Assembly: GCF_038051985.1 (NCBI RefSeq) | Contig: NZ_CP150291.1 | Span: 3,472,001 to 3,536,000 of the forward strand | Length of the DNA stretch: 64,000 nt | From: Solibacillus sp. FSL H8-0523 | Lineage (GTDB): Bacteria > Bacillota > Bacilli > Bacillales_A > Planococcaceae | Direction of reading: 5' to 3' | Shown here: one piece after another, positions 1 to 64,000 of the stretch | Position numbering within the stretch: the stretch's first letter is position 1 | Layout of the letters: each line of letters opens with the position of its first letter | The notes under the pieces: generated by a model | Told to the model about the DNA's origin: nothing | The model's database searches: none | What the model saw: the letters and a program-made list of their open reading frames with translations, nothing else | Position numbers and translations under genes: made by a program

Positions 1-190
1 CGATTAAATCCGTCTCTGCTAAACGTTTCATCGCATCGGGAAATGCGCCAACGCCTGGTAATACGAGCGCATCAACTGCTTGTAGCTGTGCTTTATCACT
101 TGTGACAATCACTTGTGCATCCAGCTTTTTTAATGCTTGCTCGACGCTAAATAGATTGCCCATACCGTAATCAATTACGCCAATCTTCAC
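1..190 (-). CDS. hisH: Imidazole glycerol phosphate synthase subunit HisH (partial)
   Basis: This is the N-terminal part of the glutamine amidotransferase subunit that supplies ammonia to HisF in the fifth step of histidine synthesis. The translation opens [20 protein letters not shown] and contains the [13 protein letters not shown] segment typical of class I amidotransferases. The catalytic Cys, His and Glu lie beyond the window edge. It starts with GTG at 190, overlapping the hisB stop by four bases (GTGA), so the two are translationally coupled in the his operon. The truncation is only the window boundary. Confidence 0.93.
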
Positions 191-777
191 GTTAACAGCC
201 CCTTCGTTGATGGCACGCCTTTTACGCGCGGGTCAATTTGAACAGCATCATCTAATGCACGTGCTAATGCTTTAAAGATTGCTTCGATAATATGATGTGT
301 ATTGTGACCATATGGCACGATGACATGTAAGTTAATGCGTGCTTCAAGCGCAAACTTCCACAAAAATTCATGCACTAATTCCGTATCAAAATTGCCGACC
401 TTCGCATTTAATGACGGTGTGATGCGGTATTCTAAATGTGGACGGTTTGAGCAATCGACCACAACTTGCGCTAATGCATCATCCATTGGAACAAAAGCAT
501 TGCCGTAGCGTTTAATGCCCTTTTTATCGCCTAATGCTTCACGGAATACTTGTCCTAATACGATCCCGATATCCTCTGTAGTATGGTGATCATCAATCCA
601 TATGTCACCATTGGCAATAATTTTCCCATCAAATAAACCGTGCTTAATAAATAGGTCTAGCATATGGTCCATAAAGCCAACGCCCGTTTTAATTTCAGCT
701 TGGCCTGTCCCATCTAAGTTTAGTTCCACTGCAATTTTTGTTTCATTCGTATTTCGTTCAATTTTCGCAAAGCGCAT
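187..777 (-). CDS. hisB: Imidazoleglycerol-phosphate dehydratase HisB
   Basis: It dehydrates imidazole glycerol phosphate to imidazole acetol phosphate, the sixth step of histidine synthesis, in the cytosol. The 196-residue product is the usual monofunctional length, without the phosphatase domain fused in enterobacteria. The metal-binding histidine motifs are visible: FMDHML near residues 35-40, DHHTTED at 63-69 and HNTHH at 158-162, with the C-terminal PSTKG. The start has a good AAAGGAG site. It lies one base after hisD and overlaps hisH, inside the leftward his operon. Confidence 0.97.
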
Positions 778-778
778 G

Positions 779-2059
779 TTATTCGTCTCCTTTAATCCAG
801 CCGCGTGATTCTACTGCACGTGCATGACCTTCTAAACCTTCAAGACGTGCTAGGCGGGCAATTTTTGGCGCATTTTGTTGCCATGTTTTTTCGCTATAAT
901 ACACAACGCTCGTGCGCTTAATGAAATCATCGACATTTAAGCCACTTGCAAAGCGTGCTGTTGAATTTGTTGGTAATACGTGGTTTGTTCCTGCAAAGTA
1001 GTCGCCCACTGGTTCTGAGCTATAGCGACCAATGAAAATCGCGCCAGCATGCGTAATCATTTCAGAAACTTCTTCTGCATTTTCTGTTACGACTTCTAAG
1101 TGCTCTGGTGCTAATGAATTGACTGCAGCAACCGCTTGTTCAATTGATTCTGCTACATATATTTGACCGAAGTTTTCAATTGCTTTACGTGCAATCGCTT
1201 CACGCGGTAATTTTTTTAACTGAATTTCAACTTGCTCTGCAACCTCGTCGGCTAAATCATCGCTCGTGGTAATGAGTACCGCACAAGCTAATGCATCGTG
1301 CTCTGCTTGTGATAACAAGTCGGCTGCGATTTCGTCCGCATATGCCGTTTCATCGGCTAACACACAAATTTCAGAAGGACCAGCAATCATATCAATCGCC
1401 ACTTCTCCGAACACCTCACGCTTCGCTAATGCAACGAAGATATTGCCTGGGCCGGTAATTTTATCAACCGCTGCAATTGTTTCTGTGCCGTATGCTAATG
1501 CGGCAATGGCCTGTGCACCGCCTGCTTTATAAATTTCCGTTACCCCTAAAATATGTGCTGCTACAAGTACTGCATCTGGAAGCTTGCCGTCTTTTCCGGC
1601 AGGTGATGTAATAACGATTCGTTTTACGCCTGCAACTTGTGCTGGAATAACGTTCATTAATACCGAAGATGGATAAGCCGCCGAGCCACCTGGTACATAA
1701 AGACCTACTGCATCAAGCGCGGTAATACGCTGTGCTAAATAAGAGCCATCTTGAAGTGGTAACTGGAAACCATTACGCTTTTGTTCATTATGATAAAGAC
1801 GGATATTGTCCGCTGCTTCTTGTAAATCTTGTACTAATTGTGGGTCGAAATGATTCACAGCCTCTGTGATTTCATGCATGGACACACGCAAGTTTTCTGG
1901 TGCGAAGCCGTCCCATTTTTCACTATAGTATTTAATCGCCGCATCACCTTTCGCACGAACGTCTGCAATGACTTCACGTACGGTTTGTAATTGCTGCTCG
2001 TTGCCTTGCTCAAGCTGGCGTTTTAACGAAATCTCACTTGTTAATGCTGTAATTTTCAT
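779..2059 (-). CDS. hisD: Histidinol dehydrogenase HisD
   Basis: It oxidises L-histidinol to L-histidine in two NAD-dependent, zinc-assisted steps that end the pathway. The 426-residue length is normal. Recognisable motifs are KITGPGN near residue 200, SQAEHD at 250-255, APEHLE at 317-322 and GDYFAGTNHVLPT at 352-364, which carry the zinc ligands and catalytic Glu/His. AAGAGGTG precedes the ATG. It sits between hisG (13 bp away) and hisB (1 bp away) in one transcription unit. Confidence 0.97.
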   Translation of the reverse strand: MKITALTSEISLKRQLEQGNEQQLQTVREVIADVRAKGDAAIKYYSEKWDGFAPENLRVSMHEITEAVNHFDPQLVQDLQEAADNIRLYHNEQKRNGFQLPLQDGSYLAQRITALDAVGLYVPGGSAAYPSSVLMNVIPAQVAGVKRIVITSPAGKDGKLPDAVLVAAHILGVTEIYKAGGAQAIAALAYGTETIAAVDKITGPGNIFVALAKREVFGEVAIDMIAGPSEICVLADETAYADEIAADLLSQAEHDALACAVLITTSDDLADEVAEQVEIQLKKLPREAIARKAIENFGQIYVAESIEQAVAAVNSLAPEHLEVVTENAEEVSEMITHAGAIFIGRYSSEPVGDYFAGTNHVLPTNSTARFASGLNVDDFIKRTSVVYYSEKTWQQNAPKIARLARLEGLEGHARAVESRGWIKGDE

Positions 2060-2072
2060 ATCGAAGCACCTC

Positions 2073-2696
2073 TTATTTCACACATTTTTTTAAGCGTGTT
2101 ACTAAATCTTGAATACGCTCACTCTTCATGCGGTAGCTCACTGGATTGGCGATTAAGCGGGATGACACTTCCGCAATACGCTCATATTCGACTAAGCCGT
2201 TTTCCTTTAATGTTCGACCTGTTGAGACAATATCAACAATACGATCTGCTAGGCCAATCATTGGCGCAAGCTCAATAGAACCGTTTAGTTCAATAATTTC
2301 AACCTGCTCGCCAATACCTTTATAATATTTCATCGCAATCGTTGGATATTTTGTCGCGATACGTGGTGCGATTTCGTTCATTGTCGTGTTTGGTAAACCA
2401 GCTGATGCGATGTAGCATTCACTGATTTTTAAATCAAGTAGCTCATGTACCGTACGCGCTTGTTCGAGTAACACGTCTTTTCCGGCAATGCCGATATCGG
2501 CGACACCATGCTCCACATAAACTGGTACGTCCATTGGTTTTGCTAAAATGAAGCGAATTTGTTCTTCTGGAATTTCAATCATTAATTTACGAGACATCTC
2601 GACTTCTTCAGGAAGGTTAAAGCCTGCCTCTTGTAACATCACATATGCTTCTTCAAATATGCGTCCTTTTGGCATCGCAATCGTTAACGGTTTCAT
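2073..2696 (-). CDS. hisG: ATP phosphoribosyltransferase catalytic subunit HisG, short form
   Basis: It condenses ATP with PRPP, the committed and feedback-controlled step of histidine synthesis. At 207 residues it is the short form that lacks the C-terminal regulatory domain and needs HisZ as partner, and hisZ lies directly upstream, 2 bp away. The PRPP-binding loop [14 protein letters not shown] is at residues 155-168. GGGAGG precedes the ATG at good spacing. Confidence 0.97.
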
Positions 2697-2698
2697 GC

Positions 2699-3859
2699 TT
2701 ATGCCTCCCTGCTTTTAAATTCATTGATTACTTTATAATGGGCCTTAAGTGCATTCACATCTTCAATACCTTCATAGGCTTGGAATGTCACAAGATTTCC
2801 CTGTTCACGAAGTGCTATTACTTGTGCTAACGCTTCTGTGAAACGTTCCGCTGCGAATAAAACAAGCACTTCGTTATTTTTAATTTCGATTTTCGGCATC
2901 GCTTCGAATACACGGTCCACGCGTAAGCCAAAGCCCGTTGCTCCGACTTTCGAACCGAAATGCTCTAGTAAGCCGTCATAGCGTCCACCGTTACCTAATG
3001 GGAATCCGCTGCCTGTTGCGAACACTTCAAATAGCATGCCTGTGTAATAGCTCATATGGCTTGATAATGTAAAATCAAACGCGATGTATGATTCATAACC
3101 GGCCGCATCTAAAATACGCCCTAGGTTACGCATATATTCAAGTGCATCATTTTTACGTACATATTTTTCGATTGCTTCAATGGAAGGTAAGCTAATTGCT
3201 TCATCTATGTAAGCAAGTAAGGCATCCGATTTTGTTTTTGGTAAATCAAATGCAAGTACTGCTTCTTCAAAGCCTACGTAATTGCGCTTTACAAGTAGCT
3301 CATTTAATTGCTGCGCTTGCTCTTCGCTTTCGGTGTAATCCTTTAAAATACAGCTCAGTACACCGGCATGACCGATTGTTACTTTAAAATCTTCAATATT
3401 GTAGACTTTGATTAAATCAATCGCCGTCATAATGACTTCTGCATCCGCATAAACACTTGCATCGCCGATTAACTCAATACCCATTTGATCGAACTCTGCA
3501 GGGCTTCCACCTTCACGCTGTTGTGCGCGGAAAACGTTCGCAAAATACGCTAAGCGTTGTGGAATTTTTTCTTTTAATAATTTTGATGTTGCGACACGCG
3601 CAATCGGAGTTGTCATATCTGGTCGTAGGACAAGGGTGTTGCCTTGGCTGTCGACTAATTTAAATAATCGTGCATCTGAAATAGCCGATGCTTTACCAAC
3701 TGTATCGTAATACTCGACAGATGGCGTTTTAATAAATTCATAGCCACGCGCACGTAAAAGCTCGCGACCCGACGTTCGAATTTGCTCTAATTTTTCGTAA
3801 ATATTGGGAAATGTATCGCGCATCCCAAGGGGTTTTTCAAACATTTTTATCGATGACAT
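2699..3859 (-). CDS. hisZ: ATP phosphoribosyltransferase regulatory subunit HisZ
   Basis: This is a histidyl-tRNA-synthetase paralogue that forms a complex with short HisG and mediates histidine feedback; it has no aminoacylation role. The 386-residue protein has the class II synthetase core: a motif-2-like segment [12 protein letters not shown] at residues 78-89 and [12 protein letters not shown] near residue 290. It lacks the C-terminal anticodon-binding domain of true HisRS. It is the first gene of the leftward his operon and has a vegetative-type promoter about 90 bp upstream. The ribosome binding site (GGATG) is weak. Confidence 0.93.
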
Positions 3860-3948
3860 TTTGACACATCCTAAACTCTTAATAATAGTTCTGTTTCCGA
3901 AATATCACTTTACTACGCTAGAGTGATGAATTACTAATGTATGAAAGT

Positions 3949-3977
3949 ATTTTACTGCTATAATGCATTATCGTCAA
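3949..3977 (-). promoter_or_regulatory. Promoter of the his operon
   Basis: On the minus strand TTGACG (3972-3977) is followed after exactly 17 bp by TAAAAT (3949-3954), a good sigma-A match. It points at hisZ and would give a leader of roughly 80 nt. That leader is too short for a T-box, and no GGTGGTACCGCG-type sequence is present, so histidine control here is not by a T-box. Confidence 0.75.
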
Positions 3978-4099
3978 CCTATTCTTAATAGAAACATTAC
4001 ATTTAATTTTCTGACATATCATTTTATTATACATCACTTTGTTAATCATTTAGATACGACCAGTTAAATTGTGCGCTATTGTTAGAACTTTTTTACATG

Positions 4100-4137
4100 A
4101 AAAAAGCAAAACCTCCATTTTCAAGGTTTTGCTTTTT
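4100..4137 (-). terminator. Terminator after yvoF
   Basis: GCAAAACCT pairs with AGGTTTTGC around a short loop, flanked by A and T runs. It begins right after the yvoF stop and separates the ppaX-yvoF unit from the his operon promoter. Confidence 0.85.
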
Positions 4138-4139
4138 CG

Positions 4140-4673
4140 TTATTCATTGTGCCAAATGGGTTGGTCGTTACGTTTTCGTTCCGCCATTTGCTCTGCTGTA
4201 AAAATAATACGCATCGGGTTACCGCCTGCCATTGCTCCAGCGGGTACGTCTTTATGAACAAGCGTTGCAGCCGATACAATGGCGCCGTCTCCGATTTTCA
4301 CACCTGGTAAAATGGTCGAATTCGCACCAATCATCACCTGACTGCCAATTTCAACATCGCCTAAACGATATTCTTCAATCAAATATTCATGCGCTAAAAT
4401 CGTTGTGTTAAAGCCGATAATTGTATTATCACCTACTGAAATGCGCTCAGGGAACATCGAATCAGGCATAACCATTAACGCCAATGAGGTTTGCTTACCA
4501 ATCTTCATCTTTAAAAAAGTACGATACATCCAATTTTTCATCTTTAAAAATGGTGTAATACGGCCGATTTGAATAACCGTGAAGCACTTCATAATTTTCC
4601 AAAACGAAACCGTCTCATATACATTCCATAATGAATTCGCGCCTTGCACGCGGTAACGCTCGGTTCTTCTCAT
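4140..4673 (-). CDS. yvoF: YvoF-like hexapeptide-repeat acyltransferase
   Basis: This is a probable O-acetyltransferase of the left-handed beta-helix (hexapeptide repeat) class; the substrate is unknown. The repeat region spans roughly residues 80-165, with turns such as IGFNTTI, IGANSTILPGVKIGDGAIVSA and AGGNPMRI. The N-terminal 70 residues resemble the basic, partly hydrophobic lead-in of YvoF. The 177-residue length fits. It follows ppaX by 3 bp and shares its transcription. The order hprK-lgt-ppaX-yvoF-hisZ matches what I recall for B. subtilis, which supports the assignment more than the sequence alone. Confidence 0.82.
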   Translation of the reverse strand: MRRTERYRVQGANSLWNVYETVSFWKIMKCFTVIQIGRITPFLKMKNWMYRTFLKMKIGKQTSLALMVMPDSMFPERISVGDNTIIGFNTTILAHEYLIEEYRLGDVEIGSQVMIGANSTILPGVKIGDGAIVSAATLVHKDVPAGAMAGGNPMRIIFTAEQMAERKRNDQPIWHNE

Positions 4674-4676
4674 CGC

Positions 4677-5318
4677 TTATTCCCCTTTCACAATGTTAAG
4701 TAAATCACGCATATGATGCAGCATGTAGGTTGGCTCGTAACGGTTTAAATAGTCGACGCCTTTTACTGACCATGCGACACCTGCTGTACGCACACCTGCA
4801 TTTTTCCCACCTTCAATATCATGCGAATTGTCGCCAATCATGATGGCTTGTTCTTTTGATACGCCTAGCTTTTCAAGTGCCAATAATACCGGTTCTGGAT
4901 GTGGCTTTACATGCTCGACATCATCCGCGCCGACAATGACTTCAAATAAATGTGTGGCTTTTAATATGTTTAAGCCGCGCGCTAAGCCCTCACTACTTTT
5001 TGTCGACACAATGGCTAGCTTGATACCCATTGCATGAAGTTCTTCTAGTGTTTCCAGGACCGCGTCATAGCCCGTTACAAGTGCATCGTGATTTGCCGCG
5101 TTCCATTCTTTGTACTTCGCAATCATCGCTTCGGTTTCACCTGGTGTTATTTCGTCAAATGTTTGCTCTAATGACGGACCAATGAATTGTAAGCAGTCTT
5201 GTGTCGAATATTTTCCGGGAAATTTTTCGTCAAAAATCTGCATAAATGTTTGAACGATTAACTCATTCGTGTTGAGTAGCGTTCCATCAAAATCAAATAA
5301 CAGCGCTGTCGTTTTCAT
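4677..5318 (-). CDS. ppaX: Pyrophosphatase PpaX (HAD superfamily)
   Basis: It hydrolyses the pyrophosphate released when HprK/P dephosphorylates Ser-P-HPr. The 213-residue HAD hydrolase has motif I FDFDGTLLNT near residue 8, motif II VSTKS near residue 105 and motif III/IV IGDNSHDIEGGKNAG near 161-175. AGAGG precedes the ATG. hprK and lgt lie upstream in the same direction. Here a 408-bp gap with a composite repeat separates ppaX from lgt, where B. subtilis, as I recall, has yvoD. Its own promoter must therefore lie near the repeat; none stands out. Confidence 0.9.
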   Translation of the reverse strand: MKTTALLFDFDGTLLNTNELIVQTFMQIFDEKFPGKYSTQDCLQFIGPSLEQTFDEITPGETEAMIAKYKEWNAANHDALVTGYDAVLETLEELHAMGIKLAIVSTKSSEGLARGLNILKATHLFEVIVGADDVEHVKPHPEPVLLALEKLGVSKEQAIMIGDNSHDIEGGKNAGVRTAGVAWSVKGVDYLNRYEPTYMLHHMRDLLNIVKGE

Positions 5319-5334
5319 TATTTACCTCTTTCTT

Positions 5335-5650
5335 GTTCATCACTACAGGTTAGGGATGATAAATTTTAATAAATAGAATAGGTCCTTGAAATCGAACCCG
5401 TTCTACTACGCTACGGGGAAACGCGTTGAAGCGAGTTGCTTTTGAGCCCGCGTCCATTGTACTGCGTTCTGGGGCAGGCTTTCCGGGCGGCGTGGCTCCA
5501 ACTAATTTTTGATGCCTCTTACGGCGGCATCAAAAGTGGATTTTCCGCGCACGCTTAATCGCCAAGGAGTCCGCCCCTGCACTCCGCACAACTCTTTTCG
5601 TTGAAGCGAATGTGTTGGTCAACTCGCGATAGCGCAAGCGGCTTGATATT
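5335..5650 (+). repeat. Composite intergenic repeat, copy A
   Basis: This is one of six related non-coding blocks in the window. It begins with a terminal box (GTTCATCAC...GGGATGA, 5335-5359) and continues with the GC-rich segment ending in GGCGTGGCTCCAACTAA. The core hairpin follows: arms ATTTTTGATGCC (5505-5516) and GGCATCAAAAGT (5526-5537). After that come the CCGCGCACGC segment and the 20-nt module CTCGCGATAGCGCAAGCGGC (5623-5642). The second long hairpin seen in other copies is absent, so this copy is truncated on its right side. It fills the lgt-ppaX gap and contains no plausible gene. Confidence 0.88.
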
Positions 5651-5685
5651 GCGCTCTTAACTTAATAAAGAATTCTACCTTCTTT

Positions 5686-5718
5686 TTTAAAAAACCGTTC
5701 GCATCAACTGCAAACGGT
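5686..5718 (-). terminator. Terminator after lgt
   Basis: On the minus strand ACCGTTTGC pairs with GCGAACGGT and is followed by a T run. It ends the hprK-lgt transcript before repeat copy A. Confidence 0.8.
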
Positions 5719-5726
5719 CTCCTCAC

Positions 5727-6593
5727 TTATTTCTTTTTGTTTTGCTTTTTCTTTGCTGCTGGTTTTGTTCCAGGATCTTTATCTAAATAACGCACAGCGG
5801 GTTTCACATTCATACGGCGGTAGATGATACAAATTAAACCGATCGCAAATCCAAGAATCGACACGACTTGTGCTGAACGTAAATCGCCCACTAAGTATAA
5901 GCTGTCGGTACGTAATCCTTCGATGAAGAATCGGCCGAACGAATACCACATTAAATAGAAGAAGAACATTTCCCCGCGGCGCCAATTCCACTTGCGCGCG
6001 AACAATAAAATAACAAAGCCAATAATATTCCATAACGACTCATATAAAAATGTTGGATGCACATATGTACCATCTTCTTTAATGTACATTTGCTCGATAA
6101 TCCAGTTTGGTAAAAATAGATTTTCTAAAAACGTACGACTTACCGGACCACCATAGGCCTCTTGGTTCACAAAGTTGCCCCAACGGCCGATAATTTGCCC
6201 GATTAAAATACTTGGTGCGGCAATATCCGCTAAGTGTAAAAAGCTTGTTTTGCGTTTTTTTGTAAATAGATACGCCACAATAAACGCACCAATTAACGCA
6301 CCATGAATGGCAATCCCACCATTCCAAATTTCAATAATGCGTCCTGGATTCTGACTGTAATAATCCCACTTCATCGTCACGTAATAAATACGCGCACTTA
6401 AAATCGAAATCGGTACGGCCCAAATTAATAAATCGGCAATATATTCCGAATCATACCCGTGACGCATGGATTCACGCTGTGCTAAAAAGTAGGCAAGTAC
6501 AATTCCTAATCCGATTAAAATCCCATACCAGTTCACTGGAATCGGTCCTAAGTGAAAGGCCACTGGGTTAATTGCTAAAACTACTGATGACAT
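5727..6593 (-). CDS. lgt: Prolipoprotein diacylglyceryl transferase Lgt
   Basis: It transfers diacylglycerol from phosphatidylglycerol to the lipobox cysteine of prelipoproteins in the membrane, the first step of lipoprotein maturation. The 288-residue protein is multi-spanning and has the family signature [14 protein letters not shown] at residues 136-149, the HGAL segment near 97-100, and a lysine-rich cytosolic tail. GAAGGGAG precedes the ATG. It sits 35 bp after hprK. Several likely substrates lie in this window (the cytochrome c, PrsA, and the lipoproteins at 26.4, 29.0 and 58.5 kb). Confidence 0.97.
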
Positions 6594-6628
6594 AATATTC
6601 TCCCTTCAACTCGTTCTCGTTTTAGAAC

Positions 6629-7567
6629 TTAAAAATCATCCATTTCATCGCCTGCAACGAGCATATCATCTAAACGACGCGAAAATTCCTCAGCTGCATT
6701 AACACCCATCTTTTTCAGACGATAATTCATCGCAGCTACTTCAATGATTACCGAGACATTTCGACCAGGCTGGATAGGAATTGTCAGCTTCGTCACTTCG
6801 GTATCGATAATTTTCATTTTTTCCTCATCTAATCCTAGACGATCATAAAAGCGTTCAGGATCCCAGTTTTCCAGTTCGACGATTAATGTAATCCGTTTAA
6901 ATGGACGAATCGCACTTGCGCCAAATAACGTCATAATATCAATGATGCCAATACCACGAATTTCAAGCAGGTGCTCCAATAGTGGCGGGGCATTCCCTAT
7001 TAACATATTTTCGCCCTCTTGACGAATTTCGACGCTATCATCTGCAACAAGACGATGCCCTTTTTTTACAAGTTCTAGTGCCGTTTCACTTTTTCCAACG
7101 CCACTTTTCCCCATAATCAGCACACCAATACCGTACACATCTACAAGAACTCCGTGCATCGCTGTTGTTGGTGCTAGCTTACCTTCTAAATAGTTTGTTA
7201 AACGGCTGGAAAAACGTGTTGTCGTTTGATTTGAAACAAGAACGGGCACATGATTTTCATTCGATGCCTCAATTAATTCCTGTGGTACTTCCAAGCCACG
7301 CGAAATAATAATCGCCGGTGTTTCATCTGAACATAGACGATTCATACGACTAATCTTTTCTTCTTTCGGGAGCATTTCAAAAAATGAAAGCTCGGTTTTG
7401 CCTAATAGTTGGACTCGATTGGCTGGGTAATGTGTAAAATAACCGGCCATTTCCAGTCCAGGACGTGAAATATCACTTGTTGAAATATAGCGTCCAATAC
7501 CTTCTTCTCCGCTCACTAACTCCAGCTGGAATTTTTCCATGACATCTTTTGTAATTACTTGAATCAT
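6629..7567 (-). CDS. hprK: HPr kinase/phosphorylase HprK
   Basis: This bifunctional enzyme phosphorylates HPr (and Crh) on Ser46 when glycolytic intermediates are high and removes the phosphate when phosphate is high. It thereby controls CcpA-dependent catabolite repression. The Walker A motif GKSGVGKS is at residues 153-160, preceded by the catalytic-histidine region HGVLVDVYG (138-146). The family signature [10 protein letters not shown] is at 201-210. The 312-residue length is normal. It heads an operon with lgt; ppaX, which clears the pyrophosphate it produces, lies further downstream. Confidence 0.97.
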
Positions 7568-7661
7568 AAATTTGGTAAGCTCCCATCTTTATTACATCTC
7601 ATGTGTATTTTAACATGGAAAAAACAATTGCTATAGATTACAGCTCTAATTTTTTGAATTT

Positions 7662-7693
7662 AAAAACGATGAAGCACATGTGCTCCATCGTTC
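7662..7693 (-). terminator. Terminator after the cytochrome c gene
   Basis: AACGATG pairs with CATCGTT around the self-complementary AGCACATGTGCT, and a T run follows on the minus strand just after the cccB-like stop. Confidence 0.8.
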
Positions 7694-7704
7694 TCATTTG
7701 TAAA

Positions 7705-8022
7705 TTATTTCAATCCTGCTAAATAGCCAGCTGCTGCTTCGGCTTCTGCTCCCTTTAGTAAACCTGGAGGCATGCGATCCTTACCGTTTAAAATAATGTC
7801 TAAAATTTCTTCTTCAGAGTACTTAGCCCCTAATTTATCTAGTGCTGGCGCGTTACCACCTTGCAATTGACCACCGTGGCACGTTGCACAAGATTGTTGT
7901 ACAATTTTTTTTCCGTCTAGCTCTGCTGTTTCTCCAGTTGATGAAGAATCGTCTCCGCCACCACATGCTGCTAAAAATAGTGCTGAACCTAATACAATCG
8001 TTGAAAGTAAGCTTTTTTTCAT
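7705..8022 (-). CDS. cccB: Lipoprotein cytochrome c-551 (CccB-like)
   Basis: This is a small membrane-anchored c-type cytochrome that carries electrons on the outer face of the membrane. A signal peptide ends in lipobox LAAC with the lipidated Cys20, followed by a Gly/Ser/Asp-rich linker. The haem site CATCH is at residues 45-49, and the likely axial Met is in RMPPG near residue 84. The 105-residue length fits CccB. A neighbouring YitT-family gene upstream matches the cccB-yvjA pairing I recall from B. subtilis. GGAGGGG precedes the ATG. Confidence 0.9.
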
Positions 8023-8077
8023 TCAGAAACCCCTCCAAATTGAAACATTTGTCTATCTATTCCATAGTATAACAAAT

Positions 8078-8941
8078 TTATGCTCGTTTGAAACCTTCAC
8101 CCAACACCTCATAAGCATCTGAAACGATGACAAATGCTTGTGGGTCAACGTCTTTTAGCACTTGTTTCAGCTTTGTGAACTCTGTTTGGTACACAACGAC
8201 CATCAATACAGGACGATCCTCTCCTGTATAACCACCGATTGCCGGTAGCTTGGTAATCCCGCGGTTTACTTCTTTATAGATGGCATCACGTACTTCAATT
8301 TCCTTTTGCGTAATAATATATACCATTTTCGACTGACTAAAACCAAGCTGCACGATATCAATCGTTTTTGTCGTGACATAAAGACCGATTAACGCATACA
8401 GCCCTTTTTCTATATCAAAGACAATGGCCGCACTCACGGCGATAATTCCGTCAATTAACAGAACACTTGTCCCGAGCGTAAGCCCCGTGTACTTCGTAAT
8501 AATTTGTGCTAACAAGTCCGTACCGCCCGTAGAAGCGTTCCCTTTAAACACTAGACCAATACCAAAGCCGACAACGATCCCGCCAAAAATAGCGCCAAGC
8601 AGTGGATTTAACGTCCACGGCTCCCAATCACCCGTTAAAATAACGAATAACGGTAGCGCTAATGTACCAACTAAAGACTTCACACCAAATTTTTTACCTA
8701 GTACAAATACACCGGCAATAAATAATGGAATATTAAACGCATATTGCACAAGCCCAGCATTCCAGCCAAACATCCCGTGCAAAATCGTACTAATTCCGCT
8801 CACACCGCCTGAAGCGACTTGGTTCGGAAATAAAAACACATTAAAGCCAAGTGCAATGACCGCCGCACCAACAATAACAAATATATATTCCTGTATGACA
8901 TGTTTTACTGAATTACGCGATTGATACGCTGTTTTTCCCAT
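8078..8941 (-). CDS. yvjA: YitT/DUF161 family membrane protein (YvjA-like)
   Basis: This is a polytopic membrane protein of unknown function with five or six hydrophobic segments in residues 10-190, followed by a cytosolic DUF2179 domain of about 80 residues (GGYTGEDRPVLMVVV). I place the start at ATG 8941 (MGKTAYQSR), which has GTGAGG 7 bases upstream. The in-frame ATG at 8971 lies only a few bases after a TATAAT, so it would sit at or before the transcription start. Length from the chosen start is 287 residues. The substrate is unknown. Confidence 0.85.
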   Translation of the reverse strand: MGKTAYQSRNSVKHVIQEYIFVIVGAAVIALGFNVFLFPNQVASGGVSGISTILHGMFGWNAGLVQYAFNIPLFIAGVFVLGKKFGVKSLVGTLALPLFVILTGDWEPWTLNPLLGAIFGGIVVGFGIGLVFKGNASTGGTDLLAQIITKYTGLTLGTSVLLIDGIIAVSAAIVFDIEKGLYALIGLYVTTKTIDIVQLGFSQSKMVYIITQKEIEVRDAIYKEVNRGITKLPAIGGYTGEDRPVLMVVVYQTEFTKLKQVLKDVDPQAFVIVSDAYEVLGEGFKRA

Positions 8942-8974
8942 GAAAATCCTCACTTCTTTTCCAAATTCCATTGA

Positions 8975-8980
8975 ATTATA
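8975..8980 (-). promoter_or_regulatory. Extended -10 element for the YitT-family gene
   Basis: TATAAT preceded by TGC (extended -10, TGCTATAAT) lies on the minus strand. Transcription would begin near 8968, which decides the choice of the downstream start codon at 8941. No clear -35 is seen. Confidence 0.5.
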
Positions 8981-9018
8981 GCAAATTCAAATGAAAAAGA
9001 GAACTTCATTACGTTAAA

Positions 9019-9063
9019 GGAAAAGGAGCTAATTTTGCGCATTTCGCACGAAAATAGCTCCTT
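9019..9063 (-). terminator. Terminator after the EAL-HDOD gene
   Basis: AAGGAGCTA pairs with TAGCTCCTT across a longer imperfect stem, and a T-rich tail follows on the minus strand. The stem overlaps the stop codon. Confidence 0.75.
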
Positions 9064-10303
9064 ATTTAGTCATAAGCATGGCTTCATCGACCCATACCTT
9101 TACTTCTTCATACATCGGTAGTACTTTTTCTATTGAAATATTTAATTGCTGCGCTAACGGCTCAATTTGTTGCCAATTGAGATGATGAACTGCCACACTA
9201 AATTGTAAATACGGCGTCATGTCCGTTTTGGCTCCACCAATCGTTTCTAAGGTTGTTTCTGATAAGGGAAGCTGAACTAAAACCGCATTCATCGGACTCT
9301 TTAATAATACATCTATTAATGAAAACAATCCGACTAAAAAATACTCCGAATAATTCGCTTTACGATTTAAGCGTGCACATTTTTCGCACAGCTTCGCTCT
9401 AAATAATGAAGCATACATTAATTCATTGAACACATCACTCTTTTGTTGAATTTCAGACTCATACATCGCTAATAAATAGATCCACTTACGCAATTCTGTT
9501 AAACCTAGAAGCAAAATCGCTTGCTTAATTGACCTTATTTTAGCTTTAGGACGCTTCGTCAAATTATTAATAAGCTTTAACAAACGATAGGTTAACGAAA
9601 TTTCACGCTCAATATTTTCTACAATTAGATTGATGCTCGTTTTGTCATCTTTTAGTAATGAAATGATTTGAAAATATTGAAGTAAATTGGCCGGTATGTC
9701 GGTAACTTGTATAATTTGAGGCTTTTGAAAAAAGTACCCTTGAAATAATGAATACCCAGCATGCTTAGCGCTTTCAAATTCCTCGCGCGTTTCCACTTTT
9801 TCTGCGAGTAATTTAATATGCGGAAATGTCGATTTCACTTTGTTCTCTACGACACTTCGTTGCTGTTCACTAGATAATAAAAAATCAATTTTTATATAGT
9901 CTACCTGCTCGAATAACTCATCATAAATTAGTATCGCTTCATCCATTATGAAATCATCTAAAGCAATTTTGAAGCCTCTTTCCTTTAACTTACGTAATCG
10001 CTCGATTAATGGGGGCGTAATCGGAACATTTTCTAATAATTCAACAACCACTTTTGTTGAATCTAAAAAATCGAGCTCATCTTGCATAAGTAAATTTTCT
10101 GTGAAATTGATAAAAGAGGGTTTGCCATTTGAAATTTCCTGAATGCCAATTGTTAAAAATGAATGGATTAACACATCAATGGTTGCTTTATCTGAATCCA
10201 TTTTTGGGAATTGATTGACATGACTATTTCTATATAACAGTTCATACGCTACGATTTCTTCATCGCGATTAAATATAGGTTGCCTGCCGATAAAAACTTC
10301 CAC
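9062..10303 (-). CDS. EAL-HDOD signalling protein (YuxH family)
   Basis: This two-domain regulator has a degenerate EAL domain in residues 1-205 and an HDOD domain in 205-400. The protein opens MEVFIGRQPIFNRDEEIVAY, typical of the YuxH family. The canonical EAL motif is replaced (YELLYR), and the catalytic metal ligands of cyclic-di-GMP phosphodiesterases are mostly not evident, so it is probably not an active phosphodiesterase. FINFTENLL and KIDFLL segments are recognisable. The start is GTG with AAGGGG upstream. It is monocistronic. The role of EAL-HDOD proteins outside proteobacteria is not established. Confidence 0.85.
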   Translation of the reverse strand: MEVFIGRQPIFNRDEEIVAYELLYRNSHVNQFPKMDSDKATIDVLIHSFLTIGIQEISNGKPSFINFTENLLMQDELDFLDSTKVVVELLENVPITPPLIERLRKLKERGFKIALDDFIMDEAILIYDELFEQVDYIKIDFLLSSEQQRSVVENKVKSTFPHIKLLAEKVETREEFESAKHAGYSLFQGYFFQKPQIIQVTDIPANLLQYFQIISLLKDDKTSINLIVENIEREISLTYRLLKLINNLTKRPKAKIRSIKQAILLLGLTELRKWIYLLAMYESEIQQKSDVFNELMYASLFRAKLCEKCARLNRKANYSEYFLVGLFSLIDVLLKSPMNAVLVQLPLSETTLETIGGAKTDMTPYLQFSVAVHHLNWQQIEPLAQQLNISIEKVLPMYEEVKVWVDEAMLMTK

Positions 10304-10392
10304 GTTACATTACCCCTTCTATATATCGTTGTCTTTTTCTTATCTCTCATTGTACTATAAAATAGATTAACAAAATATAGGAGGTTAACGAT

Positions 10393-11169
10393 GTGAATAC
10401 TGTAAAATATGAACAAAAAGATTTCATCGCTTATGTTACATTAGATCGTCCTGAAATGTTAAACGCTTTTAATTTTGACATGCTTGAGCAATTACGTAAG
10501 GTGATTGAATCCATTCATATCCATCCCGATATTCGTCTTGTAATTATTACAGGAGCCGGCGATAAAGCATTTTCGGTTGGTGCAGATTTAAAGGAACGCA
10601 AAACACTTCCGGATTCGCTCGTTCGGCGCAATTTAAATCGATTTGGCGAGGTATTTACGTTAATCGAGCAATTGCCACAGCCTACAATTTGTATGTTAAA
10701 TGGCTACGCTTTTGGCGGTGGTCTAGAGCTTGCACTTGCTTGCGATTTCCGAATTGCCGCAGATAGCATTACACTTGGCCTAACTGAAACGAGTCTCGGG
10801 ATTATTCCTGGTGCTGGTGGTACACAACGACTACCGCGCTTAATCGGTGAGGCAAAGGCACTTGAATTGATTTTAACCGCTAAGCGCATGACTGCTGCTG
10901 AAGCACTGCAATACGGCGTACTCACAAAAGTGGCACCGCGTGAACAGCTTCAAGAAGTAACTACAGCGTTTGCAGCAGCGATTTTAAAAAATGCCCCCAT
11001 AGCTATTCAGCAGGCGAAATTCGCTGTAAAGCAAGGCATCAAAACGGATATTCAAACTGGCTTACAAATCGAACGCAAAGCCTATGAGTTAACGATTCCA
11101 ACAGAAGACCGAATTGAAGCACTAAACGCCTTTGCCGAAAAAAGATCCCCACAATTTAAGGGGAAATAA
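10393..11169 (+). CDS. Enoyl-CoA hydratase/isomerase family protein
   Basis: This is a crotonase-fold enzyme, likely hydrating an enoyl-CoA; the exact substrate cannot be told. The 258-residue sequence has the oxyanion-hole region GAGDKAFSVGADLKER near residues 54-70 and YAFGGGLELALACDFRIA near 104-121. The catalytic Glu pair region is TETSLGIIPGAGGTQRLPRLIG near 132-153. The start is GTG at 10393, eight bases after AGGAGG. A neighbouring ATG at 10391 is immediately followed by a stop. It stands alone and shares a bidirectional terminator with the DedA gene. Assignment to crotonase, methylglutaconyl hydratase or isomerase is not possible from motifs. Confidence 0.88.
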   Translation: MNTVKYEQKDFIAYVTLDRPEMLNAFNFDMLEQLRKVIESIHIHPDIRLVIITGAGDKAFSVGADLKERKTLPDSLVRRNLNRFGEVFTLIEQLPQPTICMLNGYAFGGGLELALACDFRIAADSITLGLTETSLGIIPGAGGTQRLPRLIGEAKALELILTAKRMTAAEALQYGVLTKVAPREQLQEVTTAFAAAILKNAPIAIQQAKFAVKQGIKTDIQTGLQIERKAYELTIPTEDRIEALNAFAEKRSPQFKGK

Positions 11170-11224
11170 TTTATTATTCTTCTCCTATCAGTAATTTCAA
11201 TTTCTTATTATTTTCACGAAATAA

Positions 11225-11258
11225 AAGGGCATCGCTAAACAACATTAGCGATGCCCTT
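11225..11258. terminator. Bidirectional terminator between convergent genes
   Basis: AAGGGCATCGCTAA pairs perfectly with TTAGCGATGCCCTT around a six-base loop, between the convergent hydratase and DedA genes. Confidence 0.85.
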
Positions 11259-11263
11259 ACTTA

Positions 11264-11902
11264 TTATTTTTTACGCGCTTTTAACGCACCGATAATTGCA
11301 GGTAATACTGAAATTACAATAATTAAAATTAATACAACTGAGAAGTTATCTTTGATAATTGGAATATTTCCGAAGAAGTAGCCCAGTAACGTACAGCTCA
11401 TCACCCATAAAAATGCGCCAAGTACGTTGTAAAAAAGGAAGTAACGATAATGCATACGACTTGCCCCTGCAACGAAGGGAATGAACGTACGAATAAATGG
11501 CATGAAGCGGGCAATAACGATTGTTTTACCACCATGCTTATTGAAGAAATTTTGGGCAATTTCTAAACGCTCACGATTAATGACGCGACCGATAAAGCTA
11601 TTTTCCGGAATCGACATCCCTACTTTATGCCCAATATGATAATTGACTGTATCTCCAATTACAGCTGCTACGAAGAACACGATTAATAGTGTATATAAGT
11701 TAAATGCGCCTAGAGCAGCAAGTGTACCACTCGCAAATAATAGCGAATCCCCCGGTAAAAACGGCATAATGACTACGCCTGTTTCAACGAATACTATGCT
11801 AAATAAAATCCCATATGACCAATTGCCAAACTGTTGGATAATATCAACAAGATGCTCGTCAATGTGTAAAATAAAATCAATTAACCCATAAATGATTGAC
11901 AT
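11264..11902 (-). CDS. DedA family membrane protein
   Basis: This is an integral membrane protein of the DedA/SNARE-associated (VTT domain) family. Members are now linked to flipping of phospholipid or undecaprenyl-phosphate carriers and to proton-motive-force homeostasis. The 212-residue protein shows the family segment FVETGVVIMPFLPGDSLLF near residues 39-57 and GGKTIVIARFMPFIRTF near 125-141, with four or five hydrophobic helices and a basic C terminus. It is monocistronic with a weak ribosome site. Which DedA subfamily and which substrate are unknown. Confidence 0.9.
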   Translation of the reverse strand: MSIIYGLIDFILHIDEHLVDIIQQFGNWSYGILFSIVFVETGVVIMPFLPGDSLLFASGTLAALGAFNLYTLLIVFFVAAVIGDTVNYHIGHKVGMSIPENSFIGRVINRERLEIAQNFFNKHGGKTIVIARFMPFIRTFIPFVAGASRMHYRYFLFYNVLGAFLWVMSCTLLGYFFGNIPIIKDNFSVVLILIIVISVLPAIIGALKARKK

Positions 11903-12075
11903 CGTTATTCTCTCTTTTCTACTAAATTATTTTTTTATTTTATCATACTATGAAAGTGACCGTTATTTATTTCTACTTAGTAAAGACGCATTCCTTGTTT
12001 AATTGTTGCTACAATCAGTCTTTTGCTAATCAAATTTACAAAACTGTAATATTAGAGCGTCATTATGAACAATAT

Positions 12076-12104
12076 GAAAAGGGTACCCACGAATGTGGAT
12101 ACCC
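12076..12104 (-). terminator. Terminator after the S9 peptidase gene
   Basis: GGGTATCCAC pairs with GTGGGTACCC around a four-base loop and is followed by TTTTC on the minus strand. Confidence 0.75.
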
Positions 12105-12115
12105 AACATTTCTTT

Positions 12116-14089
12116 TTATAAATACTTGTCAAACCAGCCCGTAATTTGTGCTAAACGCTCTACGCGTAAGCTTGGAATGCCTGTACGTGATAAATTGTGA
12201 TCACTTTCAGGGAAGCGTACAAATCCTACTTCCTTGCCCATTCGTTTTAACGTAATGTAAAACTGCTCTGCTTGCTCAATTGGACAGCGGAAATCGCGTT
12301 CGCTATGTAAAATCAGAAGCGGTGTTTCTACATTGGCAGCGTATTTTAAAGGTGAATGATGCCATAACTTTTCAACATTATTCATGTCGGCAAGCATTTG
12401 CCATTCTGCGAAATAATAGCCGATATCTGAAACGCCGTTAAAGCTAATCCAGTTCGAGATTGAGCGTTGTGTAACAGCTGCTTTAAAGCGATTTGTATGA
12501 CCAACCGCCCAGTTTGTCATAAAGCCACCATAACTACCGCCAGTTAAACCTAAACGCGACTCGTCAATCCAGTCATAGTTGGCTAACGCGTAATCTACGC
12601 CGTCCATAATATCTCGGTAGTCTCCACCACCGTAATCACCGCGCACTGCATCGACAAAGCTTTGCGAGTAACCATGACTACCGCGTGGATTTACGTATAA
12701 TACCCCGTAGCCCTGTGCAGCAAGTAACTGTATTTCATGGAAGAAGGTATTCGCATAAAGTGTATGCGGCCCCCCATGTACTTCGACGATCAATGGGTAC
12801 TTTCCGCCCTCTACATAGTTTGCCGGCTTCATCATCCAGCCATGAACAGTTAACCCATCCTGTGCCGTATAAACAATTGCTTCAGGTGATGATAAGGTAG
12901 TATTCTCTAAAAATGCAGCGTTAAAGTGTGTTAATTGCTTTCGCTCACCTGTTGTAATATCAAAATCAAACAGCTCTCCAGGGAATGTTGGATTCGAGAC
13001 CGTCATTAATGCGCGGTTACCATTTTTGAAAATCGCGTAGCCGTACACATGCTCCTGCTCTGGTGATGCTGGGTACAGGGCGCCTTCAAGCGTTGCATAA
13101 TACAAACGCACATCGCCTTCTGTGGATACTTGGAAGTATAAATCATTGTTTTCTGTCCACATTACTGTTGGTGCAGAGGCCGCTTGCTGCGTATCACCGA
13201 CCGCGTAATCCCCTACTGGCGCATCAAACATTTCTGTTAGTTTTTGTGTGGCTTTTGTTTGTGTATCATAAATATACACATGACCATGCGTTGCGCTTTT
13301 AAACGTAAGATCGGCACCACCAAACGCGATATAACGGTCATCAAATGAAAATGCCGTGTCTCCGTAATAGCCGTCTTCATCGATTAGTAGTGTTTCAACT
13401 TTCGTCTCCACATCTACTAAATAAAGCGGTGTACGGAATACGTCGTCTGTATTGTCGACACGGTTTACCGCCATGACAAGTGTTTTGCCATCATGTGAAA
13501 TACCTTGTAGGCTGTGCGAATACGGTTCATCTGTAAATGCCGTTATTTCTTTTGAAGCGACGTCGACAAGAGCGATTTGGGCATAGCGTTCTTGAGGTAG
13601 AAGCCCGATGCTATCTGCTTTGTACTTCATTTTGCCAACGACATAAGCTTTCGGGAATTTTTTGTCATCCTTCTCTTCCTCATCGGTAATCGCTAACCCT
13701 TTTTTAACAGATGTCGTTATCCACACTTTTTCACCGCATGGGCTCCATAAAAATGAATTGACGCAGTTTGGTAAGGTTGTCACTTCCTCTGCTTCCCCAC
13801 CGCGGCTATTTAATATGTATAGCTGTTGCTTGTCGCCGCGCTTTGCTAAAAATGCAACCTTTTTGCCGTTTGGTGACCAAGCCGGACTTGATACGCGCTC
13901 GTTGCCATAAGTCCACTGCGTAATCTCACCTGACTCAAGCTCAATGTGAAATAAATGCGCATTGTAGTTGTTTTCTTTTTCATTGATTTGTGTGCGAATA
14001 AACAACGCTTGTTGTTCATTTGGCGCTAAAATCGGGTTGGTGATTGATTGCAATTCAAATAGGCTTTCTTTTGTTACAAAGTTTGTCAT
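12116..14089 (-). CDS. S9 family serine peptidase (acylaminoacyl-peptidase type)
   Basis: This is a prolyl-oligopeptidase-clan hydrolase with an N-terminal seven-bladed beta-propeller (roughly residues 20-390) and a C-terminal alpha/beta-hydrolase domain (about 400-657). Visible catalytic elements are nucleophile motif GGSYGG near residue 512, Asp in HSERDFRCP near 597, and His in ESDHNLS near 631. It probably removes acylated or N-terminal residues from short peptides in the cytosol, as no signal peptide is seen. GAGGGG precedes the ATG. It is transcribed alone and followed by a terminator. The upstream gap carries repeat copy B. Confidence 0.9.
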   Translation of the reverse strand: MTNFVTKESLFELQSITNPILAPNEQQALFIRTQINEKENNYNAHLFHIELESGEITQWTYGNERVSSPAWSPNGKKVAFLAKRGDKQQLYILNSRGGEAEEVTTLPNCVNSFLWSPCGEKVWITTSVKKGLAITDEEEKDDKKFPKAYVVGKMKYKADSIGLLPQERYAQIALVDVASKEITAFTDEPYSHSLQGISHDGKTLVMAVNRVDNTDDVFRTPLYLVDVETKVETLLIDEDGYYGDTAFSFDDRYIAFGGADLTFKSATHGHVYIYDTQTKATQKLTEMFDAPVGDYAVGDTQQAASAPTVMWTENNDLYFQVSTEGDVRLYYATLEGALYPASPEQEHVYGYAIFKNGNRALMTVSNPTFPGELFDFDITTGERKQLTHFNAAFLENTTLSSPEAIVYTAQDGLTVHGWMMKPANYVEGGKYPLIVEVHGGPHTLYANTFFHEIQLLAAQGYGVLYVNPRGSHGYSQSFVDAVRGDYGGGDYRDIMDGVDYALANYDWIDESRLGLTGGSYGGFMTNWAVGHTNRFKAAVTQRSISNWISFNGVSDIGYYFAEWQMLADMNNVEKLWHHSPLKYAANVETPLLILHSERDFRCPIEQAEQFYITLKRMGKEVGFVRFPESDHNLSRTGIPSLRVERLAQITGWFDKYL

Positions 14090-14163
14090 AAGGCACCCCT
14101 CAACTATTTCGGATTTCGTAATACAAAAAGCTTATCATTTTTTAATTGAAATTTCAAAATTCT

Positions 14164-14820
14164 GGTTCATCCCCCTAAGTTCAGAGCCATTCTGCTGCGC
14201 TACGGGGATAACGCGTTGAATTGAGATAATTTTAAGCTCGCGTCCGTTGCACTTCGTTCCGGGGCAGGCTTTTCTGGGGGCGTGGCTCCAACTAACTTTT
14301 GATGCCTCTTACGGTGGCATCAAAAGTGGATTTTCCGCGTACGCTTAATCCCCTAGAAGTCCGCTCCTTCACTCCGTACAACTCTATTTTTCGAAGCAAG
14401 TTTAGTGAGAACTCACCCTTCGCTCCGCATCACTCTACTTTGGAATAAAGCCGGATTCTGTAAAAAATGATGAAACATAGCATGTCCCTTTTAAAATAGT
14501 GCTACTTATATCAAACGGTAATATAAAAGAACCTTTCAATAAATGAATTTTCAATCAGCACAGCTTTAATTAAGTACATTTAATTTAGAAAGAATAACTT
14601 TTTTACCATCTGCCGCCTCGCGATAGCGCAAGCGGCTTGATTTTTTGTTTTTACTTTACTTTATAACGAAAGTAAAAGTTTATGATTGGCGGGCCTCGCA
14701 TGCGGCATTAGAGAAAGTGGTAGAGACACGTACGACGTGGCTCTAACGCTTTCATGCCGTTGCCCGCCAATAAAAATGCAAAACTTTATACGAAAAACAC
14801 CCCGAGGTATGGTGATGAAC
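14164..14820 (+). repeat. Composite intergenic repeat, copy B
   Basis: This is the most complete copy of the family. It has terminal boxes at both ends (14164-14180 and 14801-14820). The core hairpin has arms ACTTTTGATGCC (14295-14306) and GGCATCAAAAGT (14316-14327). The module CTCGCGATAGCGCAAGCGGC lies at 14617-14636. A second long hairpin with outer arms ATTGGCGGGC (14685-14694) and GCCCGCCAAT (14762-14771) has nested pairing CGGCAT/ATGCCG inside. About 180 bp of AT-rich spacer separate the two halves. It fills the gap between the acyl-CoA ligase and S9 peptidase genes; no gene is seen in it. Confidence 0.9.
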
Positions 14821-14834
14821 TAAAATTCTACTCC

Positions 14835-14873
14835 AAAAAAACACCTATTACAGTTTTACGGTGCAATAGGTGT
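14835..14873 (-). terminator. Terminator after the acyl-CoA ligase gene
   Basis: ACACCTATT pairs with AATAGGTGT and is followed by a T run on the minus strand, directly after the lcfB-like stop. Confidence 0.8.
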
Positions 14874-14879
14874 CAGACA

Positions 14880-16430
14880 TTATGCTTTTGTTGCTTCTTT
14901 TAGCGTACGGCGCAGAATTTTGCCGGTTGTGTTTTTTGGTAGCTCATCTAAAATTTCGATAACTGACGGTACTTTGTATTTTACAATATGCTTCGCGCAG
15001 TATTCTTTAATACTTTCGACTGTAACTGTCGGATCTTTTAACACGACATACGCGTGTACGGCTTCACCGAAGTTTGGATCTGGGAAGCCGACTACTGCTG
15101 CTTCAACAATTCCATTATGCGAATAAAGCACTTCTTCCACTTCACGTGGATATACATTGAACCCACCGACAATAATTAAATCCTTTTTGCGGTCAACGAT
15201 GTAGAAATAGTCCTCTTCATCTTTACGCGCTAGATCGCCTGTGTATAACCAACCATCACGAATAGCTGCAGCTGTGTCTTCTGGCATTTTATAATAGCCC
15301 TTCATGACGTTCGGTCCGCGTACGATTAATTCGCCCACTTCTCCAACTGCAACTTCCTCTCCGTTTTCGTCAACAACTTTATTTTCTACGTTAACAATTG
15401 ACGGTCCAATTGAGCCGGGCTTGCGCTCACGGTCGATTGGGTTAAAGCACGTAACCGGTGATGCTTCTGATAACCCGTAACCCTCTGATACACGTACATT
15501 AAACTTCTGCTCAAAGTTATGTAACAGGGATACAGGTAACGAAGAACCACCTGAAATGGCTAAGCGTAAATTTGAGAATGCGCTTACATCGCCACCATCA
15601 AATTGATACAAGAAATTAAACATCGTCGGAACACCTGCAAATACCGTTGCTTTGTAAGCCGCCGCTAAATCAAAAATTTCCACTGGGCTAAAGCGTGGAG
15701 CTAGAAGAATTGTCGCCCCGCGCGTTAATGGTGCATTGACAACTACCGTTAACGCAAATACGTGGAATACAGGCAGAGTCGCAATAATACGGTCATCCGT
15801 TGTTATTTTTAAATAGTCCCCAATATCACGTGCGTTTGAATATAAATTGTTATGCGTCAGCATCGCGCCTTTTGGATGCCCCGTTGTACCCGATGTATAC
15901 AAAATAATTGCGGTATCATCTGGCGACACGTCAACCGGGTCCACCGAACGCGAAGACCCTGCTAACACTTGTGTAAATAATGTTGTTTTGGCTTTCGCAC
16001 CGTCTGATAATGCGGCATATTTCTCTCCAATATCCGGTGTCGTTTCACAAACAATGTAATTTGTTACTTGTGGTAATCCTTGCACCCCTGCTTCCACAAG
16101 CGGTAATAATAAGTCTAGCGCGATGACAACTTTCACATCACCATTTTTTAAAATGTATGAAATTTCATCTGGCGTATAAATCGGATTCACCGGAATCGCG
16201 ACTGCCCCAATACGCATTGACGCGTATAAGCTAATGATGAAATGCGGTGTATTGCCGAGTAAAAAGGCGATATGATCCCCTTTTTGTACACCCATATCCT
16301 CTAGCGCACCTGCAAAGCGAGCAATCGTTTGCTCAAGCTCTCCGTAAGATGTGCCCTTCCCTAAAAAGTGATACGCTGTTTTTTCTGGTTGTTCGAAAGC
16401 TTGTTGCCTTACTTTTTCAACTAAATTCAA
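14880..16430 (-). CDS. lcfB: Long-chain fatty-acid-CoA ligase (LcfB-like)
   Basis: It activates long-chain fatty acids to acyl-CoA with ATP, via an acyl-adenylate, for beta-oxidation. The AMP-binding motif YTSGTTGHPKGA lies near residues 178-189. GYGLSEASPV and TGDLARKDEEDYFYIVDRKK follow, and the C-terminal catalytic Lys is in PKNTTGKILRR. I choose TTG at 16430 as start, nine bases after AAAGGGG; this gives MNLVEK, as I recall for B. subtilis LcfB. The ATG at 16439 abuts the ribosome site. A FadR-like box lies just upstream. Length is 516 residues. Confidence 0.9.
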   Translation of the reverse strand: MNLVEKVRQQAFEQPEKTAYHFLGKGTSYGELEQTIARFAGALEDMGVQKGDHIAFLLGNTPHFIISLYASMRIGAVAIPVNPIYTPDEISYILKNGDVKVVIALDLLLPLVEAGVQGLPQVTNYIVCETTPDIGEKYAALSDGAKAKTTLFTQVLAGSSRSVDPVDVSPDDTAIILYTSGTTGHPKGAMLTHNNLYSNARDIGDYLKITTDDRIIATLPVFHVFALTVVVNAPLTRGATILLAPRFSPVEIFDLAAAYKATVFAGVPTMFNFLYQFDGGDVSAFSNLRLAISGGSSLPVSLLHNFEQKFNVRVSEGYGLSEASPVTCFNPIDRERKPGSIGPSIVNVENKVVDENGEEVAVGEVGELIVRGPNVMKGYYKMPEDTAAAIRDGWLYTGDLARKDEEDYFYIVDRKKDLIIVGGFNVYPREVEEVLYSHNGIVEAAVVGFPDPNFGEAVHAYVVLKDPTVTVESIKEYCAKHIVKYKVPSVIEILDELPKNTTGKILRRTLKEATKA

Positions 16431-16456
16431 TACACCCATCCCCTTTATGCGTGAAA

Positions 16457-16474
16457 TGAAAGAATATTCACTTT
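16457..16474. promoter_or_regulatory. FadR-like operator before lcfB
   Basis: TGAAAGAATATTCACTTT matches most positions of the Bacillus FadR (YsiA) consensus TGAATGANTANTCATTCA, 27 bp upstream of the lcfB start. lcfB is a known FadR target in B. subtilis, which supports the reading. Confidence 0.5.
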
Positions 16475-16567
16475 AGTAGAATTATAAAATAAGTATATTA
16501 ATAAAACAATACAAAAATCTCTTTTATACTTAAATTTTGTTCCTAATGTGAATATTTTAGTTGAAAA

Positions 16568-18502
16568 CTATCCTTTAATATGTGAAATATAGCGCCAGCG
16601 AATTAAGAAAAAGTACACAATTTGAATAAAGCTAAAGCAGGTAAATGCAAAAATGAGTTCTTTTACAATAGATAAGTTCATCACATCATTTAATACCGTC
16701 TGTACAACATAAAACGCAAATGCACTATGCACAAGGGCTAATCCCCACGGCAGGAAAAATTGAATGACTAAATTGCGTGTCACAAGTCGTTTCATTTCCT
16801 TATCGGTTAATCCAATCCTTCTTAGTGTATCGAATTGTTTCTTTTCACGATCAAGGTTGGCATAGATTTTGAAATAAACAAAGCTGCCCGATGCGAGTAA
16901 AAATACGGCCACTACTAAAATGCCAACAAGTGTCAGTAACGAATACGTCGCTAATATATAAGAATAATTTAAACCTGCATTTTCAAAATAAAAGGGTAGT
17001 GAATATTCATCGTTTAATACGTATTCTCTTGCGACCATTTGCTGAATACCTAACCCAATGAATTCCGTTTCAGTCCAGTTCGGAATATCAAACGTAAATA
17101 AATGATAGCCTGGCTCCACATTGGGAGAGCGTTCGAAGTCTTTTTCAAGCTTTGCAAAATCCTCATCGCTAATAATGATCGAGTTACTGCTAATCATCGC
17201 AGCCGGGAAAAACATTTTTGGATATACGCTATTAATCGTAAGTGGCACACTATTTTCCTTTAACACCGTATGCACAACCGTCTCGCGTAGCTCCTTAATT
17301 GAATCCTCCGAATATGGAATAAACATCGCTTCACCGCGCTCTAAGCTGACAAGCGGGTATTTATACGAAAACAGCAGGTGGTTAATATCCGTCTCTCGGA
17401 ATATTTCTACGGGATTAGAGGTGAAGGTAGACGTTTGACGCACAACGGAAAAACGCGTCATATGATAGCTAATGTCGCCCTCTTCTAACTCTTCAATAAG
17501 CGACAATACATGCTCTACTTCATATGGGTTGTCTACTTCCCCTTTATAAATAATGCCGATTGGATTAAGTTTATCGTACTGCGATGTATACGATGACATC
17601 GCCGACAAGATGCCTACCGTTAAAAACGCCAGCGTCGAGACAAGCGTCACAATGAAAAACATGCGCGAATTAATGCGCAGCACTTGTACCTGCTCTGCAA
17701 TAGACAAGAGACGAGAACGCTTCCAATAAATATGCTTTCTACGCTTCACCAGGTCGAGAATAAGCAATGTCGTATCCGTAAAGAAGTAATACGTCCCAAA
17801 CGTCACAAAAATTGGAATAAGGAGCGTATACGTGAATAAAGATGATTTCGTAGTAAATAGTGCCAAGCTATAGCCAATTGCAATTAACCCAATTCCAAAA
17901 ATCGCATGGCGCTTTGAATACGTGGATTCGATAGTAACAGACTGCTGCCCACGAATTAAATCGCGAATTTTCAAATCCGGAATAAACAGCATACTAATTG
18001 TTGAAATAACAATGAATGCGCTTAAATAAACAAACAGTGTCAATACAAATGGCTCCCACGATAAATACAAGGGCAATGCCGATAGATTCAAAATTTCACG
18101 CACAATCATGAAGAAAAACTTCGAAAAGGCATAGCCAAACACAATGCCCGATAAACACGAAAACAGCCCGATTGTCATCGTTTCAATGAAAATTAACTTT
18201 CCAAGCTGATGCCGATCCATACCGAGCTGTAACAATATCGCAAATTCCTTCGTACGCGCTTCTAAAAAGGCCCGCAGCGAATAAAAAATAAAAAACCATG
18301 AAAACAGCACTAAGATAATTTCTGCAAATACCATGCCCGCAATAGATACTTCTCCTAAAAAGCCACTTTCTATTTCCGGATGAAACATAAGCATCGAGTA
18401 AATAAAAAACACAAAAACCGAAAAAAAGCTGGCCATGAAAAACGCAGCGTAATTTCGGAAGTTACGGAAAACGTTACGGTAAGCGAATTGAAGAAAAGTC
18501 AC
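16568..18502 (-). CDS. BceB-type ABC transporter permease (FtsX family)
   Basis: This is the membrane component of a bacitracin-efflux-type transporter that also senses cell-wall-active peptides. The protein of about 644 residues has the BceB layout: about ten hydrophobic helices, with one large extracellular domain (roughly residues 310-520) between the seventh and eighth, and FtsX-like domains at both ends. I prefer GTG 18502, eight bases after AGGGGG, over the ATG at 18508, which is only three bases from it. It overlaps the ATPase gene. The peptide specificity cannot be read from sequence. Confidence 0.88.
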   Translation of the reverse strand: MTFLQFAYRNVFRNFRNYAAFFMASFFSVFVFFIYSMLMFHPEIESGFLGEVSIAGMVFAEIILVLFSWFFIFYSLRAFLEARTKEFAILLQLGMDRHQLGKLIFIETMTIGLFSCLSGIVFGYAFSKFFFMIVREILNLSALPLYLSWEPFVLTLFVYLSAFIVISTISMLFIPDLKIRDLIRGQQSVTIESTYSKRHAIFGIGLIAIGYSLALFTTKSSLFTYTLLIPIFVTFGTYYFFTDTTLLILDLVKRRKHIYWKRSRLLSIAEQVQVLRINSRMFFIVTLVSTLAFLTVGILSAMSSYTSQYDKLNPIGIIYKGEVDNPYEVEHVLSLIEELEEGDISYHMTRFSVVRQTSTFTSNPVEIFRETDINHLLFSYKYPLVSLERGEAMFIPYSEDSIKELRETVVHTVLKENSVPLTINSVYPKMFFPAAMISSNSIIISDEDFAKLEKDFERSPNVEPGYHLFTFDIPNWTETEFIGLGIQQMVAREYVLNDEYSLPFYFENAGLNYSYILATYSLLTLVGILVVAVFLLASGSFVYFKIYANLDREKKQFDTLRRIGLTDKEMKRLVTRNLVIQFFLPWGLALVHSAFAFYVVQTVLNDVMNLSIVKELIFAFTCFSFIQIVYFFLIRWRYISHIKG

Positions 18503-19247
18503 CGACATGTCCCCCTAATAAGCTGAGTACGTTTAAAATACGTTGGAAAAAGGTTTGACGACGTTCATCTGTATAAATTTCATTGAAAAATTCGCCGTCC
18601 TTTATAAAAATGACACGATCACAATAGCTCGCTGCGATTGGGTCATGCGTCACCATTAAAATCGTCGCCTTATTTTCTTTATTCATATTACTTAGAAGCT
18701 CTAACACCTCACGTGATGCATTTGAATCTAAATTGCCAGTAGGCTCATCTGCTAAAATGAGCATCGGCTCGTGAATGAGTGCGCGTGCAATCGCCGTACG
18801 CTGTGCTTGTCCACCTGAAATTTCATTCGGGCGCTTATGCAAAATTTGTGTTAAATCGAGCTTTTCACTTAAATAAGCGAGACGCTCTTCCATTAAGGCA
18901 ATTGGCTGTTCATCTAGTGTTAAGGGTAAAATAATATTTTCTTCAACCGTGAGCGTCGGTAATAAATTAAAGTCTTGAAATACAAACCCAAGCTGTCTCC
19001 GACGAAAATAAGCAAGCTCATCACTCGTGAATGTTTGTGGCTTCATACCATCAAAAATCACGTCACCAGATGTGGGAACATCAATCATCGACACGACATT
19101 CATCAGCGTTGTTTTTCCACTCCCAGATGGCCCCATAATCGCAATAAATTCGCCCTTTTCCACTTCAAAGCTCAGCTGATTGAGCGCACGCTTCGTCACT
19201 TTGCCTTCGTACACTTTCGTTACTTCATGTATTTGTAAGATCGACAT
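18474..19247 (-). CDS. BceA-type ABC transporter ATP-binding protein
   Basis: This is the ATPase subunit of the Bce-like transporter. Walker A GPSGSGKTT is at residues 39-47, signature ISGGQAQRTAIARAL is near 143, and Walker B LILADEPTGNLD with the switch His in TILMVTHD follows. The 257-residue length and the tail ILNVLSLLGGHVGDF are typical of BceA rather than of MacB/LolD ATPases. Its 3' end overlaps the permease start by 29 bases, so translation is coupled. A good AAGGAG precedes the ATG. Confidence 0.92.
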   Translation of the reverse strand: MSILQIHEVTKVYEGKVTKRALNQLSFEVEKGEFIAIMGPSGSGKTTLMNVVSMIDVPTSGDVIFDGMKPQTFTSDELAYFRRRQLGFVFQDFNLLPTLTVEENIILPLTLDEQPIALMEERLAYLSEKLDLTQILHKRPNEISGGQAQRTAIARALIHEPMLILADEPTGNLDSNASREVLELLSNMNKENKATILMVTHDPIAASYCDRVIFIKDGEFFNEIYTDERRQTFFQRILNVLSLLGGHVGDFSSIRLP

Positions 19248-19262
19248 AGAATCTCCTTCAAA

Positions 19263-19679
19263 TTAAACTTTTACTTCAACTACCCATGGCAATACAACTT
19301 CGAAGCTAATTTCAATCACGGACCCTGTCATGACAACCGGTACCATATCAAAGTCAGCCGATAATGAAAAACAATGCTCCTCTAATATAATATCCCAAGC
19401 ATCGATTTCACCCTCTATTACTTCACCTATAATATGATATTTCCCCGAATACATAATCGCTGTATTATTGTTCACGTGATGGCTTTCGAGCTGACTTGGC
19501 TTCGATAAATCAATACCAAGCTGCTGTGCAAAATCTAATACTACTGGCTTCATATGCTTTTCACACGCTTCTACAAAATTGCGACATTCGTCACTCGTAC
19601 ATCGGTAGCTATTAAATTCAAATCCCATTTTTGTGCTTTCTACATCTACTGCTAATAGCCAATCTTCAATTTGTATCAT
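19263..19679 (-). CDS. Uncharacterised protein inside the Bce module
   Basis: I do not recognise this 138-residue protein. It is acidic, has no signal peptide or membrane segment, and contains four cysteines, three of them in residues 27-39 (CTSDECRNFVEAC). It starts with ATG after AGGAGG and lies 10 bp after the sensor kinase gene and 15 bp before the ATPase gene, so it is co-transcribed with both. Alternating hydrophobic stretches in its second half suggest beta strands. The position makes a role in regulating or sensing for the Bce module plausible, but this is inference only. Confidence 0.75.
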   Translation of the reverse strand: MIQIEDWLLAVDVESTKMGFEFNSYRCTSDECRNFVEACEKHMKPVVLDFAQQLGIDLSKPSQLESHHVNNNTAIMYSGKYHIIGEVIEGEIDAWDIILEEHCFSLSADFDMVPVVMTGSVIEISFEVVLPWVVEVKV

Positions 19680-19689
19680 GGTGTTCCTC

Positions 19690-20673
19690 CTAAGATTGAA
19701 AAATCACTTCGATTTGTGTCCCTTTGCCTACTTCTGATGTAATAATGAGTTGATGTCCGAGCCGATCACAAATTTCCTTTGCCAAATACAGCCCCATACC
19801 GGTAGATTCTCCTGTTTTGCGTCCGTTTTCACCTGTGTAAAATGCTTTCGTGACGCGTGATAAGTCGGCATTCGGAATACCGATTCCTTCATCGCGAATG
19901 ATTAGGTGAATTTGATGCTGCTGTTGCTTTGCAGAAATATAAATCTTTTTATTCGGTTCAAATGTATATTTCACTGCGTTTGTAATAAATTGTTCAAGTA
20001 TAAACCGTAGCCATTTCACATCACTCATAATAATAAATGATTCATCGACTATGACTTCTGGAAACACGCGTCCAGCAATAAATAAACGCTTATTGTCATT
20101 AACGGTTGCCATCACGACTGATTTTAATGGGATTTGTACAATTTGCATGTCATCTGAGAAGTTTTCAAGCCTTGCATGCATTAATACCATTTCGAGGCCA
20201 CGTCTTAAGCGTTCTACCTCTTCATGCACACTCTTTTTGTCGAGCTCTTCTTCATGCTGAAGCAACAGCTCTAACACAGAAACAGGTGTCTTCATTTGAT
20301 GTACCCATTGATTCATAAATTTATACTGTCTGGATTGTGTTGCATATAAACTTTGAACCTCATGCTGATAAATTTTGTAAAGCTCCGATAAGTATTGTTC
20401 GGTAATGGCATACTCGCTTGTTTTTGAATTTTTTTGGAGTGCATCCTCCATCGTTGTTGGTAACACAACGATTTTCGCCAAATAACGGCGACGCAGCATA
20501 TAGCGCACGACTAAAAACGATGTGATGAGTAAGGCGCTAATCGCAATCGCATAAATCGCCGTGTTCACATTACGAAAACCATCTAGCCAGAACAGTACAA
20601 GTAAAAATGCGGTTAACGCAACTTGAAACACCACATATGAAAGATGCTCTTTTATAAATAATTTAACGGCCAT
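19690..20673 (-). CDS. Intramembrane-sensing histidine kinase (BceS-like)
   Basis: This is the sensor kinase of the Bce module. The 327-residue protein has two N-terminal membrane helices (about residues 12-30 and 38-57) with only a few residues between them. Such kinases have no external sensing domain and take their signal from the BceAB transporter. The phosphorylated His is H125 in HQMKTPVSVLELLL. The ATPase domain has N-box FITNAVKYT and G boxes DEGIGIP and GMGLYLAKEI. It overlaps the regulator stop by one base (TAATG). Confidence 0.92.
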   Translation of the reverse strand: MAVKLFIKEHLSYVVFQVALTAFLLVLFWLDGFRNVNTAIYAIAISALLITSFLVVRYMLRRRYLAKIVVLPTTMEDALQKNSKTSEYAITEQYLSELYKIYQHEVQSLYATQSRQYKFMNQWVHQMKTPVSVLELLLQHEEELDKKSVHEEVERLRRGLEMVLMHARLENFSDDMQIVQIPLKSVVMATVNDNKRLFIAGRVFPEVIVDESFIIMSDVKWLRFILEQFITNAVKYTFEPNKKIYISAKQQQHQIHLIIRDEGIGIPNADLSRVTKAFYTGENGRKTGESTGMGLYLAKEICDRLGHQLIITSEVGKGTQIEVIFQS

Positions 20674-21377
20674 TACATTTCCTCCGCGCTTAATGTAAAG
20701 CGGTAGCCGGCCCCTCGTACGGTTTCAATACTTGAGGTAATGCCATAATCCGTCAGCTTTCTTCGTACACGCGTCATATTGACATTGAGCGTATTTTCAT
20801 CGACAAACGCCTGATCGTCCCATAGCTCTTCTAGCAACTGATCGCGTGAAACAACTTTCGGTGCCTGCCCCATCAGTAGACCTAAAATAATGCATTCCTT
20901 TTTTTGCAGTGGTACGATTAACTCCTTTAAGTGCAGCTCCATACGCTCTAAATAAAGTGTCAGCTGGCCCTGCGTGACGGTACGCTCCTCTTGCCTTGCT
21001 GAATATTCTCCATATGTACGACGTAAATGACTACGAATTTTTGCTAATACAATTTCATAGTTAAATGGCTTCGTAATAAAATCATCGCCGCCATTTTCAA
21101 GCGCAAAAATTTGGTCCATTTCCCCTGAACGCGCGGAAATGAAAACAATCGGACATTTCGTATAGGCCCTTAATTTACGGCACCAATAATAGCCGTCGTA
21201 CAGTGGTAAATTAATATCTAATAAAATAAGATGAGGTGTAAATGCCATACATTGTTCAACAAGTGTTTCAAAGTCTTGGATTGTTTCCACATCATACTGA
21301 TACTTTCTCAGTGTATCTGCCAGTAGTGAGGCGATTTTCGGATCATCTTCAACGATAAAAATCCGATGCTTTTCCAT
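20673..21377 (-). CDS. OmpR-family response regulator (BceR-like)
   Basis: This is the DNA-binding partner of the adjacent BceS-like kinase. The receiver domain has phospho-acceptor D54 in ILLDINLPLYDG, Thr/Ser in VFISARSG and Lys in ITKPFNYE. A winged helix occupies residues 135-230 (ENTLNVNMTRVRRKL). Length is 234 residues. It is the first gene of the five-gene unit, with GGGGGC before the ATG. Its expected target is the promoter of this operon. Confidence 0.92.
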   Translation of the reverse strand: MEKHRIFIVEDDPKIASLLADTLRKYQYDVETIQDFETLVEQCMAFTPHLILLDINLPLYDGYYWCRKLRAYTKCPIVFISARSGEMDQIFALENGGDDFITKPFNYEIVLAKIRSHLRRTYGEYSARQEERTVTQGQLTLYLERMELHLKELIVPLQKKECIILGLLMGQAPKVVSRDQLLEELWDDQAFVDENTLNVNMTRVRRKLTDYGITSSIETVRGAGYRFTLSAEEM

Positions 21378-21436
21378 AGCGATTGCCCCCTTTTAGTTTC
21401 AAAAATCTGTCTTTACAGTTGTTTCTATTGTAACAA

Positions 21437-21473
21437 AAAAACAGAGCACTCGAAAATACCCGCGCTCTGTTTT
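21437..21473 (-). terminator. Terminator after lplJ
   Basis: ACAGAGC pairs with GCTCTGT with A and T runs on the two sides, between lplJ and the Bce module. Confidence 0.8.
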
Positions 21474-21494
21474 AGTGAATTGAATTGTGAACGT

Positions 21495-22487
21495 TTAATA
21501 GATTAACTGTAGGAAGTCTTCTTCTGTTATCCCGCCGAAATATGTAGGGATATCGATATCTTTTAAGCTTTTCGCGATTTCTGTACGGTCGTATTTTGTA
21601 CCGACAAGTAAACTTTCTACCTCTGACACATCGCCCACACCGAAGAAGTCACCGAAAATCGTTACTTCTTCAAGAATCCCCTTATTTACTTCAAGGCGAA
21701 TATCGATGCCACCTGATGGGAAACGTTTTGTTTTTTGAATGTTGAAACGTGGCGATTTCCCGTAATTCCATTCCCATAACTGATAACGGTTTTTCGAAAT
21801 TTCATGGATATTTTCCCAATCTTGCTCTGATAGCTCATAATATTGAATGTTTTCCTCGCCACCGAAAATCGATTTTAAAATTTCCATCCGGAACTGTTCT
21901 ACCGTAATTTTTTCTGGTAAGAAATCAATGATGTTCGCTACACGAGAGCGCACGGATTTAATGCCCTTTGATTCGATCTTGTCTTGTTTTACTTTTAATG
22001 AATTCACTACCGCATCAATGTCTAAATCGAACATTAATGTGCCATGGCTAAACATGCGACCGCGCGTTGAATATTGCGCATTCCCCGACACTTTTCTACC
22101 TTCTGCTAAAATATCATTTCGTCCTGATAGCTCAGAGTTAACGCCTAATTTTGCTAGCGCATCTACTACTGGCTGTGTGAATTTTTTGTAGTTGCTGAAG
22201 CTGTTCCCATCATCTTTTGTTAGGAAACTGAAGTTTAAATTGTTTAAATCATGGTACACTGCGCCACCACCAGAAAGACGACGAACAACTAATACATCGT
22301 TTGCTTCGACATAGTCGGTGTTAATTTCTTCAATTGTATTTTGGTTTTTGCCGATGATAATCGAAGGCTGATTGATATAGAACAGTAAAAAATCATCCTT
22401 TTCAATATCCATGTTTTTCAGTACATACTCTTCAATTGCTAAGTTAATGCGTGGATCTGTAATTCCTTTATTATCGATAAAATACAA
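21495..22487 (-). CDS. lplJ: Lipoate-protein ligase LplJ
   Basis: It attaches free lipoate, activated with ATP, to lipoyl domains of 2-oxoacid dehydrogenases and GcvH. Motifs: RRLSGGGAVYHD near residues 69-80 and GRKVSGNAQ with the substrate Lys near 132, then a C-terminal accessory domain. I start at TTG 22487 (LYFIDNKG), eight bases after AAGGAG. The GTG at 22496 directly abuts that site. The 330 residues then match the family, whose B. subtilis member I recall beginning LFIDN. It lies beside yhfH, as in the B. subtilis yhf region. Confidence 0.93.
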   Translation of the reverse strand: MYFIDNKGITDPRINLAIEEYVLKNMDIEKDDFLLFYINQPSIIIGKNQNTIEEINTDYVEANDVLVVRRLSGGGAVYHDLNNLNFSFLTKDDGNSFSNYKKFTQPVVDALAKLGVNSELSGRNDILAEGRKVSGNAQYSTRGRMFSHGTLMFDLDIDAVVNSLKVKQDKIESKGIKSVRSRVANIIDFLPEKITVEQFRMEILKSIFGGEENIQYYELSEQDWENIHEISKNRYQLWEWNYGKSPRFNIQKTKRFPSGGIDIRLEVNKGILEEVTIFGDFFGVGDVSEVESLLVGTKYDRTEIAKSLKDIDIPTYFGGITEEDFLQLIY

Positions 22488-22546
22488 CCCGATCACTCCT
22501 TCACAAATTGTCCATATTTATTTTAACTTAAATTTCATCTTTTGTG

Positions 22547-22575
22547 TTGACGAATTACAACTGTTATAATACAAT
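22547..22575 (+). promoter_or_regulatory. Promoter of yhfH
   Basis: TTGACG (22547-22552) and TACAAT (22570-22575) are separated by 17 bp, with AAAGGAGG at 22611-22618 ahead of the small gene. Confidence 0.7.
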
Positions 22576-22626
22576 ACAAAATATAAACAGAAGTAATATA
22601 ACAGAAACTTAAAGGAGGCACACACA

Positions 22627-22752
22627 ATGTTAGAAAATGTAGTGGAATTTTTCAAAAATTTACCAGATAAAGTTTGCGTATCATGCGGTGACAAAATTGA
22701 AGAACAAAGCGAATGCTACAGCAACGATTGTGATAAATGTAACTCTCTTTAA
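22627..22752 (+). CDS. yhfH: YhfH family small zinc-ribbon-like protein
   Basis: This is a 41-residue peptide with two cysteine pairs, CVSC near residues 17-20 and CDKC near 35-38, plus C30. It resembles the YhfH family and its cysteine spacing suggests a small zinc ribbon. The sequence opens MLENVVEFFKNLPDK. It has a strong ribosome site AAAGGAGG and its own promoter and terminator. Its location divergent from lplJ fits the yhf neighbourhood of B. subtilis. No function is known. Confidence 0.85.
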   Translation: MLENVVEFFKNLPDKVCVSCGDKIEEQSECYSNDCDKCNSL

Positions 22753-22787
22753 TTGTTATTCACTGTTTTATTTAGACTTAAAAAACC

Positions 22788-22861
22788 TTCATCTTAGATC
22801 AAGATGAACCTATAATGCTTACTTCAAACTACGGGCCCGCTCAAACCCCGTAGTTTTTTTA
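22788..22861 (+). terminator. Terminator region after yhfH
   Basis: A small hairpin TTCATCTT/AAGATGAA (22788-22808) is followed by ACTACGGG/CCCGTAGT with a run of eight T (ending 22861). Confidence 0.8.
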
Positions 22862-22918
22862 TGTAAAAAAGCGATTCGCATACCATAGGATTGATTATTC
22901 TAATAGATTTTCATTTAA

Positions 22919-23425
22919 TTTATTGGTGGGCTACGGCATGACAGCATTATGGCCACCAATCCATCATATTTCCCCTCGTCATAAAGTTAAGAACGGATAT
23001 TAAACCGCTTGCGCTATCGCGAGGCGGCGGATAGTGAAAAAGTGATGCTTTCTTTATTTAATATGCTTCAATCAATGCTTTACTGATCGAAAAGGTTCTT
23101 TTTTACCCTTGATTAAAAATAGAACTATTTTGAAAGGAACTTGCTTTGTTTCATCATTTTTTAAAGAAGTTCACTTTATATCAAAGTAGAGTGGCGCGGA
23201 GTGAAGGCGGCAGACTCCTGCGGGAACAGCAAATCTTTATTTGCGACGAAAGCGAAGCGACAGGAGCACGTGCGGAAAATCCATTTTTTGTGCCGCCGTA
23301 AGAGGCATAAAAAATTAGTTGGAGCCGTGCCCGCGGAAAGCGTCCGCCGTAACGGAGCAGAACGGACTCAAATAGAAAACATATTTCATTTTTTATCTTA
23401 TCATCCCCAACTTATTGTGATGAAC
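22919..23425 (-). repeat. Composite intergenic repeat, copy C
   Basis: This copy runs on the minus strand. Reading along the plus strand, first comes a collapsed second hairpin whose right arm is lost: ATTGGTGG (22922-22929) now pairs with CCACCAAT (22953-22960). Then come the GC-rich module (CCGCTTGCGCTATCGCGAG, 23005-23023) and an AT-rich spacer. The core hairpin has arms ATTTTTTGTGCC (23283-23294) and GGCATAAAAAAT (23304-23315), with one A-C mismatch. A terminal box lies at 23401-23425. It has an extra segment flanked by CTCCTG and CAGGAG (23215-23266) that copy D lacks. It lies between yhfH and yhgE. Confidence 0.88.
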
Positions 23426-23426
23426 C

Positions 23427-23460
23427 AAAAAGCGATTCGCCATTAGACGAATCGCTTTTT
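23427..23460 (-). terminator. Terminator after yhgE
   Basis: AAAAAGCGATTCG pairs perfectly with CGAATCGCTTTTT, immediately after the yhgE stop on the minus strand. Confidence 0.85.
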
Positions 23461-23461
23461 C

Positions 23462-25648
23462 TTATGCTTCTTGTTGTACTTTCGAAAAACGACGTTTGTA
23501 GAGTAATGCAAAGAATGCAAATGAAATTAATACACTCACGATTCCAATCACACCTAAAGTCGTTAACGATTGTGTTAACACAGCGCTATCATTTGTTGAA
23601 ATCGCTGCTCTAAATGCATGTACCGAGTAAGACATCGGTAAATATTCGTGAACCATTTGCAGTGGCGCTGGTAATAGCTCTAACGGGAATGTCCCCGCGC
23701 TACCTGCTAGCTGTACGATTAAAAATACTAACGCCAAGAATCGACCAACATCCCCTAATACAACGGTAAACGCTTGAACAATTGCTAAAAATGCAAAGCT
23801 TGTAATCACGATGGTTAAGATGAGCCAACCTTCCTGCTGTACTTCAAGTCCTAAACCAAATTTCAATAACACATATGTGAAAATAATTTGGAATACACCT
23901 ACAACAGCAATGATTGATGACTTACTTGCAAACCAACTCCAAAGATTCGTTGGGTGTCCCACCGGTTGAACATACGGATAGACGTTTGTTAACAATAGTG
24001 AGCCAACAAATAAGCCTAACGAAATAAAGTAAGGTGCAAAGCCTACACCATAATTCGATACTTCATTGTACGTTGTTTCTTTTAATTCTACTGGACTTAC
24101 CGTCATTTCAATTTGTTCATCCGAAACATTCATCGCAGCTTCTTCCGCAGCATCTTTTAGACTTGATGCTAGCTCACTGCTACCTTCATCTAATTTTAAT
24201 GTTCCTTCTACAAGTCCTTCTGAACCTTGCGCTAATTCGCCTGATTTTTCAGCGAGTTGTGAAGTGCCTGATGATAATGAAGAAGAGCCTTCTTTTAATT
24301 TTGTTAACCCTTCTTGCAACGTTGTTGAGCCTGCTACTAATTGTGCTGTACCATTTGTTAACTCTGTCATTTTTGAGGCAATGGTTTCATTACCTGCTTG
24401 TAAATCTTGTGCACCTTGTAGAAGTGCTGCATTTTTTTCTTGTAGCTGCGCTAAGCCCTGTGTTACAGAACTTTGTCCATTTACTAACGCGCCTGCACTT
24501 TGCTCTAGCTGCTCAGTACCTTGTGCAAACTGACTTGTATTTTCAGAAAGCGATGTTGCCCCGTCTGCTACTGCCTGACTACCTGCTACAAGTGATGCTA
24601 CAGAAGATTGTAACGCTGCTGCTTGCTCTTCTGGTAATGTAGCCGTTATTTGTTCAAGTTGTTGTTGTAAACTTTGTAAGCCTTGCGCCACATCTGTAGC
24701 ACCTGCTTCTAAACTTGTTGCACCATCCTTGATTAATACGCTGTTTGCTGCCACACTTTCAATTCCTGTTTGTAGCTGCTGTTGACCGGCATCCAGTTGC
24801 TGCTGGCCCTCATAAACTTTTGTCACACCTGCTGTATAGTCATTCACGCCTTGTGCTACTTCTCCTGCACCGCTAGCTGTTTTTTGCATACCGGCTTCAA
24901 GCTGCGTAGCCCCCTGTTGTACATCGACTAAACCGCTTTGTAGTTGCTGTGAACCATTCGCTGCTTGTATAACGCCCGCTTGTAAAGCTGTTGTACCATC
25001 CGCTAGCGTTACAGTGCTTGAGGCTAATTGATATAAGTAATCTTTTAAATCTTGCGTGCCATTCTTTACTTCGGCCACGCCATCAGAAATTTTTGATGCC
25101 GCATCCGACGCTTCATTATAGCCGCCACCTAATTTCGTAATGGCCTCATAAAGTGATGTCGCATACGTTTTCGCAATTTCCTCATTCACTTTAGCACGTA
25201 CTTGCCCAATGGCATTGCTACCAATTTGAGCACTTAAAAAGTTTGAGCCTTCGTTTTCATAGTATTCTAGCTCCAACTTTTGTGGATTGTCTTCAAGTAA
25301 TGTTGTTGCATGCTGTGAAAAGTTTTCTGGCACACGAACGAGTAAGTAATACTCCTCTTTTAATAGTCCTTCTTTTCCATCCTCATAACTTGTTTCGATA
25401 AAATTCAACTCTTTATTACCACGTAGCTCTTCCATTAAATCCTCGCCTAATTGTAGCGACTCCCCGTCTAAAACAGCACCTTGGTCATCATTAACAATCG
25501 CTACAGGTAGTTGGTCTAAACGATCATACGGATCCCAAAATGCATATAATAGCATCCCTGCATAAAGAAGTGGCATGAAGAACATGACAATAATTGATAA
25601 CGTCAGTTTTTTATCTTTCCAAATCGATAGCCATTCTTTCTTTAACAT
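23462..25648 (-). CDS. yhgE: YhgE/Pip family membrane protein
   Basis: This is a large membrane protein of the phage-infection-protein/ABC-2-like family, proposed to export or to hold envelope-spanning structures; the B. subtilis relative serves as a phage receptor-related protein. It has one N-terminal helix (about residues 10-32), a long extracellular stretch (about 35-510) dominated by repeating L-x2-G-x3-L units likely forming coiled coil, and five or six C-terminal helices. I start at ATG 25648 (MLKKEWLSIWKDK), which has GAAGGGAG; the longer frame has none. A TetR regulator lies directly upstream and shares an operator motif. Confidence 0.88.
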   Translation of the reverse strand: MLKKEWLSIWKDKKLTLSIIVMFFMPLLYAGMLLYAFWDPYDRLDQLPVAIVNDDQGAVLDGESLQLGEDLMEELRGNKELNFIETSYEDGKEGLLKEEYYLLVRVPENFSQHATTLLEDNPQKLELEYYENEGSNFLSAQIGSNAIGQVRAKVNEEIAKTYATSLYEAITKLGGGYNEASDAASKISDGVAEVKNGTQDLKDYLYQLASSTVTLADGTTALQAGVIQAANGSQQLQSGLVDVQQGATQLEAGMQKTASGAGEVAQGVNDYTAGVTKVYEGQQQLDAGQQQLQTGIESVAANSVLIKDGATSLEAGATDVAQGLQSLQQQLEQITATLPEEQAAALQSSVASLVAGSQAVADGATSLSENTSQFAQGTEQLEQSAGALVNGQSSVTQGLAQLQEKNAALLQGAQDLQAGNETIASKMTELTNGTAQLVAGSTTLQEGLTKLKEGSSSLSSGTSQLAEKSGELAQGSEGLVEGTLKLDEGSSELASSLKDAAEEAAMNVSDEQIEMTVSPVELKETTYNEVSNYGVGFAPYFISLGLFVGSLLLTNVYPYVQPVGHPTNLWSWFASKSSIIAVVGVFQIIFTYVLLKFGLGLEVQQEGWLILTIVITSFAFLAIVQAFTVVLGDVGRFLALVFLIVQLAGSAGTFPLELLPAPLQMVHEYLPMSYSVHAFRAAISTNDSAVLTQSLTTLGVIGIVSVLISFAFFALLYKRRFSKVQQEA

Positions 25649-25674
25649 CTGAAAACTCCCTTCACAATACCAAC

Positions 25675-25697
25675 TGACCAATTTCGTCTTTTGGTCA
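25675..25697. promoter_or_regulatory. TetR-type operator before yhgE
   Basis: The inverted repeat TGACC-N13-GGTCA ends 27 bp upstream of the yhgE start. The same 23-bp architecture recurs upstream of the adjacent tetR gene at 26376-26398. Confidence 0.65.
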
Positions 25698-25743
25698 TTT
25701 TTAATTAAAAGAAAATCACCTCACTACTATAATAGGAGGGATT

Positions 25744-26313
25744 TTATTTTGCTAAACCTGCAAAAATGGTTTGATTAAATAATGCTAAAATTTCTCGTTC
25801 TGTAATTGGCTTTACATGTGTATGCTGCCAGTCCACGATAAATGCGATATACGATTTAAATAGTAAATACGCGACATGCTCTGGGACACAATCATGAATC
25901 TCGCCCTTTTCAATGCCATTTCGTACACGCTTTGAAATATAAGAGATAATTTCCTCTTCAATTTTCAGTAATACTTGTTGTACCGCTGGCGTACGAAGAG
26001 ATTTCTCTTCTTCGATGAGTTTTGCAAATAACACATGGTGCTCTCTAAATTGAAGCATTTTCATAAGTGCTGTATGCGCATTTTTTAAAAAGCTCTTTTT
26101 CGGATCAATTGAACCATCTGCCTCAAGCTTCATTTCTTGAATTAAATTCATGACAACTTCTTGAAACAGCTCATCCTTATTATTAAAAAAGGTATAGATT
26201 GTCCCTTTTCCTACATTTGCTAATTTTGCCACTTGGTCAATGGTCGTTGCCTTATAGCCAAATTGTGAAAATGATTTCGTTGCTGCCATTACGATTTCAG
26301 ATCGGCGATCCAC
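25744..26313 (-). CDS. yhgD: TetR family transcriptional regulator (YhgD-like)
   Basis: This is a repressor with an N-terminal helix-turn-helix (about residues 10-55: FSQFGYKATTIDQVAKLANV, then GKGTIYTFFNNKDELF) and an all-alpha ligand domain. I choose GTG 26313 (VDRRSEIVMAATKSF), seven bases after GGAGG, giving 189 residues. The ATG at 26349 has no ribosome site and would lie inside the operator-proximal leader. It precedes yhgE by 95 bp. Matching palindromes before both genes suggest that it represses itself and yhgE. The inducer is unknown. Confidence 0.87.
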   Translation of the reverse strand: MDRRSEIVMAATKSFSQFGYKATTIDQVAKLANVGKGTIYTFFNNKDELFQEVVMNLIQEMKLEADGSIDPKKSFLKNAHTALMKMLQFREHHVLFAKLIEEEKSLRTPAVQQVLLKIEEEIISYISKRVRNGIEKGEIHDCVPEHVAYLLFKSYIAFIVDWQHTHVKPITEREILALFNQTIFAGLAK

Positions 26314-26375
26314 AGTTTCACCTCCGTTATTAAAAGCGCTAAAGCGCACCTATATCCTAGATACAAAATAAAAAA

Positions 26376-26398
26376 TGACCAGAAAACCATTTCGGTCA
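26376..26398. promoter_or_regulatory. TetR-type operator before yhgD
   Basis: TGACC-N13-GGTCA, the same 23-bp spacing as the yhgE site; only the outer arms are shared while the middle differs, as expected for a dimer-binding palindrome. Confidence 0.65.
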
Positions 26399-26439
26399 TC
26401 TAGTCATTCATTATACACCGCTCCATTTATTTTGCAATA

Positions 26440-26928
26440 TTAATGATCGTGATCCTCGTCTTTTTTTTCCTCGTCATGCTCTGAGTGATCCATTGTATTT
26501 GAGCTTGTATCCTCTAGTACCTTACTCATGTCCGGGTTACCAACGATTAGCTTTTGCTTTGGCATCACATGCATCCCGCGCGCTGTTGTATGCGCAAACA
26601 TATAGTACACACCATCATGATCAAATGTGTAATCTGCTGCGTATACCCCATCTTCTGTTAATGTACCATGCACCATCTCACCGTCATCACGCAATCCAGA
26701 TTCCCATACTTCAAATTTCACTTCATCCGCATCCGCTACCACTTCATCGCCTTGTGTCACACGGGCTGCTAATGTTGTTTCGCCAATAGTTAGCTGCTCT
26801 GCTGTTTGGATAGCTACTTCTACAATTGCTGGTGCTTCGGTATTGGCATCGGTTTGAAGTTCTTCCTCGCCACAGCCAACTAATAAAAACGGTACTGCCA
26901 CTATACTATAAAACCACTTTTTCATCAT
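26440..26928 (-). CDS. YtkA-like domain lipoprotein
   Basis: This exported lipoprotein has lipobox LVGC with Cys19, then an immunoglobulin-like YtkA/FixH-type domain (about residues 35-135) and a His/Asp-rich tail (MDHSEHDEEKK...DHDH). The His-rich tail and the HVMPK segment suggest metal binding, possibly copper or haem-related, but the ligand is not known. It overlaps the upstream kinase stop and is the last gene of a four-gene operon. An ATG pair is preceded by GGAGG. Confidence 0.8.
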   Translation of the reverse strand: MMKKWFYSIVAVPFLLVGCGEEELQTDANTEAPAIVEVAIQTAEQLTIGETTLAARVTQGDEVVADADEVKFEVWESGLRDDGEMVHGTLTEDGVYAADYTFDHDGVYYMFAHTTARGMHVMPKQKLIVGNPDMSKVLEDTSSNTMDHSEHDEEKKDEDHDH

Positions 26929-28313
26929 TATTCCTCCATTAAAGGGAGCATGATTGTAACGAGCGTCCCTTGTCCCATTGTACTGTCTATTTTTAGTGTT
27001 CCACTGTGCTGTTTCGTAATTTGTTCCACGATGGATAGCCCTAACCCACTGCCACCATCCATTCGACTTCTTGCTTTGTTCACGCGATAAAAGCGTTCAG
27101 TCAAATGCGGTAAATCAGCCGCTGGAATGCCTTGTCCAAAATCCTGTATTGTAATGACTGCTTGATTGTTGTGTTGTGTTGTCGTTAGAATAATTTGCGA
27201 TGCCTCATGCGAATAACGAATCGCATTTTCTAGTAGATTAATCCATACCTGCTTTTGCTTTTGCTCGTCACCGTTAATGATGAGCGCTTCATCAAATTGT
27301 TGTATAATCTCGATGTGCTTATTGCTCGCCTGTTGCGTCACTAAGCAAATGGCATCTCGAATTGTTTCTGCTAATACGAGTGGTTCGTACTCCGTTTGCT
27401 CCACATCATCTTGACGCGCAAGCTGCATAAATTCATTCGTTAAACGTTCCATGCGTGCTGCTTCACGCGTAATAATTTGCATGGCTTCCTCTTTTTTTTG
27501 CCCTTCAATCAAACCACTTTGAATCGCTTCACTATAGCCCTTCACATAGCTAATCGGCGTGCGCAGTTCGTGTGAAACGGTTGCTAAAAATGATTTTTTC
27601 TCCTCATCCTCTTGCTGAATCGCCTCAGCCATTTGGTTAAAGGCAGAGGAAAGGCTACCTATTTCATCATTTGATTTCACGTCTACCCGCGTTTTGTATT
27701 GTCCCTCTGTCATCTGACCCACCGCCTGCTGTAAATCGGCAAGTGGCTGCAAAATTTTACGCATGCCATAGTAAACGAAAAATGCTGCGACAAGTAAAAA
27801 CATCACTGCACCCGTTAGAAGTAAGATCACTTCCTGCTTGGCTAGCTCCGAAATTTTTGCCAGTGGATAGTATACATAAATAATGCCTTCTAAACGATTT
27901 TGCTCAGCGAACGGTAAAATAACGGAGATAATTTGACGCTCAAAACGTTCCTCATAGCCAATCTTTGTAACCGAATTCCCTTTTAGGAGCTGTTGCCGTT
28001 CATCCACGCCAATCAGCGCATCATAGTCAATATCAAACGGTACACAAGCACTCAGTTCCCGTGGATTGCGCACAGCAAATATTTCAAGATTGGAATACGC
28101 CGCATACGCATCAATTTCGGCAATGAGTTCATCAGATACCTTGCCACCTGTATACTTGGTTTGCAGTTTTTCTCCGACTTCAATCATCATCGCTTTCGTA
28201 TCTTCCACATAAAGCTGCTCATATAAAAAGTTCGTAAATATGTACATGAAAATGACGGTCGCACTTAAAAACAATACGATTAATAGCCAAATTTTTGATG
28301 ATAATTTCCTCAT
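26928..28313 (-). CDS. Sensor histidine kinase with HAMP domain
   Basis: This is a classic membrane sensor: TM1 at residues 9-29, an extracellular domain of about 130 residues, TM2 at 161-181, HAMP at about 183-236, and HisKA with H248 in SHELRTPISYVKGY. The C-terminal HATPase has N box NLLENAIRYS and G boxes DFGQGIP and GSGLGLSIVEQI. At 461 residues it resembles CssS/ResE-type kinases. It overlaps the response regulator by four bases (ATGA). The signal is unknown; two lipoproteins in the same operon could be involved. Confidence 0.92.
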   Translation of the reverse strand: MRKLSSKIWLLIVLFLSATVIFMYIFTNFLYEQLYVEDTKAMMIEVGEKLQTKYTGGKVSDELIAEIDAYAAYSNLEIFAVRNPRELSACVPFDIDYDALIGVDERQQLLKGNSVTKIGYEERFERQIISVILPFAEQNRLEGIIYVYYPLAKISELAKQEVILLLTGAVMFLLVAAFFVYYGMRKILQPLADLQQAVGQMTEGQYKTRVDVKSNDEIGSLSSAFNQMAEAIQQEDEEKKSFLATVSHELRTPISYVKGYSEAIQSGLIEGQKKEEAMQIITREAARMERLTNEFMQLARQDDVEQTEYEPLVLAETIRDAICLVTQQASNKHIEIIQQFDEALIINGDEQKQKQVWINLLENAIRYSHEASQIILTTTQHNNQAVITIQDFGQGIPAADLPHLTERFYRVNKARSRMDGGSGLGLSIVEQITKQHSGTLKIDSTMGQGTLVTIMLPLMEE

Positions 28314-29002
28314 AAGTTCTTTTCAAAGCGATACCCTACACCCCAAACAGTTTGAATATAGTCACTCGCTTCCTTTGATTTTTTTCCAAGCTTAATGCGA
28401 AGTGTCTTAATATGTGTATCTACTGTGCGGGTACCACCAGAATAATTCAAATCCCAAATATGCTCGAGTAGCTGCTCACGCGAGTACACATTATCCGGAT
28501 GCTTCATAAATAAATACAACAGCTCAAATTCCTTCAGTGTCAACGTAATCGGCTCATCCTCGAGATATACTTTCCGTGAAACTTCATCGATTTTAATGAC
28601 CCCGTGCTGCAAAAATTGTGCTTCTGGTTCGTGCACCGATGCACCTGCACGGCGTAACACTGCATAAATACGTGCCACTAATTCATCGGCTGTGAACGGC
28701 TTCACGATATAATCATCGCCACCAAGCATCAGCCCTTTTACTTTGTCTTCGCTCGCATCTCTAGCCGTTAAAAAGATGACTGGTACAGGCGTCATCGCTT
28801 GAATCGCCTTGCATACCTCAAAACCATTCTCCCCGGGCATCATGACATCTAACAGCACGAGATCGATCGTTTGTTGACTAACCGCGTAATATGCTTCGGT
28901 ACCATTAGCTGCATGAATTGTATGAAAACCTGCATTTACCAGCACTAAATCAATGAGCTGACGCATATTTTGTTCATCATCTACAATTAAAATCGTCGTC
29001 AT
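28310..29002 (-). CDS. OmpR-family response regulator
   Basis: This is the partner of the downstream kinase. The receiver domain has D52 in LVLLDVMMPGENG, Thr in VIFLTARD and Lys in IVKPFTADE. A winged helix occupies residues 130-228 (YSGGTRTVDTHIKTLRIKLG). The 230-residue length is normal. It overlaps the upstream lipoprotein gene and the downstream kinase gene by four bases each, so the four genes form one tightly coupled unit. Targets may include the three 11-bp direct repeats upstream of the operon. Confidence 0.92.
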   Translation of the reverse strand: MTTILIVDDEQNMRQLIDLVLVNAGFHTIHAANGTEAYYAVSQQTIDLVLLDVMMPGENGFEVCKAIQAMTPVPVIFLTARDASEDKVKGLMLGGDDYIVKPFTADELVARIYAVLRRAGASVHEPEAQFLQHGVIKIDEVSRKVYLEDEPITLTLKEFELLYLFMKHPDNVYSREQLLEHIWDLNYSGGTRTVDTHIKTLRIKLGKKSKEASDYIQTVWGVGYRFEKNL

Positions 29003-29958
29003 GACGCTCTCTCCCTTACAAGTAACTGAAACGCACCTTTTCCTGTCACGACATGTTCGGTCACCTGGTCGTCGTTAATAAAATACAAGGTTTGATCGTC
29101 ATAGCCAGCTACGACTAACTGCCCTTGGAAATAGGCTACGGCAAATGGATTCGCCGCAATTTCTTGCTGCCATGTGATCGTGCCTTGTGTTGACACAGTA
29201 TAAATCATATTAGAGCCGTGACTTGCAACAACCACCTCATCGCTAGATTGTAAAAGTGTTACCGGCATCAGTGGTACTTTAATTTGCTTTTTTACTACGC
29301 CTGTTACTAAATCCAGTACCTGTACTTGGTCATTTGACTTACTTCCCTGCCCATGCCCACCAAGCCAAAGTTCTCCGGTTTTTTCGATGATTGCGATTCC
29401 TTGTGAAGAACTTTCGATTGGCCATTCTTGCTTCACTGTAAATGTAGCTGTATCCACGACAGATAGTAACGTATCTTTATAGTTCACTACATAAAGTAAG
29501 TTTTCATGTTGCGTCATCGACATTGGGTAATTGCGAAGCTTTACTTTGTTCTGCATGTCACCCGTTATGGAAAAGCTCGTTAATTCGTTTGTCTTACTAT
29601 TCGTTACATAAATCAGCTGGTGGTGTTCATCATAAAGTGCGTTCGTTACACCGATCCCTGTGTTAAATTTCTCGATTTGTTTGCCGGTTGAAAGCTCATA
29701 TAATTCGGCTTGTTCAAGTTGATGTCCGTAAAGTAAGAGCGCATCTTGCCCGAAAAGTAGTGCGCCTGTATAAGCCTTATCTAAATCCCATGTCGCCATT
29801 AACTCATTTTCTTCATCATAAAACGTAACAGAGGGCTCTAAAATATTGACGGATGCTATAAAATCTTGCTGGTCGTCAATCGCTTGAAATGCAGTCTCGT
29901 TGCAAGCTACCAACAAGAGCATACTACTAATTAAAATAATCATTCGTATATAATTCAT
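28999..29958 (-). CDS. Beta-propeller (YncE-like) lipoprotein
   Basis: This 319-residue exported lipoprotein has lipobox LVAC with Cys19. The rest is a repeat-built beta-propeller: recurring strands such as GIGVTNALYDEHHQLIYVTN, NLLYVVNYKDTLLSVVD and GELWLGGHGQG point to the YncE/WD40-like fold. It is the first gene of the operon with the two-component system and the YtkA-like lipoprotein. Its location outside the membrane suggests a scaffold or accessory sensor. No catalytic residues are seen. GGCGAGGTG precedes the ATG. Confidence 0.8.
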   Translation of the reverse strand: MNYIRMIILISSMLLLVACNETAFQAIDDQQDFIASVNILEPSVTFYDEENELMATWDLDKAYTGALLFGQDALLLYGHQLEQAELYELSTGKQIEKFNTGIGVTNALYDEHHQLIYVTNSKTNELTSFSITGDMQNKVKLRNYPMSMTQHENLLYVVNYKDTLLSVVDTATFTVKQEWPIESSSQGIAIIEKTGELWLGGHGQGSKSNDQVQVLDLVTGVVKKQIKVPLMPVTLLQSSDEVVVASHGSNMIYTVSTQGTITWQQEIAANPFAVAYFQGQLVVAGYDDQTLYFINDDQVTEHVVTGKGAFQLLVRERAS

Positions 29959-29983
29959 GGCGTTAACACCTCGCCTTTTAGCG

Positions 29984-30012
29984 TACTAAATAATTGTGAA
30001 ATTTGCATGAAA
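29984..30012 (-). promoter_or_regulatory. Possible response-regulator direct repeats
   Basis: Read on the minus strand, TTTCATG, TTTCACA and TTTAGTA follow one another with starts exactly 11 bp apart, a spacing typical of OmpR/PhoP-type regulator sites. They lie 26-54 bp upstream of the operon start. The third unit is degenerate. Confidence 0.35.
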
Positions 30013-30085
30013 TGGAAAAGATAAATTTGTGAATTTTTGGGTAATCGCCGTAACATAGAGTTACTTTTCTAATATATTTTAACTT

Positions 30086-30555
30086 GATTGATTGTCGGGC
30101 TACGGCATGACAGCATTATGGCCACGTGGTACGTGTCCATACTACTGTCTTTAATGCCGTTTGCGATGCCCACCAATCCATAAATTTTACTCTGTAAATA
30201 AAATTAAGTGCGTGAAATCAAGCCGCTTGCGCTATCGCGAGGCAGCAGGTATTGGGCAATATTTACTCATTTGATTTAGCATACTTTTTTATTTTCTAGG
30301 TTAAAATTATCCCTGTTTATAAGGAGTACTATTTTAATTATTATGATAAACCATTTTGTTAGAAGGGCTCACTTTATAACAAAGTAGAGTGGCGCGTAGC
30401 GGAGGGGGTGACTCCTGCGGGAACAGCACGCGCGGAAAATCCATTTTATGTGCCACCGTAAGAGGCACATAAAATTAGTTGGAGCCGTGCCCGCGGAAAG
30501 CTTCCCCCGTAGCGTAGCAGAACGGATTCAATTAAAAGAGCTTATAGTAATGAAC
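30086..30555 (-). repeat. Composite intergenic repeat, copy D
   Basis: This is a minus-strand copy. The second long hairpin has outer arms GATTGTCGGGC (30090-30100) and GCCCACCAATC (30168-30178) and inner ACGGCAT/ATGCCGT. The GC-rich module is at 30222-30241. The core hairpin has arms ATTTTATGTGCC (30443-30454) and GGCACATAAAAT (30464-30475), which pair perfectly despite differing from the other copies at several positions. A degenerate terminal box ends it (30541-30555). It fills the gap between the beta-propeller operon and hemY. Confidence 0.88.
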
Positions 30556-30573
30556 GCCATTTTTTCTCAAAAC

Positions 30574-30618
30574 AAAAAAGCTGCACTAAAAGCATCTACT
30601 TTTAATACAGCGTTTTCG
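30574..30618 (-). terminator. Probable terminator after hemY
   Basis: AAAGCTG...AAAAG pairs imperfectly with CTTTT...CAGCGTTT, with a T run on the minus-strand side just after the hemY stop. The stem is interrupted. Confidence 0.5.
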
Positions 30619-30636
30619 TTCAATATTAATTGAAAA

Positions 30637-32076
30637 TTAAATAGCTAACTTTTCTTCAAGCAACTGCTGTAAAATTTCTTCAGCGGTTTTCATCCCTTGC
30701 GTCACACAATCCGGAATACTAATACCTTCATATGAACTGCCAGTCAAATGCACATTCGGGAACTCCTGATGAAATTGGTCTTTCATCGCTCCCATACGTT
30801 CAGCATGGCCGATTGTATATTGAGGCATCGATTCTTTCCAGCGCGCGACTACCATTAATGAAGGTCGCTCCTCTAAACCAATTGCTTTTTTTAAATCTTG
30901 CAAGACGATTTTTTCGATTTCGTTATCAGATAGCTCCACAATCGATTCATCCCCCACACGGCCGATATAGACACGTAATAACTCGTGCCCTTCAGGTGCC
31001 ACATGGTCAAATTTACGATTGCTCCACGTACAAGTAGTAATCGCAAAATCACTGCTGCGAGACACAAAGAAATTAAGCGCATCTGCATACTTTTGCATCA
31101 CTTTTTTATCGAAAGCCAATGTTACCGTTGCAATCGTTGCGTAATTCATCTTCTCCATGTTGTTTAAGGTTTCTGAATCTCGGAATATTTTTTTCGCGAT
31201 ATTAAATGGTGTCGTCACAACAACTTGGTCAGCTTGCATCGACGTTCCATCATTTAAGTAAAGCTGTTGCGTTAAATCGACATTTTTTTCGATTGAATCT
31301 ACTTTTAAGCCTTTTAAAATGGTCACATTCGTTAAAGCATTTTCTAACGTTTCAATAACGGTTTCTAAGCCACCGTCAAACGATTCATAGTGGATTTCAC
31401 CAGGTGCATCAAGCAACGCATAAATACCTCTACCCGTTTTTTTCATGCCTACTAAAAGACTACCATAATCTTTTTCTAACTGGTAAAACTGTGGGAACAT
31501 AGATTGCATACTTACATGGTCGACATCACCTGCATACGTACCTGCTAATACGGGCTCAACTAGATTTTCCACTAGTTCTTTACCAAAGCGGCGACGGAAA
31601 AAGTCACTGATTGGTTCGTCCGCATCATGTGGTAGTTTCGGTAACAGCAAATCTCCGGCCGCGCGAACTTTTCCACTTAACGAAAGAAAATTCGACGTTA
31701 GCACAGATAAGATTTTAGGTGACCCCCCAAGCAATAAATTACTTGGGATTTGGTGAAGTTTGTTACCGATTGCGATAAATGTTCGACCGTTATTATTTTG
31801 TATAATTTTATGTTCGATATTCAAATCACGCGCCAAACTCCGAACACTGCTACGTGTATCAAAAAACGATTCAGGACCACGTTCAATAATGTAGCCATTT
31901 TTACGAACAGTGTGGATTTTTCCACCTAAACGTAAGGACGAATCAATTAACACGATTTCGACCGGTAAATTGTGCGCCATCGTTTTTTGTTGTAAATAGT
32001 ATGCCGTCGTTAAGCCTGTGATCCCACCGCCAACGATTACAACCTTTCTCCTTGTTAAAGTCACCTTCATCATCAC
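30637..32076 (-). CDS. hemY: Coproporphyrinogen III oxidase (HemY/CgoX)
   Basis: This FAD enzyme oxidises coproporphyrinogen III to coproporphyrin III in the Gram-positive coproporphyrin-dependent haem pathway. The 479-residue protein starts with the dinucleotide fold VVIVGGGITGLTTAYYL (about residues 12-28) and ends with TGSSYEGISIPDCV, the second FAD contact. It lies 8 bp after hemH in a hemE-hemH-hemY operon. An ATG pair opens the gene. Insertion of a two-component operon and repeat D separates it from yhgD/yhgE, which I recall as its direct neighbours in B. subtilis. Confidence 0.95.
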   Translation of the reverse strand: MMMKVTLTRRKVVIVGGGITGLTTAYYLQQKTMAHNLPVEIVLIDSSLRLGGKIHTVRKNGYIIERGPESFFDTRSSVRSLARDLNIEHKIIQNNNGRTFIAIGNKLHQIPSNLLLGGSPKILSVLTSNFLSLSGKVRAAGDLLLPKLPHDADEPISDFFRRRFGKELVENLVEPVLAGTYAGDVDHVSMQSMFPQFYQLEKDYGSLLVGMKKTGRGIYALLDAPGEIHYESFDGGLETVIETLENALTNVTILKGLKVDSIEKNVDLTQQLYLNDGTSMQADQVVVTTPFNIAKKIFRDSETLNNMEKMNYATIATVTLAFDKKVMQKYADALNFFVSRSSDFAITTCTWSNRKFDHVAPEGHELLRVYIGRVGDESIVELSDNEIEKIVLQDLKKAIGLEERPSLMVVARWKESMPQYTIGHAERMGAMKDQFHQEFPNVHLTGSSYEGISIPDCVTQGMKTAEEILQQLLEEKLAI

Positions 32077-32084
32077 TCTCTATA

Positions 32085-33017
32085 TTATTTCGCTAATTTT
32101 TTTTCGATCGCTGCAACCATCGCATCGATGAATAATGGATGCGTGTTCGGCATACTTGGACGATAATAGCTTGCGCCGATTTCATCACAAACCACTTTAC
32201 ATTCAATATCATTATCATAAAGGACTTCTAAGTGCTCTGTTACGAAACCAACTGGCGTGTAAATGAACGCTTTGTAGCCTTTTTGCTCGAATAATTCTTT
32301 TGTTAAATCTTGTACATCTGGTCCTAACCATGGCTCTGGTGTTTGACCAGCAGATTGCCAGCCGATTTCTACATTTTCAATATCAGAAGCGGCTTCGATT
32401 AAACGCGCCGTTTCGATTAATTGCTCTTCGTATGGATCGCCAGCTAATTTAATTTTTTCTGGTAATGAATGGTTTGACACGATTAAGCACGCAGACTTAC
32501 GCTCTTCTTCTGTCATTTTCGCTAGCTCACCGTTTACCGCTTGCTTCCAAAACTCAATGAATTTTGGCTCATCGTACCAAGCTTCAACCGATGTAATGTT
32601 TAGCGTGCCACCTAGTTTTTCAGCTGCTTCTTTTGCACGACCGTTATAAGATTTAATCGAGAATGTTGAGAAATGAGGTGCGAGAACAATTGATACTGCC
32701 TCTGTAATACCTTCAGCAACCATTGCTCCAACAGCGTCTTCTACGAATGGTTCGATATGTTTTAAGCCGATAAATAATTTATATTCTACTTCGTCTTGTA
32801 CTTCATTTAAGCGTGCACAAAGAGCCTCTGCTTGGGCCTGTGTCATTTTAGCAAGTGGCGAAATCCCACCAATTGCACGGTAACGTTTTGTTAAGTCATC
32901 GATATGCTCTTGAGATGGCTTACGTCCGTGACGAATATGCGTGTAATAACGTTCGATGTCTTCTTCTTTATATGGCGTTCCATATGCCATTACTAATAAA
33001 CCGCGTACTTGTTTCAT
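32085..33017 (-). CDS. hemH: Coproporphyrin ferrochelatase (HemH/CpfC)
   Basis: It inserts Fe2+ into coproporphyrin III. The chosen start, ATG 33017 (MKQVRGLLVMAYGTP), lies six bases after GAGGTG and gives 310 residues, equal to B. subtilis HemH; the frame could extend three codons to a GTG inside the ribosome site. Conserved segments are VLAPHFSTFSIKSYNGRA with the metal-site His, SNHSLPEKI, and VGFVTEHLEVLYDND with the catalytic Glu. It is soluble, without the Fe-S tail of actinobacterial enzymes. It lies between hemE and hemY. Confidence 0.95.
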   Translation of the reverse strand: MKQVRGLLVMAYGTPYKEEDIERYYTHIRHGRKPSQEHIDDLTKRYRAIGGISPLAKMTQAQAEALCARLNEVQDEVEYKLFIGLKHIEPFVEDAVGAMVAEGITEAVSIVLAPHFSTFSIKSYNGRAKEAAEKLGGTLNITSVEAWYDEPKFIEFWKQAVNGELAKMTEEERKSACLIVSNHSLPEKIKLAGDPYEEQLIETARLIEAASDIENVEIGWQSAGQTPEPWLGPDVQDLTKELFEQKGYKAFIYTPVGFVTEHLEVLYDNDIECKVVCDEIGASYYRPSMPNTHPLFIDAMVAAIEKKLAK

Positions 33018-33082
33018 GTTTTTCACCTCAAAGTAGTTTTAAACGCATGTTTTTACAATTATTTTGACTAATTTACGACAAC

Positions 33083-34132
33083 TTAGCGCTTTGCGATTTG
33101 CTCACGGCTATAGTCATGAACAAATGTTGTTAAACGTTTTAACACAGCAGGATCTACCTCTGGGAAGACACCGTGCCCTAAGTTAAAGATATGACCGCCA
33201 TTGTGTGCTAAGCCTTGGTCTACAATATCTTTTGCACGTGCTTCGATTATGTTCCAGTCTGCTAATAATAATGTTGGATCTAAGTTTCCTTGAACTGCTT
33301 TTGTTACCCCACGCGCTTCTGCTTCGCGAATTGGTAAACGCCAATCTAAGCCGACAACATCGATTGGTAGGTCGTGCCACTCTTTTACTAAGTGAGATGC
33401 ACCTACACCAAATTGAATTAACGGTACATTTAATGCACGTAATTCACCGAAAATGCGTGTCATAACTGGTTTAATAAAAATACGGTAATCTTCTACATTT
33501 AAAGCGCCAACCCATGAGTCGAAAATTTGAATTGCTTTTGCGCCTGCTTCAACTTGTGCAGTAATATCGGCAATAATCATATCTGCTAGTTTATCCATTA
33601 GCTTAAACCACGCTTGTGGCTGACTTACCATAAATGATTTTGTTTTTGCATAGTTACGGCTTGGGCCGCCTTCAATCATATAGCTTGCTAATGTAAACGG
33701 TGCGCCACCGAAACCGATTAACGGCACATTTAGCTGCTCTTCTGTTAACATTTTAATTGTTTCAAGTACAAATGGTGTATGCTCTTTGGCGTTGAATTCA
33801 CCTAGCTTGTCAACATCCGCTGCTGAGCGAATTGGGTTTGAAATAACTGGGCCTACACCTGCTTTAATTTTTACATCGACACCGATGCCTGGTAATGGCG
33901 TTACGATATCTTTGTAAAGAATCGCTGCATCTACGTTATATTGGTCAACCGGTAAACGCGTTACGTACGCACATAATTCCGGCTGCATTGTAATTTCTTC
34001 TAATGAATATTTTGCTTTAATTTCACGGTATTCTGGCTGTGAACGACCTGCTTGGCGCATAAACCAAACCGGCGTATGCTCTACTTGTTCCCCGCGAGCT
34101 GCGCGTAATAATGTATCGTTAAAATTCGTCAT
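33083..34132 (-). CDS. hemE: Uroporphyrinogen decarboxylase HemE
   Basis: It decarboxylates the four acetate side chains of uroporphyrinogen III to coproporphyrinogen III. The signature [17 protein letters not shown] is at residues 21-37, and the second signature [17 protein letters not shown] is near residue 140. The 349-residue length is normal. It is the first gene of the hemE-hemH-hemY operon, with AAGGGG before the ATG. The divergent heme monooxygenase gene lies 215 bp away. Confidence 0.97.
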
Positions 34133-34286
34133 GTTTGATTTCTACCCCTTAACATTTTTAATTTCTTATTAATTTATTTCGTAAAAACGTCATTGATATC
34201 CATTATCGACTATAAACTCTTCCGTGAAAAATGTATAGATTTCTTAGTTAAATGTCATAAAATTGCCCTTTACGCTACGGAACTTT

Positions 34287-34315
34287 TTGACAAATGGCTT
34301 GAACAGCTTTATAAA
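34287..34315 (+). promoter_or_regulatory. Promoter of the heme monooxygenase gene
   Basis: TTGACA (34287-34292) and TATAAA (34310-34315) with a 17-bp spacer, about 30 bp upstream of the gene. Confidence 0.75.
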
Positions 34316-34347
34316 TGGAAATAATAGAATAAAGGAGGTTACCGCCT

Positions 34348-34854
34348 ATGAATTTTTATGTAACATCTGGTACACCAGATTATATGGAGAAGTTAATTGA
34401 AAAAAACACGCAGCACCCTTTAATTTTACTGCACGGTAACGGCAATTCGGTCGTTTTACATGAGAGCGATAAAAAGTCTATTTTCGCTGTTCCAAGAAAA
34501 TTTGAAGTGATTGGTCAAAAAGGACAGTTTGAGCAAAAAGGCTATTTCACGATTTACAATATGCCTATTATGTCAGACGAGCGCCCCGTTTTCGAGAAAA
34601 AAGCACTTGATACCGTTTCCATGCTCAATACTAACGACGCAGTCATCGCTTATCGCATGCTACGCCCCGTAAAAGAGGAGACGTATCTACTTATTATTCA
34701 GTGGGGTGGCCCTGCTTCATATGAAGTATTTAAAAATAGCGCACCTTATGAAGAGAGCTTTGCCCAAATATTCGAAGGAAAAACAGCAGCACTGCAAACA
34801 ATGTTTAATTCATCTTCTTATATTACGACATATAGCGCGCCACCAAAAGAATAA
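34348..34854 (+). CDS. hmoB: Heme-degrading monooxygenase HmoB-like
   Basis: This is an antibiotic-biosynthesis-monooxygenase-fold protein that in B. subtilis (HmoB/YhgC) opens haem and releases iron. The 168-residue protein has the HmoB arrangement: a less conserved N-terminal half and a C-terminal ABM domain (about residues 70-165: VIAYRMLRPVKEETYLLIIQWGG, then YEVFKNSAPYEESF). Gene order, divergent from hemE, matches yhgC in B. subtilis. AAAGGAGGT precedes the ATG. Its own promoter is strong, and no Fur box is obvious. Confidence 0.88.
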   Translation: MNFYVTSGTPDYMEKLIEKNTQHPLILLHGNGNSVVLHESDKKSIFAVPRKFEVIGQKGQFEQKGYFTIYNMPIMSDERPVFEKKALDTVSMLNTNDAVIAYRMLRPVKEETYLLIIQWGGPASYEVFKNSAPYEESFAQIFEGKTAALQTMFNSSSYITTYSAPPKE

Positions 34855-34906
34855 TGCTCGGGTAGGAATTGTCGGGTAAGTCAGATAGTTTTCATTTACG
34901 AATCAA

Positions 34907-34945
34907 AAAAGCTGTGAGCACCATTTTTTTTGCTTGCAGCTTTTA
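34907..34945 (+). terminator. Terminator after hmoB
   Basis: AAAAAGCTGTGAGCA pairs with TGCTTGCAGCTTTT around a T-rich loop. Confidence 0.65.
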
Positions 34946-34970
34946 CTAGTTACTGATGGGGGGAATTTGC

Positions 34971-35522
34971 TTGGCTAAACAATTACATATCTTTATCGCC
35001 TTTTTTCGTTCAGGTATTTTAGGCTTTGGCGGTGGGCCGACGACGATTCCACTCGTTCATAAAGAGGTCGTGAAAACATACGCTTGGATGACAGACGAGG
35101 AATTTTCCGATGTCATTTCTATCGGCAATACGTTACCGGGTCCAATCGCGACAAAAATGGCTGGTTATATCGGCTACCGTGTTGGTGGTTGGCTCGGTTT
35201 AGTAACGGCCTTAATTGCAACCGTGTTACCAACCGTACTGCTATTAATTTTATTACTCGGCTCATTGAAGCAATTTAGCGATTCGAAGTTTGTAAGTGGG
35301 ATGACGAACGGGGTCATTCCGATTGTAGCCGTGATGATGGGTGTATTAACGTATGATTTTTTAAAAAAATCCAAGGCTTCACTTGGCTTTAAAATTGCCG
35401 CGCTTATTTTTAGCGTCAGCTTTATTGGGATCATCCTTTTAAACATTCATCCCGGCATTATCATTTTCATTTTATTAATTTTAGCGTTTGCACTCCCTAT
35501 TAAAGGAGGCAAAACGTCATGA
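34971..35522 (+). CDS. Chromate transporter, first half-size CHR protein
   Basis: This is a short-chain CHR family membrane protein, one half of a heterodimeric chromate efflux pump. It carries the family hallmark FRSGILGFGGGPTTIPL near the N terminus and TLPGPIATKMAGYIG near residue 45, with about six hydrophobic segments. I start at TTG 34971 (LAKQLHIFIAFF), which has GGGGGGAA upstream, giving 183 residues. It overlaps the second half by four bases (ATGA), so a 1:1 product is expected. Confidence 0.87.
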   Translation: MAKQLHIFIAFFRSGILGFGGGPTTIPLVHKEVVKTYAWMTDEEFSDVISIGNTLPGPIATKMAGYIGYRVGGWLGLVTALIATVLPTVLLLILLLGSLKQFSDSKFVSGMTNGVIPIVAVMMGVLTYDFLKKSKASLGFKIAALIFSVSFIGIILLNIHPGIIIFILLILAFALPIKGGKTS

Positions 35523-36046
35523 TTTATGTCCATTTATTTATTGCGTTTTTCTTACCAAATATTTTGGCTTACGGTGGTGGTCCTGCTGCGATTCCATTAA
35601 TTGAACATGAAGTTGTCGATAAAAATGACTGGATGACCAAAACAGAGTTTAGTGAATTACTTGCTCTCGCAAACTCATTACCTGGACCAATCGCAACAAA
35701 AATGGCGGGCTATATTGGCTTTGAAGTCGCTGGGGTTTTAGGCAGTGTTGTGGCATTAGCGGCGACAATCATCCCGTCATTAGCGTTAATGTTATTGTTA
35801 TTAAATTTACTGTATAAACACCGCAACTCACCGCGCGTAAAGCGATTATCAAGCTTTGTGTTACCTGCAATTGCAGTCTTATTACTGTCGTTAACCGTTG
35901 ATTTTTTACAAACATCTTATGAATTAAACCATCTCCTACCAACGATTCTTTTAGTCATCGCCAGTTATTTGGCGTTAGAAAAATTCAAAATCCACCCTGC
36001 TTTTGTTATTTTGGCTGGACTTTTAATCGGCGGTTTATTTTTATAA
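35519..36046 (+). CDS. Chromate transporter, second half-size CHR protein
   Basis: This is the partner of the preceding half-transporter. The 175-residue protein has FLPNILAYGGGPAAIPL near residue 8, SLPGPIATKMAGYIG near residue 58, and about five or six hydrophobic helices. Both halves keep the GGGP and PGPIATK motifs, so neither looks degenerate. AAAGGAGG lies within the end of the first gene. Export of chromate by such pairs is known for the family; other anions cannot be excluded. Confidence 0.87.
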   Translation: MIYVHLFIAFFLPNILAYGGGPAAIPLIEHEVVDKNDWMTKTEFSELLALANSLPGPIATKMAGYIGFEVAGVLGSVVALAATIIPSLALMLLLLNLLYKHRNSPRVKRLSSFVLPAIAVLLLSLTVDFLQTSYELNHLLPTILLVIASYLALEKFKIHPAFVILAGLLIGGLFL

Positions 36047-36065
36047 TGGATAATTACGACATTTC

Positions 36066-36073
36066 ACCGATAT
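36066..36073 (+). promoter_or_regulatory. Sigma-D-like -10 element before the flagellin gene
   Basis: ACCGATAT differs at one position from the flagellar sigma-D -10 consensus GCCGATAT. The -35 region 15 bp upstream is a poor match, so the site is tentative. Confidence 0.4.
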
Positions 36074-36106
36074 AACCTCTGAGTATCTTTTTTGGAGGTG
36101 AGTAAC

Positions 36107-36958
36107 ATGCGAATTGGGACTTGGAGTGCTACAGGCTTAGGAATTTATAACAACTACAACAAACAATACAACGCGATGAACAAGGCTTTGTACCGTATTT
36201 CTACAGGCTACCGTATTAATAGTGCCGCAGATGATGCAGCAGGTCTTGCCATTTCGGAAAAAATGCGTGCTCAAATCCGTGGCTTAAATATGGCCGGCAA
36301 AAATATTCAAGATGGTATATCACTCATTCAAACAGCAGAGGGTGCACTAAATGAAACGCACGCAATCGTTCAACGTATGCGTGAGCTATCGGTGCAAGCG
36401 AGTAATGACACATTAACTGACGATGATCGAAAGCTCATTGATATTGAATTCCAAGAGCTCAAAAAAGAAATTACGCGTATCTCAACGGATACCGAATTCA
36501 ATACCCGTACCTTATTAAACGGTGACTATAAAGATAACGGCTTAAAACTTCAAGTTGGCGCCAACAGTGGGCAACAGATTGAAGTGTTAATCGGTGAAGT
36601 AAGTAGTTCCTCATTAGGTTTAGATAATTTATCAATTTCCACTAGAGAAGATGCAGAAAAGTCACTTGGACAGCTTGACAAGTCCGTACAGCAAACATCG
36701 ATGGAGCGCGCTCGTTTAGGCGCTTATCAAAATAGGTTAGAGCATGCTTATAATGTAACGATGAATACAGCAGAAAATTTAACGTCTGCGGAATCACGCA
36801 TTCGGGATGCAGATATTGCAAAAGAAATGATGAATTTCACAAAGGCAAGCATCTTAATGCAAGCCGCGCAATATGCCATGCGCCTGCATATGCAGCAGGC
36901 ACATTCGATTTTAGATTTACTGAGCACCGGTTTAACACCGAAAAAAAGATGGGGTTAG
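36107..36958 (+). CDS. Short orphan flagellin
   Basis: This is a flagellin-family protein with intact N- and C-terminal D0/D1 helices but no D2/D3 domains. The start ATG 36107 (MRIGTWSATGLG) has GGAGGTG six bases upstream. Residues 20-110 carry the canonical block RISTGYRINSAADDAAGLAI and the QRMRELSVQASND segment. The first 18 residues differ from the usual RINHNIAAL opening. The C-terminal helix is followed by an unusual basic tail (TGLTPKKRWG) encoded by the terminator stem. No other flagellar gene is in the window, so it is an unlinked, possibly secondary flagellin. Length is 283 residues. Confidence 0.88.
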   Translation: MRIGTWSATGLGIYNNYNKQYNAMNKALYRISTGYRINSAADDAAGLAISEKMRAQIRGLNMAGKNIQDGISLIQTAEGALNETHAIVQRMRELSVQASNDTLTDDDRKLIDIEFQELKKEITRISTDTEFNTRTLLNGDYKDNGLKLQVGANSGQQIEVLIGEVSSSSLGLDNLSISTREDAEKSLGQLDKSVQQTSMERARLGAYQNRLEHAYNVTMNTAENLTSAESRIRDADIAKEMMNFTKASILMQAAQYAMRLHMQQAHSILDLLSTGLTPKKRWG

Positions 36959-36982
36959 CATTCGCTAACACCCATCTTTTTA
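36942..36982. terminator. Bidirectional terminator flagellin/ecsB
   Basis: AAAAAGATGGGGTTAGC pairs with GCTAACACCCATCTTTTT between the convergent flagellin and ecsB genes. The flagellin stop codon and last codons lie inside the stem. Confidence 0.85.
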
Positions 36983-38158
36983 TTTAGACATGCGTAGTGT
37001 AATTTCACTCACGACAATCATCACAACCGGAATAAGATAAAATTGCGGCTGCATTAGCGCACACAGCATCACAATCACTGCTTGTACAACACTCAATTGG
37101 CGCAACAATTTCGCAACCGCTTGTTTTCTCGTATCACGCGGCACAGGATACAGCATATCCATACGGAAATCCCCTGCATGCATCAGCGTATATTTTAATT
37201 GTAGTGTAGTCGCAAAAGCCATTGCAGCTACCACAATCCACGTGACAAACGGAATATTGATGAACGCCGCTATGACAGCAGCAATCGCCGTTAAGCGCAC
37301 CCATAAATAAAAGTGATCATCGGTACGAATAAACGTACGATAAACTAAATAACTCTGTGTATTGCCCTTTTTAAAGGCAATCGATTTGTAAACGGCATCT
37401 AACCATGCACGACGCTTCACTGAACCTTTTAAATGCGGTACATCGGTGAAGTAATTGGCAAAACGATAAAAGCCCATCATTCGATTTTGCTCTAATTTAA
37501 TAAAATGCTCATACGGTACAGGGTTATTTGCGACTTTCTTCACTAGTGTAAAAATATAAAACGCAAGGATTACTAAAAATCCTGCCCCCATAAAGCCCGA
37601 TGCTAATGACATTTGAATAGCTAAAATTGAAATAACCGCACGTACTAAACGATCGAACAGCACCGCATGTCCACGATTCGCAAACCGATAGTAAAACTCT
37701 GCTTGTACATTAAGCCATTTTAAAATCGCCACAAATAATACTGTAACCCAAATTGAAAAAGCAGATAAATCCGTCACCGCTTTTAATAATGGAATCGCCA
37801 CAATTATCAGTACAACAGGGACCAGTACTTGCGACCAAAATGTCCAATTCATCGCCTTTTTGAAGTAGCCCATCATTTGGCTTTCAAGTGGCAGTAAATA
37901 CACTTGGTCCGGCTCGCGTAGAAGCGTCACCGGTCGGCTAAACGCCACAACGATTCCAACAATAATCGCAATGAGCCACTCGGCAGGGAAATCCAGCTCG
38001 ACAACTTTTAACCATTCACTATATTGATAGCCTCCCGCACCAACAATAAACACAAGCACAATGGCGATATGGCCTGTAAAAATGAAGCGCATGTATTTCA
38101 TCACTTCGCCGATATAGTGCGTGAAGCGCTTCGCCCAAACACTATGCATGTTGTTCAT
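36980..38158 (-). CDS. ecsB: ABC transporter permease EcsB
   Basis: This is the membrane subunit of the Ecs transporter, which affects protein secretion, competence and intramembrane proteolysis by RasP in B. subtilis. The 392-residue protein has about nine hydrophobic helices. A cytosolic loop around residues 215-275 has FIKLEQNRMMGFYRFANYF and VPHLKGSVKRRAWLDA, as in EcsB. It overlaps ecsA by 17 bases and shares a terminator with the flagellin gene. AAAGGAG precedes the ATG. No ecsC gene follows; a flagellin gene stands there instead. Confidence 0.9.
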   Translation of the reverse strand: MNNMHSVWAKRFTHYIGEVMKYMRFIFTGHIAIVLVFIVGAGGYQYSEWLKVVELDFPAEWLIAIIVGIVVAFSRPVTLLREPDQVYLLPLESQMMGYFKKAMNWTFWSQVLVPVVLIIVAIPLLKAVTDLSAFSIWVTVLFVAILKWLNVQAEFYYRFANRGHAVLFDRLVRAVISILAIQMSLASGFMGAGFLVILAFYIFTLVKKVANNPVPYEHFIKLEQNRMMGFYRFANYFTDVPHLKGSVKRRAWLDAVYKSIAFKKGNTQSYLVYRTFIRTDDHFYLWVRLTAIAAVIAAFINIPFVTWIVVAAMAFATTLQLKYTLMHAGDFRMDMLYPVPRDTRKQAVAKLLRQLSVVQAVIVMLCALMQPQFYLIPVVMIVVSEITLRMSK

Positions 38159-38891
38159 TGTCTTGCTCCTTTGTCATAGCAATATACAAATCATCAAGTG
38201 TGGCAGTTGGCATATGAAACGCCTTACGTAAATCATCCATCGTTCCTTGCGCACGCACACGGCCTTCATGTAATAAAATAATGCGGTCACAATGCTTTTC
38301 AGCAGTCGATAAAATATGCGTCGACATTAAAATCGAAGCCCCATCACGTTTCTTCGCATCCATTTGATCTAACAGCGACTGAATTCCAAGCGGATCTAAG
38401 CCAACGAATGGCTCATCAATAATATAGAGACTCGGATTAACTAAAAAGGCACACATAATCATGACCTTTTGACGCATCCCTTTTGAGAAATGTGACGGAA
38501 ACCAATTTAAGCGCTTTTCCATGCGGAATTCTTTTAATAAACCTTCCGAACGCTCCTTCAATGTCTTTTCATCTAATCCATAGGCCATTGCCGTTAATTC
38601 TAAATGCTCTTTTAATGTTAATTCTTCATATAATACAGGTGTTTCTGGAATGTACGAAAAGCTTGAACGATACTTGTCCAGATCCTCTTTTAACGTCACA
38701 CCGTTTAAACGAATTTCCCCTGCACGTGGTAGTAGCGTTCCGATAATATGCTTAATCGTCGTACTTTTCCCCGCTCCGTTTAAGCCAATTAGGCCAACAA
38801 GCTCGCCTTTGTTAATTTCAAATGATAAATCTTGAATAACAGGTTTTTTCGTATAGCCGCCTGTTACATTTTGTAATTGTAAAATCGTCAC
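38142..38891 (-). CDS. ecsA: ABC transporter ATP-binding protein EcsA
   Basis: This is the ATPase of the Ecs transporter. Walker A GLNGAGKST is near residues 36-44, signature FSKGMRQKVMIMCAFL near 132, and Walker B SLYIIDEPFVGLD near 152. I start at GTG 38891, eight bases after AAAGGAG; the frame's earlier GTG at 38900 overlaps that site. Length is then 249 residues, close to B. subtilis EcsA. It is divergent from hit, as in B. subtilis. Confidence 0.93.
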   Translation of the reverse strand: MTILQLQNVTGGYTKKPVIQDLSFEINKGELVGLIGLNGAGKSTTIKHIIGTLLPRAGEIRLNGVTLKEDLDKYRSSFSYIPETPVLYEELTLKEHLELTAMAYGLDEKTLKERSEGLLKEFRMEKRLNWFPSHFSKGMRQKVMIMCAFLVNPSLYIIDEPFVGLDPLGIQSLLDQMDAKKRDGASILMSTHILSTAEKHCDRIILLHEGRVRAQGTMDDLRKAFHMPTATLDDLYIAMTKEQDNEQHA

Positions 38892-38966
38892 AGTGGTCAC
38901 TCCTTTTTTCTAAATTTTAGTTTATCAAAAGCAATTGCAGTTGAACACTGAATGCGTCTTTTTCTT

Positions 38967-38986
38967 CCCAACTTATGGTGATGAAC
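38967..38986. repeat. Solitary terminal box of the composite repeat family
   Basis: CCCAACTTATGGTGATGAAC matches the box found at the ends of the large repeats (for example 23406-23425) but stands alone in the ecsA-hit intergenic region, with no core or hairpin beside it. Confidence 0.6.
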
Positions 38987-39037
38987 CCTATTTTCTATGA
39001 TAAAATGAAGGAAAATATCACATAAAAGGAGCGCTTA

Positions 39038-39460
39038 ATGATGAGTGATTGCTTATTTTGCAAAATTATCGCCGGAGACATCCCAAGCTTAAAAGTATAT
39101 GAGGACGAGCATGTGTATGCATTTATGGACATTATGCCTTTAACAAAAGGCCATACATTATTAATTCCGAAAACACATTGCAAGGACCTTTTTGAAATGT
39201 CAGAAGACGTTGCACGCAACTTATATGCAGCGGCGCCAAAAGTGGCCAATGCAATCAAAGCAGCATTCAATCCAGTTGGCATGAACACAATTAACAACAA
39301 CGGTGCAGCAGCTGGTCAAACAGTATTCCACTACCACTTACATTTAGTACCACGCTATGATGAAACAGATGGTCTAAAAGTAGAATGGAATGGCCGCCAA
39401 GCAGAGTTCCCAACAGATGTGCTAACAGACATTTCAGCACAAATTAAAAAAAATCTATAA
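39038..39460 (+). CDS. hit: HIT family protein
   Basis: This is a histidine-triad nucleotide-binding protein, likely hydrolysing AMP-linked substrates in the cytosol. The triad HYHLHLVPR has H98, H100 and H102. The N-terminal CLFCKI pair (C5, C8) suggests the zinc-binding subgroup. The 140-residue length is typical. AAAGGAG lies before a tandem ATG. It is divergent from ecsA and followed by yhaH, an arrangement conserved in Bacillus. Confidence 0.95.
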   Translation: MMSDCLFCKIIAGDIPSLKVYEDEHVYAFMDIMPLTKGHTLLIPKTHCKDLFEMSEDVARNLYAAAPKVANAIKAAFNPVGMNTINNNGAAAGQTVFHYHLHLVPRYDETDGLKVEWNGRQAEFPTDVLTDISAQIKKNL

Positions 39461-39466
39461 TTAATC

Positions 39467-39505
39467 TGCGGTACCAAAAGCAAACACTTTTAGTACCGCC
39501 CTTTT
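39467..39505 (+). terminator. Terminator after hit
   Basis: GCGGTACCAAAAG pairs with CTTTTAGTACCGC, followed by CCTTTTT. Confidence 0.8.
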
Positions 39506-39593
39506 TAACTATTTGCCTAACAGCATGGTTTAATAACTGTAGAAGATGGAAAAGAGTGTATTCAGGAAAGCTATATAGAAAGGAAGTCTATTT

Positions 39594-39965
39594 ATGAAAG
39601 CAAAATCATTTCTTTTAGGGTTAACAACAGGAATCGTCGGCGGAGCTGTTGCTGTTTTATTTTCTGCCCCACAATCAGGTTCACAGCTACGTCAAAATAT
39701 CGCAGGTAATACCACGCAAGCCAAATCAAAAATGCAAGATGTACAAACCGAATTGAACAACGTCAAACAATCCATTATGACGTTAATGTCTGAAGCGCAG
39801 AATAATATGCCGAGTATAATAAATGAATTGAAGGATAACTTCACTACTTTTAAAACAGAAATCGAACCAGAAACCGAAAAACTTAAACAAGAAATTGAGG
39901 GTTTACAGAATTCTATTAAAGAAATCGAGAAAAATATTCCTCAAGGTAAAAAACAAGAGCAATGA
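39594..39965 (+). CDS. yhaH: YtxH-domain protein (YhaH-like)
   Basis: This is a small membrane-anchored protein. A hydrophobic, Gly-rich helix lies at residues 6-26 (LLGLTTGIVGGAVAVLFSAP), followed by a charged, helical, coiled-coil-prone cytosolic region with heptad-like Leu/Ile spacing to residue 115. The GGAVAVLFSAPQSG opening is typical of the YtxH family. Position between hit and scoC matches yhaH of B. subtilis. AAAGGAAG precedes the ATG. Function unknown; relatives are general-stress proteins. Confidence 0.83.
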   Translation: MKAKSFLLGLTTGIVGGAVAVLFSAPQSGSQLRQNIAGNTTQAKSKMQDVQTELNNVKQSIMTLMSEAQNNMPSIINELKDNFTTFKTEIEPETEKLKQEIEGLQNSIKEIEKNIPQGKKQEQ

Positions 39966-40151
39966 ATAGTCATTCATCGCTGATTCTTTATTACTAGTAA
40001 TTCCAGAAAAATACGCAATAAAAATTCCATAAATATCATTTTTTAGTATTTTTAAACCAAGATTTAATTATTCAATTATTCTAACTTTAAACTTTTTTCT
40101 TTTATTGCTATAATATTTTTAAATGATAAATGAAAGAAGAAGGTGATTGCT

Positions 40152-40718
40152 TTGACAGAAGATTTATACTCGCAAAGAGAGGCTATGCTATTTAGCCAAA
40201 GAGTCGCACAATTATCAAAAGCTCTTTGGAAAGCTATCGAAAAAGATTGGCAAACTTGGATCAAGCCTTTCGATCTAAACATTAACGAGCACCACATTTT
40301 ATGGATTTCGTACCACCTAAAAGGCGCCTCAATTTCGGATGTAGCTAAATTCGGCGTCATGCATGTATCTACTGCCTTTAACTTCTCAAAAAAGTTAGAA
40401 GAGCGTGGATTACTCACTTTCTCAAAACGTGATGAAGATAAACGTAATACATATGTTGAGTTAACACCAGCAGGTTCGGAGTTAATCTTACGTATGTATG
40501 ACCATTACCACGACACAGAACATACGATTTTACAAGGCGCGTTACCGCTAAAAGAATTATATGGTCGCTTCCCAGAATTTTTAGATGTAATGGCTGTGAT
40601 CCGTAACATTTATGGCGATGATTTTATCGAAATCTTTGAGCGCTCATTCTTTAATTTCAAAGAAACAATTGATGAATCCGGCAAAAAAATCGGGTCTACT
40701 GTAGAATCAACTTTATAA
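40152..40718 (+). CDS. scoC: MarR-family transition-state regulator ScoC (Hpr)
   Basis: This is a repressor of extracellular protease, peptide transport and sporulation genes during growth. The winged-helix core (about residues 40-115) contains [20 protein letters not shown] and [21 protein letters not shown], which I recall as nearly identical in B. subtilis Hpr. I start at TTG 40152 ([12 protein letters not shown]), six bases after AAGGTG. The frame extends three codons to a GTG that is itself part of the ribosome site. Length is 188 residues. It is monocistronic. Confidence 0.92.
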
Positions 40719-40724
40719 TAGACT

Positions 40725-40766
40725 AAAGAAATGTCCTCATTACAGGTGATGACATTTCTTTTTTTG
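40725..40766 (+). terminator. Terminator after scoC
   Basis: AAGAAATGTC pairs with GACATTTCTT and is followed by seven T residues. Confidence 0.85.
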
Positions 40767-40864
40767 TCCATAAAATAGTATAATTTTTTATAACATGTTT
40801 ACGCCTATAGATTTAATGAATAAACTTAGTAAATGATTTATCACTTACATTTAGGAGGTTGCTT

Positions 40865-41407
40865 GTGCACTGCTGGAAAACCATTAATATCGAACGCGAA
40901 TATGGAACAACACGGCTTTATTTACTTGCAATCATCCTGTTCGTTCTCGTGTTTTGCTTTTCATATATTACGTTTAGCTTTAATTTTACTGGACGGCATA
41001 TTGATCATTATTTATGGTTAGTCTTTTTAGTACTACCCTTGATTTATCCTGTTCATAAATTCTTGCATTATCTTGCGTTATTTCAATACAAGAATTCACT
41101 AGTCTTTCGCTTTAAGATTCAGTATCATTTTGTACCAATTATTCGTATGCGCCTGCAAACGGGCATTCCAAAATGGGCTTACGTATTCGCGTTAGTAACG
41201 CCGTTTTTGGTATTAAACACCGTTTTTATCGTTGGTGGATTTCTTGTACCAGGCTATGCGCATTATTTCAGTGCATTGCTTGCTTATCATTGCAGTATTT
41301 GTTTAATGGATTTTTTATATGTCAAAAATTTAAAGTCCGCACCAAACAATGCTATAATTGAAGAGACACCAAGAGGATATGAAATTTTAGTACCACTTGA
41401 TTTTTAA
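40865..41407 (+). CDS. DUF3267 family membrane protein
   Basis: This 180-residue protein has four hydrophobic helices. It contains KFLHYLALFQYKNS near residue 70 and PFLVLNTVFIV, resembling the DUF3267 family, which has a partial zinc-metallopeptidase-like arrangement. The HExxH motif is not intact here (HKFLHYL), so peptidase activity is doubtful. The start is GTG 40865, following AGGAGG by six bases. It is followed 28 bp later by a small membrane protein gene, probably in one transcript. Confidence 0.7.
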   Translation: MHCWKTINIEREYGTTRLYLLAIILFVLVFCFSYITFSFNFTGRHIDHYLWLVFLVLPLIYPVHKFLHYLALFQYKNSLVFRFKIQYHFVPIIRMRLQTGIPKWAYVFALVTPFLVLNTVFIVGGFLVPGYAHYFSALLAYHCSICLMDFLYVKNLKSAPNNAIIEETPRGYEILVPLDF

Positions 41408-41435
41408 TTTTTTTGCTTAGAGGGGAGGAATAAAT

Positions 41436-41621
41436 TTGTTACTACTTATTGTCATTTTATTTTCAGTAATATACTTATTCCAAATTAATCGAATGACGGC
41501 TGCCCTATGTATGCGTCGTGAAATTCCAGAAGAAAAACAACCTAAAATTTTCCGCACAATTAATGTACTGATTACCATTTTATTAGTTAGCCTGTATGTG
41601 GAAGTTTTACTCGCTGTTTAA
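41436..41621 (+). CDS. Small two-helix membrane protein
   Basis: This 61-residue protein is not recognised. It has two hydrophobic helices (about residues 1-16 and 42-60) separated by a short charged loop (CMRREIPEEKQPKIFR). The start is TTG with GGGGAGG at good spacing, and a bidirectional terminator follows. Co-transcription with the DUF3267 gene is likely. No function can be proposed. Confidence 0.7.
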   Translation: MLLLIVILFSVIYLFQINRMTAALCMRREIPEEKQPKIFRTINVLITILLVSLYVEVLLAV

Positions 41622-41647
41622 CTCGTCAAATAAACATTACTACGTAT

Positions 41648-41676
41648 AAAGGTGATGCACTTGTGCATCACCTTTT
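41648..41676. terminator. Bidirectional terminator
   Basis: AAAGGTGATGCAC pairs with TGCATCACCTTT between two convergent small genes. Confidence 0.85.
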
Positions 41677-41692
41677 GTGTTACCTACATAAC

Positions 41693-41806
41693 CTAGTAAA
41701 TAAACGCTGCTCCTACGATAATCAATAGGATGAATAATACGACTAATAGCGCAAAACCTGAACCGTAGCCGCCTCCGCCACCATTGTAGCCACCGCCACC
41801 ACTCAT
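41693..41806 (-). CDS. YjcZ-family sporulation peptide
   Basis: This is a 37-residue peptide: a Gly/Tyr-rich N-terminal part (MSGGGGYNGGGGGYGSGF) followed by one hydrophobic helix (ALLVVLFILLIIVGAAFIY). This architecture is that of the YjcZ/SscA family of small sporulation-associated proteins; SscA acts in spore coat assembly and germination in B. subtilis. A perfect ribosome site AAGGAGGTGA lies four bases before the ATG. It is divergent from prsA. A sporulation-sigma promoter could not be confirmed by eye. Confidence 0.85.
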   Translation of the reverse strand: MSGGGGYNGGGGGYGSGFALLVVLFILLIIVGAAFIY

Positions 41807-41948
41807 ACGCTCACCTCCTTTCTCCTTTTATCCTATGCACGCTCCTTTGTAAAACTTAGGCAATTTTGATATGCAACCATTTTGTTTTTAAATCGTTTAT
41901 GTTATAGTAACTAGTGATTTTAAAGTTCAGTTAGGAGCGTATTTAAAA

Positions 41949-42800
41949 ATGAAGAAAACACTTTTAGCATTAACATTCGCTGCTTCTTTAGGTTTAGCGG
42001 CATGTAGTAACCCTGGTGATGAAGTTGTCGTTTCAACAAGCGTTGGTGACATCACACAAGAAGATTTTTATAACTCAATCAAGGAAATTGCCGGCGATCA
42101 GCTTTTACAACAAGTGGTAGTCGAAAAAATCTTGAACGACAAATATGAAGTAACAGACAAAGAGATTGAAGAAGAATTAAAAACTGTTAAAGAACAATAT
42201 GGTGAAGGCTACGAAGCAGCTTTAGCACAAAGCAACTTAACAGAAGATATGTTAAAAACAAACATCCGCTTCAGCTTATTACAAGAAAAAGCAACGATGG
42301 ATGTTGACGTAACAGACGAAGAAATTCAAAACTATTACGACCAATCTTCTCAAGAGTTAAATGCTCGTCATATCTTAGTGGAAGACGAAGCTTTAGCAAA
42401 AGAGTTAGTTGAAAAACTAAAAGCTGGTGAAGATTTTGCAACATTAGCTAAAGAAAACTCAACAGATACTGGTTCTGCTGAAAAAGGCGGCGACCTAGGT
42501 TGGTTCTCTACGGGAACAATGGTACCTGCGTTTAACGATGCTGCTTACGCATTAGAAATTGATGCAATTTCTGAACCAGTACAATCTGACTTCGGTTACC
42601 ACATCATCCAAGTATTGGACAAACGTGAAGTAAAAGACTACGGTTCATTAGAAGATAAAAAAGAAGAAATCCGTGAAGCGATCGCTGCTACTAAAGGCGA
42701 CTGGAACACAAAAATGGCTGAGTTAATCAAAGAAGCAAAAGTTGACGTAAAAGACGCTGACTTAAAAGGCGCTTTTGAAAATATGACTTCAGCTGAATAA
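41949..42800 (+). CDS. prsA: Foldase lipoprotein PrsA
   Basis: This membrane-anchored peptidyl-prolyl cis-trans isomerase folds exported proteins at the membrane-wall interface. The signal peptide ends in LGLAAC with lipidated Cys19. The parvulin (PpiC) domain is at about residues 133-225 ([44 protein letters not shown]), flanked by helical chaperone segments. The 283-residue length matches the family. Lipidation would use the Lgt encoded at 5.7 kb. A TAGGAG site precedes the ATG. Confidence 0.95.
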
Positions 42801-42802
42801 GC

Positions 42803-42844
42803 AAAAAAAAATGCGAAGTCCGAATGTGGACTCCGCATTTTTTT
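42803..42844. terminator. Bidirectional terminator prsA/phnA
   Basis: AAAAAATGCG-A-AGTCC pairs with GGACT-C-CGCATTTTTT between convergent prsA and phnA-like genes. Confidence 0.85.
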
Positions 42845-43178
42845 AGTTTTTCTTAACAAACTCTGATTTTAATTTCATTGCGCCGAAACCATCAATTTTG
42901 CAATCAATGTTGTGATCGCCTTCTACAAGACGAATATTTTTTACACGCGTACCAATTTTTAATGTAGATGAGCTACCTTTTACTTTTAAATCTTTAATCA
43001 CCGTTACTGCATCGCCATCTACTAATAGATTGCCGTTTGCATCGCGGACAACTAAGCCCTCTTCTTCTACTGCTTCTGCAGCTTGTGGCCATTCATGTGC
43101 ACATTCAGGGCACACATAGTTTGCACCATCTTCATACGTATATTCAGAGCCACATTGTGGGCATTTCGGATATTCCAT
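42843..43178 (-). CDS. PhnA-family zinc-ribbon protein
   Basis: This 111-residue protein has an N-terminal zinc ribbon ([21 protein letters not shown], residues 6-26, split as CPQC and CPEC pairs) and a C-terminal PhnA beta domain ([17 protein letters not shown] and [20 protein letters not shown]). Although named after alkylphosphonate uptake, PhnA-family proteins are not part of the C-P lyase pathway. No other phosphonate genes are present. GGAGG precedes the ATG. The real function is unknown. Confidence 0.9.
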
Positions 43179-43285
43179 TTTACATACCTCCAGTAGTTAT
43201 TCCCTTCCATACTGTCATACTTCCCGCTTAGAAACAACTTTAGCTCATTAATCTACACGAATTCTACAAAACTAAAGCACTTTTC

Positions 43286-44062
43286 TTATAAATGATCGAT
43301 GCGATTTCCGGTTTCTGTTAACCATAGTCCCACACCTAATAATGCGCCACCAATGACATTGCCGATAGTTACAGGAATCAAATTATGTATAAAGTCTCCC
43401 ATTGTAAACGCTGCGCCTTGTGGGATAAGTGCTGTTACTGAAAATAACATCATATTTGCGATACTATGCTCAAAGCCACCTAAAATAAATGGGAAAATAC
43501 AACAAAAAATTAGCGCGATTTTCGCCCCTTCACTTTTCACACGATACGTACACCACACCGCCAAACAAACAAGGAGGTTGCAATAAATGCCGCGAAATAA
43601 AAGTTCACTAAAGCTAGCAGATGTTTTTAACACGGTCACCTTTTCCACATACATCGCCAAATCACCAACGACATAGCCGGTCATTACGAGTAACCATGCA
43701 CAAACATAGGCTCCAACAAAGTTCCCACCGTAACTCACAGTCCATACTTTCATAACACTAAACCACGAAATGCGTTTTTCAAGTGCGCCCATGGGTAACA
43801 CGAGGTTATTACCTGTAAATAAATCCACCCCGCCAAGCATGACCATACAAAGCGCGATACCAAAAACCGCAGCCTGTACAATTTTAATGTACGGTACTTC
43901 TGCTGGTGTGAGCATGCCTCCGATGACGATAAAGGTTAGCATTCCAAAGCCAATAAAAAGCCCCCCGAAAAAGGCGAGCATAAGGTAACTAAATACGCTG
44001 CGCTCTAAAATTTTTACTTTCTTGTGTGCCATTGCTGCAATCGCTTGAAATGTTTCATTCAA
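43286..44062 (-). CDS. Formate/nitrite transporter family channel
   Basis: This is a pentameric FNT-family channel for small monocarboxylates or nitrite/hydrosulfide. The 258-residue protein has six membrane helices. Characteristic segments include GGVDLFTGNN near residue 77, YGGNFVGAYVCAW near 111 and GGFEHSIANM near 196, whose His is the central gating residue. It starts with TTG 44062 after GAGG. No formate or nitrite metabolism genes lie nearby, so the substrate is open. It is monocistronic. Confidence 0.92.
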   Translation of the reverse strand: MNETFQAIAAMAHKKVKILERSVFSYLMLAFFGGLFIGFGMLTFIVIGGMLTPAEVPYIKIVQAAVFGIALCMVMLGGVDLFTGNNLVLPMGALEKRISWFSVMKVWTVSYGGNFVGAYVCAWLLVMTGYVVGDLAMYVEKVTVLKTSASFSELLFRGIYCNLLVCLAVWCTYRVKSEGAKIALIFCCIFPFILGGFEHSIANMMLFSVTALIPQGAAFTMGDFIHNLIPVTIGNVIGGALLGVGLWLTETGNRIDHL

Positions 44063-44365
44063 TTAGACTACCTCATTTCCTATAGATGTCTCCTAAATTA
44101 TAACAAGATACGCGCTTCATGTAAGTGAATGTTTGAAAACAGTCTTTTTCTTAACATTCATATGTGAATCACTTAACACTTTATAAAATTATCGTTTAAA
44201 AACGAACGTTTCTATTTCATTCAATACAGAAATTCGTGAATATGTCATGAGTTCTGCTCTTTTTTGTTTTTAAGTAAAATAATTTCACGAATTTTCCCAC
44301 ATTTATAGAAAAAGAGTATATTATCAATTTAGAGATTATTTTACTTTACACAAGGAGTGTTTCCA
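44063..44365. other. Intergenic region between the FNT channel and serC
   Basis: This AT-rich region is between divergent genes and carries the serC promoter region. I see an imperfect inverted repeat, AATTCGTGAAT near 44231 and ATTTCACGAATT near 44281, enclosing about 40 bp. No T-box, gene or repeat copy is visible. Confidence 0.5.
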
Positions 44366-45460
44366 TTGACAGTTACGACAAAACGCGCATTTAACTTTAA
44401 TGCAGGTCCATCAGCATTACCACTTGAGGTTTTACAAAAAGCACAAGCCGAGTTAGTTGATTTTAAAGGCACAGGCATGTCAGTTATGGAGCTTAGTCAC
44501 CGTAGCGCGACATTTGAAGCGGTACATAACGAAGCGATCGCACGCTTACGTAAACTTTATGAGATTCCTGAAAATTACGAAGTACTATTTTTACAAGGCG
44601 GCGCAAGTCTTCAATTCACAATGATCCCGATGAACTTCTTAGCTCAAGGTCAAAAAGCAAGCTACATTCAAACAGGCGCTTGGTCTGAAAAAGCATTCAA
44701 GGAAGCAAAATTCTTTGGGACGCCAGTTGAAGCAGCAAGCACTAAAGAAAATAATTATAAAAACATCCCTGCCCTATCTGACATCACTGTCGACGAAGAC
44801 GCGGCCTATGTTCACTTAACATCAAATAACACAATTTTCGGTACACAATGGAAAACGTTCCCGACAACAGATATTCCATTAATCGCAGATATGAGTTCTG
44901 ATATTTTATCGAAAAAAGTAGATATTAGTAAGTTCGCGATGATTTACGCGGGTGCTCAAAAAAACCTTGGTCCTTCTGGAGTAACCGTGGTAATCGCACG
45001 TAAAGATTTACTAGAAACAGCAAACACAGACATTCCAACAATGTTACAATACGCAACTCATGTGAAAAACAACTCACTTTACAACACACCACCAACATTC
45101 GGAATTTACATGTTAGGTGAGGTATTAAAATGGGTGGAAGAGCAAGGCGGATTAGAGACAATCGAAAAACGTAACGAAGAAAAAGCAAAATACATTTACG
45201 ATACAATTGACAACTCAAACGGCTTCTACTACGGTCATGCGACAGAGGATTCTCGTTCATTAATGAACATTACATTCCGTGTAGCAGACGAAGAATTAGA
45301 GAAAAAATTCTTAGCTGAAGCAAAAGAAGCTGGATTCGTTGGATTAAATGGTCACCGTTCAGTTGGCGGCTGCCGTGCATCAGCATACAATTCAGTACCT
45401 GTTGAAGCATGTAAAGCACTTGCAGACTTCATGGTGAAATTCCAGCAAGACAATCAATAA
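44366..45460 (+). CDS. serC: Phosphoserine aminotransferase SerC
   Basis: This PLP enzyme converts 3-phosphohydroxypyruvate and glutamate to phosphoserine, the second step of serine synthesis after SerA (encoded at 53 kb). The PLP Lys is in YAGAQKNLGPSG near residue 199. Substrate segments FNFNAGPSALP, SVMELSHRS and HRSVGGCRAS are intact. I use TTG 44366, eight bases after AAGGAG, rather than the GTG at 44357 next to that site, giving 364 residues. No T-box precedes it, unlike serA. Confidence 0.95.
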   Translation: MTVTTKRAFNFNAGPSALPLEVLQKAQAELVDFKGTGMSVMELSHRSATFEAVHNEAIARLRKLYEIPENYEVLFLQGGASLQFTMIPMNFLAQGQKASYIQTGAWSEKAFKEAKFFGTPVEAASTKENNYKNIPALSDITVDEDAAYVHLTSNNTIFGTQWKTFPTTDIPLIADMSSDILSKKVDISKFAMIYAGAQKNLGPSGVTVVIARKDLLETANTDIPTMLQYATHVKNNSLYNTPPTFGIYMLGEVLKWVEEQGGLETIEKRNEEKAKYIYDTIDNSNGFYYGHATEDSRSLMNITFRVADEELEKKFLAEAKEAGFVGLNGHRSVGGCRASAYNSVPVEACKALADFMVKFQQDNQ

Positions 45461-45475
45461 TCGATTTTACAACTT

Positions 45476-45507
45476 GAAAAATGCTCCCTCACGTGGGGGC
45501 ATTTTTT
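45476..45507 (+). terminator. Terminator after serC
   Basis: AAATGCTCCC pairs with GGGGGCATTT around TCACGT, followed by a T run. It ends about 20 bp before the MFS gene start. Confidence 0.8.
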
Positions 45508-45529
45508 GTCTATATGCGGAGGTGTCGCT

Positions 45530-46786
45530 TTGAAAAAATGGCATTATAGTTGGATTATTTTAGCGGTAACATTCATTTCAATTATCGTTGCCGGTATTAT
45601 TCGTTCCTCGGCCGGGGTATTTATCGACCCGTTTGAACAGGACTTTGGCTGGAGTCGTCCTTCGATTTCCCTTGCCTTTGCGGTTTGTTTATTTTTATAT
45701 GGCTTTTCCGGTCCGTTTATGGCGGCTTTCGTTGAAAAATACGGGCTAAAACGTATGATGCTTGGCTCCATGCTACTATTATCCATTGCCCTTGCCTGCA
45801 CATTTGTCATGAAACAAGAATGGCAGCTCATCCTTATTTGGGGTGTCATGATGGGCATTGGTTCTGGACTCTTTTTAACCGTACTCAGTACACAGGTTGC
45901 CAATCGTTGGTTTGTGAAACGCCGCGGCTTAGCAGTTGGTATTTTAACCGCCGCAACGGCAACCGGACAGCTTATTTTACTGCCTGTCCTTGCAACATTA
46001 GTAGATCGCTATTCATGGCAAACTGCGATTTTTTTAATTTTCATATTAAGCATAGTCATGCTACTGATTATCGCGCTCTTTATGCGGAATTATCCGAGCG
46101 AAAAAAATATTGGGCTTTATGGAAATGAAGAAGTTACTGAACCTGCACGCATACAAGTTGGGAATCCTTTTAAAATGGCGTTAAACGCTTTAGTGGAAGG
46201 GTTGAAGGTGAAGGAATTTTGGCTACTAGCCGGGAGCTTCTTTATTTGCGGATTATCGACAAGCGGACTCATCGGCACCCACTTTATTTCGTATTGTATT
46301 AGCTTTGGCATTCCGGTTGTTACCGCCGCTGCCATGCTATCGTTTATGGGCGTCTTTGATTTAATCGGTACCACATTATCCGGCTGGCTAACGGACCGTT
46401 TTGATAATCGCTGGCTCCTGTTTTGGTATTACTCACTGCGTGGGTTTTCGCTCCTTGCCTTACCGTTTGCATTAGCTAGTGGCTCGTCTACATGGCTCAT
46501 GATTTTTGCGATTTTTTATGGGCTGGACTGGATTGCCACCGTTCCACCAACAATCGGCTTAACACGCCAACGCTTTGGACTCGAAAAAAGTGCCATGATG
46601 TACGGCTGGATGGTCGCCTTTCACCAAGTAGGGGCTGCTGTGGCGGCTTATTTTGGCGGTGTGGTCTTTGAAGCAATGGGCTCATACAAAATCGCCTTCT
46701 TACTAGCAGGCGGATTCTGCTTGATTGCTAGTTTGTTTGTTATTGTGATCAAAAAACAGCCAACTGCAGTCACTCTGCAAAAGTAA
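45530..46786 (+). CDS. MFS transporter (monocarboxylate/OFA-like)
   Basis: This is a twelve-helix major facilitator resembling the oxalate-formate antiporter/YbfB-like group. It has DFGWSRPSISLAFAVCLFLYG near residue 43 and NRWFVKRRGLAVGILTAATATG near residue 125, the latter being the MFS loop 4-5 region. The start is TTG 45530 (LKKWHYSWIIL), seven bases after GGAGG, giving 418 residues. It follows the serC terminator and is convergent with yhaM, the gap being filled by repeat copy E. The substrate is not known. Confidence 0.87.
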   Translation: MKKWHYSWIILAVTFISIIVAGIIRSSAGVFIDPFEQDFGWSRPSISLAFAVCLFLYGFSGPFMAAFVEKYGLKRMMLGSMLLLSIALACTFVMKQEWQLILIWGVMMGIGSGLFLTVLSTQVANRWFVKRRGLAVGILTAATATGQLILLPVLATLVDRYSWQTAIFLIFILSIVMLLIIALFMRNYPSEKNIGLYGNEEVTEPARIQVGNPFKMALNALVEGLKVKEFWLLAGSFFICGLSTSGLIGTHFISYCISFGIPVVTAAAMLSFMGVFDLIGTTLSGWLTDRFDNRWLLFWYYSLRGFSLLALPFALASGSSTWLMIFAIFYGLDWIATVPPTIGLTRQRFGLEKSAMMYGWMVAFHQVGAAVAAYFGGVVFEAMGSYKIAFLLAGGFCLIASLFVIVIKKQPTAVTLQK

Positions 46787-46794
46787 AGTGCAGA

Positions 46795-47312
46795 ATCCGT
46801 GCTACGCTACGGGTGTAATCGCGTTGAAGCAAGGTGATTTTAGGCTTGAGTCCGTTGTACTGCGCTCCGGGGCACGCTTTTCTGAGGGCGTGGCTCCAAC
46901 TAACTATTGATGCCTCTAACGGCGGCATCAATAGTGGATTTTCCGCGCACGCTGACCCTCTAGAAGTCGGCCCCTGCGCTCCGTACAACTCTTTTCGTTG
47001 AAGCGGATCTTTTCGTGGCTCACCCTTCGCTACGCGGCACTCTAATTTGGTATAAAGAGCACTTCTGTAAAAAAAGAATCTTTTTTTACATAGTACTACC
47101 TATAGGCACATCCGAGCATTTCCGCTCTCTGCAGCCTCGCGTTAGCGCAAGCGGCTGGTTTTCTCGCTCTTCACTTTATACTGAGCGCAACACTTTGCGA
47201 TTGGTGGGCCTCGCAAACGGCAATAAAGGCAGTGATAGAGACACGTATCACGTGGCTTTATCGCTGTCTTGCCGTAGCCCACCAATCAAAACAGTAAAAC
47301 TTTCTTAGAAAA
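46795..47312 (+). repeat. Composite intergenic repeat, copy E
   Basis: This is a plus-strand copy in the convergent MFS-yhaM gap. The core hairpin has arms ACTATTGATGCC (46903-46914) and GGCATCAATAGT (46924-46935): relative to copies B and F, one base changes in each arm and pairing is kept. The GC-rich module reads CTCGCGTTAGCGCAAGCGGC (47136-47155). The second long hairpin has outer arms GATTGGTGGGC (47199-47209) and GCCCACCAATC (47277-47287), with inner ACGGCAA/TTGCCGT. No terminal boxes are recognisable. No gene is seen. Confidence 0.9.
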
Positions 47313-47342
47313 GCAAACTAAATTCTTCTTATGAAAATAAAA

Positions 47343-47381
47343 ATAAGCATGGACTCCTATTTAACTGGAATCCATGCTTAT
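47343..47381. terminator. Terminator between repeat E and yhaM
   Basis: ATAAGCATGGA pairs with TCCATGCTTAT around an 18-base loop region, directly after the yhaM stop on the minus strand. Confidence 0.75.
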
Positions 47382-47389
47382 TTCGTTGG

Positions 47390-48325
47390 TTAAATTGTAG
47401 GCTTATAGAATGAACGGTTATCCAGTGGGAATAAGCGCTCTGTAAATTCTCCTGGCTTTGTTTTATCAAGCGCACGCGTTAGCATGTTCATTTTCGCATC
47501 AATATTGTCGATGTAATGCAAAATTTCGGCCTCTTGAATCATTGGCTTTTTCGGGCTACCCCATTCTTCTTTACCATGGTGTGATAAGACTAAATGTTGC
47601 AGTAACATCACTTCTTCGCCTTCGATATTTAATTCCGTTGCCGCTTGACCAATTTCATTGACCATAATCGAAATATGACCAAGTAAATTGCCTTCTACCG
47701 TATACATCGTACCAACTGGACCACTTAACTCAATGACTTTACCGATATCATGTAAAATCACACCTGCATACAACAGGTCGCGGTTTAATGTTGGATATAA
47801 ATCACATATCGCTTCACTTAATTTCAACATTGACACAACATGATCGATTAAGCCTGATGCATAATCATGGTGATTTTTCGTTGCTGCCGGATAAATAATT
47901 AAACGCTCTTGATATTTTTTCACTAAAAATCGTGTGATTCGTGAAATGTTTGGATTTTGCAGTTGGAAGAAATATTGCATTAACTCTTCAAGTAGCTGCT
48001 CTTTTGGAACAGCTGAAGTTGGCAGTAAATCACCAATCGTAACGCCCTCTTCTTCACGTACTGGACGAATTTGTTTCACACGTAGCTGGTTTTTCCCACG
48101 GTAATCATGAATTTCGCCACCAACTTTTACAATTGCTTGGGCATAGTATAACGTTTCATGCTCTTCATTTGTATCCCACAGTTTCGCCTCAATGTCCCCG
48201 CTACGGTCTTGTAATACAAGTGACATGAACGGTTTCCCGACTGTTGTTACCCCTTTTTTTGCTTCTTTAATTAACAAATATTGATCGACTTGATCCCCAG
48301 GTTGAAGTTTCGTAATTCCATTCAC
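47390..48325 (-). CDS. yhaM: 3'-5' exoribonuclease YhaM
   Basis: This cytosolic ribonuclease degrades RNA and single-stranded DNA from the 3' end. An N-terminal OB-fold domain ([17 protein letters not shown] near residue 35) precedes an HD domain with [12 protein letters not shown] and [11 protein letters not shown] near residues 145-200. The start is GTG 48325, six bases after AAAGGAGTGG, giving 311 residues, close to B. subtilis YhaM (314). It is monocistronic. Conserved gene neighbours (prsA, yhzD, hemZ) support orthology. Confidence 0.93.
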
Positions 48326-48521
48326 AAACAACCACTCCTTTATTACGCTATTACAATTTATTGTAACATGTATATGCAAATGTTACCGAGTAAAAGACCG
48401 CGCTACCGTTCATGAACATGTCAAAAATTCAGTAATTTTCTACATTAATCAGAGTTATCCCGTGAATTGTCTAAATATTTTATGTATAATGAAATTATCT
48501 TGCTTATAAAGGGTGGTTGTA

Positions 48522-48707
48522 ATGGAGAATTATCGTTTTACTGCATTCGAAAAAACGGGAGAAACTTTATTCGATGAAGTTTGGACTTTTGATAACGACG
48601 AAACCGCGAAAATTGAAGGCCAAAAGCAAATCGATGACAAGGGCATTGCCGAAAAAACACATCGCCTAGTCAATTCACAAGGGAAATTAATTTTATTCCA
48701 CGTGTAA
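48522..48707 (+). CDS. yhzD: YhzD family small protein
   Basis: This 61-residue soluble protein resembles the YhzD family: the end THRLVNSQGKLILFHV and the central FDNDETAKIEGQK are characteristic. The start is ATG 48522, five bases after AAAGGGTGG. The frame extends three codons to a GTG that is within the ribosome site. It has its own terminator and is divergent from yhaM. No function is known. Confidence 0.82.
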   Translation: MENYRFTAFEKTGETLFDEVWTFDNDETAKIEGQKQIDDKGIAEKTHRLVNSQGKLILFHV

Positions 48708-48727
48708 ATATGCTTACATAATATTAA

Positions 48728-48768
48728 AAGGTGGGTACCCAAAATATTGGGTATCCACCTTTTTTTAA
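48728..48768. terminator. Bidirectional terminator after yhzD
   Basis: AGGTGGGTACCC pairs with GGGTATCCACCT, followed by seven T. The minus-strand gene ends inside it as well. Confidence 0.85.
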
Positions 48769-49934
48769 ACGAATCGCTCAATCATTTTATAAAGCTCTTG
48801 ATTCGTCGGTACTTGTAAATACATGCGCTGACGTACAATACGGTCTAACTCTTTTTCGATCATGCCACGTGCAAACGCCGCACGATTGTCCGTTGCAAAC
48901 ATCTCCCGAAATTCTTGTGGCATATTATAAATTTCATTGAAATCATGTAGTACTTGCTGCAATTCCCGCTCGTTCAATAAATATTGCTCCGATAAATCGG
49001 CTAACTGCTCATTAAAAATTTCCACCATTTTAGCTGCGTCATCTTTAATGATTAAATCTAACAGCTTTTTCGCAAGCTTTGTTGCTACAACACTACCTAA
49101 TATTAAGCCAATAATCCCACCGATTAAACTAATAACCGCAGTACTAACATTTGGAATCGTAAAACCAATCCCACCACCAACGATTAAGCCACCAATACTT
49201 CCGGCTACACTTGCTGCGGTTTTTGATACATTTTTAAATAGCTGTGCAGGTGACATTTGGCCTTTAATGGTACGGACAATATCAACACTCGACATCACAC
49301 CCGTCACAATTGCTCCTGTCACAACATTAGCATTTAATAACGTAATTGCCTTTTTAGCCGCAATCGAGCTGTATGCCGCCTTTTTTGTTGCGGAGCCGGC
49401 CATTCTCTTAACAACCGCTTTGGTACCATTCTTCTTAATAGCACCTAACATACCTTCATCTAACTCGATCTGTTCACTCATCGTAGCAAACTGGATCTGT
49501 TGTTCTATAATTTCCTCGGCGAATGATTCACCAATAATTGATAAGCCTGTTAAAACGGCATTTTCTACAGCATCCTCACGCTCTGCGCCATTCCATTTAC
49601 TTTGGGCAAATGACAGCGCTGTACTCATACCGATTGTTTCCTCAAGAAAACAAATCATACCTTGCTCATTCATCGTTAAGTGATGAATGTTCCCAGCCTC
49701 TGCAATATGGCGCACCTGCTGATATGTGAATGCACCCTGCTTTATATAGTCAGTATTATTAAAATGCGCGATAACTTGTTCAAATTGATCAAATGGCACT
49801 TCTAAATAATTGATTTGACCTTCTTCTAGTTGCTCTAACTCAACTTCACAGATTGCAATCGTTTGTTCGACAGTTGGACAATAGACATTATGCAGTAATT
49901 GTCGATGTTTTTTAGAAAGCAGTATTTGTTCCAC
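48765..49934 (-). CDS. Uncharacterised protein with glycine-rich membrane region
   Basis: I do not recognise this 389-residue protein. The start GTG 49934 (VEQILLSKKHRQ) has GGAGGT five bases upstream; the frame could extend 24 codons but without a ribosome site. Residues 1-200 are helical and acidic. Residues 215-310 hold two hydrophobic glycine-rich blocks (AITLLNANVVTGAIVTGVM and SIGGLIVGGGIGFTIP, then LIGGIIGLILGSVVA) with small-residue zippers. The last 90 residues are charged helices. The zipper suggests oligomerisation in a membrane. It stands alone between yhzD and the enoyl-CoA hydratase. Confidence 0.75.
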   Translation of the reverse strand: MEQILLSKKHRQLLHNVYCPTVEQTIAICEVELEQLEEGQINYLEVPFDQFEQVIAHFNNTDYIKQGAFTYQQVRHIAEAGNIHHLTMNEQGMICFLEETIGMSTALSFAQSKWNGAEREDAVENAVLTGLSIIGESFAEEIIEQQIQFATMSEQIELDEGMLGAIKKNGTKAVVKRMAGSATKKAAYSSIAAKKAITLLNANVVTGAIVTGVMSSVDIVRTIKGQMSPAQLFKNVSKTAASVAGSIGGLIVGGGIGFTIPNVSTAVISLIGGIIGLILGSVVATKLAKKLLDLIIKDDAAKMVEIFNEQLADLSEQYLLNERELQQVLHDFNEIYNMPQEFREMFATDNRAAFARGMIEKELDRIVRQRMYLQVPTNQELYKMIERFV

Positions 49935-50032
49935 GAAGTACCTCCAGTTTTTAAGTCCTTCATTATCATAAGGGCATTCGGGGATGTTGTACAGATTTTT
50001 GTTCACTTAGAATTGTGAAAAATAAAAGAAAA

Positions 50033-50058
50033 AGAACTAGCACATTTCATGCTAGTTC
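50033..50058 (-). terminator. Terminator after the enoyl-CoA hydratase gene
   Basis: GAACTAGCA pairs with TGCTAGTTC, followed on the minus strand by TTTTTC. Confidence 0.75.
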
Positions 50059-50066
50059 CAATCTGT

Positions 50067-50846
50067 TTATTTCCCGTTAAACTGAGGTACTCGTTTTTCT
50101 ACGAATGCTTGGATGCCCTCTAAATGATCTTTTGTTTGACGCATTTTCACTTGTCCCGCTGACTCGCCTTGTAAAATTTGTTCAAGCTGTGCTAAGTTTG
50201 CACCGTGTAAAATTTGCTTCGTTTCAATCATTGCTAAAATTGGTGAAGCAAGTAGTTTCCCAACAAGCTGATCGACTACGACACTTGCTGCGCCGTCTGC
50301 TACATTATAGTCAATCAAGCCAAGTGCTAATGCCTCCTCACCGTTTAACACTTTGCCTTCCCAAATCATTTGCTTGGCCTTTGCTGTACCTAAACGTTCC
50401 TTCATAAAGAAATGACCCGCACCGTCTGGAATTAAGCCGATTCCAATAAAGTTCATCGCAAGCTTACTTGACTGTTCTGCCACAATAATATCGCTACCTA
50501 ACGCTAAGCTAAACCCTAGCCCCGCAGAAGCGCCGTGAATTTGCGCAATTGTCAGCATCGGTAGTGTGTAATAGGCTTTAACTAAACGTGCAATATCACC
50601 CATAATCGTGCCGAAATCTGAGAAGTCCGTGGAAGAGGCCATCATTTTCACATCGCCACCAGCAGAAAATACTTTTCCTTCTCCTTTAATAACAAGTACT
50701 TGTACACCCTGCTCCTTATGTAGCGCCTCAAAGCAATCCGCTAATTCGCGCATCATCGTAAAGTCCATCGCGTTCATTGCAGTTGGTCGATTTAATGTTA
50801 ATGTTGCCTTACGTTCAGCGATTTCTAATTGAATAGTTTCGTACAT
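50067..50846 (-). CDS. Enoyl-CoA hydratase family protein (YhaR-like)
   Basis: This is a crotonase-fold protein of 259 residues. Oxyanion-hole elements are GKVFSAGGDVKMMA near residue 57 and HGASAGLGFSLALGSDIIVA near 104. The usual catalytic Glu region reads NFIGIGLIPDGAGHFFMKERLG. In its position between the yhaM and hemZ blocks it resembles YhaR. AAGGGG precedes the ATG, and a FadR-like operator ends 16 bp upstream, pointing to fatty-acid or branched-acid degradation. The FAD dehydrogenase gene lies upstream in the same direction. Substrate unknown. Confidence 0.87.
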   Translation of the reverse strand: MYETIQLEIAERKATLTLNRPTAMNAMDFTMMRELADCFEALHKEQGVQVLVIKGEGKVFSAGGDVKMMASSTDFSDFGTIMGDIARLVKAYYTLPMLTIAQIHGASAGLGFSLALGSDIIVAEQSSKLAMNFIGIGLIPDGAGHFFMKERLGTAKAKQMIWEGKVLNGEEALALGLIDYNVADGAASVVVDQLVGKLLASPILAMIETKQILHGANLAQLEQILQGESAGQVKMRQTKDHLEGIQAFVEKRVPQFNGK

Positions 50847-50862
50847 TTCTATACACCCCTTA

Positions 50863-50880
50863 TTTATGAATAATCATTCA
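50863..50880. promoter_or_regulatory. FadR-like operator before the enoyl-CoA hydratase gene
   Basis: TTTATGAATAATCATTCA fits the Bacillus FadR consensus TGAATGANTANTCATTCA with two mismatches; the right half is perfect. It lies 17-34 bp upstream of the start. Confidence 0.55.
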
Positions 50881-50906
50881 TTTCGACAACGTGTAGCATT
50901 TTCCCT

Positions 50907-52553
50907 TTATTTACTCAGGAATTTCCCAACTTGTAAACCTGTAAACAGACAACCACCAACAAATGTCCCTTCAAGCGAACGGTAGCCATGTACACCGCCA
51001 CCACCAAAGCCACTCACTTCACCTGCTGCAAAAAGCCCTTTGATTGGGTCCCCTGTGTCGGTTAATACTTGCCCATCCAAATTCGTTTGTAAGCCCCCTA
51101 ATGTTTTACGCGTCAAAATATTTAAGCGTACCGCAATGAGTGGTCCTGCTTTTGGATCTAAAATTTTATGAGGCTTTGCAGCACGAATTAATTTATCTCC
51201 TACATAATTACGTGCCCCGTGAATTGCTGTTACTTGTGCATCTTTTGAAAAATGATTATCCATTTCACGATCACGCGCTAAAATTTGGTCCTTAATATGA
51301 ATGAAATCCAGTAACTCGCTACCGACAAGCTTGTTCATACCGTCCACTAAATCCTTTAAGCTATCAGCAACAACGAAGTCTTCCCCGTAGTCTTTAAACG
51401 CTTGCACGGCTGATGGTGGGCCAGGTAACACACGCTTTAATACTTCTTTAATACTTTTATTTGTTAAATCTAAATTTTGTTCCGAGCCGGACAATGCAAA
51501 TTCTTTTTCAATTATTTTTTCCGTTAAAATAAACCACGAATAGTCATAGCCCGTTTGTCCAATCGCTTCAAGCGTGCTCAGCGTATCAAAGCCTGGGAAA
51601 TTTGGAGCGCTAAAGCGATTGCCTGTTGCATCAAACCACATTGATGATGGACCAGGTAGAATACGAATGCCGTGATTTGGCCAAATCGGATTCCAGTTTT
51701 TCAAACCCTCTGTGTAATGCCACATACGGTCACGATTAACGATACGTCCACCAATTCCCTCTGCCATTTCAAGCACCTTTCCGTCCACATAAGCCGGTAC
51801 ACCCGACACCATATTTTCAGGTGGCTTACCGAGACGTGCGGGCCAATTTTTCTTTACCAGTTCAATATTGGCTCCAATACCACCACTTGCGACAACAACA
51901 GCATCTGCCGTGTATTCAAACGTATCCATGACAACTCGAGAACTTTTCTCTCCTCGTTCAATATTGCTTTCTTCTAATACATTGCCATGAATCCCTGTTA
52001 CTGCACCATTTGTTGTTAACAGCTCTGTTACTTGATGACGTGGTTTATAGTCGATTTTGTCCGTGCTTGCTGCTTGTAACACTTTTTGTGCAAATGGCTC
52101 GACTAAGCCAGGACCTGTTCCCCACACAATGTGAAAGCGCGGTACAGAATTCCCATGCCCACCTGCTAGTGAGCCACCACGTTCTGCCCAACCAACTACC
52201 GGAAAAAAGTGAATGCCCTTTGATTTTAACCAGTTATATTTCTCCCCTGCGGCAAAATCTACATAAGCCTTCGCCCACTTGTAGCCCCATGCATCTTCAT
52301 CGTCTAGCCGGTCAAACCCCGCCGTCCCAAGCCAATCTTGCCATGCCAGTTCCTTTGTATCTTTAATTCCAAGTCTTCTCTGCTCTGGTGAATCCACTAA
52401 AAACAAACCTCCAAATGACCAAAACGCCTGTCCGCCAATTGAATTGGCAGGCTCTTGATCGACAAGCAACACCTTTTTATTGGCATCCAGTAATTCACAA
52501 GCCGTCACTAATCCCGCTAATCCTGCACCTACAACAATTACATCATAATGCAT
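50907..52553 (-). CDS. FAD-binding dehydrogenase (fumarate reductase/ketosteroid dehydrogenase superfamily)
   Basis: This 548-residue flavoprotein starts with the FAD fold VIVVGAGLAGLVTACELL at residues 5-22 and GGQAFWSFGGLF near residue 41. A substrate domain lies in the middle, and it ends with LFAAGEVSGFGGGGVHGYRS (near 515) and EGTFVGGCLF, the second FAD contact. It belongs to the FAD_binding_2 family that includes 3-oxosteroid 1-dehydrogenases and flavocytochrome-type reductases. No haem or Fe-S motif is present. The true substrate is unknown. AAAGGAGG precedes the ATG. It is followed by a FadR-boxed enoyl-CoA hydratase. Confidence 0.85.
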   Translation of the reverse strand: MHYDVIVVGAGLAGLVTACELLDANKKVLLVDQEPANSIGGQAFWSFGGLFLVDSPEQRRLGIKDTKELAWQDWLGTAGFDRLDDEDAWGYKWAKAYVDFAAGEKYNWLKSKGIHFFPVVGWAERGGSLAGGHGNSVPRFHIVWGTGPGLVEPFAQKVLQAASTDKIDYKPRHQVTELLTTNGAVTGIHGNVLEESNIERGEKSSRVVMDTFEYTADAVVVASGGIGANIELVKKNWPARLGKPPENMVSGVPAYVDGKVLEMAEGIGGRIVNRDRMWHYTEGLKNWNPIWPNHGIRILPGPSSMWFDATGNRFSAPNFPGFDTLSTLEAIGQTGYDYSWFILTEKIIEKEFALSGSEQNLDLTNKSIKEVLKRVLPGPPSAVQAFKDYGEDFVVADSLKDLVDGMNKLVGSELLDFIHIKDQILARDREMDNHFSKDAQVTAIHGARNYVGDKLIRAAKPHKILDPKAGPLIAVRLNILTRKTLGGLQTNLDGQVLTDTGDPIKGLFAAGEVSGFGGGGVHGYRSLEGTFVGGCLFTGLQVGKFLSK

Positions 52554-52877
52554 ACAAAACGCCTCCTTTGTGTTTCTTCTTTACATGTTCGTGCTTCGTT
52601 ACAATTCCCCTTCAAAAATCAGAAGGAAAGTAAATCAAGCTCATTTCAAAAGCTGACAACTTTATGTCATAAAAAGTGAATCCGAATTTTCATTGTTATA
52701 TTAATCAACTAAATTTTTCAGTAAATTCAATTAAATCTAGTTATATCAACATCGTTAGCGCTTACATCCAAAAGCCACCAAAACGAATGATTTGATAATT
52801 ATTTTAAATATAGTTCGGTTTTTAACCATTACACACAGATGAAAACAAAAATAATTTCATAAATTCCGATAATTCCG
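52554..52877. other. AT-rich intergenic region upstream of the serA promoter
   Basis: This is the divergent region between the FAD dehydrogenase and serA. I see no gene, hairpin of note or repeat copy in it; the start of the FAD gene has only its ribosome site here. Confidence 0.5.
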
Positions 52878-52907
52878 TTGACAAAGGTGAACAATCGGGT
52901 TTATGAT
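52878..52907 (+). promoter_or_regulatory. Promoter of the serA T-box leader
   Basis: TTGACA (52878-52883) and TATGAT (52902-52907) with an 18-bp spacer. Transcription would start near 52914, giving a leader of about 350 nt. Confidence 0.7.
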
Positions 52908-52914
52908 GTTAACA

Positions 52915-53206
52915 AATTTAATCACGACAAACTATTGTGATAGAGACATGCTAATTCGTTTTGTATAGCAAAGAGAGCTGGTGGTTGGTGTAAACCAGTG
53001 TATACGCGAAGTAAGTTCCACTCTTGAATAGAATAGCTGAACATTGTAGTAGGTTATTCCGTCCCATGCACGTTACGCATATGGATAAGGTTGTATGTAT
53101 ATTTTTCGGAATATTACAACAACGAATAAGGGTGGTACCGCGATTCTGATATTTATTAGCCTTTCGCCCCTTACAGTGACATGTAAGGGACGGAAGGCTT
53201 TTTTTA
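52915..53206 (+). promoter_or_regulatory. T-box riboswitch (serine) controlling serA
   Basis: The T-box sequence AGGGTGGTACCGCG is at 53129-53142, followed by a terminator hairpin AGCCTTTCG.CCCTTAC / GTAAGGG.CGGAAGGCT and seven T (about 53158-53206). Upstream, Stem I is suggested by GCAAAGAGAG pairing with CACTCTTG. The putative specifier loop reads GTTCCACTC, where UCC (53017-53019), followed by A, is a serine codon. Uncharged tRNA-Ser(GGA) would stabilise the antiterminator and switch on serA. The specifier is placed by analogy, without folding. Confidence 0.88.
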
Positions 53207-53267
53207 TTATGTTTCATAAAACATAACAATCAAAAAAACGATGAAGATTAAGGGAGAGAATTTTATT

Positions 53268-54890
53268 ATGGCAACTGAAGTTATCGAAAAGGCAACAAAA
53301 ACAATTAACGTATTTATTGCAGATCCACTTAGTGAAGATGGGATTTTTCCATTACGTCAGGAAACTGAATTAAACTTAAACGTTATTATCGATACAGGTC
53401 TTGCTCCTGAAGAATTAATCGCAAAAATCGCGGACGTTGAAGTATTATTAGTTCGTTCTCAAACAACAGTAACGCGCGAAGTAATCGAAGCAGCAAAAAA
53501 CTTAAAATTAATCGGTCGTGCTGGCGTAGGTGTAGATAACATCGACTTAACAGCTGCAACTGAGCACGGTATTATCGTAGTAAACGCACCAGATGGTAAC
53601 ACAAACTCTGCTGCTGAACATACAATCGCCATGATGACATCTTTAGCTCGTTACATTCCACAAGCCTTCAACACACTGAAAAACGGTAAATGGGACCGTA
53701 AATCATATGTTGGGGTTGAGTTAAAAAATAAAACATTAGGCGTAATCGGCATGGGCCGAATCGGTGCAGAAGTTGCTTACCGTGCAAAAGGTCAACGTAT
53801 GAACGTTATCGCATATGACCCATTCTTAACTGAAGAGCGCGCAAAAGAGCTTGGCGTAACAAAAGGTACAGTGGATGAAGTTTGTGCAGCTGCTGAATTC
53901 ATCACAGTGCATACGCCTCTATTACCTGAAACACGTAACATCATTAACAAAGAGCGCTTTGCAATTATGAAAGACGGCGTTCGCATTATTAACTGTGCTC
54001 GCGGTGGTATTATTAACGAAGATGATTTATATGACGCAATCGTAGAAGGTAAAGTCGCTGGCGCAGCACTTGACGTATTCATTGAAGAGCCTGCAACAGA
54101 TCACAAATTACTAACGTTACCACAAGTGATCGCAACACCTCACTTAGGTGCATCTACAGTAGAAGCACAAGAATCAGTTGCTGTTGACGTATCAAACGAC
54201 ATCATTAAATTCTATAAAACAGGTACCGTAACAAACCCAGTAAACATGCCTTCAATTCCAAAAGAAAAGCTTGCACAAGTAGAGCCATTCTTTGCATTAG
54301 CTGAAAAGCTTGGTAAATTCTTAATCCAAGTAACAGAAGAAAGCATTCAACAATTAAACATCTCTTACGCGGGTGAAGTTGCAAACTTTGACGTTCGTCC
54401 ATTAACAGCAAACGCTATTAAAGGCTTACTATCTACAAACCACGGTTCTCACGTAAACGATGTAAACGCACGTTACTTAGCTGAGCGTATCGGTATGCAA
54501 ATTAACGAGCATAAAACAACAACTGCAAAAGGCTTCACAAACTTAATTACAGTTGAAATCGTAACAGAAACTGAAAAACATACAGTTGCTGGTACATTAT
54601 TAAACGGCCTTGGCGCACGTATCGTAAAAGTAGAAGGCTTCGTTGTAGACGTAATTCCAAACGGCAACCTACTTTACATTAAAAACCAAGACAAACCAGG
54701 TTCAATCGGTCGCGTAGCAACAAAATTAGCAGAAAAAGAAATCAATATCGCAACGATGCAAGTAGGTCGTGATCAAGTTGGTGGTTCTGCTGTTATGATG
54801 CTTGTAGTGGATAATGAAGTAACAACGGAAGATTTAATTTATGTAGCACAACTTGAAAATATCGATGAAGTAAAAGCTATTTCTCTATAA
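53268..54890 (+). CDS. serA: D-3-phosphoglycerate dehydrogenase SerA
   Basis: This NAD enzyme oxidises 3-phosphoglycerate to 3-phosphohydroxypyruvate, the first step of serine synthesis. In order it has a substrate domain, the Rossmann NAD domain ([16 protein letters not shown] near residue 145), catalytic His in TPHLGAST, an intervening ASB domain (about 320-450), and a C-terminal ACT domain ([20 protein letters not shown]). I use ATG 53268 ([11 protein letters not shown]), which has AAGGGAGAG upstream; the longer frame to 53241 lacks a site. Length is 540 residues. The serine T-box lies upstream. Confidence 0.96.
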
Positions 54891-54900
54891 TTTCACCTTC

Positions 54901-54941
54901 AATACGGATAAGCGCATTATGCAGCTTATCCGTATTTTTTT
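54901..54941 (+). terminator. Terminator after serA
   Basis: AATACGGATAAGC pairs with GCTTATCCGTATT, followed by a T run. Confidence 0.85.
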
Positions 54942-55115
54942 ACCAGTAAAATTAACTATTTTACACACGAATTCTACTCATTAATAATCCCAGTTGTAGT
55001 TCTTAATAAGGATTTATTTTACTTTCATTCAAGTTTTGTACAGTGAATTGTATACTAGACATATCAAGAAAAATTTTGACAATTCTAACGAAACTTATGC
55101 AAAGGAATTTTCTAT

Positions 55116-56366
55116 ATGAAAAAAACAATAATGCGATGTTTTATGACGCTTTGCTTCGGGTTTGTGCTTTTCTTTTTACCGCAACATTCAACAGCCTCAC
55201 CTACTGCTGACATCAAGTTCACGCTTGAGGCGAGCGAGTTACTTGATGAGTCTTTCCAGTACGTTTTGACAGAATTACCGAAACACGCACCAGTTACCGT
55301 GTTAGCCGTGCAAGACGACTGGCTTAAAGTGCAATTCAAAACACAAGTTGGCTACATTAAAAGCGACCAGCTCACAATCCTTCCACCTCAATACATGCTC
55401 GTACAAGCAAAAAGTGCGCCACTTGTTCACGTGACGGATTTACAGCAAAGTGAGGGACGTGGCAAGCTCCATTTAAACAGTATCGTTGAGGTGTATCCAA
55501 CAGATTCAAAAAATTTCGTTTTCGTACGCTACGGTCACCTAGCAGGCTATGTGAACAAACATCTACTTGTTCAACCAAAAGTCAAATTAATGACAGTAAA
55601 AGATCCAAAGGGTGTTGTCGTACGTTCTACTGCAAGTCCATCTGGTCCGGTCATTGGGCAACTTCCAGCCAAATCTGAAGTAAAGATGCTAACGACCCTA
55701 GTAGGTTGGGCATTTGTTACGACCGACAAACTATCAGGCTATGTGTTAGCAAGTAGCTTAATACCGGCAAAAGAAAAACCAGCTACTACAAAACCTACTA
55801 GTTCAACGAAAGTAAAAAAAATAGCGCTCACTTTTGATGATGGACCACATGCAAAAGTAACGCCGCAAATTTTAAAAATACTAGAGAAATACGATGCAAA
55901 AGCAACGTTTTTCGTTGTCGGAAATGAAGTAAAAAAGAATCCGAAAGTGCTACAAGCCGTTGCTGATGCAGGTCACGAAATCGGTAATCACACGTTTAAT
56001 CATGCAAAACTAACAACTTTGTCAGCAAGAAAAATAAAGCTACAAATTGACTCCACTGACGCGGCGATTAAAGCAGTCATTGGGCAAAACGCTACTGTAT
56101 TTCGTCCACCATATGGTGCTCTTAATAAAACCGTATCGAATCAATTAAAAGTACCGAGTGTGCTATGGACAATTGATACATTAGATTGGAAGCATCGCGA
56201 TCCAAAGCAAACATTAGCATCGGTACAAAAAAACGCGAAAAACGGCAGTATTGTTTTACTACACGATATCCACCAAACAACAGCCGATGCATTAGAGCCT
56301 ATTTTAGCGTTGCTGGAAAAGCAGGGCTATGAATTTGTAACTGTATCGGAAATTTTAAAGAAATAA
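55116..56366 (+). CDS. Secreted polysaccharide deacetylase with SH3b domains
   Basis: This exported enzyme has a signal peptide (about residues 1-28, ending near STA-SPTA) and three bacterial SH3-like wall-binding segments (about 30-90, 95-150 and 160-215). A Lys/Thr-rich linker follows. The NodB deacetylase domain has the metal Asp pair in LTFDDGPH near residue 243, HTFNH near 290, RPPYGAL near 331 and the C-terminal LLHDIHQ. It probably deacetylates peptidoglycan or a wall polymer. AAAGGAA precedes the ATG. It is monocistronic, downstream of serA. Confidence 0.9.
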   Translation: MKKTIMRCFMTLCFGFVLFFLPQHSTASPTADIKFTLEASELLDESFQYVLTELPKHAPVTVLAVQDDWLKVQFKTQVGYIKSDQLTILPPQYMLVQAKSAPLVHVTDLQQSEGRGKLHLNSIVEVYPTDSKNFVFVRYGHLAGYVNKHLLVQPKVKLMTVKDPKGVVVRSTASPSGPVIGQLPAKSEVKMLTTLVGWAFVTTDKLSGYVLASSLIPAKEKPATTKPTSSTKVKKIALTFDDGPHAKVTPQILKILEKYDAKATFFVVGNEVKKNPKVLQAVADAGHEIGNHTFNHAKLTTLSARKIKLQIDSTDAAIKAVIGQNATVFRPPYGALNKTVSNQLKVPSVLWTIDTLDWKHRDPKQTLASVQKNAKNGSIVLLHDIHQTTADALEPILALLEKQGYEFVTVSEILKK

Positions 56367-56412
56367 AAAAAGTTCCATGATTCGTACTTGATTACGAATC
56401 GTGGAACTTTTT
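56365..56412. terminator. Bidirectional terminator
   Basis: AAAAAGTTCCA-GATTCGT pairs with ACGAATC-TGGAACTTTTT between convergent genes. Confidence 0.85.
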
Positions 56413-56776
56413 AATTAAAGGACTTTAAATTTAAAAATGTTAGTGTTTCTGAATCCATTGCAAAATCTAGTGTGCTCGCCACTTCAATACCTTGCGTCAT
56501 ACTTACAACCGCTACAGTTACTGCCGCTAACGTTGCCCCTACCGCAATAAACCCTGATAACAGGCGATGGGCTTTTTGCATTTCCACATTGGATTGTTTT
56601 ACATCTTTTTTACGCACAAGCTTGAAAAATCGTTCGTGCTGATGAGGCATCGATAACACATGGGCACACGCTAAGCAGAGTTGGGCACTATGACGTGCGA
56701 TCACTACAAAATCTACCTGTACATATTCAGTTGTACGTCCGCAGTTTTCACAGCGGCATGCTCCATTGTTATCCAT
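56411..56776 (-). CDS. Uncharacterised protein with cysteine cluster and one membrane helix
   Basis: I do not recognise this 121-residue protein. The N terminus has cysteines arranged CRCENC near residues 8-13 and CLAC near residue 34, spaced like a zinc ribbon. A basic helical stretch and one hydrophobic helix (about 69-92, SGFIAVGATLAAVTVAVVSM) follow, with a short tail. The ATG at 56776 lies eight bases after GAGG; an upstream in-frame ATG has no site. It is monocistronic. An anchored zinc-ribbon adaptor is one possibility. Confidence 0.72.
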   Translation of the reverse strand: MDNNGACRCENCGRTTEYVQVDFVVIARHSAQLCLACAHVLSMPHQHERFFKLVRKKDVKQSNVEMQKAHRLLSGFIAVGATLAAVTVAVVSMTQGIEVASTLDFAMDSETLTFLNLKSFN

Positions 56777-56867
56777 AAGAACAACCTCTTTCATTGTATT
56801 TGTATAGCCAGTATATCATAAATTTTTAGAAAATTCTCTATTTTAAAGTCATTATTCTAGAAAACTA

Positions 56868-56896
56868 AAAAACGCATAGAAATCCATGCGTTTTTA
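56868..56896 (-). terminator. Terminator after the HAD hydrolase gene
   Basis: AAAAACGCAT pairs with ATGCGTTTTT around a nine-base loop. Confidence 0.8.
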
Positions 56897-56900
56897 GCAT

Positions 56901-57689
56901 TTATAATGTTTGAACGAGCTTTAGAAATTCGGTTAATGACGTCACTTCATACGTCGGTGTCACATCTGGATTTTGTGGCTTGTCTTCCCGGTTAATCCAT
57001 ACATTGCGCATATTCACGCGAGATGAACCTAAAATATCCGTCATTAAATTATCGCCAACCATAATCCCATCGTCTTTTGTAACATTGGCCTTTTCCATTA
57101 CAAACTCAAAAATGGACGCGTCTGGTTTTCCTTTACCAAAGTCGCCTGAAATAATAATGTGATCAAAGTACGGTACGATTTCGGGTGTGATTTCTAATTT
57201 TAATTTTTGTAGGCTTGGTGCACCATTTGTTAATAAGACAAGCTGATACTTGCCTTTTAGTTCATCTAAAACGGCAAAGGTATCCTCGTAGAAGAACGGT
57301 GCTTTTTTACGCTCTGCCACAAAGCGCTCTCCCAGTTCTGCGCCAAATGTAGCATCGTCTACACCAAGCGCGGCTAAACCATTCGTCCAAGATTGTGCAC
57401 GGTAGCCCGGTACGATTTCCTTCATTTTTTGGAACTGTGGGGTAGGGTCATCAAATGTACCCCATAAACCTTCAAACGGGTTAATCCCAATTAACACTGT
57501 GTAATCATACGTTTCGTAGCTTTCATATAATGTACGTGCAGCTTTACGCACTTCGTCTTCAAGCTGTACAGCGTCTACGTTTTTCACTGAGCTTGCATAA
57601 GCACATGTTTTTTCAAATGCTGTTTTTACGGATTTTTGATCGTATAGCAGTGTATCATCTAAATCGAAAATAATTGTTTTAATTGCCAT
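56901..57689 (-). CDS. HAD-superfamily hydrolase (YjjG/YfnB-like)
   Basis: This 262-residue HAD subfamily IA phosphatase has motif I IIFDLDDTLL at residues 6-15, motif II LLTNGAPSLQK near 155, and motif III/IV GKGKPDASIF with MVGDNLMTDILG near 217. A helical cap lies at residues 20-115. The closest named relatives are noncanonical pyrimidine nucleotidases (YjjG) and YfnB. The substrate cannot be assigned. AGGAG precedes the ATG. It stands alone with repeat copy F upstream. Confidence 0.87.
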   Translation of the reverse strand: MAIKTIIFDLDDTLLYDQKSVKTAFEKTCAYASSVKNVDAVQLEDEVRKAARTLYESYETYDYTVLIGINPFEGLWGTFDDPTPQFQKMKEIVPGYRAQSWTNGLAALGVDDATFGAELGERFVAERKKAPFFYEDTFAVLDELKGKYQLVLLTNGAPSLQKLKLEITPEIVPYFDHIIISGDFGKGKPDASIFEFVMEKANVTKDDGIMVGDNLMTDILGSSRVNMRNVWINREDKPQNPDVTPTYEVTSLTEFLKLVQTL

Positions 57690-57792
57690 GAATTTTGCTC
57701 CTAAACTTTAATTATGTACACTCTTATTTTATCATAATAAAGCATGTTATTTTTGATTCATTTTGACTTTTCTAAAAATTAAATATAAGATC

Positions 57793-58174
57793 CTCACCAT
57801 AAGTTGGGGATGACAGATATTTCTACTTGCGTCCCCTCTGCTACGCTACAGGGGAAACGCGTTGAAGCAAGATGATTTTAAGCTCGTGTCCGTTGTACTG
57901 CGTTCCGGGGCAGGCTTTCCGGGCGGCGTGGCTCCAACTAACTTTTGATGCCTCTGACGGCGGCATCAAAAGTGGATTTTCCGCGCACGCTTAATCGCCA
58001 AGGAGTCCGCCCCTGCACTCCGCACAACTCTATTCGTTGAAACAAGTGTTTATGTAGCTCACCCTTCGCTCCGCGTCACTCTGCTTCAGAAGCAAGTCGT
58101 GCTCATGCCGCAGCCCGCCAATCAATACAGTAAAACTTTATTAGAAACCGCAACCCCATGTTACGGTGATGAAC
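57793..58174 (+). repeat. Composite intergenic repeat, copy F
   Basis: Terminal boxes lie at both ends (57793-57813 and 58154-58174). The core hairpin has arms ACTTTTGATGCC (57941-57952) and GGCATCAAAAGT (57962-57973). The spacer, the GC-rich module and the left arm of the second hairpin are missing; only its right arm (CATGCCGCAGCCCGCCAATC, 58104-58123) remains. The copy thus has an internal deletion of roughly 280 bp relative to copy B. It lies between the HAD hydrolase and DUF3006 genes. Confidence 0.88.
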
Positions 58175-58183
58175 CTATAAAGA

Positions 58184-58224
58184 AAGCACAGAAAACTCGC
58201 TTAACGTTTTCAGTGCTTTTTCAT
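58184..58224 (-). terminator. Terminator after the DUF3006 gene
   Basis: AAAGCAC-AAAAC pairs with GTTTT-GTGCTTT, T-rich on the minus-strand side. Confidence 0.75.
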
Positions 58225-58229
58225 TCGAA

Positions 58230-58481
58230 CTATTTATTCTTCTCACGCAACTGTTGCATTAAATTAGCGATGCGGTCTTTTTGGCTAACGGTCTCTTCGT
58301 TTAATACTGTTATCTCGTACGTACGCCCGTTATCGTTAATCGATACGATGTCACCTTGCTTCACTTCAATTGCTAAATCTGTGCGGTGAATGAGGAGTTG
58401 CTGTGTTTCTTCTGGGCGCTGTAAAAAAATCGCGTAATCCCCTTCAAAACGATCTAATGTATATTTTTTATGGTAGCTCAC
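58230..58481 (-). CDS. DUF3006 family protein
   Basis: This small protein of 83 residues resembles DUF3006: it opens with YTLDRFEGDYAIFL, then an SH3-like beta segment (VKQGDIVSINDNGRTYEITV) and a short C-terminal helix. The start is GTG 58481, eight bases after GGGGGA, overlapping the preceding MBL-fold gene by 14 bases. DUF3006 proteins often accompany ComEC-type MBL hydrolases, as here. The function is unknown; coupling suggests that it acts with the hydrolase. Confidence 0.82.
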   Translation of the reverse strand: MSYHKKYTLDRFEGDYAIFLQRPEETQQLLIHRTDLAIEVKQGDIVSINDNGRTYEITVLNEETVSQKDRIANLMQQLREKNK

Positions 58482-59655
58482 TAACGATGTCCCCCTTCGC
58501 ATTTTTCAACTGTGCCGGATCCCCTGAGTTTAACCAAATTTGCTTTTTCGTCCATTCCAGTGAATTGCCCCTCGATTTTGCTTCACTACCACTCGTCACA
58601 TAAATGATTTTACCCGGTGCTAAATTTACATTCGGGAAGTTGTATACTTGATTGCCTTCTACCGAAATTAATTGCCAGCCTTGTAAATTAACCGCTTCGT
58701 TACTGTTATTTTTAATCGCTACGATTTCAGCCTGTAAATCTAGACTCACTAATTCCACCTTACCTGACTTTGGTGGTGTAATCGAGCTTGTTGCGCCAAT
58801 TCCTGTCCACGGCTTCGCGTTAATATCATACGTTACACCATCTGTCTTCACCACAATCATCCCTGATTCTGCCGTCCCGTAAATCTCACTACCGACTTGC
58901 GTTACTGCATCAACCACTTCTGCGTGGGGATGACCGTATTTATTGTCCTGACCATAGCTTAAAATCGTTGCAAGTGGACGCACTGCTTGAATAAATGGCA
59001 GTGAGCTGCTCGTATTCGAACCGTGATGCCCTGCTTTTAAAATCGTTGCTTCTACGTCTACCCCGTCTTGTATAAGCTGTTCTTCAATCGCATGCCCCGC
59101 ATCACCCATTAATAAAAATGAAATATTTTGATAGGCTACACGTAATACAATGGATGCCTCGTTATTATCTGAGGCGTTTTCATCGCTTGCGACTACATCG
59201 ACTAGTACTGTAGGATCAAGTGCCAATGTGTCACCTGCTTTTGGTACCGTATAACGAATATTTTTGTCATTTATTAATGTCAGCATTTCCTCGTACGTTT
59301 GTGAAGTATGTACTTTTCCTGAATCGATAAACTCTTTTATTGAAATCGAATTTAGTACTGCAATTAGCCCACCAATGTGATCAGCATCGGGGTGTGTGGC
59401 TACAACATAATCGAGCTTCGTTACACCTTGTGTACGTAAATAGTCGACCACGGTTTTCCCCGCGCTTTTTACACCGCCGTCAATGAGCATGGTCTTTCCG
59501 TTTGGGGCTTTAATTAAAATCGAATCCCCTTGCCCAACATCAATAAAGTGTACCGACATTTCTTTTCCTGCTACTGCCGGAGTTGTTTCTGTTACTTCTG
59601 TACAGCCCGTTAATACAAGCAGCATTGCTACTAAAAGCCCTATTAATCTTTTCAT
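58468..59655 (-). CDS. ComEC/Rec2-like MBL-fold lipoprotein with lamin-tail domain
   Basis: This exported 395-residue protein has lipobox LTGC with Cys18. The metallo-beta-lactamase domain (about residues 33-280) matches the soluble domain of ComEC: FIDVGQGDS, metal site THPDADHIGG near residue 85, LLMGDAG near 182 and KAGHHGS near 206. A C-terminal lamin-tail-like domain (about 295-395, VEIVAIKNNSNEAVNLQGW type) follows. Such proteins are predicted extracellular nucleases or phosphodiesterases. AAAAGGGA precedes the ATG. It is coupled to DUF3006. Confidence 0.88.
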   Translation of the reverse strand: MKRLIGLLVAMLLVLTGCTEVTETTPAVAGKEMSVHFIDVGQGDSILIKAPNGKTMLIDGGVKSAGKTVVDYLRTQGVTKLDYVVATHPDADHIGGLIAVLNSISIKEFIDSGKVHTSQTYEEMLTLINDKNIRYTVPKAGDTLALDPTVLVDVVASDENASDNNEASIVLRVAYQNISFLLMGDAGHAIEEQLIQDGVDVEATILKAGHHGSNTSSSLPFIQAVRPLATILSYGQDNKYGHPHAEVVDAVTQVGSEIYGTAESGMIVVKTDGVTYDINAKPWTGIGATSSITPPKSGKVELVSLDLQAEIVAIKNNSNEAVNLQGWQLISVEGNQVYNFPNVNLAPGKIIYVTSGSEAKSRGNSLEWTKKQIWLNSGDPAQLKNAKGDIVSELP

Positions 59656-59815
59656 TTTGCCAATCCCTTTTTAGTTTTTCTATTCTTTAGTGTACACAAC
59701 ATTTGGCTAAATAAAAATGAAAAAAGGACCGACATGTATAAAGCATCGTCTGCCTGTTTCATCCGATGTTCGACCGTGATAAACTGCTTGAATGGGCGTT
59801 ACAGTCGCGCACAGA

Positions 59816-59845
59816 AAAAAGGAATGCTACCGAGGTAACATTCCC
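59816..59845 (-). terminator. Terminator after hemZ
   Basis: GGAATGTTACC pairs with GGTAGCATTCC with one mismatch, followed by a T run on the minus strand. Confidence 0.8.
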
Positions 59846-59858
59846 TGTTTACATATGA

Positions 59859-61364
59859 TTATGATGAATACAGCTCATCTAAAATTTTTATTTTCTTAGC
59901 AATTGCCTCTTCAAACGTCATAATGTACGCCGCCGGATCTTTTGGATTGTGGAATTGCGTAATTTTGCCCGTTTCCGGGTGCACAAATTTCGACGATGCT
60001 CCGCAACCAATACCTAAAATCGTTTGGACTTCTTCCATAATAACGATGTTGTAAATCGATTCTTCATTTGGCTTACAGTAGCCGACATTTTCTAAGTTCC
60101 CTAAAATATTTTTTTGACGATATAAGTAGTATGGGACATAGCCATTTTCAGCTGTCCAGTCCGTCGCCATTTGCATCATTTGTGCCACAGTATCACGGTC
60201 TGCTACTTTATATTTATCTTTATTACGCGTCATTTCCGATGCACGCTTAAAGCTCAGTGTATGCACCGTTAAGCTTTCTGGCTGCATTTTTGCTGATTCC
60301 TCTAATGAATGCTGAAATTCCTCGATGCCTTCATTTGGTAAACCAATAATTAAGTCCATATTAATGTTGTTCATGCCTGAATTACGTGACAGCCAGAACT
60401 TTTCAATCGTTTCTTCTACAGTATGGTGACGGCCAATTGCTTTTAATGTTTCTTGTGTGTAGCTTTGTGGGTTAACCGAAATACGGTCAATGCCCCATTT
60501 TTTCAGCACTTCAATTTTTTCTGGTGTAATCGTATCTGGGCGACCTGCCTCCACCGTAATCTCACGAATCGATTCGGGATTTGGGAATGCATCAAACATC
60601 GTTTTATAAAGGGCATCCATTTCATGCGCCTCAATTGATGTTGGTGTACCCCCACCCCAATAAATTGACGTAATGCGCATGTTTTTCTTCGTTAACCATT
60701 TACCCATCTCTTGTAATTCAATGTGTAGCCCGTCGATAAACTTGTCCACGCGACCTGCTTTGCGATTCGATTGAATGGCATACGCGGGGAATGTACAGTA
60801 CGCACACATTGTTGGACAGAATGGTACACCAATGTAAATCGAAATTTCACGTCCAAGCTCATCTAAATCAGGAATAATCATCAGTTGACGTTCCACAATG
60901 GCTTTCATAAGCGCAATTTTTTGATCCGAAATACGGAAATCCTCTTTTAAAATCGTCGCAATTTCTGCATCTGTTTTCCCAGCTTTACGGTAGTTATGAT
61001 ATAGCTTTGTTGGGCGAACGCCTGTTAAAATCCCCCACTGCTGTGTCATGCCTGAATATTGTTCCAGTACATCGAGCATCACGTGAGATAACGCACGCTT
61101 CAGACGAATATTTTGCTCTTTTTCCGTCCCCTCTGTCGCATAAGCTATTGAATAATTGCTCGTGTATGTCTCGTTCTCAACAGTTAGTTTGGCTGTAGTT
61201 TGAACCGTAAACGTTTCATCAATCGAATGCTCGAACGCCATTAGCATATCCGCGCCGTCTTGTTCGATTTGGATAACTGAATCCTCATAAAACAAATTCG
61301 CAATATGATTTAATACGCGCGTCCAGTCTTCTTTAAATTGTTGATTTATATGAATTGTTTTCAT
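59859..61364 (-). CDS. hemZ: Oxygen-independent coproporphyrinogen dehydrogenase HemZ
   Basis: This 501-residue radical-SAM protein of the HemN family has the Fe-S motif CPTMCAYC at residues 183-190 (C-x3-C-x2-C), WGGGTPTS near residue 240 and VNPQSYTQETLKAIGRHHT. The N-terminal 170 residues are the extension typical of HemZ. It was proposed to make protoporphyrinogen anaerobically; since haem in these bacteria goes through coproporphyrin, its actual role is uncertain. GAGAAGA precedes the ATG. Its place near yhaM and yheA matches the B. subtilis order. Confidence 0.9.
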   Translation of the reverse strand: MKTIHINQQFKEDWTRVLNHIANLFYEDSVIQIEQDGADMLMAFEHSIDETFTVQTTAKLTVENETYTSNYSIAYATEGTEKEQNIRLKRALSHVMLDVLEQYSGMTQQWGILTGVRPTKLYHNYRKAGKTDAEIATILKEDFRISDQKIALMKAIVERQLMIIPDLDELGREISIYIGVPFCPTMCAYCTFPAYAIQSNRKAGRVDKFIDGLHIELQEMGKWLTKKNMRITSIYWGGGTPTSIEAHEMDALYKTMFDAFPNPESIREITVEAGRPDTITPEKIEVLKKWGIDRISVNPQSYTQETLKAIGRHHTVEETIEKFWLSRNSGMNNINMDLIIGLPNEGIEEFQHSLEESAKMQPESLTVHTLSFKRASEMTRNKDKYKVADRDTVAQMMQMATDWTAENGYVPYYLYRQKNILGNLENVGYCKPNEESIYNIVIMEEVQTILGIGCGASSKFVHPETGKITQFHNPKDPAAYIMTFEEAIAKKIKILDELYSS

Positions 61365-61683
61365 TATTTCTTCTCTACTTTCCTATCTATTGAAAAACAT
61401 ATTGTCGATTATTTACTAAATACAAAATCCATCTCATTGTATCAAAAAATGAAATGGAATAAAGGAATCGTGCTTATTTTCAGTGGAAAAATTATTAAAA
61501 AAATAATTTTATTTTAACTTAATTTTAACCTTACAAAGATATAATTTAGTTACATCATAAGGAATGGAAATGATTATCCATTATCCGTTCACGCGATTGT
61601 TAAAAATTAACTATAAACATTAGACTTAGTTGACAGAATATTTTATACTTTCAATGAGTCGACGTTATATGGAGGTGGAAAGG
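61365..61683. other. Intergenic region between hemZ and the 61.7 kb gene
   Basis: This is a divergent, AT-rich region. TATAAT at 61540-61545 on the plus strand is a probable -10 for the rightward gene. A Fur-like AATGATTATCCATTATC lies near 61568-61584, one base off the hexamer register. No other structure or gene is seen. Confidence 0.45.
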
Positions 61684-62055
61684 TTGATTATTTCGCAAAA
61701 ATTAACATCAGAAAATTTTACGACAATTGTAAATCAATTATTTATCAACATTCATAAGTTTGATTTAAATCGCTGCGACGAACGTACATTTTACATTACA
61801 ATCAATGTGTCTTATGCGAACCATTCAACGACCTGTGATTTAATTTTTTTAGTGGATCGGGATGAATTATTCGGGGCCATTTCGTTAAATAATCTTTACG
61901 AAAACGTACAACGCTTCTTTTCCCAGCATTTTAACTACCAATTACTGTACACAGACGAAATGCACATCGCAAAGCTGGCGACAAAGCATCCTCATTTTTC
62001 AGATAGCATTCGACTATACACACAAAAATTTCCTAAGCATTCCGTTGCATTGTAA
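61684..62055 (+). CDS. Uncharacterised soluble protein
   Basis: I do not recognise this protein of 123 residues. The start TTG 61684 (LIISQKLTSENF) follows GGAGGTG by about six bases; the longer frame to 61630 has no ribosome site. It alternates hydrophobic and polar residues (TFYITINVSYANHSTTCDLIFLVD), suggesting a beta-sheet core flanked by helices, with no signal peptide or membrane helix. It is divergent from hemZ and followed by a terminator. Confidence 0.72.
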   Translation: MIISQKLTSENFTTIVNQLFINIHKFDLNRCDERTFYITINVSYANHSTTCDLIFLVDRDELFGAISLNNLYENVQRFFSQHFNYQLLYTDEMHIAKLATKHPHFSDSIRLYTQKFPKHSVAL

Positions 62056-62083
62056 AAGGCTCACACAAATGTGTGAGCCTTTA
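62056..62083. terminator. Terminator after the 61.7 kb gene
   Basis: AAAGGCTCACAC pairs perfectly with GTGTGAGCCTTT around four bases. Confidence 0.85.
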
Positions 62084-62148
62084 GTTATTAATTGCGTCCT
62101 AGTTGCTCAAACTTTTCGTAGTTTGATCACTCTTTCACGCAATAAATC

Positions 62149-62493
62149 TTATAATTCGTCGTATAACGCTTGGATTGGTTGTGTAATAATACGGTTTACT
62201 TCTTGAATCACTGTGCTTAACGCCATTTCAGCTTCTAGCATAGCTAAAATCTTCATGTCTTGTTGCGCTAATTGTGCTGTTTTTTGTAGGTATACATACT
62301 CTTCTTCTGTAAGCTCTTCACCAGCTGTTTGCTTTTCTTGAAACTTCATTTGTACATCACGGAAGTTTGTGAATAATGTTTTTGATTCTTCGTCTTCACG
62401 TACCGCCTCTACCGCTTTTTGTAGATTGACGAATTCCTCTGTTTTACGGAATGTTGCTTGAAGCTTGTTAATATCATCATAAATGTTGATCAC
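62149..62493 (-). CDS. yheA: YlbF/YmcA family protein YheA
   Basis: This 114-residue all-helical protein belongs to the YlbF/YmcA (DUF964) family: FRDVQMKFQEKQTAGEELTEEE in the middle and MEAEMALSTVIQEVNRII near the end are typical. Paralogues YlbF and YmcA, with YaaT, modulate RNase Y and Spo0A phosphorylation; YheA itself is uncharacterised. The start is GTG after AGGTAGGA. It lies 22 bp after yheB in a likely two-gene operon, as in B. subtilis. Confidence 0.9.
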   Translation of the reverse strand: MINIYDDINKLQATFRKTEEFVNLQKAVEAVREDEESKTLFTNFRDVQMKFQEKQTAGEELTEEEYVYLQKTAQLAQQDMKILAMLEAEMALSTVIQEVNRIITQPIQALYDEL

Positions 62494-62515
62494 TTGTATG
62501 TCCTACCTTCTTGTT

Positions 62516-63661
62516 TTAATTCGTCATAAAGACGATAATCGCTTGAATCAGCCCGACAAGACCACCAATAATACCACCTAGCCAAGTAATCAGCTTAAGC
62601 TCTTTGCTAATAATACCAAGCACCAGCTCTTCTAACTTCGCAATTGGGAATGAATCCACCTGCTCACGCACAACTTCCGCTAAATTTAAACGTTTTAACA
62701 CGTCTTCAATTTTACCTTCTGCTGCGATAAACAGTTTATCCATCATTTTCGGTAGCAGCTCATCTGTTGCCCACTGTTTCCCCTGTGGCCAATAATCATT
62801 AATCGTTTTGTCTAAGCGAGATTCAAGGGCTAATGCATTTTTTGCATAGCTTTGAATGCTTGTTTCAATCGTATCAAAGTTTACATCATTCATAAAGTCC
62901 ATTGCTGGGCGATTTTTAATTTTCTCCCACTCTGCACTAAAAATACGTTGCAGTAATGCGGCTGTTCCTGGTGCTTGTAAAAACTTCACAAGCTCGCGCT
63001 GCACTTTATCGACAAGTGATGTCGAATCACCTAAAAACATTTGAATCATCCCACCAAACGAACCCTTCGTTGATAAAAAATCATCCAGCATATTTTTAAT
63101 CGTTAATGTACCTTCTGGCGATAAGAAATAATCCTCACCCTTTTGCAAAATTTGTACCACTGCCTCATCAATTTTACGATCTAGCACCGGTTCTAAATCC
63201 GTTGGTAAAATTTCGCGAATCGCTTTTGTAGATAATGTATTTTTCACCGACATAAATTGACTGCGAATCAGTTCATCTACTTTCCCTTCAACCGTTTGAG
63301 TTAATGAAGAAAAGCCTGCTAAATGAAGCCAATCATTTAATTTTTTTTCTTCTGTAAATACGTCTTGCGCTACTTTTTCCTGCGCAAATGTTAATACACT
63401 TGCACGCACTTCTGGTGATAAAAATTTCTTTTTAATCGTTTCTGGTGTTAATAAATATTCTGATACTGTTTTCCCTAATTGAATCGCTAAATCACCGCGA
63501 CGTTTTGGAATTAAACCCGGCGTTAAAGGTAACTTCCACTTTTTAAAGTAGATTGGCTTATACGGACGAAATAACATTTTAATTGCCATATAATTTGTCG
63601 CTGCTCCAACAACCGCCCCTACCACACCAAGCAACAGTAATAGCGTAATAAATTCTCCCAT
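62516..63661 (-). CDS. yheB: DUF445 membrane protein YheB
   Basis: This 381-residue protein of the DUF445 family has one N-terminal helix (LLLLLGVVGAVVGAATNY), directly followed by the conserved MAIKMLFRPYKPIYFK and LPLTPGLIPKRRGDLA. A long helical extracytoplasmic or cytosolic region follows, and it ends with a C-terminal helix (WLGGIIGGLVGLIQAIIVFM). I prefer ATG 63661 (MGEFITLLL); the frame extends to 63727 without a ribosome site. Function unknown. It is paired with yheA. Confidence 0.88.
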   Translation of the reverse strand: MGEFITLLLLLGVVGAVVGAATNYMAIKMLFRPYKPIYFKKWKLPLTPGLIPKRRGDLAIQLGKTVSEYLLTPETIKKKFLSPEVRASVLTFAQEKVAQDVFTEEKKLNDWLHLAGFSSLTQTVEGKVDELIRSQFMSVKNTLSTKAIREILPTDLEPVLDRKIDEAVVQILQKGEDYFLSPEGTLTIKNMLDDFLSTKGSFGGMIQMFLGDSTSLVDKVQRELVKFLQAPGTAALLQRIFSAEWEKIKNRPAMDFMNDVNFDTIETSIQSYAKNALALESRLDKTINDYWPQGKQWATDELLPKMMDKLFIAAEGKIEDVLKRLNLAEVVREQVDSFPIAKLEELVLGIISKELKLITWLGGIIGGLVGLIQAIIVFMTN

Positions 63662-63768
63662 TGTCTTCACTCTTTTCTCATCTATCTTACTTCTATTATT
63701 AATTTGTTCAAACAAAAATTGCAACAACAGACTACTTTCTTGTACGATTAAATAGGGAGGGATGTTTC

Positions 63769-63972
63769 ATGATTCAACATTTTAGCTATAAACCATTATT
63801 CGAAAACAGCCAAATTCCTGGTTGGTCCGTCAGCTTCTTTTTTAAAAACGAACGTTACAAAGCAGAATATTATAAAGATGGCAGCATTAAATTTATCGGT
63901 AACACACCACAAGAACTTGCCAATGTAGAAAAAATGATTCACGAACTTATGTTGTTCCACGTTTATGAATAA
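63769..63972 (+). CDS. yheE: YheE family protein
   Basis: This 67-residue protein resembles YheE: it opens MIQHFSYKPLFENSQIPGWS, then a beta-rich FFFKNERYKAEYYKDGSIKF and a C-terminal helix. It is found beside yheB, as I recall for B. subtilis. A strong AGGGAGGG precedes the ATG. No function is known; it may be spore-related, as are some neighbours in B. subtilis. Confidence 0.82.
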   Translation: MIQHFSYKPLFENSQIPGWSVSFFFKNERYKAEYYKDGSIKFIGNTPQELANVEKMIHELMLFHVYE

Positions 63973-64000
63973 GGAACAAAAGCGCTAAAGGGCCATTAAG

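Follow-up and report, generated by a model that had tools for sequence, protein, structure and literature searches.

Six intergenic repeat blocks of a Solibacillus genome are probably ISL3-type MITEs with a hairpin cargo

What are the six intergenic blocks scattered over 64 kb of a Solibacillus genome, and how did they come to lie there? The earlier note on this stretch of DNA (the window, 64,000 nucleotides in length) had described them as copies of a repeat family whose parts follow a common order, and two analyses confirm this. Motif GGCGTGGCTCCAACTAA matched the 64-kb window six times at up to three mismatches, against a chance mean of 0.13 in the shuffle control, and CTCGCGATAGCGCAAGCGGC matched five times (chance 0.01, shuffle control). 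A repeat grouping of the window recovered the same six blocks. Their orientation is as claimed, with A, B, E and F on the plus strand and C and D on the minus strand, and the statement that no ORF lies inside holds in all six for ORFs of at least 100 aa.

Block B (14164-14821, plus strand) is complete at 658 bp plus the 8-bp target duplication, with ends at 14164-14185 and 14800-14821, core motifs at 14279-14338, a short module at 14617-14636 and a second hairpin at 14684-14772. Parts have been lost independently from other copies, again as the note had it. Block A (5334-5667, plus; right boundary approximate) retains the left end only, a terminal repeat at 5334-5355 placed by eye with five mismatches. 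Its core motifs (5489-5505 and 5537-5548) and module (5623-5642) are present, and the second hairpin and right end are gone. Block C (22876-23426, minus; lower boundary approximate) has its left terminal repeat at 23405-23426, core motifs at 23272-23331, the module at 23004-23023 and a shortened second hairpin at 22921-22961; its right end is lost. In block D (30039-30556, minus) the ends are decayed (left at about 30535-30556, by eye; right at 30039-30060, five mismatches) and enclose core motifs at 30432-30491, the module at 30222-30241 and the second hairpin at 30090-30178. Both ends are lost from block E (46793-47316, plus; boundaries approximate), which keeps core motifs (46887-46946), module (47136-47155) and second hairpin (47199-47287). 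Block F (57788-58175, plus) has both ends (57788-57809 and 58154-58175) and core motifs at 57925-57984; its middle is deleted, and a 3' part of the second hairpin is left at 58113-58123. A lone terminal repeat with one mismatch and no cargo, a solo relic, lies at 38966-38987 on the minus strand.

What the earlier note missed is the identity of its terminal box as a transposon end. It is an imperfect, ISL3-type terminal inverted repeat, GGYTCATCACCRTAASWTGGGG, of about 22 bp that starts with GG and ends with CC, and the elements that it bounds reach up to 684 bp. GG...CC ends and an 8-bp target duplication are traits of the ISL3 family. The end pattern matched the genome 35 times, versus none for the reversed-pattern control. 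Of 34 end pairs, 9 are flanked by an exact 8-bp duplication, where 0.06 would be expected; the full element L150 is among the nine. The remaining 25 pairs have no exact 8-bp duplication, some of them standing near chance. Among duplication lengths of 4-11 bp, only 8 bp stands out; the others are near background. Block B, whose ends are too mismatched, is outside the 34 pairs. It has AAAATTCT on either side (14156-14163 and 14822-14829). The earlier note had proposed looking for empty sites in sister strains, and in 5 of 15 related genomes a gap of 35-75 bp separates the flanks of the block B site; these ends and the core motif are absent there in all 15.

The note had also suggested a search with a covariance model. 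In the 4,144,207-bp genome such a model found at least 52 core copies with 150 of 1292 candidates scored, so that 52 is possibly too low. Six of them lie inside the window, which is therefore denser than average (about 7 times the genome average by the same model), and the 'very high genomic load if typical' of the note does not stand as worded. All 16 same-genus genomes (the own genome is one of them) had core copies, and the core's hairpin family was present in 168 of 200 genomes and 17 of 17 genera sampled from the order, which we take to be the family Planococcaceae. For the order sampled, this supports the suggested assignment of the GC-rich outer parts to a widespread Bacillales repeat. 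The view of the blocks as a scattered, decaying or modular mobile element is backed by the shared boundaries, the 8-bp duplications, the empty site and the number of cores. Chance or an assembly artefact, to which we assign practically no weight, is refuted by the shuffle controls, the reversed-pattern control and the recurrence of the core throughout the genus.

In a different mobile origin, a Y1 (RAYT-type) transposase would have moved the core as a REP-like unit, and the ISL3 ends would be a secondary addition. The core does stand alone in other genomes, and the own genome encodes a Y1_Tnp protein (L061:865-1443, PF01797, 3.7e-13). However, the 3.3-kb L061 locus around this gene holds no core copy by model R1, and the composites are flanked by 8-bp duplications; we think such an origin quite improbable.

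Which transposase would then act on these ends? Two genomes of the family, G021 and G034, contain complete insertion sequences (about 1.3 kb) that share these ends and code for ISL3-family transposases; the ends there bound elements of 1310-1316 bp with PF01610 frames. One G021 element measures 1316 bp, has TAATATTT on either side and contains an open ISL3 frame of 397 aa. The proteins of a second G021 copy (L134) and of the 1310- and 1311-bp elements of G034, 397 and 399 aa long, match DDE_Tnp_ISL3. The two measured G034 elements are without an 8-bp duplication (3 and 4 of 8 positions match). Given these transposases in full elements that share their ends, the blocks are best classed as ISL3-type MITEs. 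Apart from the end-pattern loci of G021 and G034, L134 was the only PF01610 locus scanned that had end pairs; the remaining loci of relatives gave no end match or single matches with five mismatches. A same-genus genome (G013) holds a remnant of an ISL3-type element. In the window's own genome we found no intact transposase for these ends and a single truncated ISL3 piece, which we rejected as a partner, none of these ends being present within its 3.3-kb locus. A partner transposase in the same genome is usual for a MITE and not required. One further genome, G011, carries copies of the element that include nearly identical ones, yet has no ISL3 match.

The cargo is not confined to these ends, a point that the earlier note missed. 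Within Solibacillus a second pair of ends also bears it, and in G002 and G015 the same cargo is associated with other ends; neither genome has an ISL3 match. Units related to the cargo lie inside a different ISL3 element and its MITE in G014, which represents another ISL3 lineage. There, a 1515-bp element with TTTAAAAT on either side contains a GTTGATT...AATCAAC unit 6 bp past the transposase stop, and a 259-bp MITE flanked by AACAAAAA holds the core unit. In L145, another copy of the G014 element, an 8-bp duplication appears only if shifted by one base.

The units that make up the cargo are palindromic: the core hairpin (about 110 nt), the short hairpin module and the second long hairpin. Their stems vary widely among copies and pairing is kept, in 97% of the outer pairs; changes on both sides were found in 11 of 25 pairs of the core and in 10 of 27 pairs of the second hairpin. 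This covariation, too, had escaped the earlier note, whose reading is overall supported in part. The covariation score was 0.360 versus 0.116 in shuffled data, and 0 of 500 shuffles scored as high; of five covariation measures, two failed to exceed the shuffles (55 of 500 and 386 of 500). Beside the covarying stems, the unpaired motifs GGCTCCAACTAA and TGGATTTTCCGC are conserved.

Conserved unpaired motifs next to covarying stems are also what a structured RNA gene or cis-regulatory RNA family would offer, with hairpins that act as RNA at each site and transposon ends that are incidental. The predicted RNA fold of block B (z of -3.77 against 20 shuffles) fits this idea. But none of the blocks reaches the gathering score of an Rfam family (for block B the best match has E = 1), the sole match above that score in the window being a T-box at 52928-53174, and around block B there is one promoter-like site, below the shuffle mean of 1.8. 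Parts are freely lost from the blocks, all 15 relatives lack block B at its site, and insertion is shown by the 8-bp duplications. We therefore regard an RNA family as unlikely.

The stems may also differ through rewriting of arms, by template switching or exchange between copies, and not through selection for pairing in each copy. Where the 50-nt flanks of two copies are identical, their 5' arms can be only 33% alike and still paired, and in the own-genome pair L119/L105 the spacer is 83% alike and the arms 33%. Against this, arm identity climbs with spacer identity, to 0.85 at spacer identities of 0.8-0.9 (35 pairs) and 1.0 above 0.9 (two pairs), which weakens a simple, fast rewriting of stems. 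Furthermore, some low identities are one-base-pair shifts scored position by position, and copies whose stem is otherwise shared can contain mismatched pairs (L115 and L117 versus L114, for example). Arm rewriting is thus possible but, on balance, doubtful.

We conclude, with a probability of about 0.88, that the blocks are mostly decayed copies of a MITE-like, non-autonomous ISL3-family element that carries a hairpin cargo and was presumably mobilised in trans. In this reading, an ISL3-family transposase would have recognised the imperfect inverted repeats in trans and put the element into AT-rich intergenic sites, giving the 8-bp target duplications. The core unit is also found on its own and in MITEs that have other ends; a related unit lies within a full ISL3-family element, just past the stop codon of the transposase. 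The hairpins would be kept as structure, either RNA or single-stranded DNA; they might, for instance, insulate in the manner of terminators or present a shape to a protein that recognises it. Tentatively, and with a good deal of doubt, one may go further and see in the hairpin cargo an evolutionary unit of its own, selected for shape and the two unpaired motifs and not for stem sequence, with a stem replaceable as a cassette. Such a unit would spread through Planococcaceae on several transposon ends (ISL3-type GGTTCATCACC, ISL3-type GGTTCTA and the CTCATAATGAGC type).

Bacterial MITEs are usually taken as derivatives of insertion sequences, as a review puts it (PMC10969869). Here, a single structured cargo occurs with several end types, and its stems pair despite wide letter change. 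If the cargo aids the movement of its carriers or shields neighbouring genes, this would explain the presence of the hairpin family in every genus sampled, and the function of abundant intergenic hairpins would become testable. For annotators, it means that transposon cargo accounts for some GC-rich repeats of these genomes.

Block B had no match in plasmid and phage collections searched in distant mode, and among the papers listed by literature searches no title or abstract opening gave an account of the element; one may exist elsewhere. REP elements, which are linked with RAYT systems, resemble the blocks as palindromic intergenic repeats. They measure 20-40 bp (PMC3733652). The blocks differ from them in showing a DDE transposon's terminal inverted repeats and 8-bp duplications. 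The bcr1 repeat of the Bacillus cereus group, reportedly the subject of Okstad 2004, is likewise an intergenic, non-coding, mobile and hairpin-forming Bacillales repeat. Its size is 147-167 bp (Table 3, PMC2267715; bcr1 is also treated in PMC3733652), as compared to up to 684 bp here. Bhal-1 and Bhal-2 of B. halodurans are repeated stem-loop families of a Bacillales genome as well, set apart by their sizes of 74 and 76 bp and by a description in which ISL3 ends are not mentioned (Table 3, PMC2267715). With insertion sequences and MITEs of the ISL3 family the blocks share the GG...CC ends, the 8-bp duplication and the PF01610 transposase of full elements with the same ends. The blocks differ in having no gene, in a large multi-hairpin cargo and in the occurrence of the same or related cargo on several different ends; the unusual feature of the element is its cargo.

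The genome of Solibacillus sp. FSL H8-0523 is a single contig of 4,144,207 bases, in which the window spans 3472001-3536000. Repeat and motif searches, together with block-by-block inspection, confirmed that all six repeat blocks (A-F) described in the earlier note are real and carry their parts in the order claimed. All six lie between genes. By Pfam, the neighbouring genes encode, for block A, a HAD hydrolase and prolipoprotein diacylglyceryl transferase; for B, an S9 peptidase and AMP-binding enzyme; for C, an ABC-2 transporter and lipoate ligase; for D, an amine oxidase and a protein with weak matches only; for E, an MFS transporter and HD-domain protein; and for F, a HAD hydrolase on one side and, with a shorter reading frame in between, a metallo-beta-lactamase-fold protein on the other. 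The window also contains a T-box leader at 52928-53174 (Rfam RF00230, 101.5 bits).

The terminal boxes form an imperfect inverted repeat. Allowing up to three mismatches, the end pattern GGTTCATCACNNTAANNTGGGG matched 35 times in this genome versus 0 times for the reversed control. From all loci we collected 34 end pairs (at most five mismatches per end and seven summed, spacing 80-1500 bp), which include the full elements L063, L066, L089 and L150 as well as alternative pairings within one locus (two in L066, three in L226). Their 8-bp target duplications had a mean identity of 0.71 versus 0.41 with re-paired flanks, and 9 of the 34 were exact versus 0.06 expected. Lengths of 4-7 and 9-11 bp were close to background; 8 bp alone stood out. 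Block B is not among these pairs because its ends contain too many mismatches; AAAATTCT flanks it on the left and on the right.

We then used a 4.2-kb region around block B as query against 16 genomes of the genus. The flanks of block B, separated by about 710-720 bp in the window, lie 35-75 bp apart in 5 of 15 relatives (G002, G015, G013, G011 and G004), and in the alignment of these five the gap coincides with the block B target duplication. The remaining 10 relatives have 150 bp to 1.8 kb between the flanks. Neither the end pattern (up to five mismatches) nor the motif GGCTCCAACTAA (up to two) was found in this intergenic stretch in any of the 15 relatives. Other hairpin sequence was present in three of the ten longer-gap relatives: G005 matched the core model weakly once (28.7 bits), and weak second-hairpin matches of 68-70% identity were seen in G001 (two) and G012 (one). 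The G001 pair stands in tandem (G001:C1:2932580-2933760, L287, 658-770 and 863-975). The site is thus empty of block B in all 15 relatives, although related repeats are drawn to sites of this kind. The mobile-element reading proposed earlier is upheld by shared boundaries, target duplications and the empty site together.

A 1316-bp element with block-type ends and TAATATTT on either side was found in G021, a genome of the same family; its ISL3 frame is open over 397 aa. Proteins of the second G021 copy (L134, 397 aa) and of the G034 element (L063, 1310/1311 bp, 399 aa) matched DDE_Tnp_ISL3, and G013, of the same genus, retains a 3' remnant of such an element. The Solibacillus genome itself gave a single truncated ISL3 match without block-type ends, and G011 gave none, though it has near-identical copies; the partner transposase is therefore deduced from relatives. 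Two further arrangements were seen around ISL3 sequences. A Y1 (IS200-like) transposase gene (L061:865-1443) adjoins the only ISL3 remnant of the Solibacillus genome. At L134:930-3510 in G021, the sequence beyond the ISL3 element holds a nitrilase-like frame (named by eye) and more copies of the same ends, a layout resembling a composite transposon.

The same cargo of core, spacer, module and second hairpin occurs in G002 and G015 between different conserved ends, CTCATAATGAGCATTTTTCAATAC on the left and GCTCAATGTTAG on the right. Of 38 such loci (36 from G002 and G015, two from G013), 23 allowed the left and the right end to be located; the loci are not all independent, since some in G002 have orthologues among those in G015. 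The 23 support duplication of roughly 6-8 bp of target, its length not pinned to one value; 7-bp flank identity was 0.615 versus a mean of 0.44 after permutation (none of 500 permutations as high). Five second-type loci (L197, L199, L215, L216, L219) have an extra palindromic module within the core, from GGCCAACA-GATGTTGGTC onward. G014 carries a different ISL3-family element of 1515 bp with TTTAAAAT on either side, and a related GTTGATT...AATCAAC unit lies 6 bp 3' of its transposase stop codon. Its second copy (L145) lacks an in-register duplication. A 259-bp MITE of G014, with AACAAAAA on either side, comprises little beyond ends and core unit.

A covariance model of the core (R1), built on 36 of 64 distinct matches hand-picked for completeness and variety, matched all 16 genomes of the genus (at least 52 matches in the Solibacillus genome), 168 of 200 genomes and 17 of 17 genera in the order, and 27 of 250 genomes in the class (18 of the same family, nine of other families). 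The exact gapped core pattern was found in 14 stretches of the named genome collection, only in Lysinibacillus, Solibacillus or Metasolibacillus. Among relatives, two loci (L096, 780-1720; L103, 830-1780) have the core unit between a dnaK-like and a dnaJ-like frame, both identified by eye; in L096 it adjoins tandemly repeated units of about 123 bp each. At an orthologous locus with flanks 93-97% identical (L116 in G001, L174 in G006, around 1400-1720), the core unit is reversed and its inner module differs. The cores L083, L069, L042 and L116 have the CTAA stem swapped for another module, which contains CCAAAGCTTT together with a GCGACGA...CAGGAGC stretch.

Both hairpins vary on both sides of their stems: at 11 of 25 predicted pairs in the core, and at 10 of 27 in the second hairpin (43 copies picked from 57 matches). 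Paired cells in the core amounted to 96.9% versus 83.0% when shuffled, and its covariation score was 0.360 versus 0.116 (0 of 500 as high); two further core covariation measures did not exceed the shuffles. Stems of at least 7 bp were present in 124 of 134 motif-defined matches, the other ten resembling chance motif pairs. Gathering copies by flanking motifs biases the set to conserved flanks, the stems themselves being unselected. The 124 stems have 79 distinct 5' arms (differences in arm length also counted). After removal by eye of two more as chance, the outer nine pairs of 122 stems were Watson-Crick in 1053 of 1098 cases and G-U in 12; re-dealing the 3' arms gave 49% Watson-Crick. Since arms are more alike the more alike the spacers of two copies are, most of this pattern fits long divergence under pairing. 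A few pairs suggest whole-stem replacement instead, best L119 and L105 of the Solibacillus genome (spacer 0.83, arms 0.33).

We propose that the ends would be bound in trans by an ISL3-family transposase, which would carry the element to AT-rich intergenic sites, and that copies probably decayed after insertion. The hairpins may shield both the element and the neighbouring genes from transcription, a putative insulator role suggested by the G014 unit just 3' of the transposase stop; alternatively, they might provide a shape for recognition by a protein. As a MITE, the element is a variation on an already known kind.
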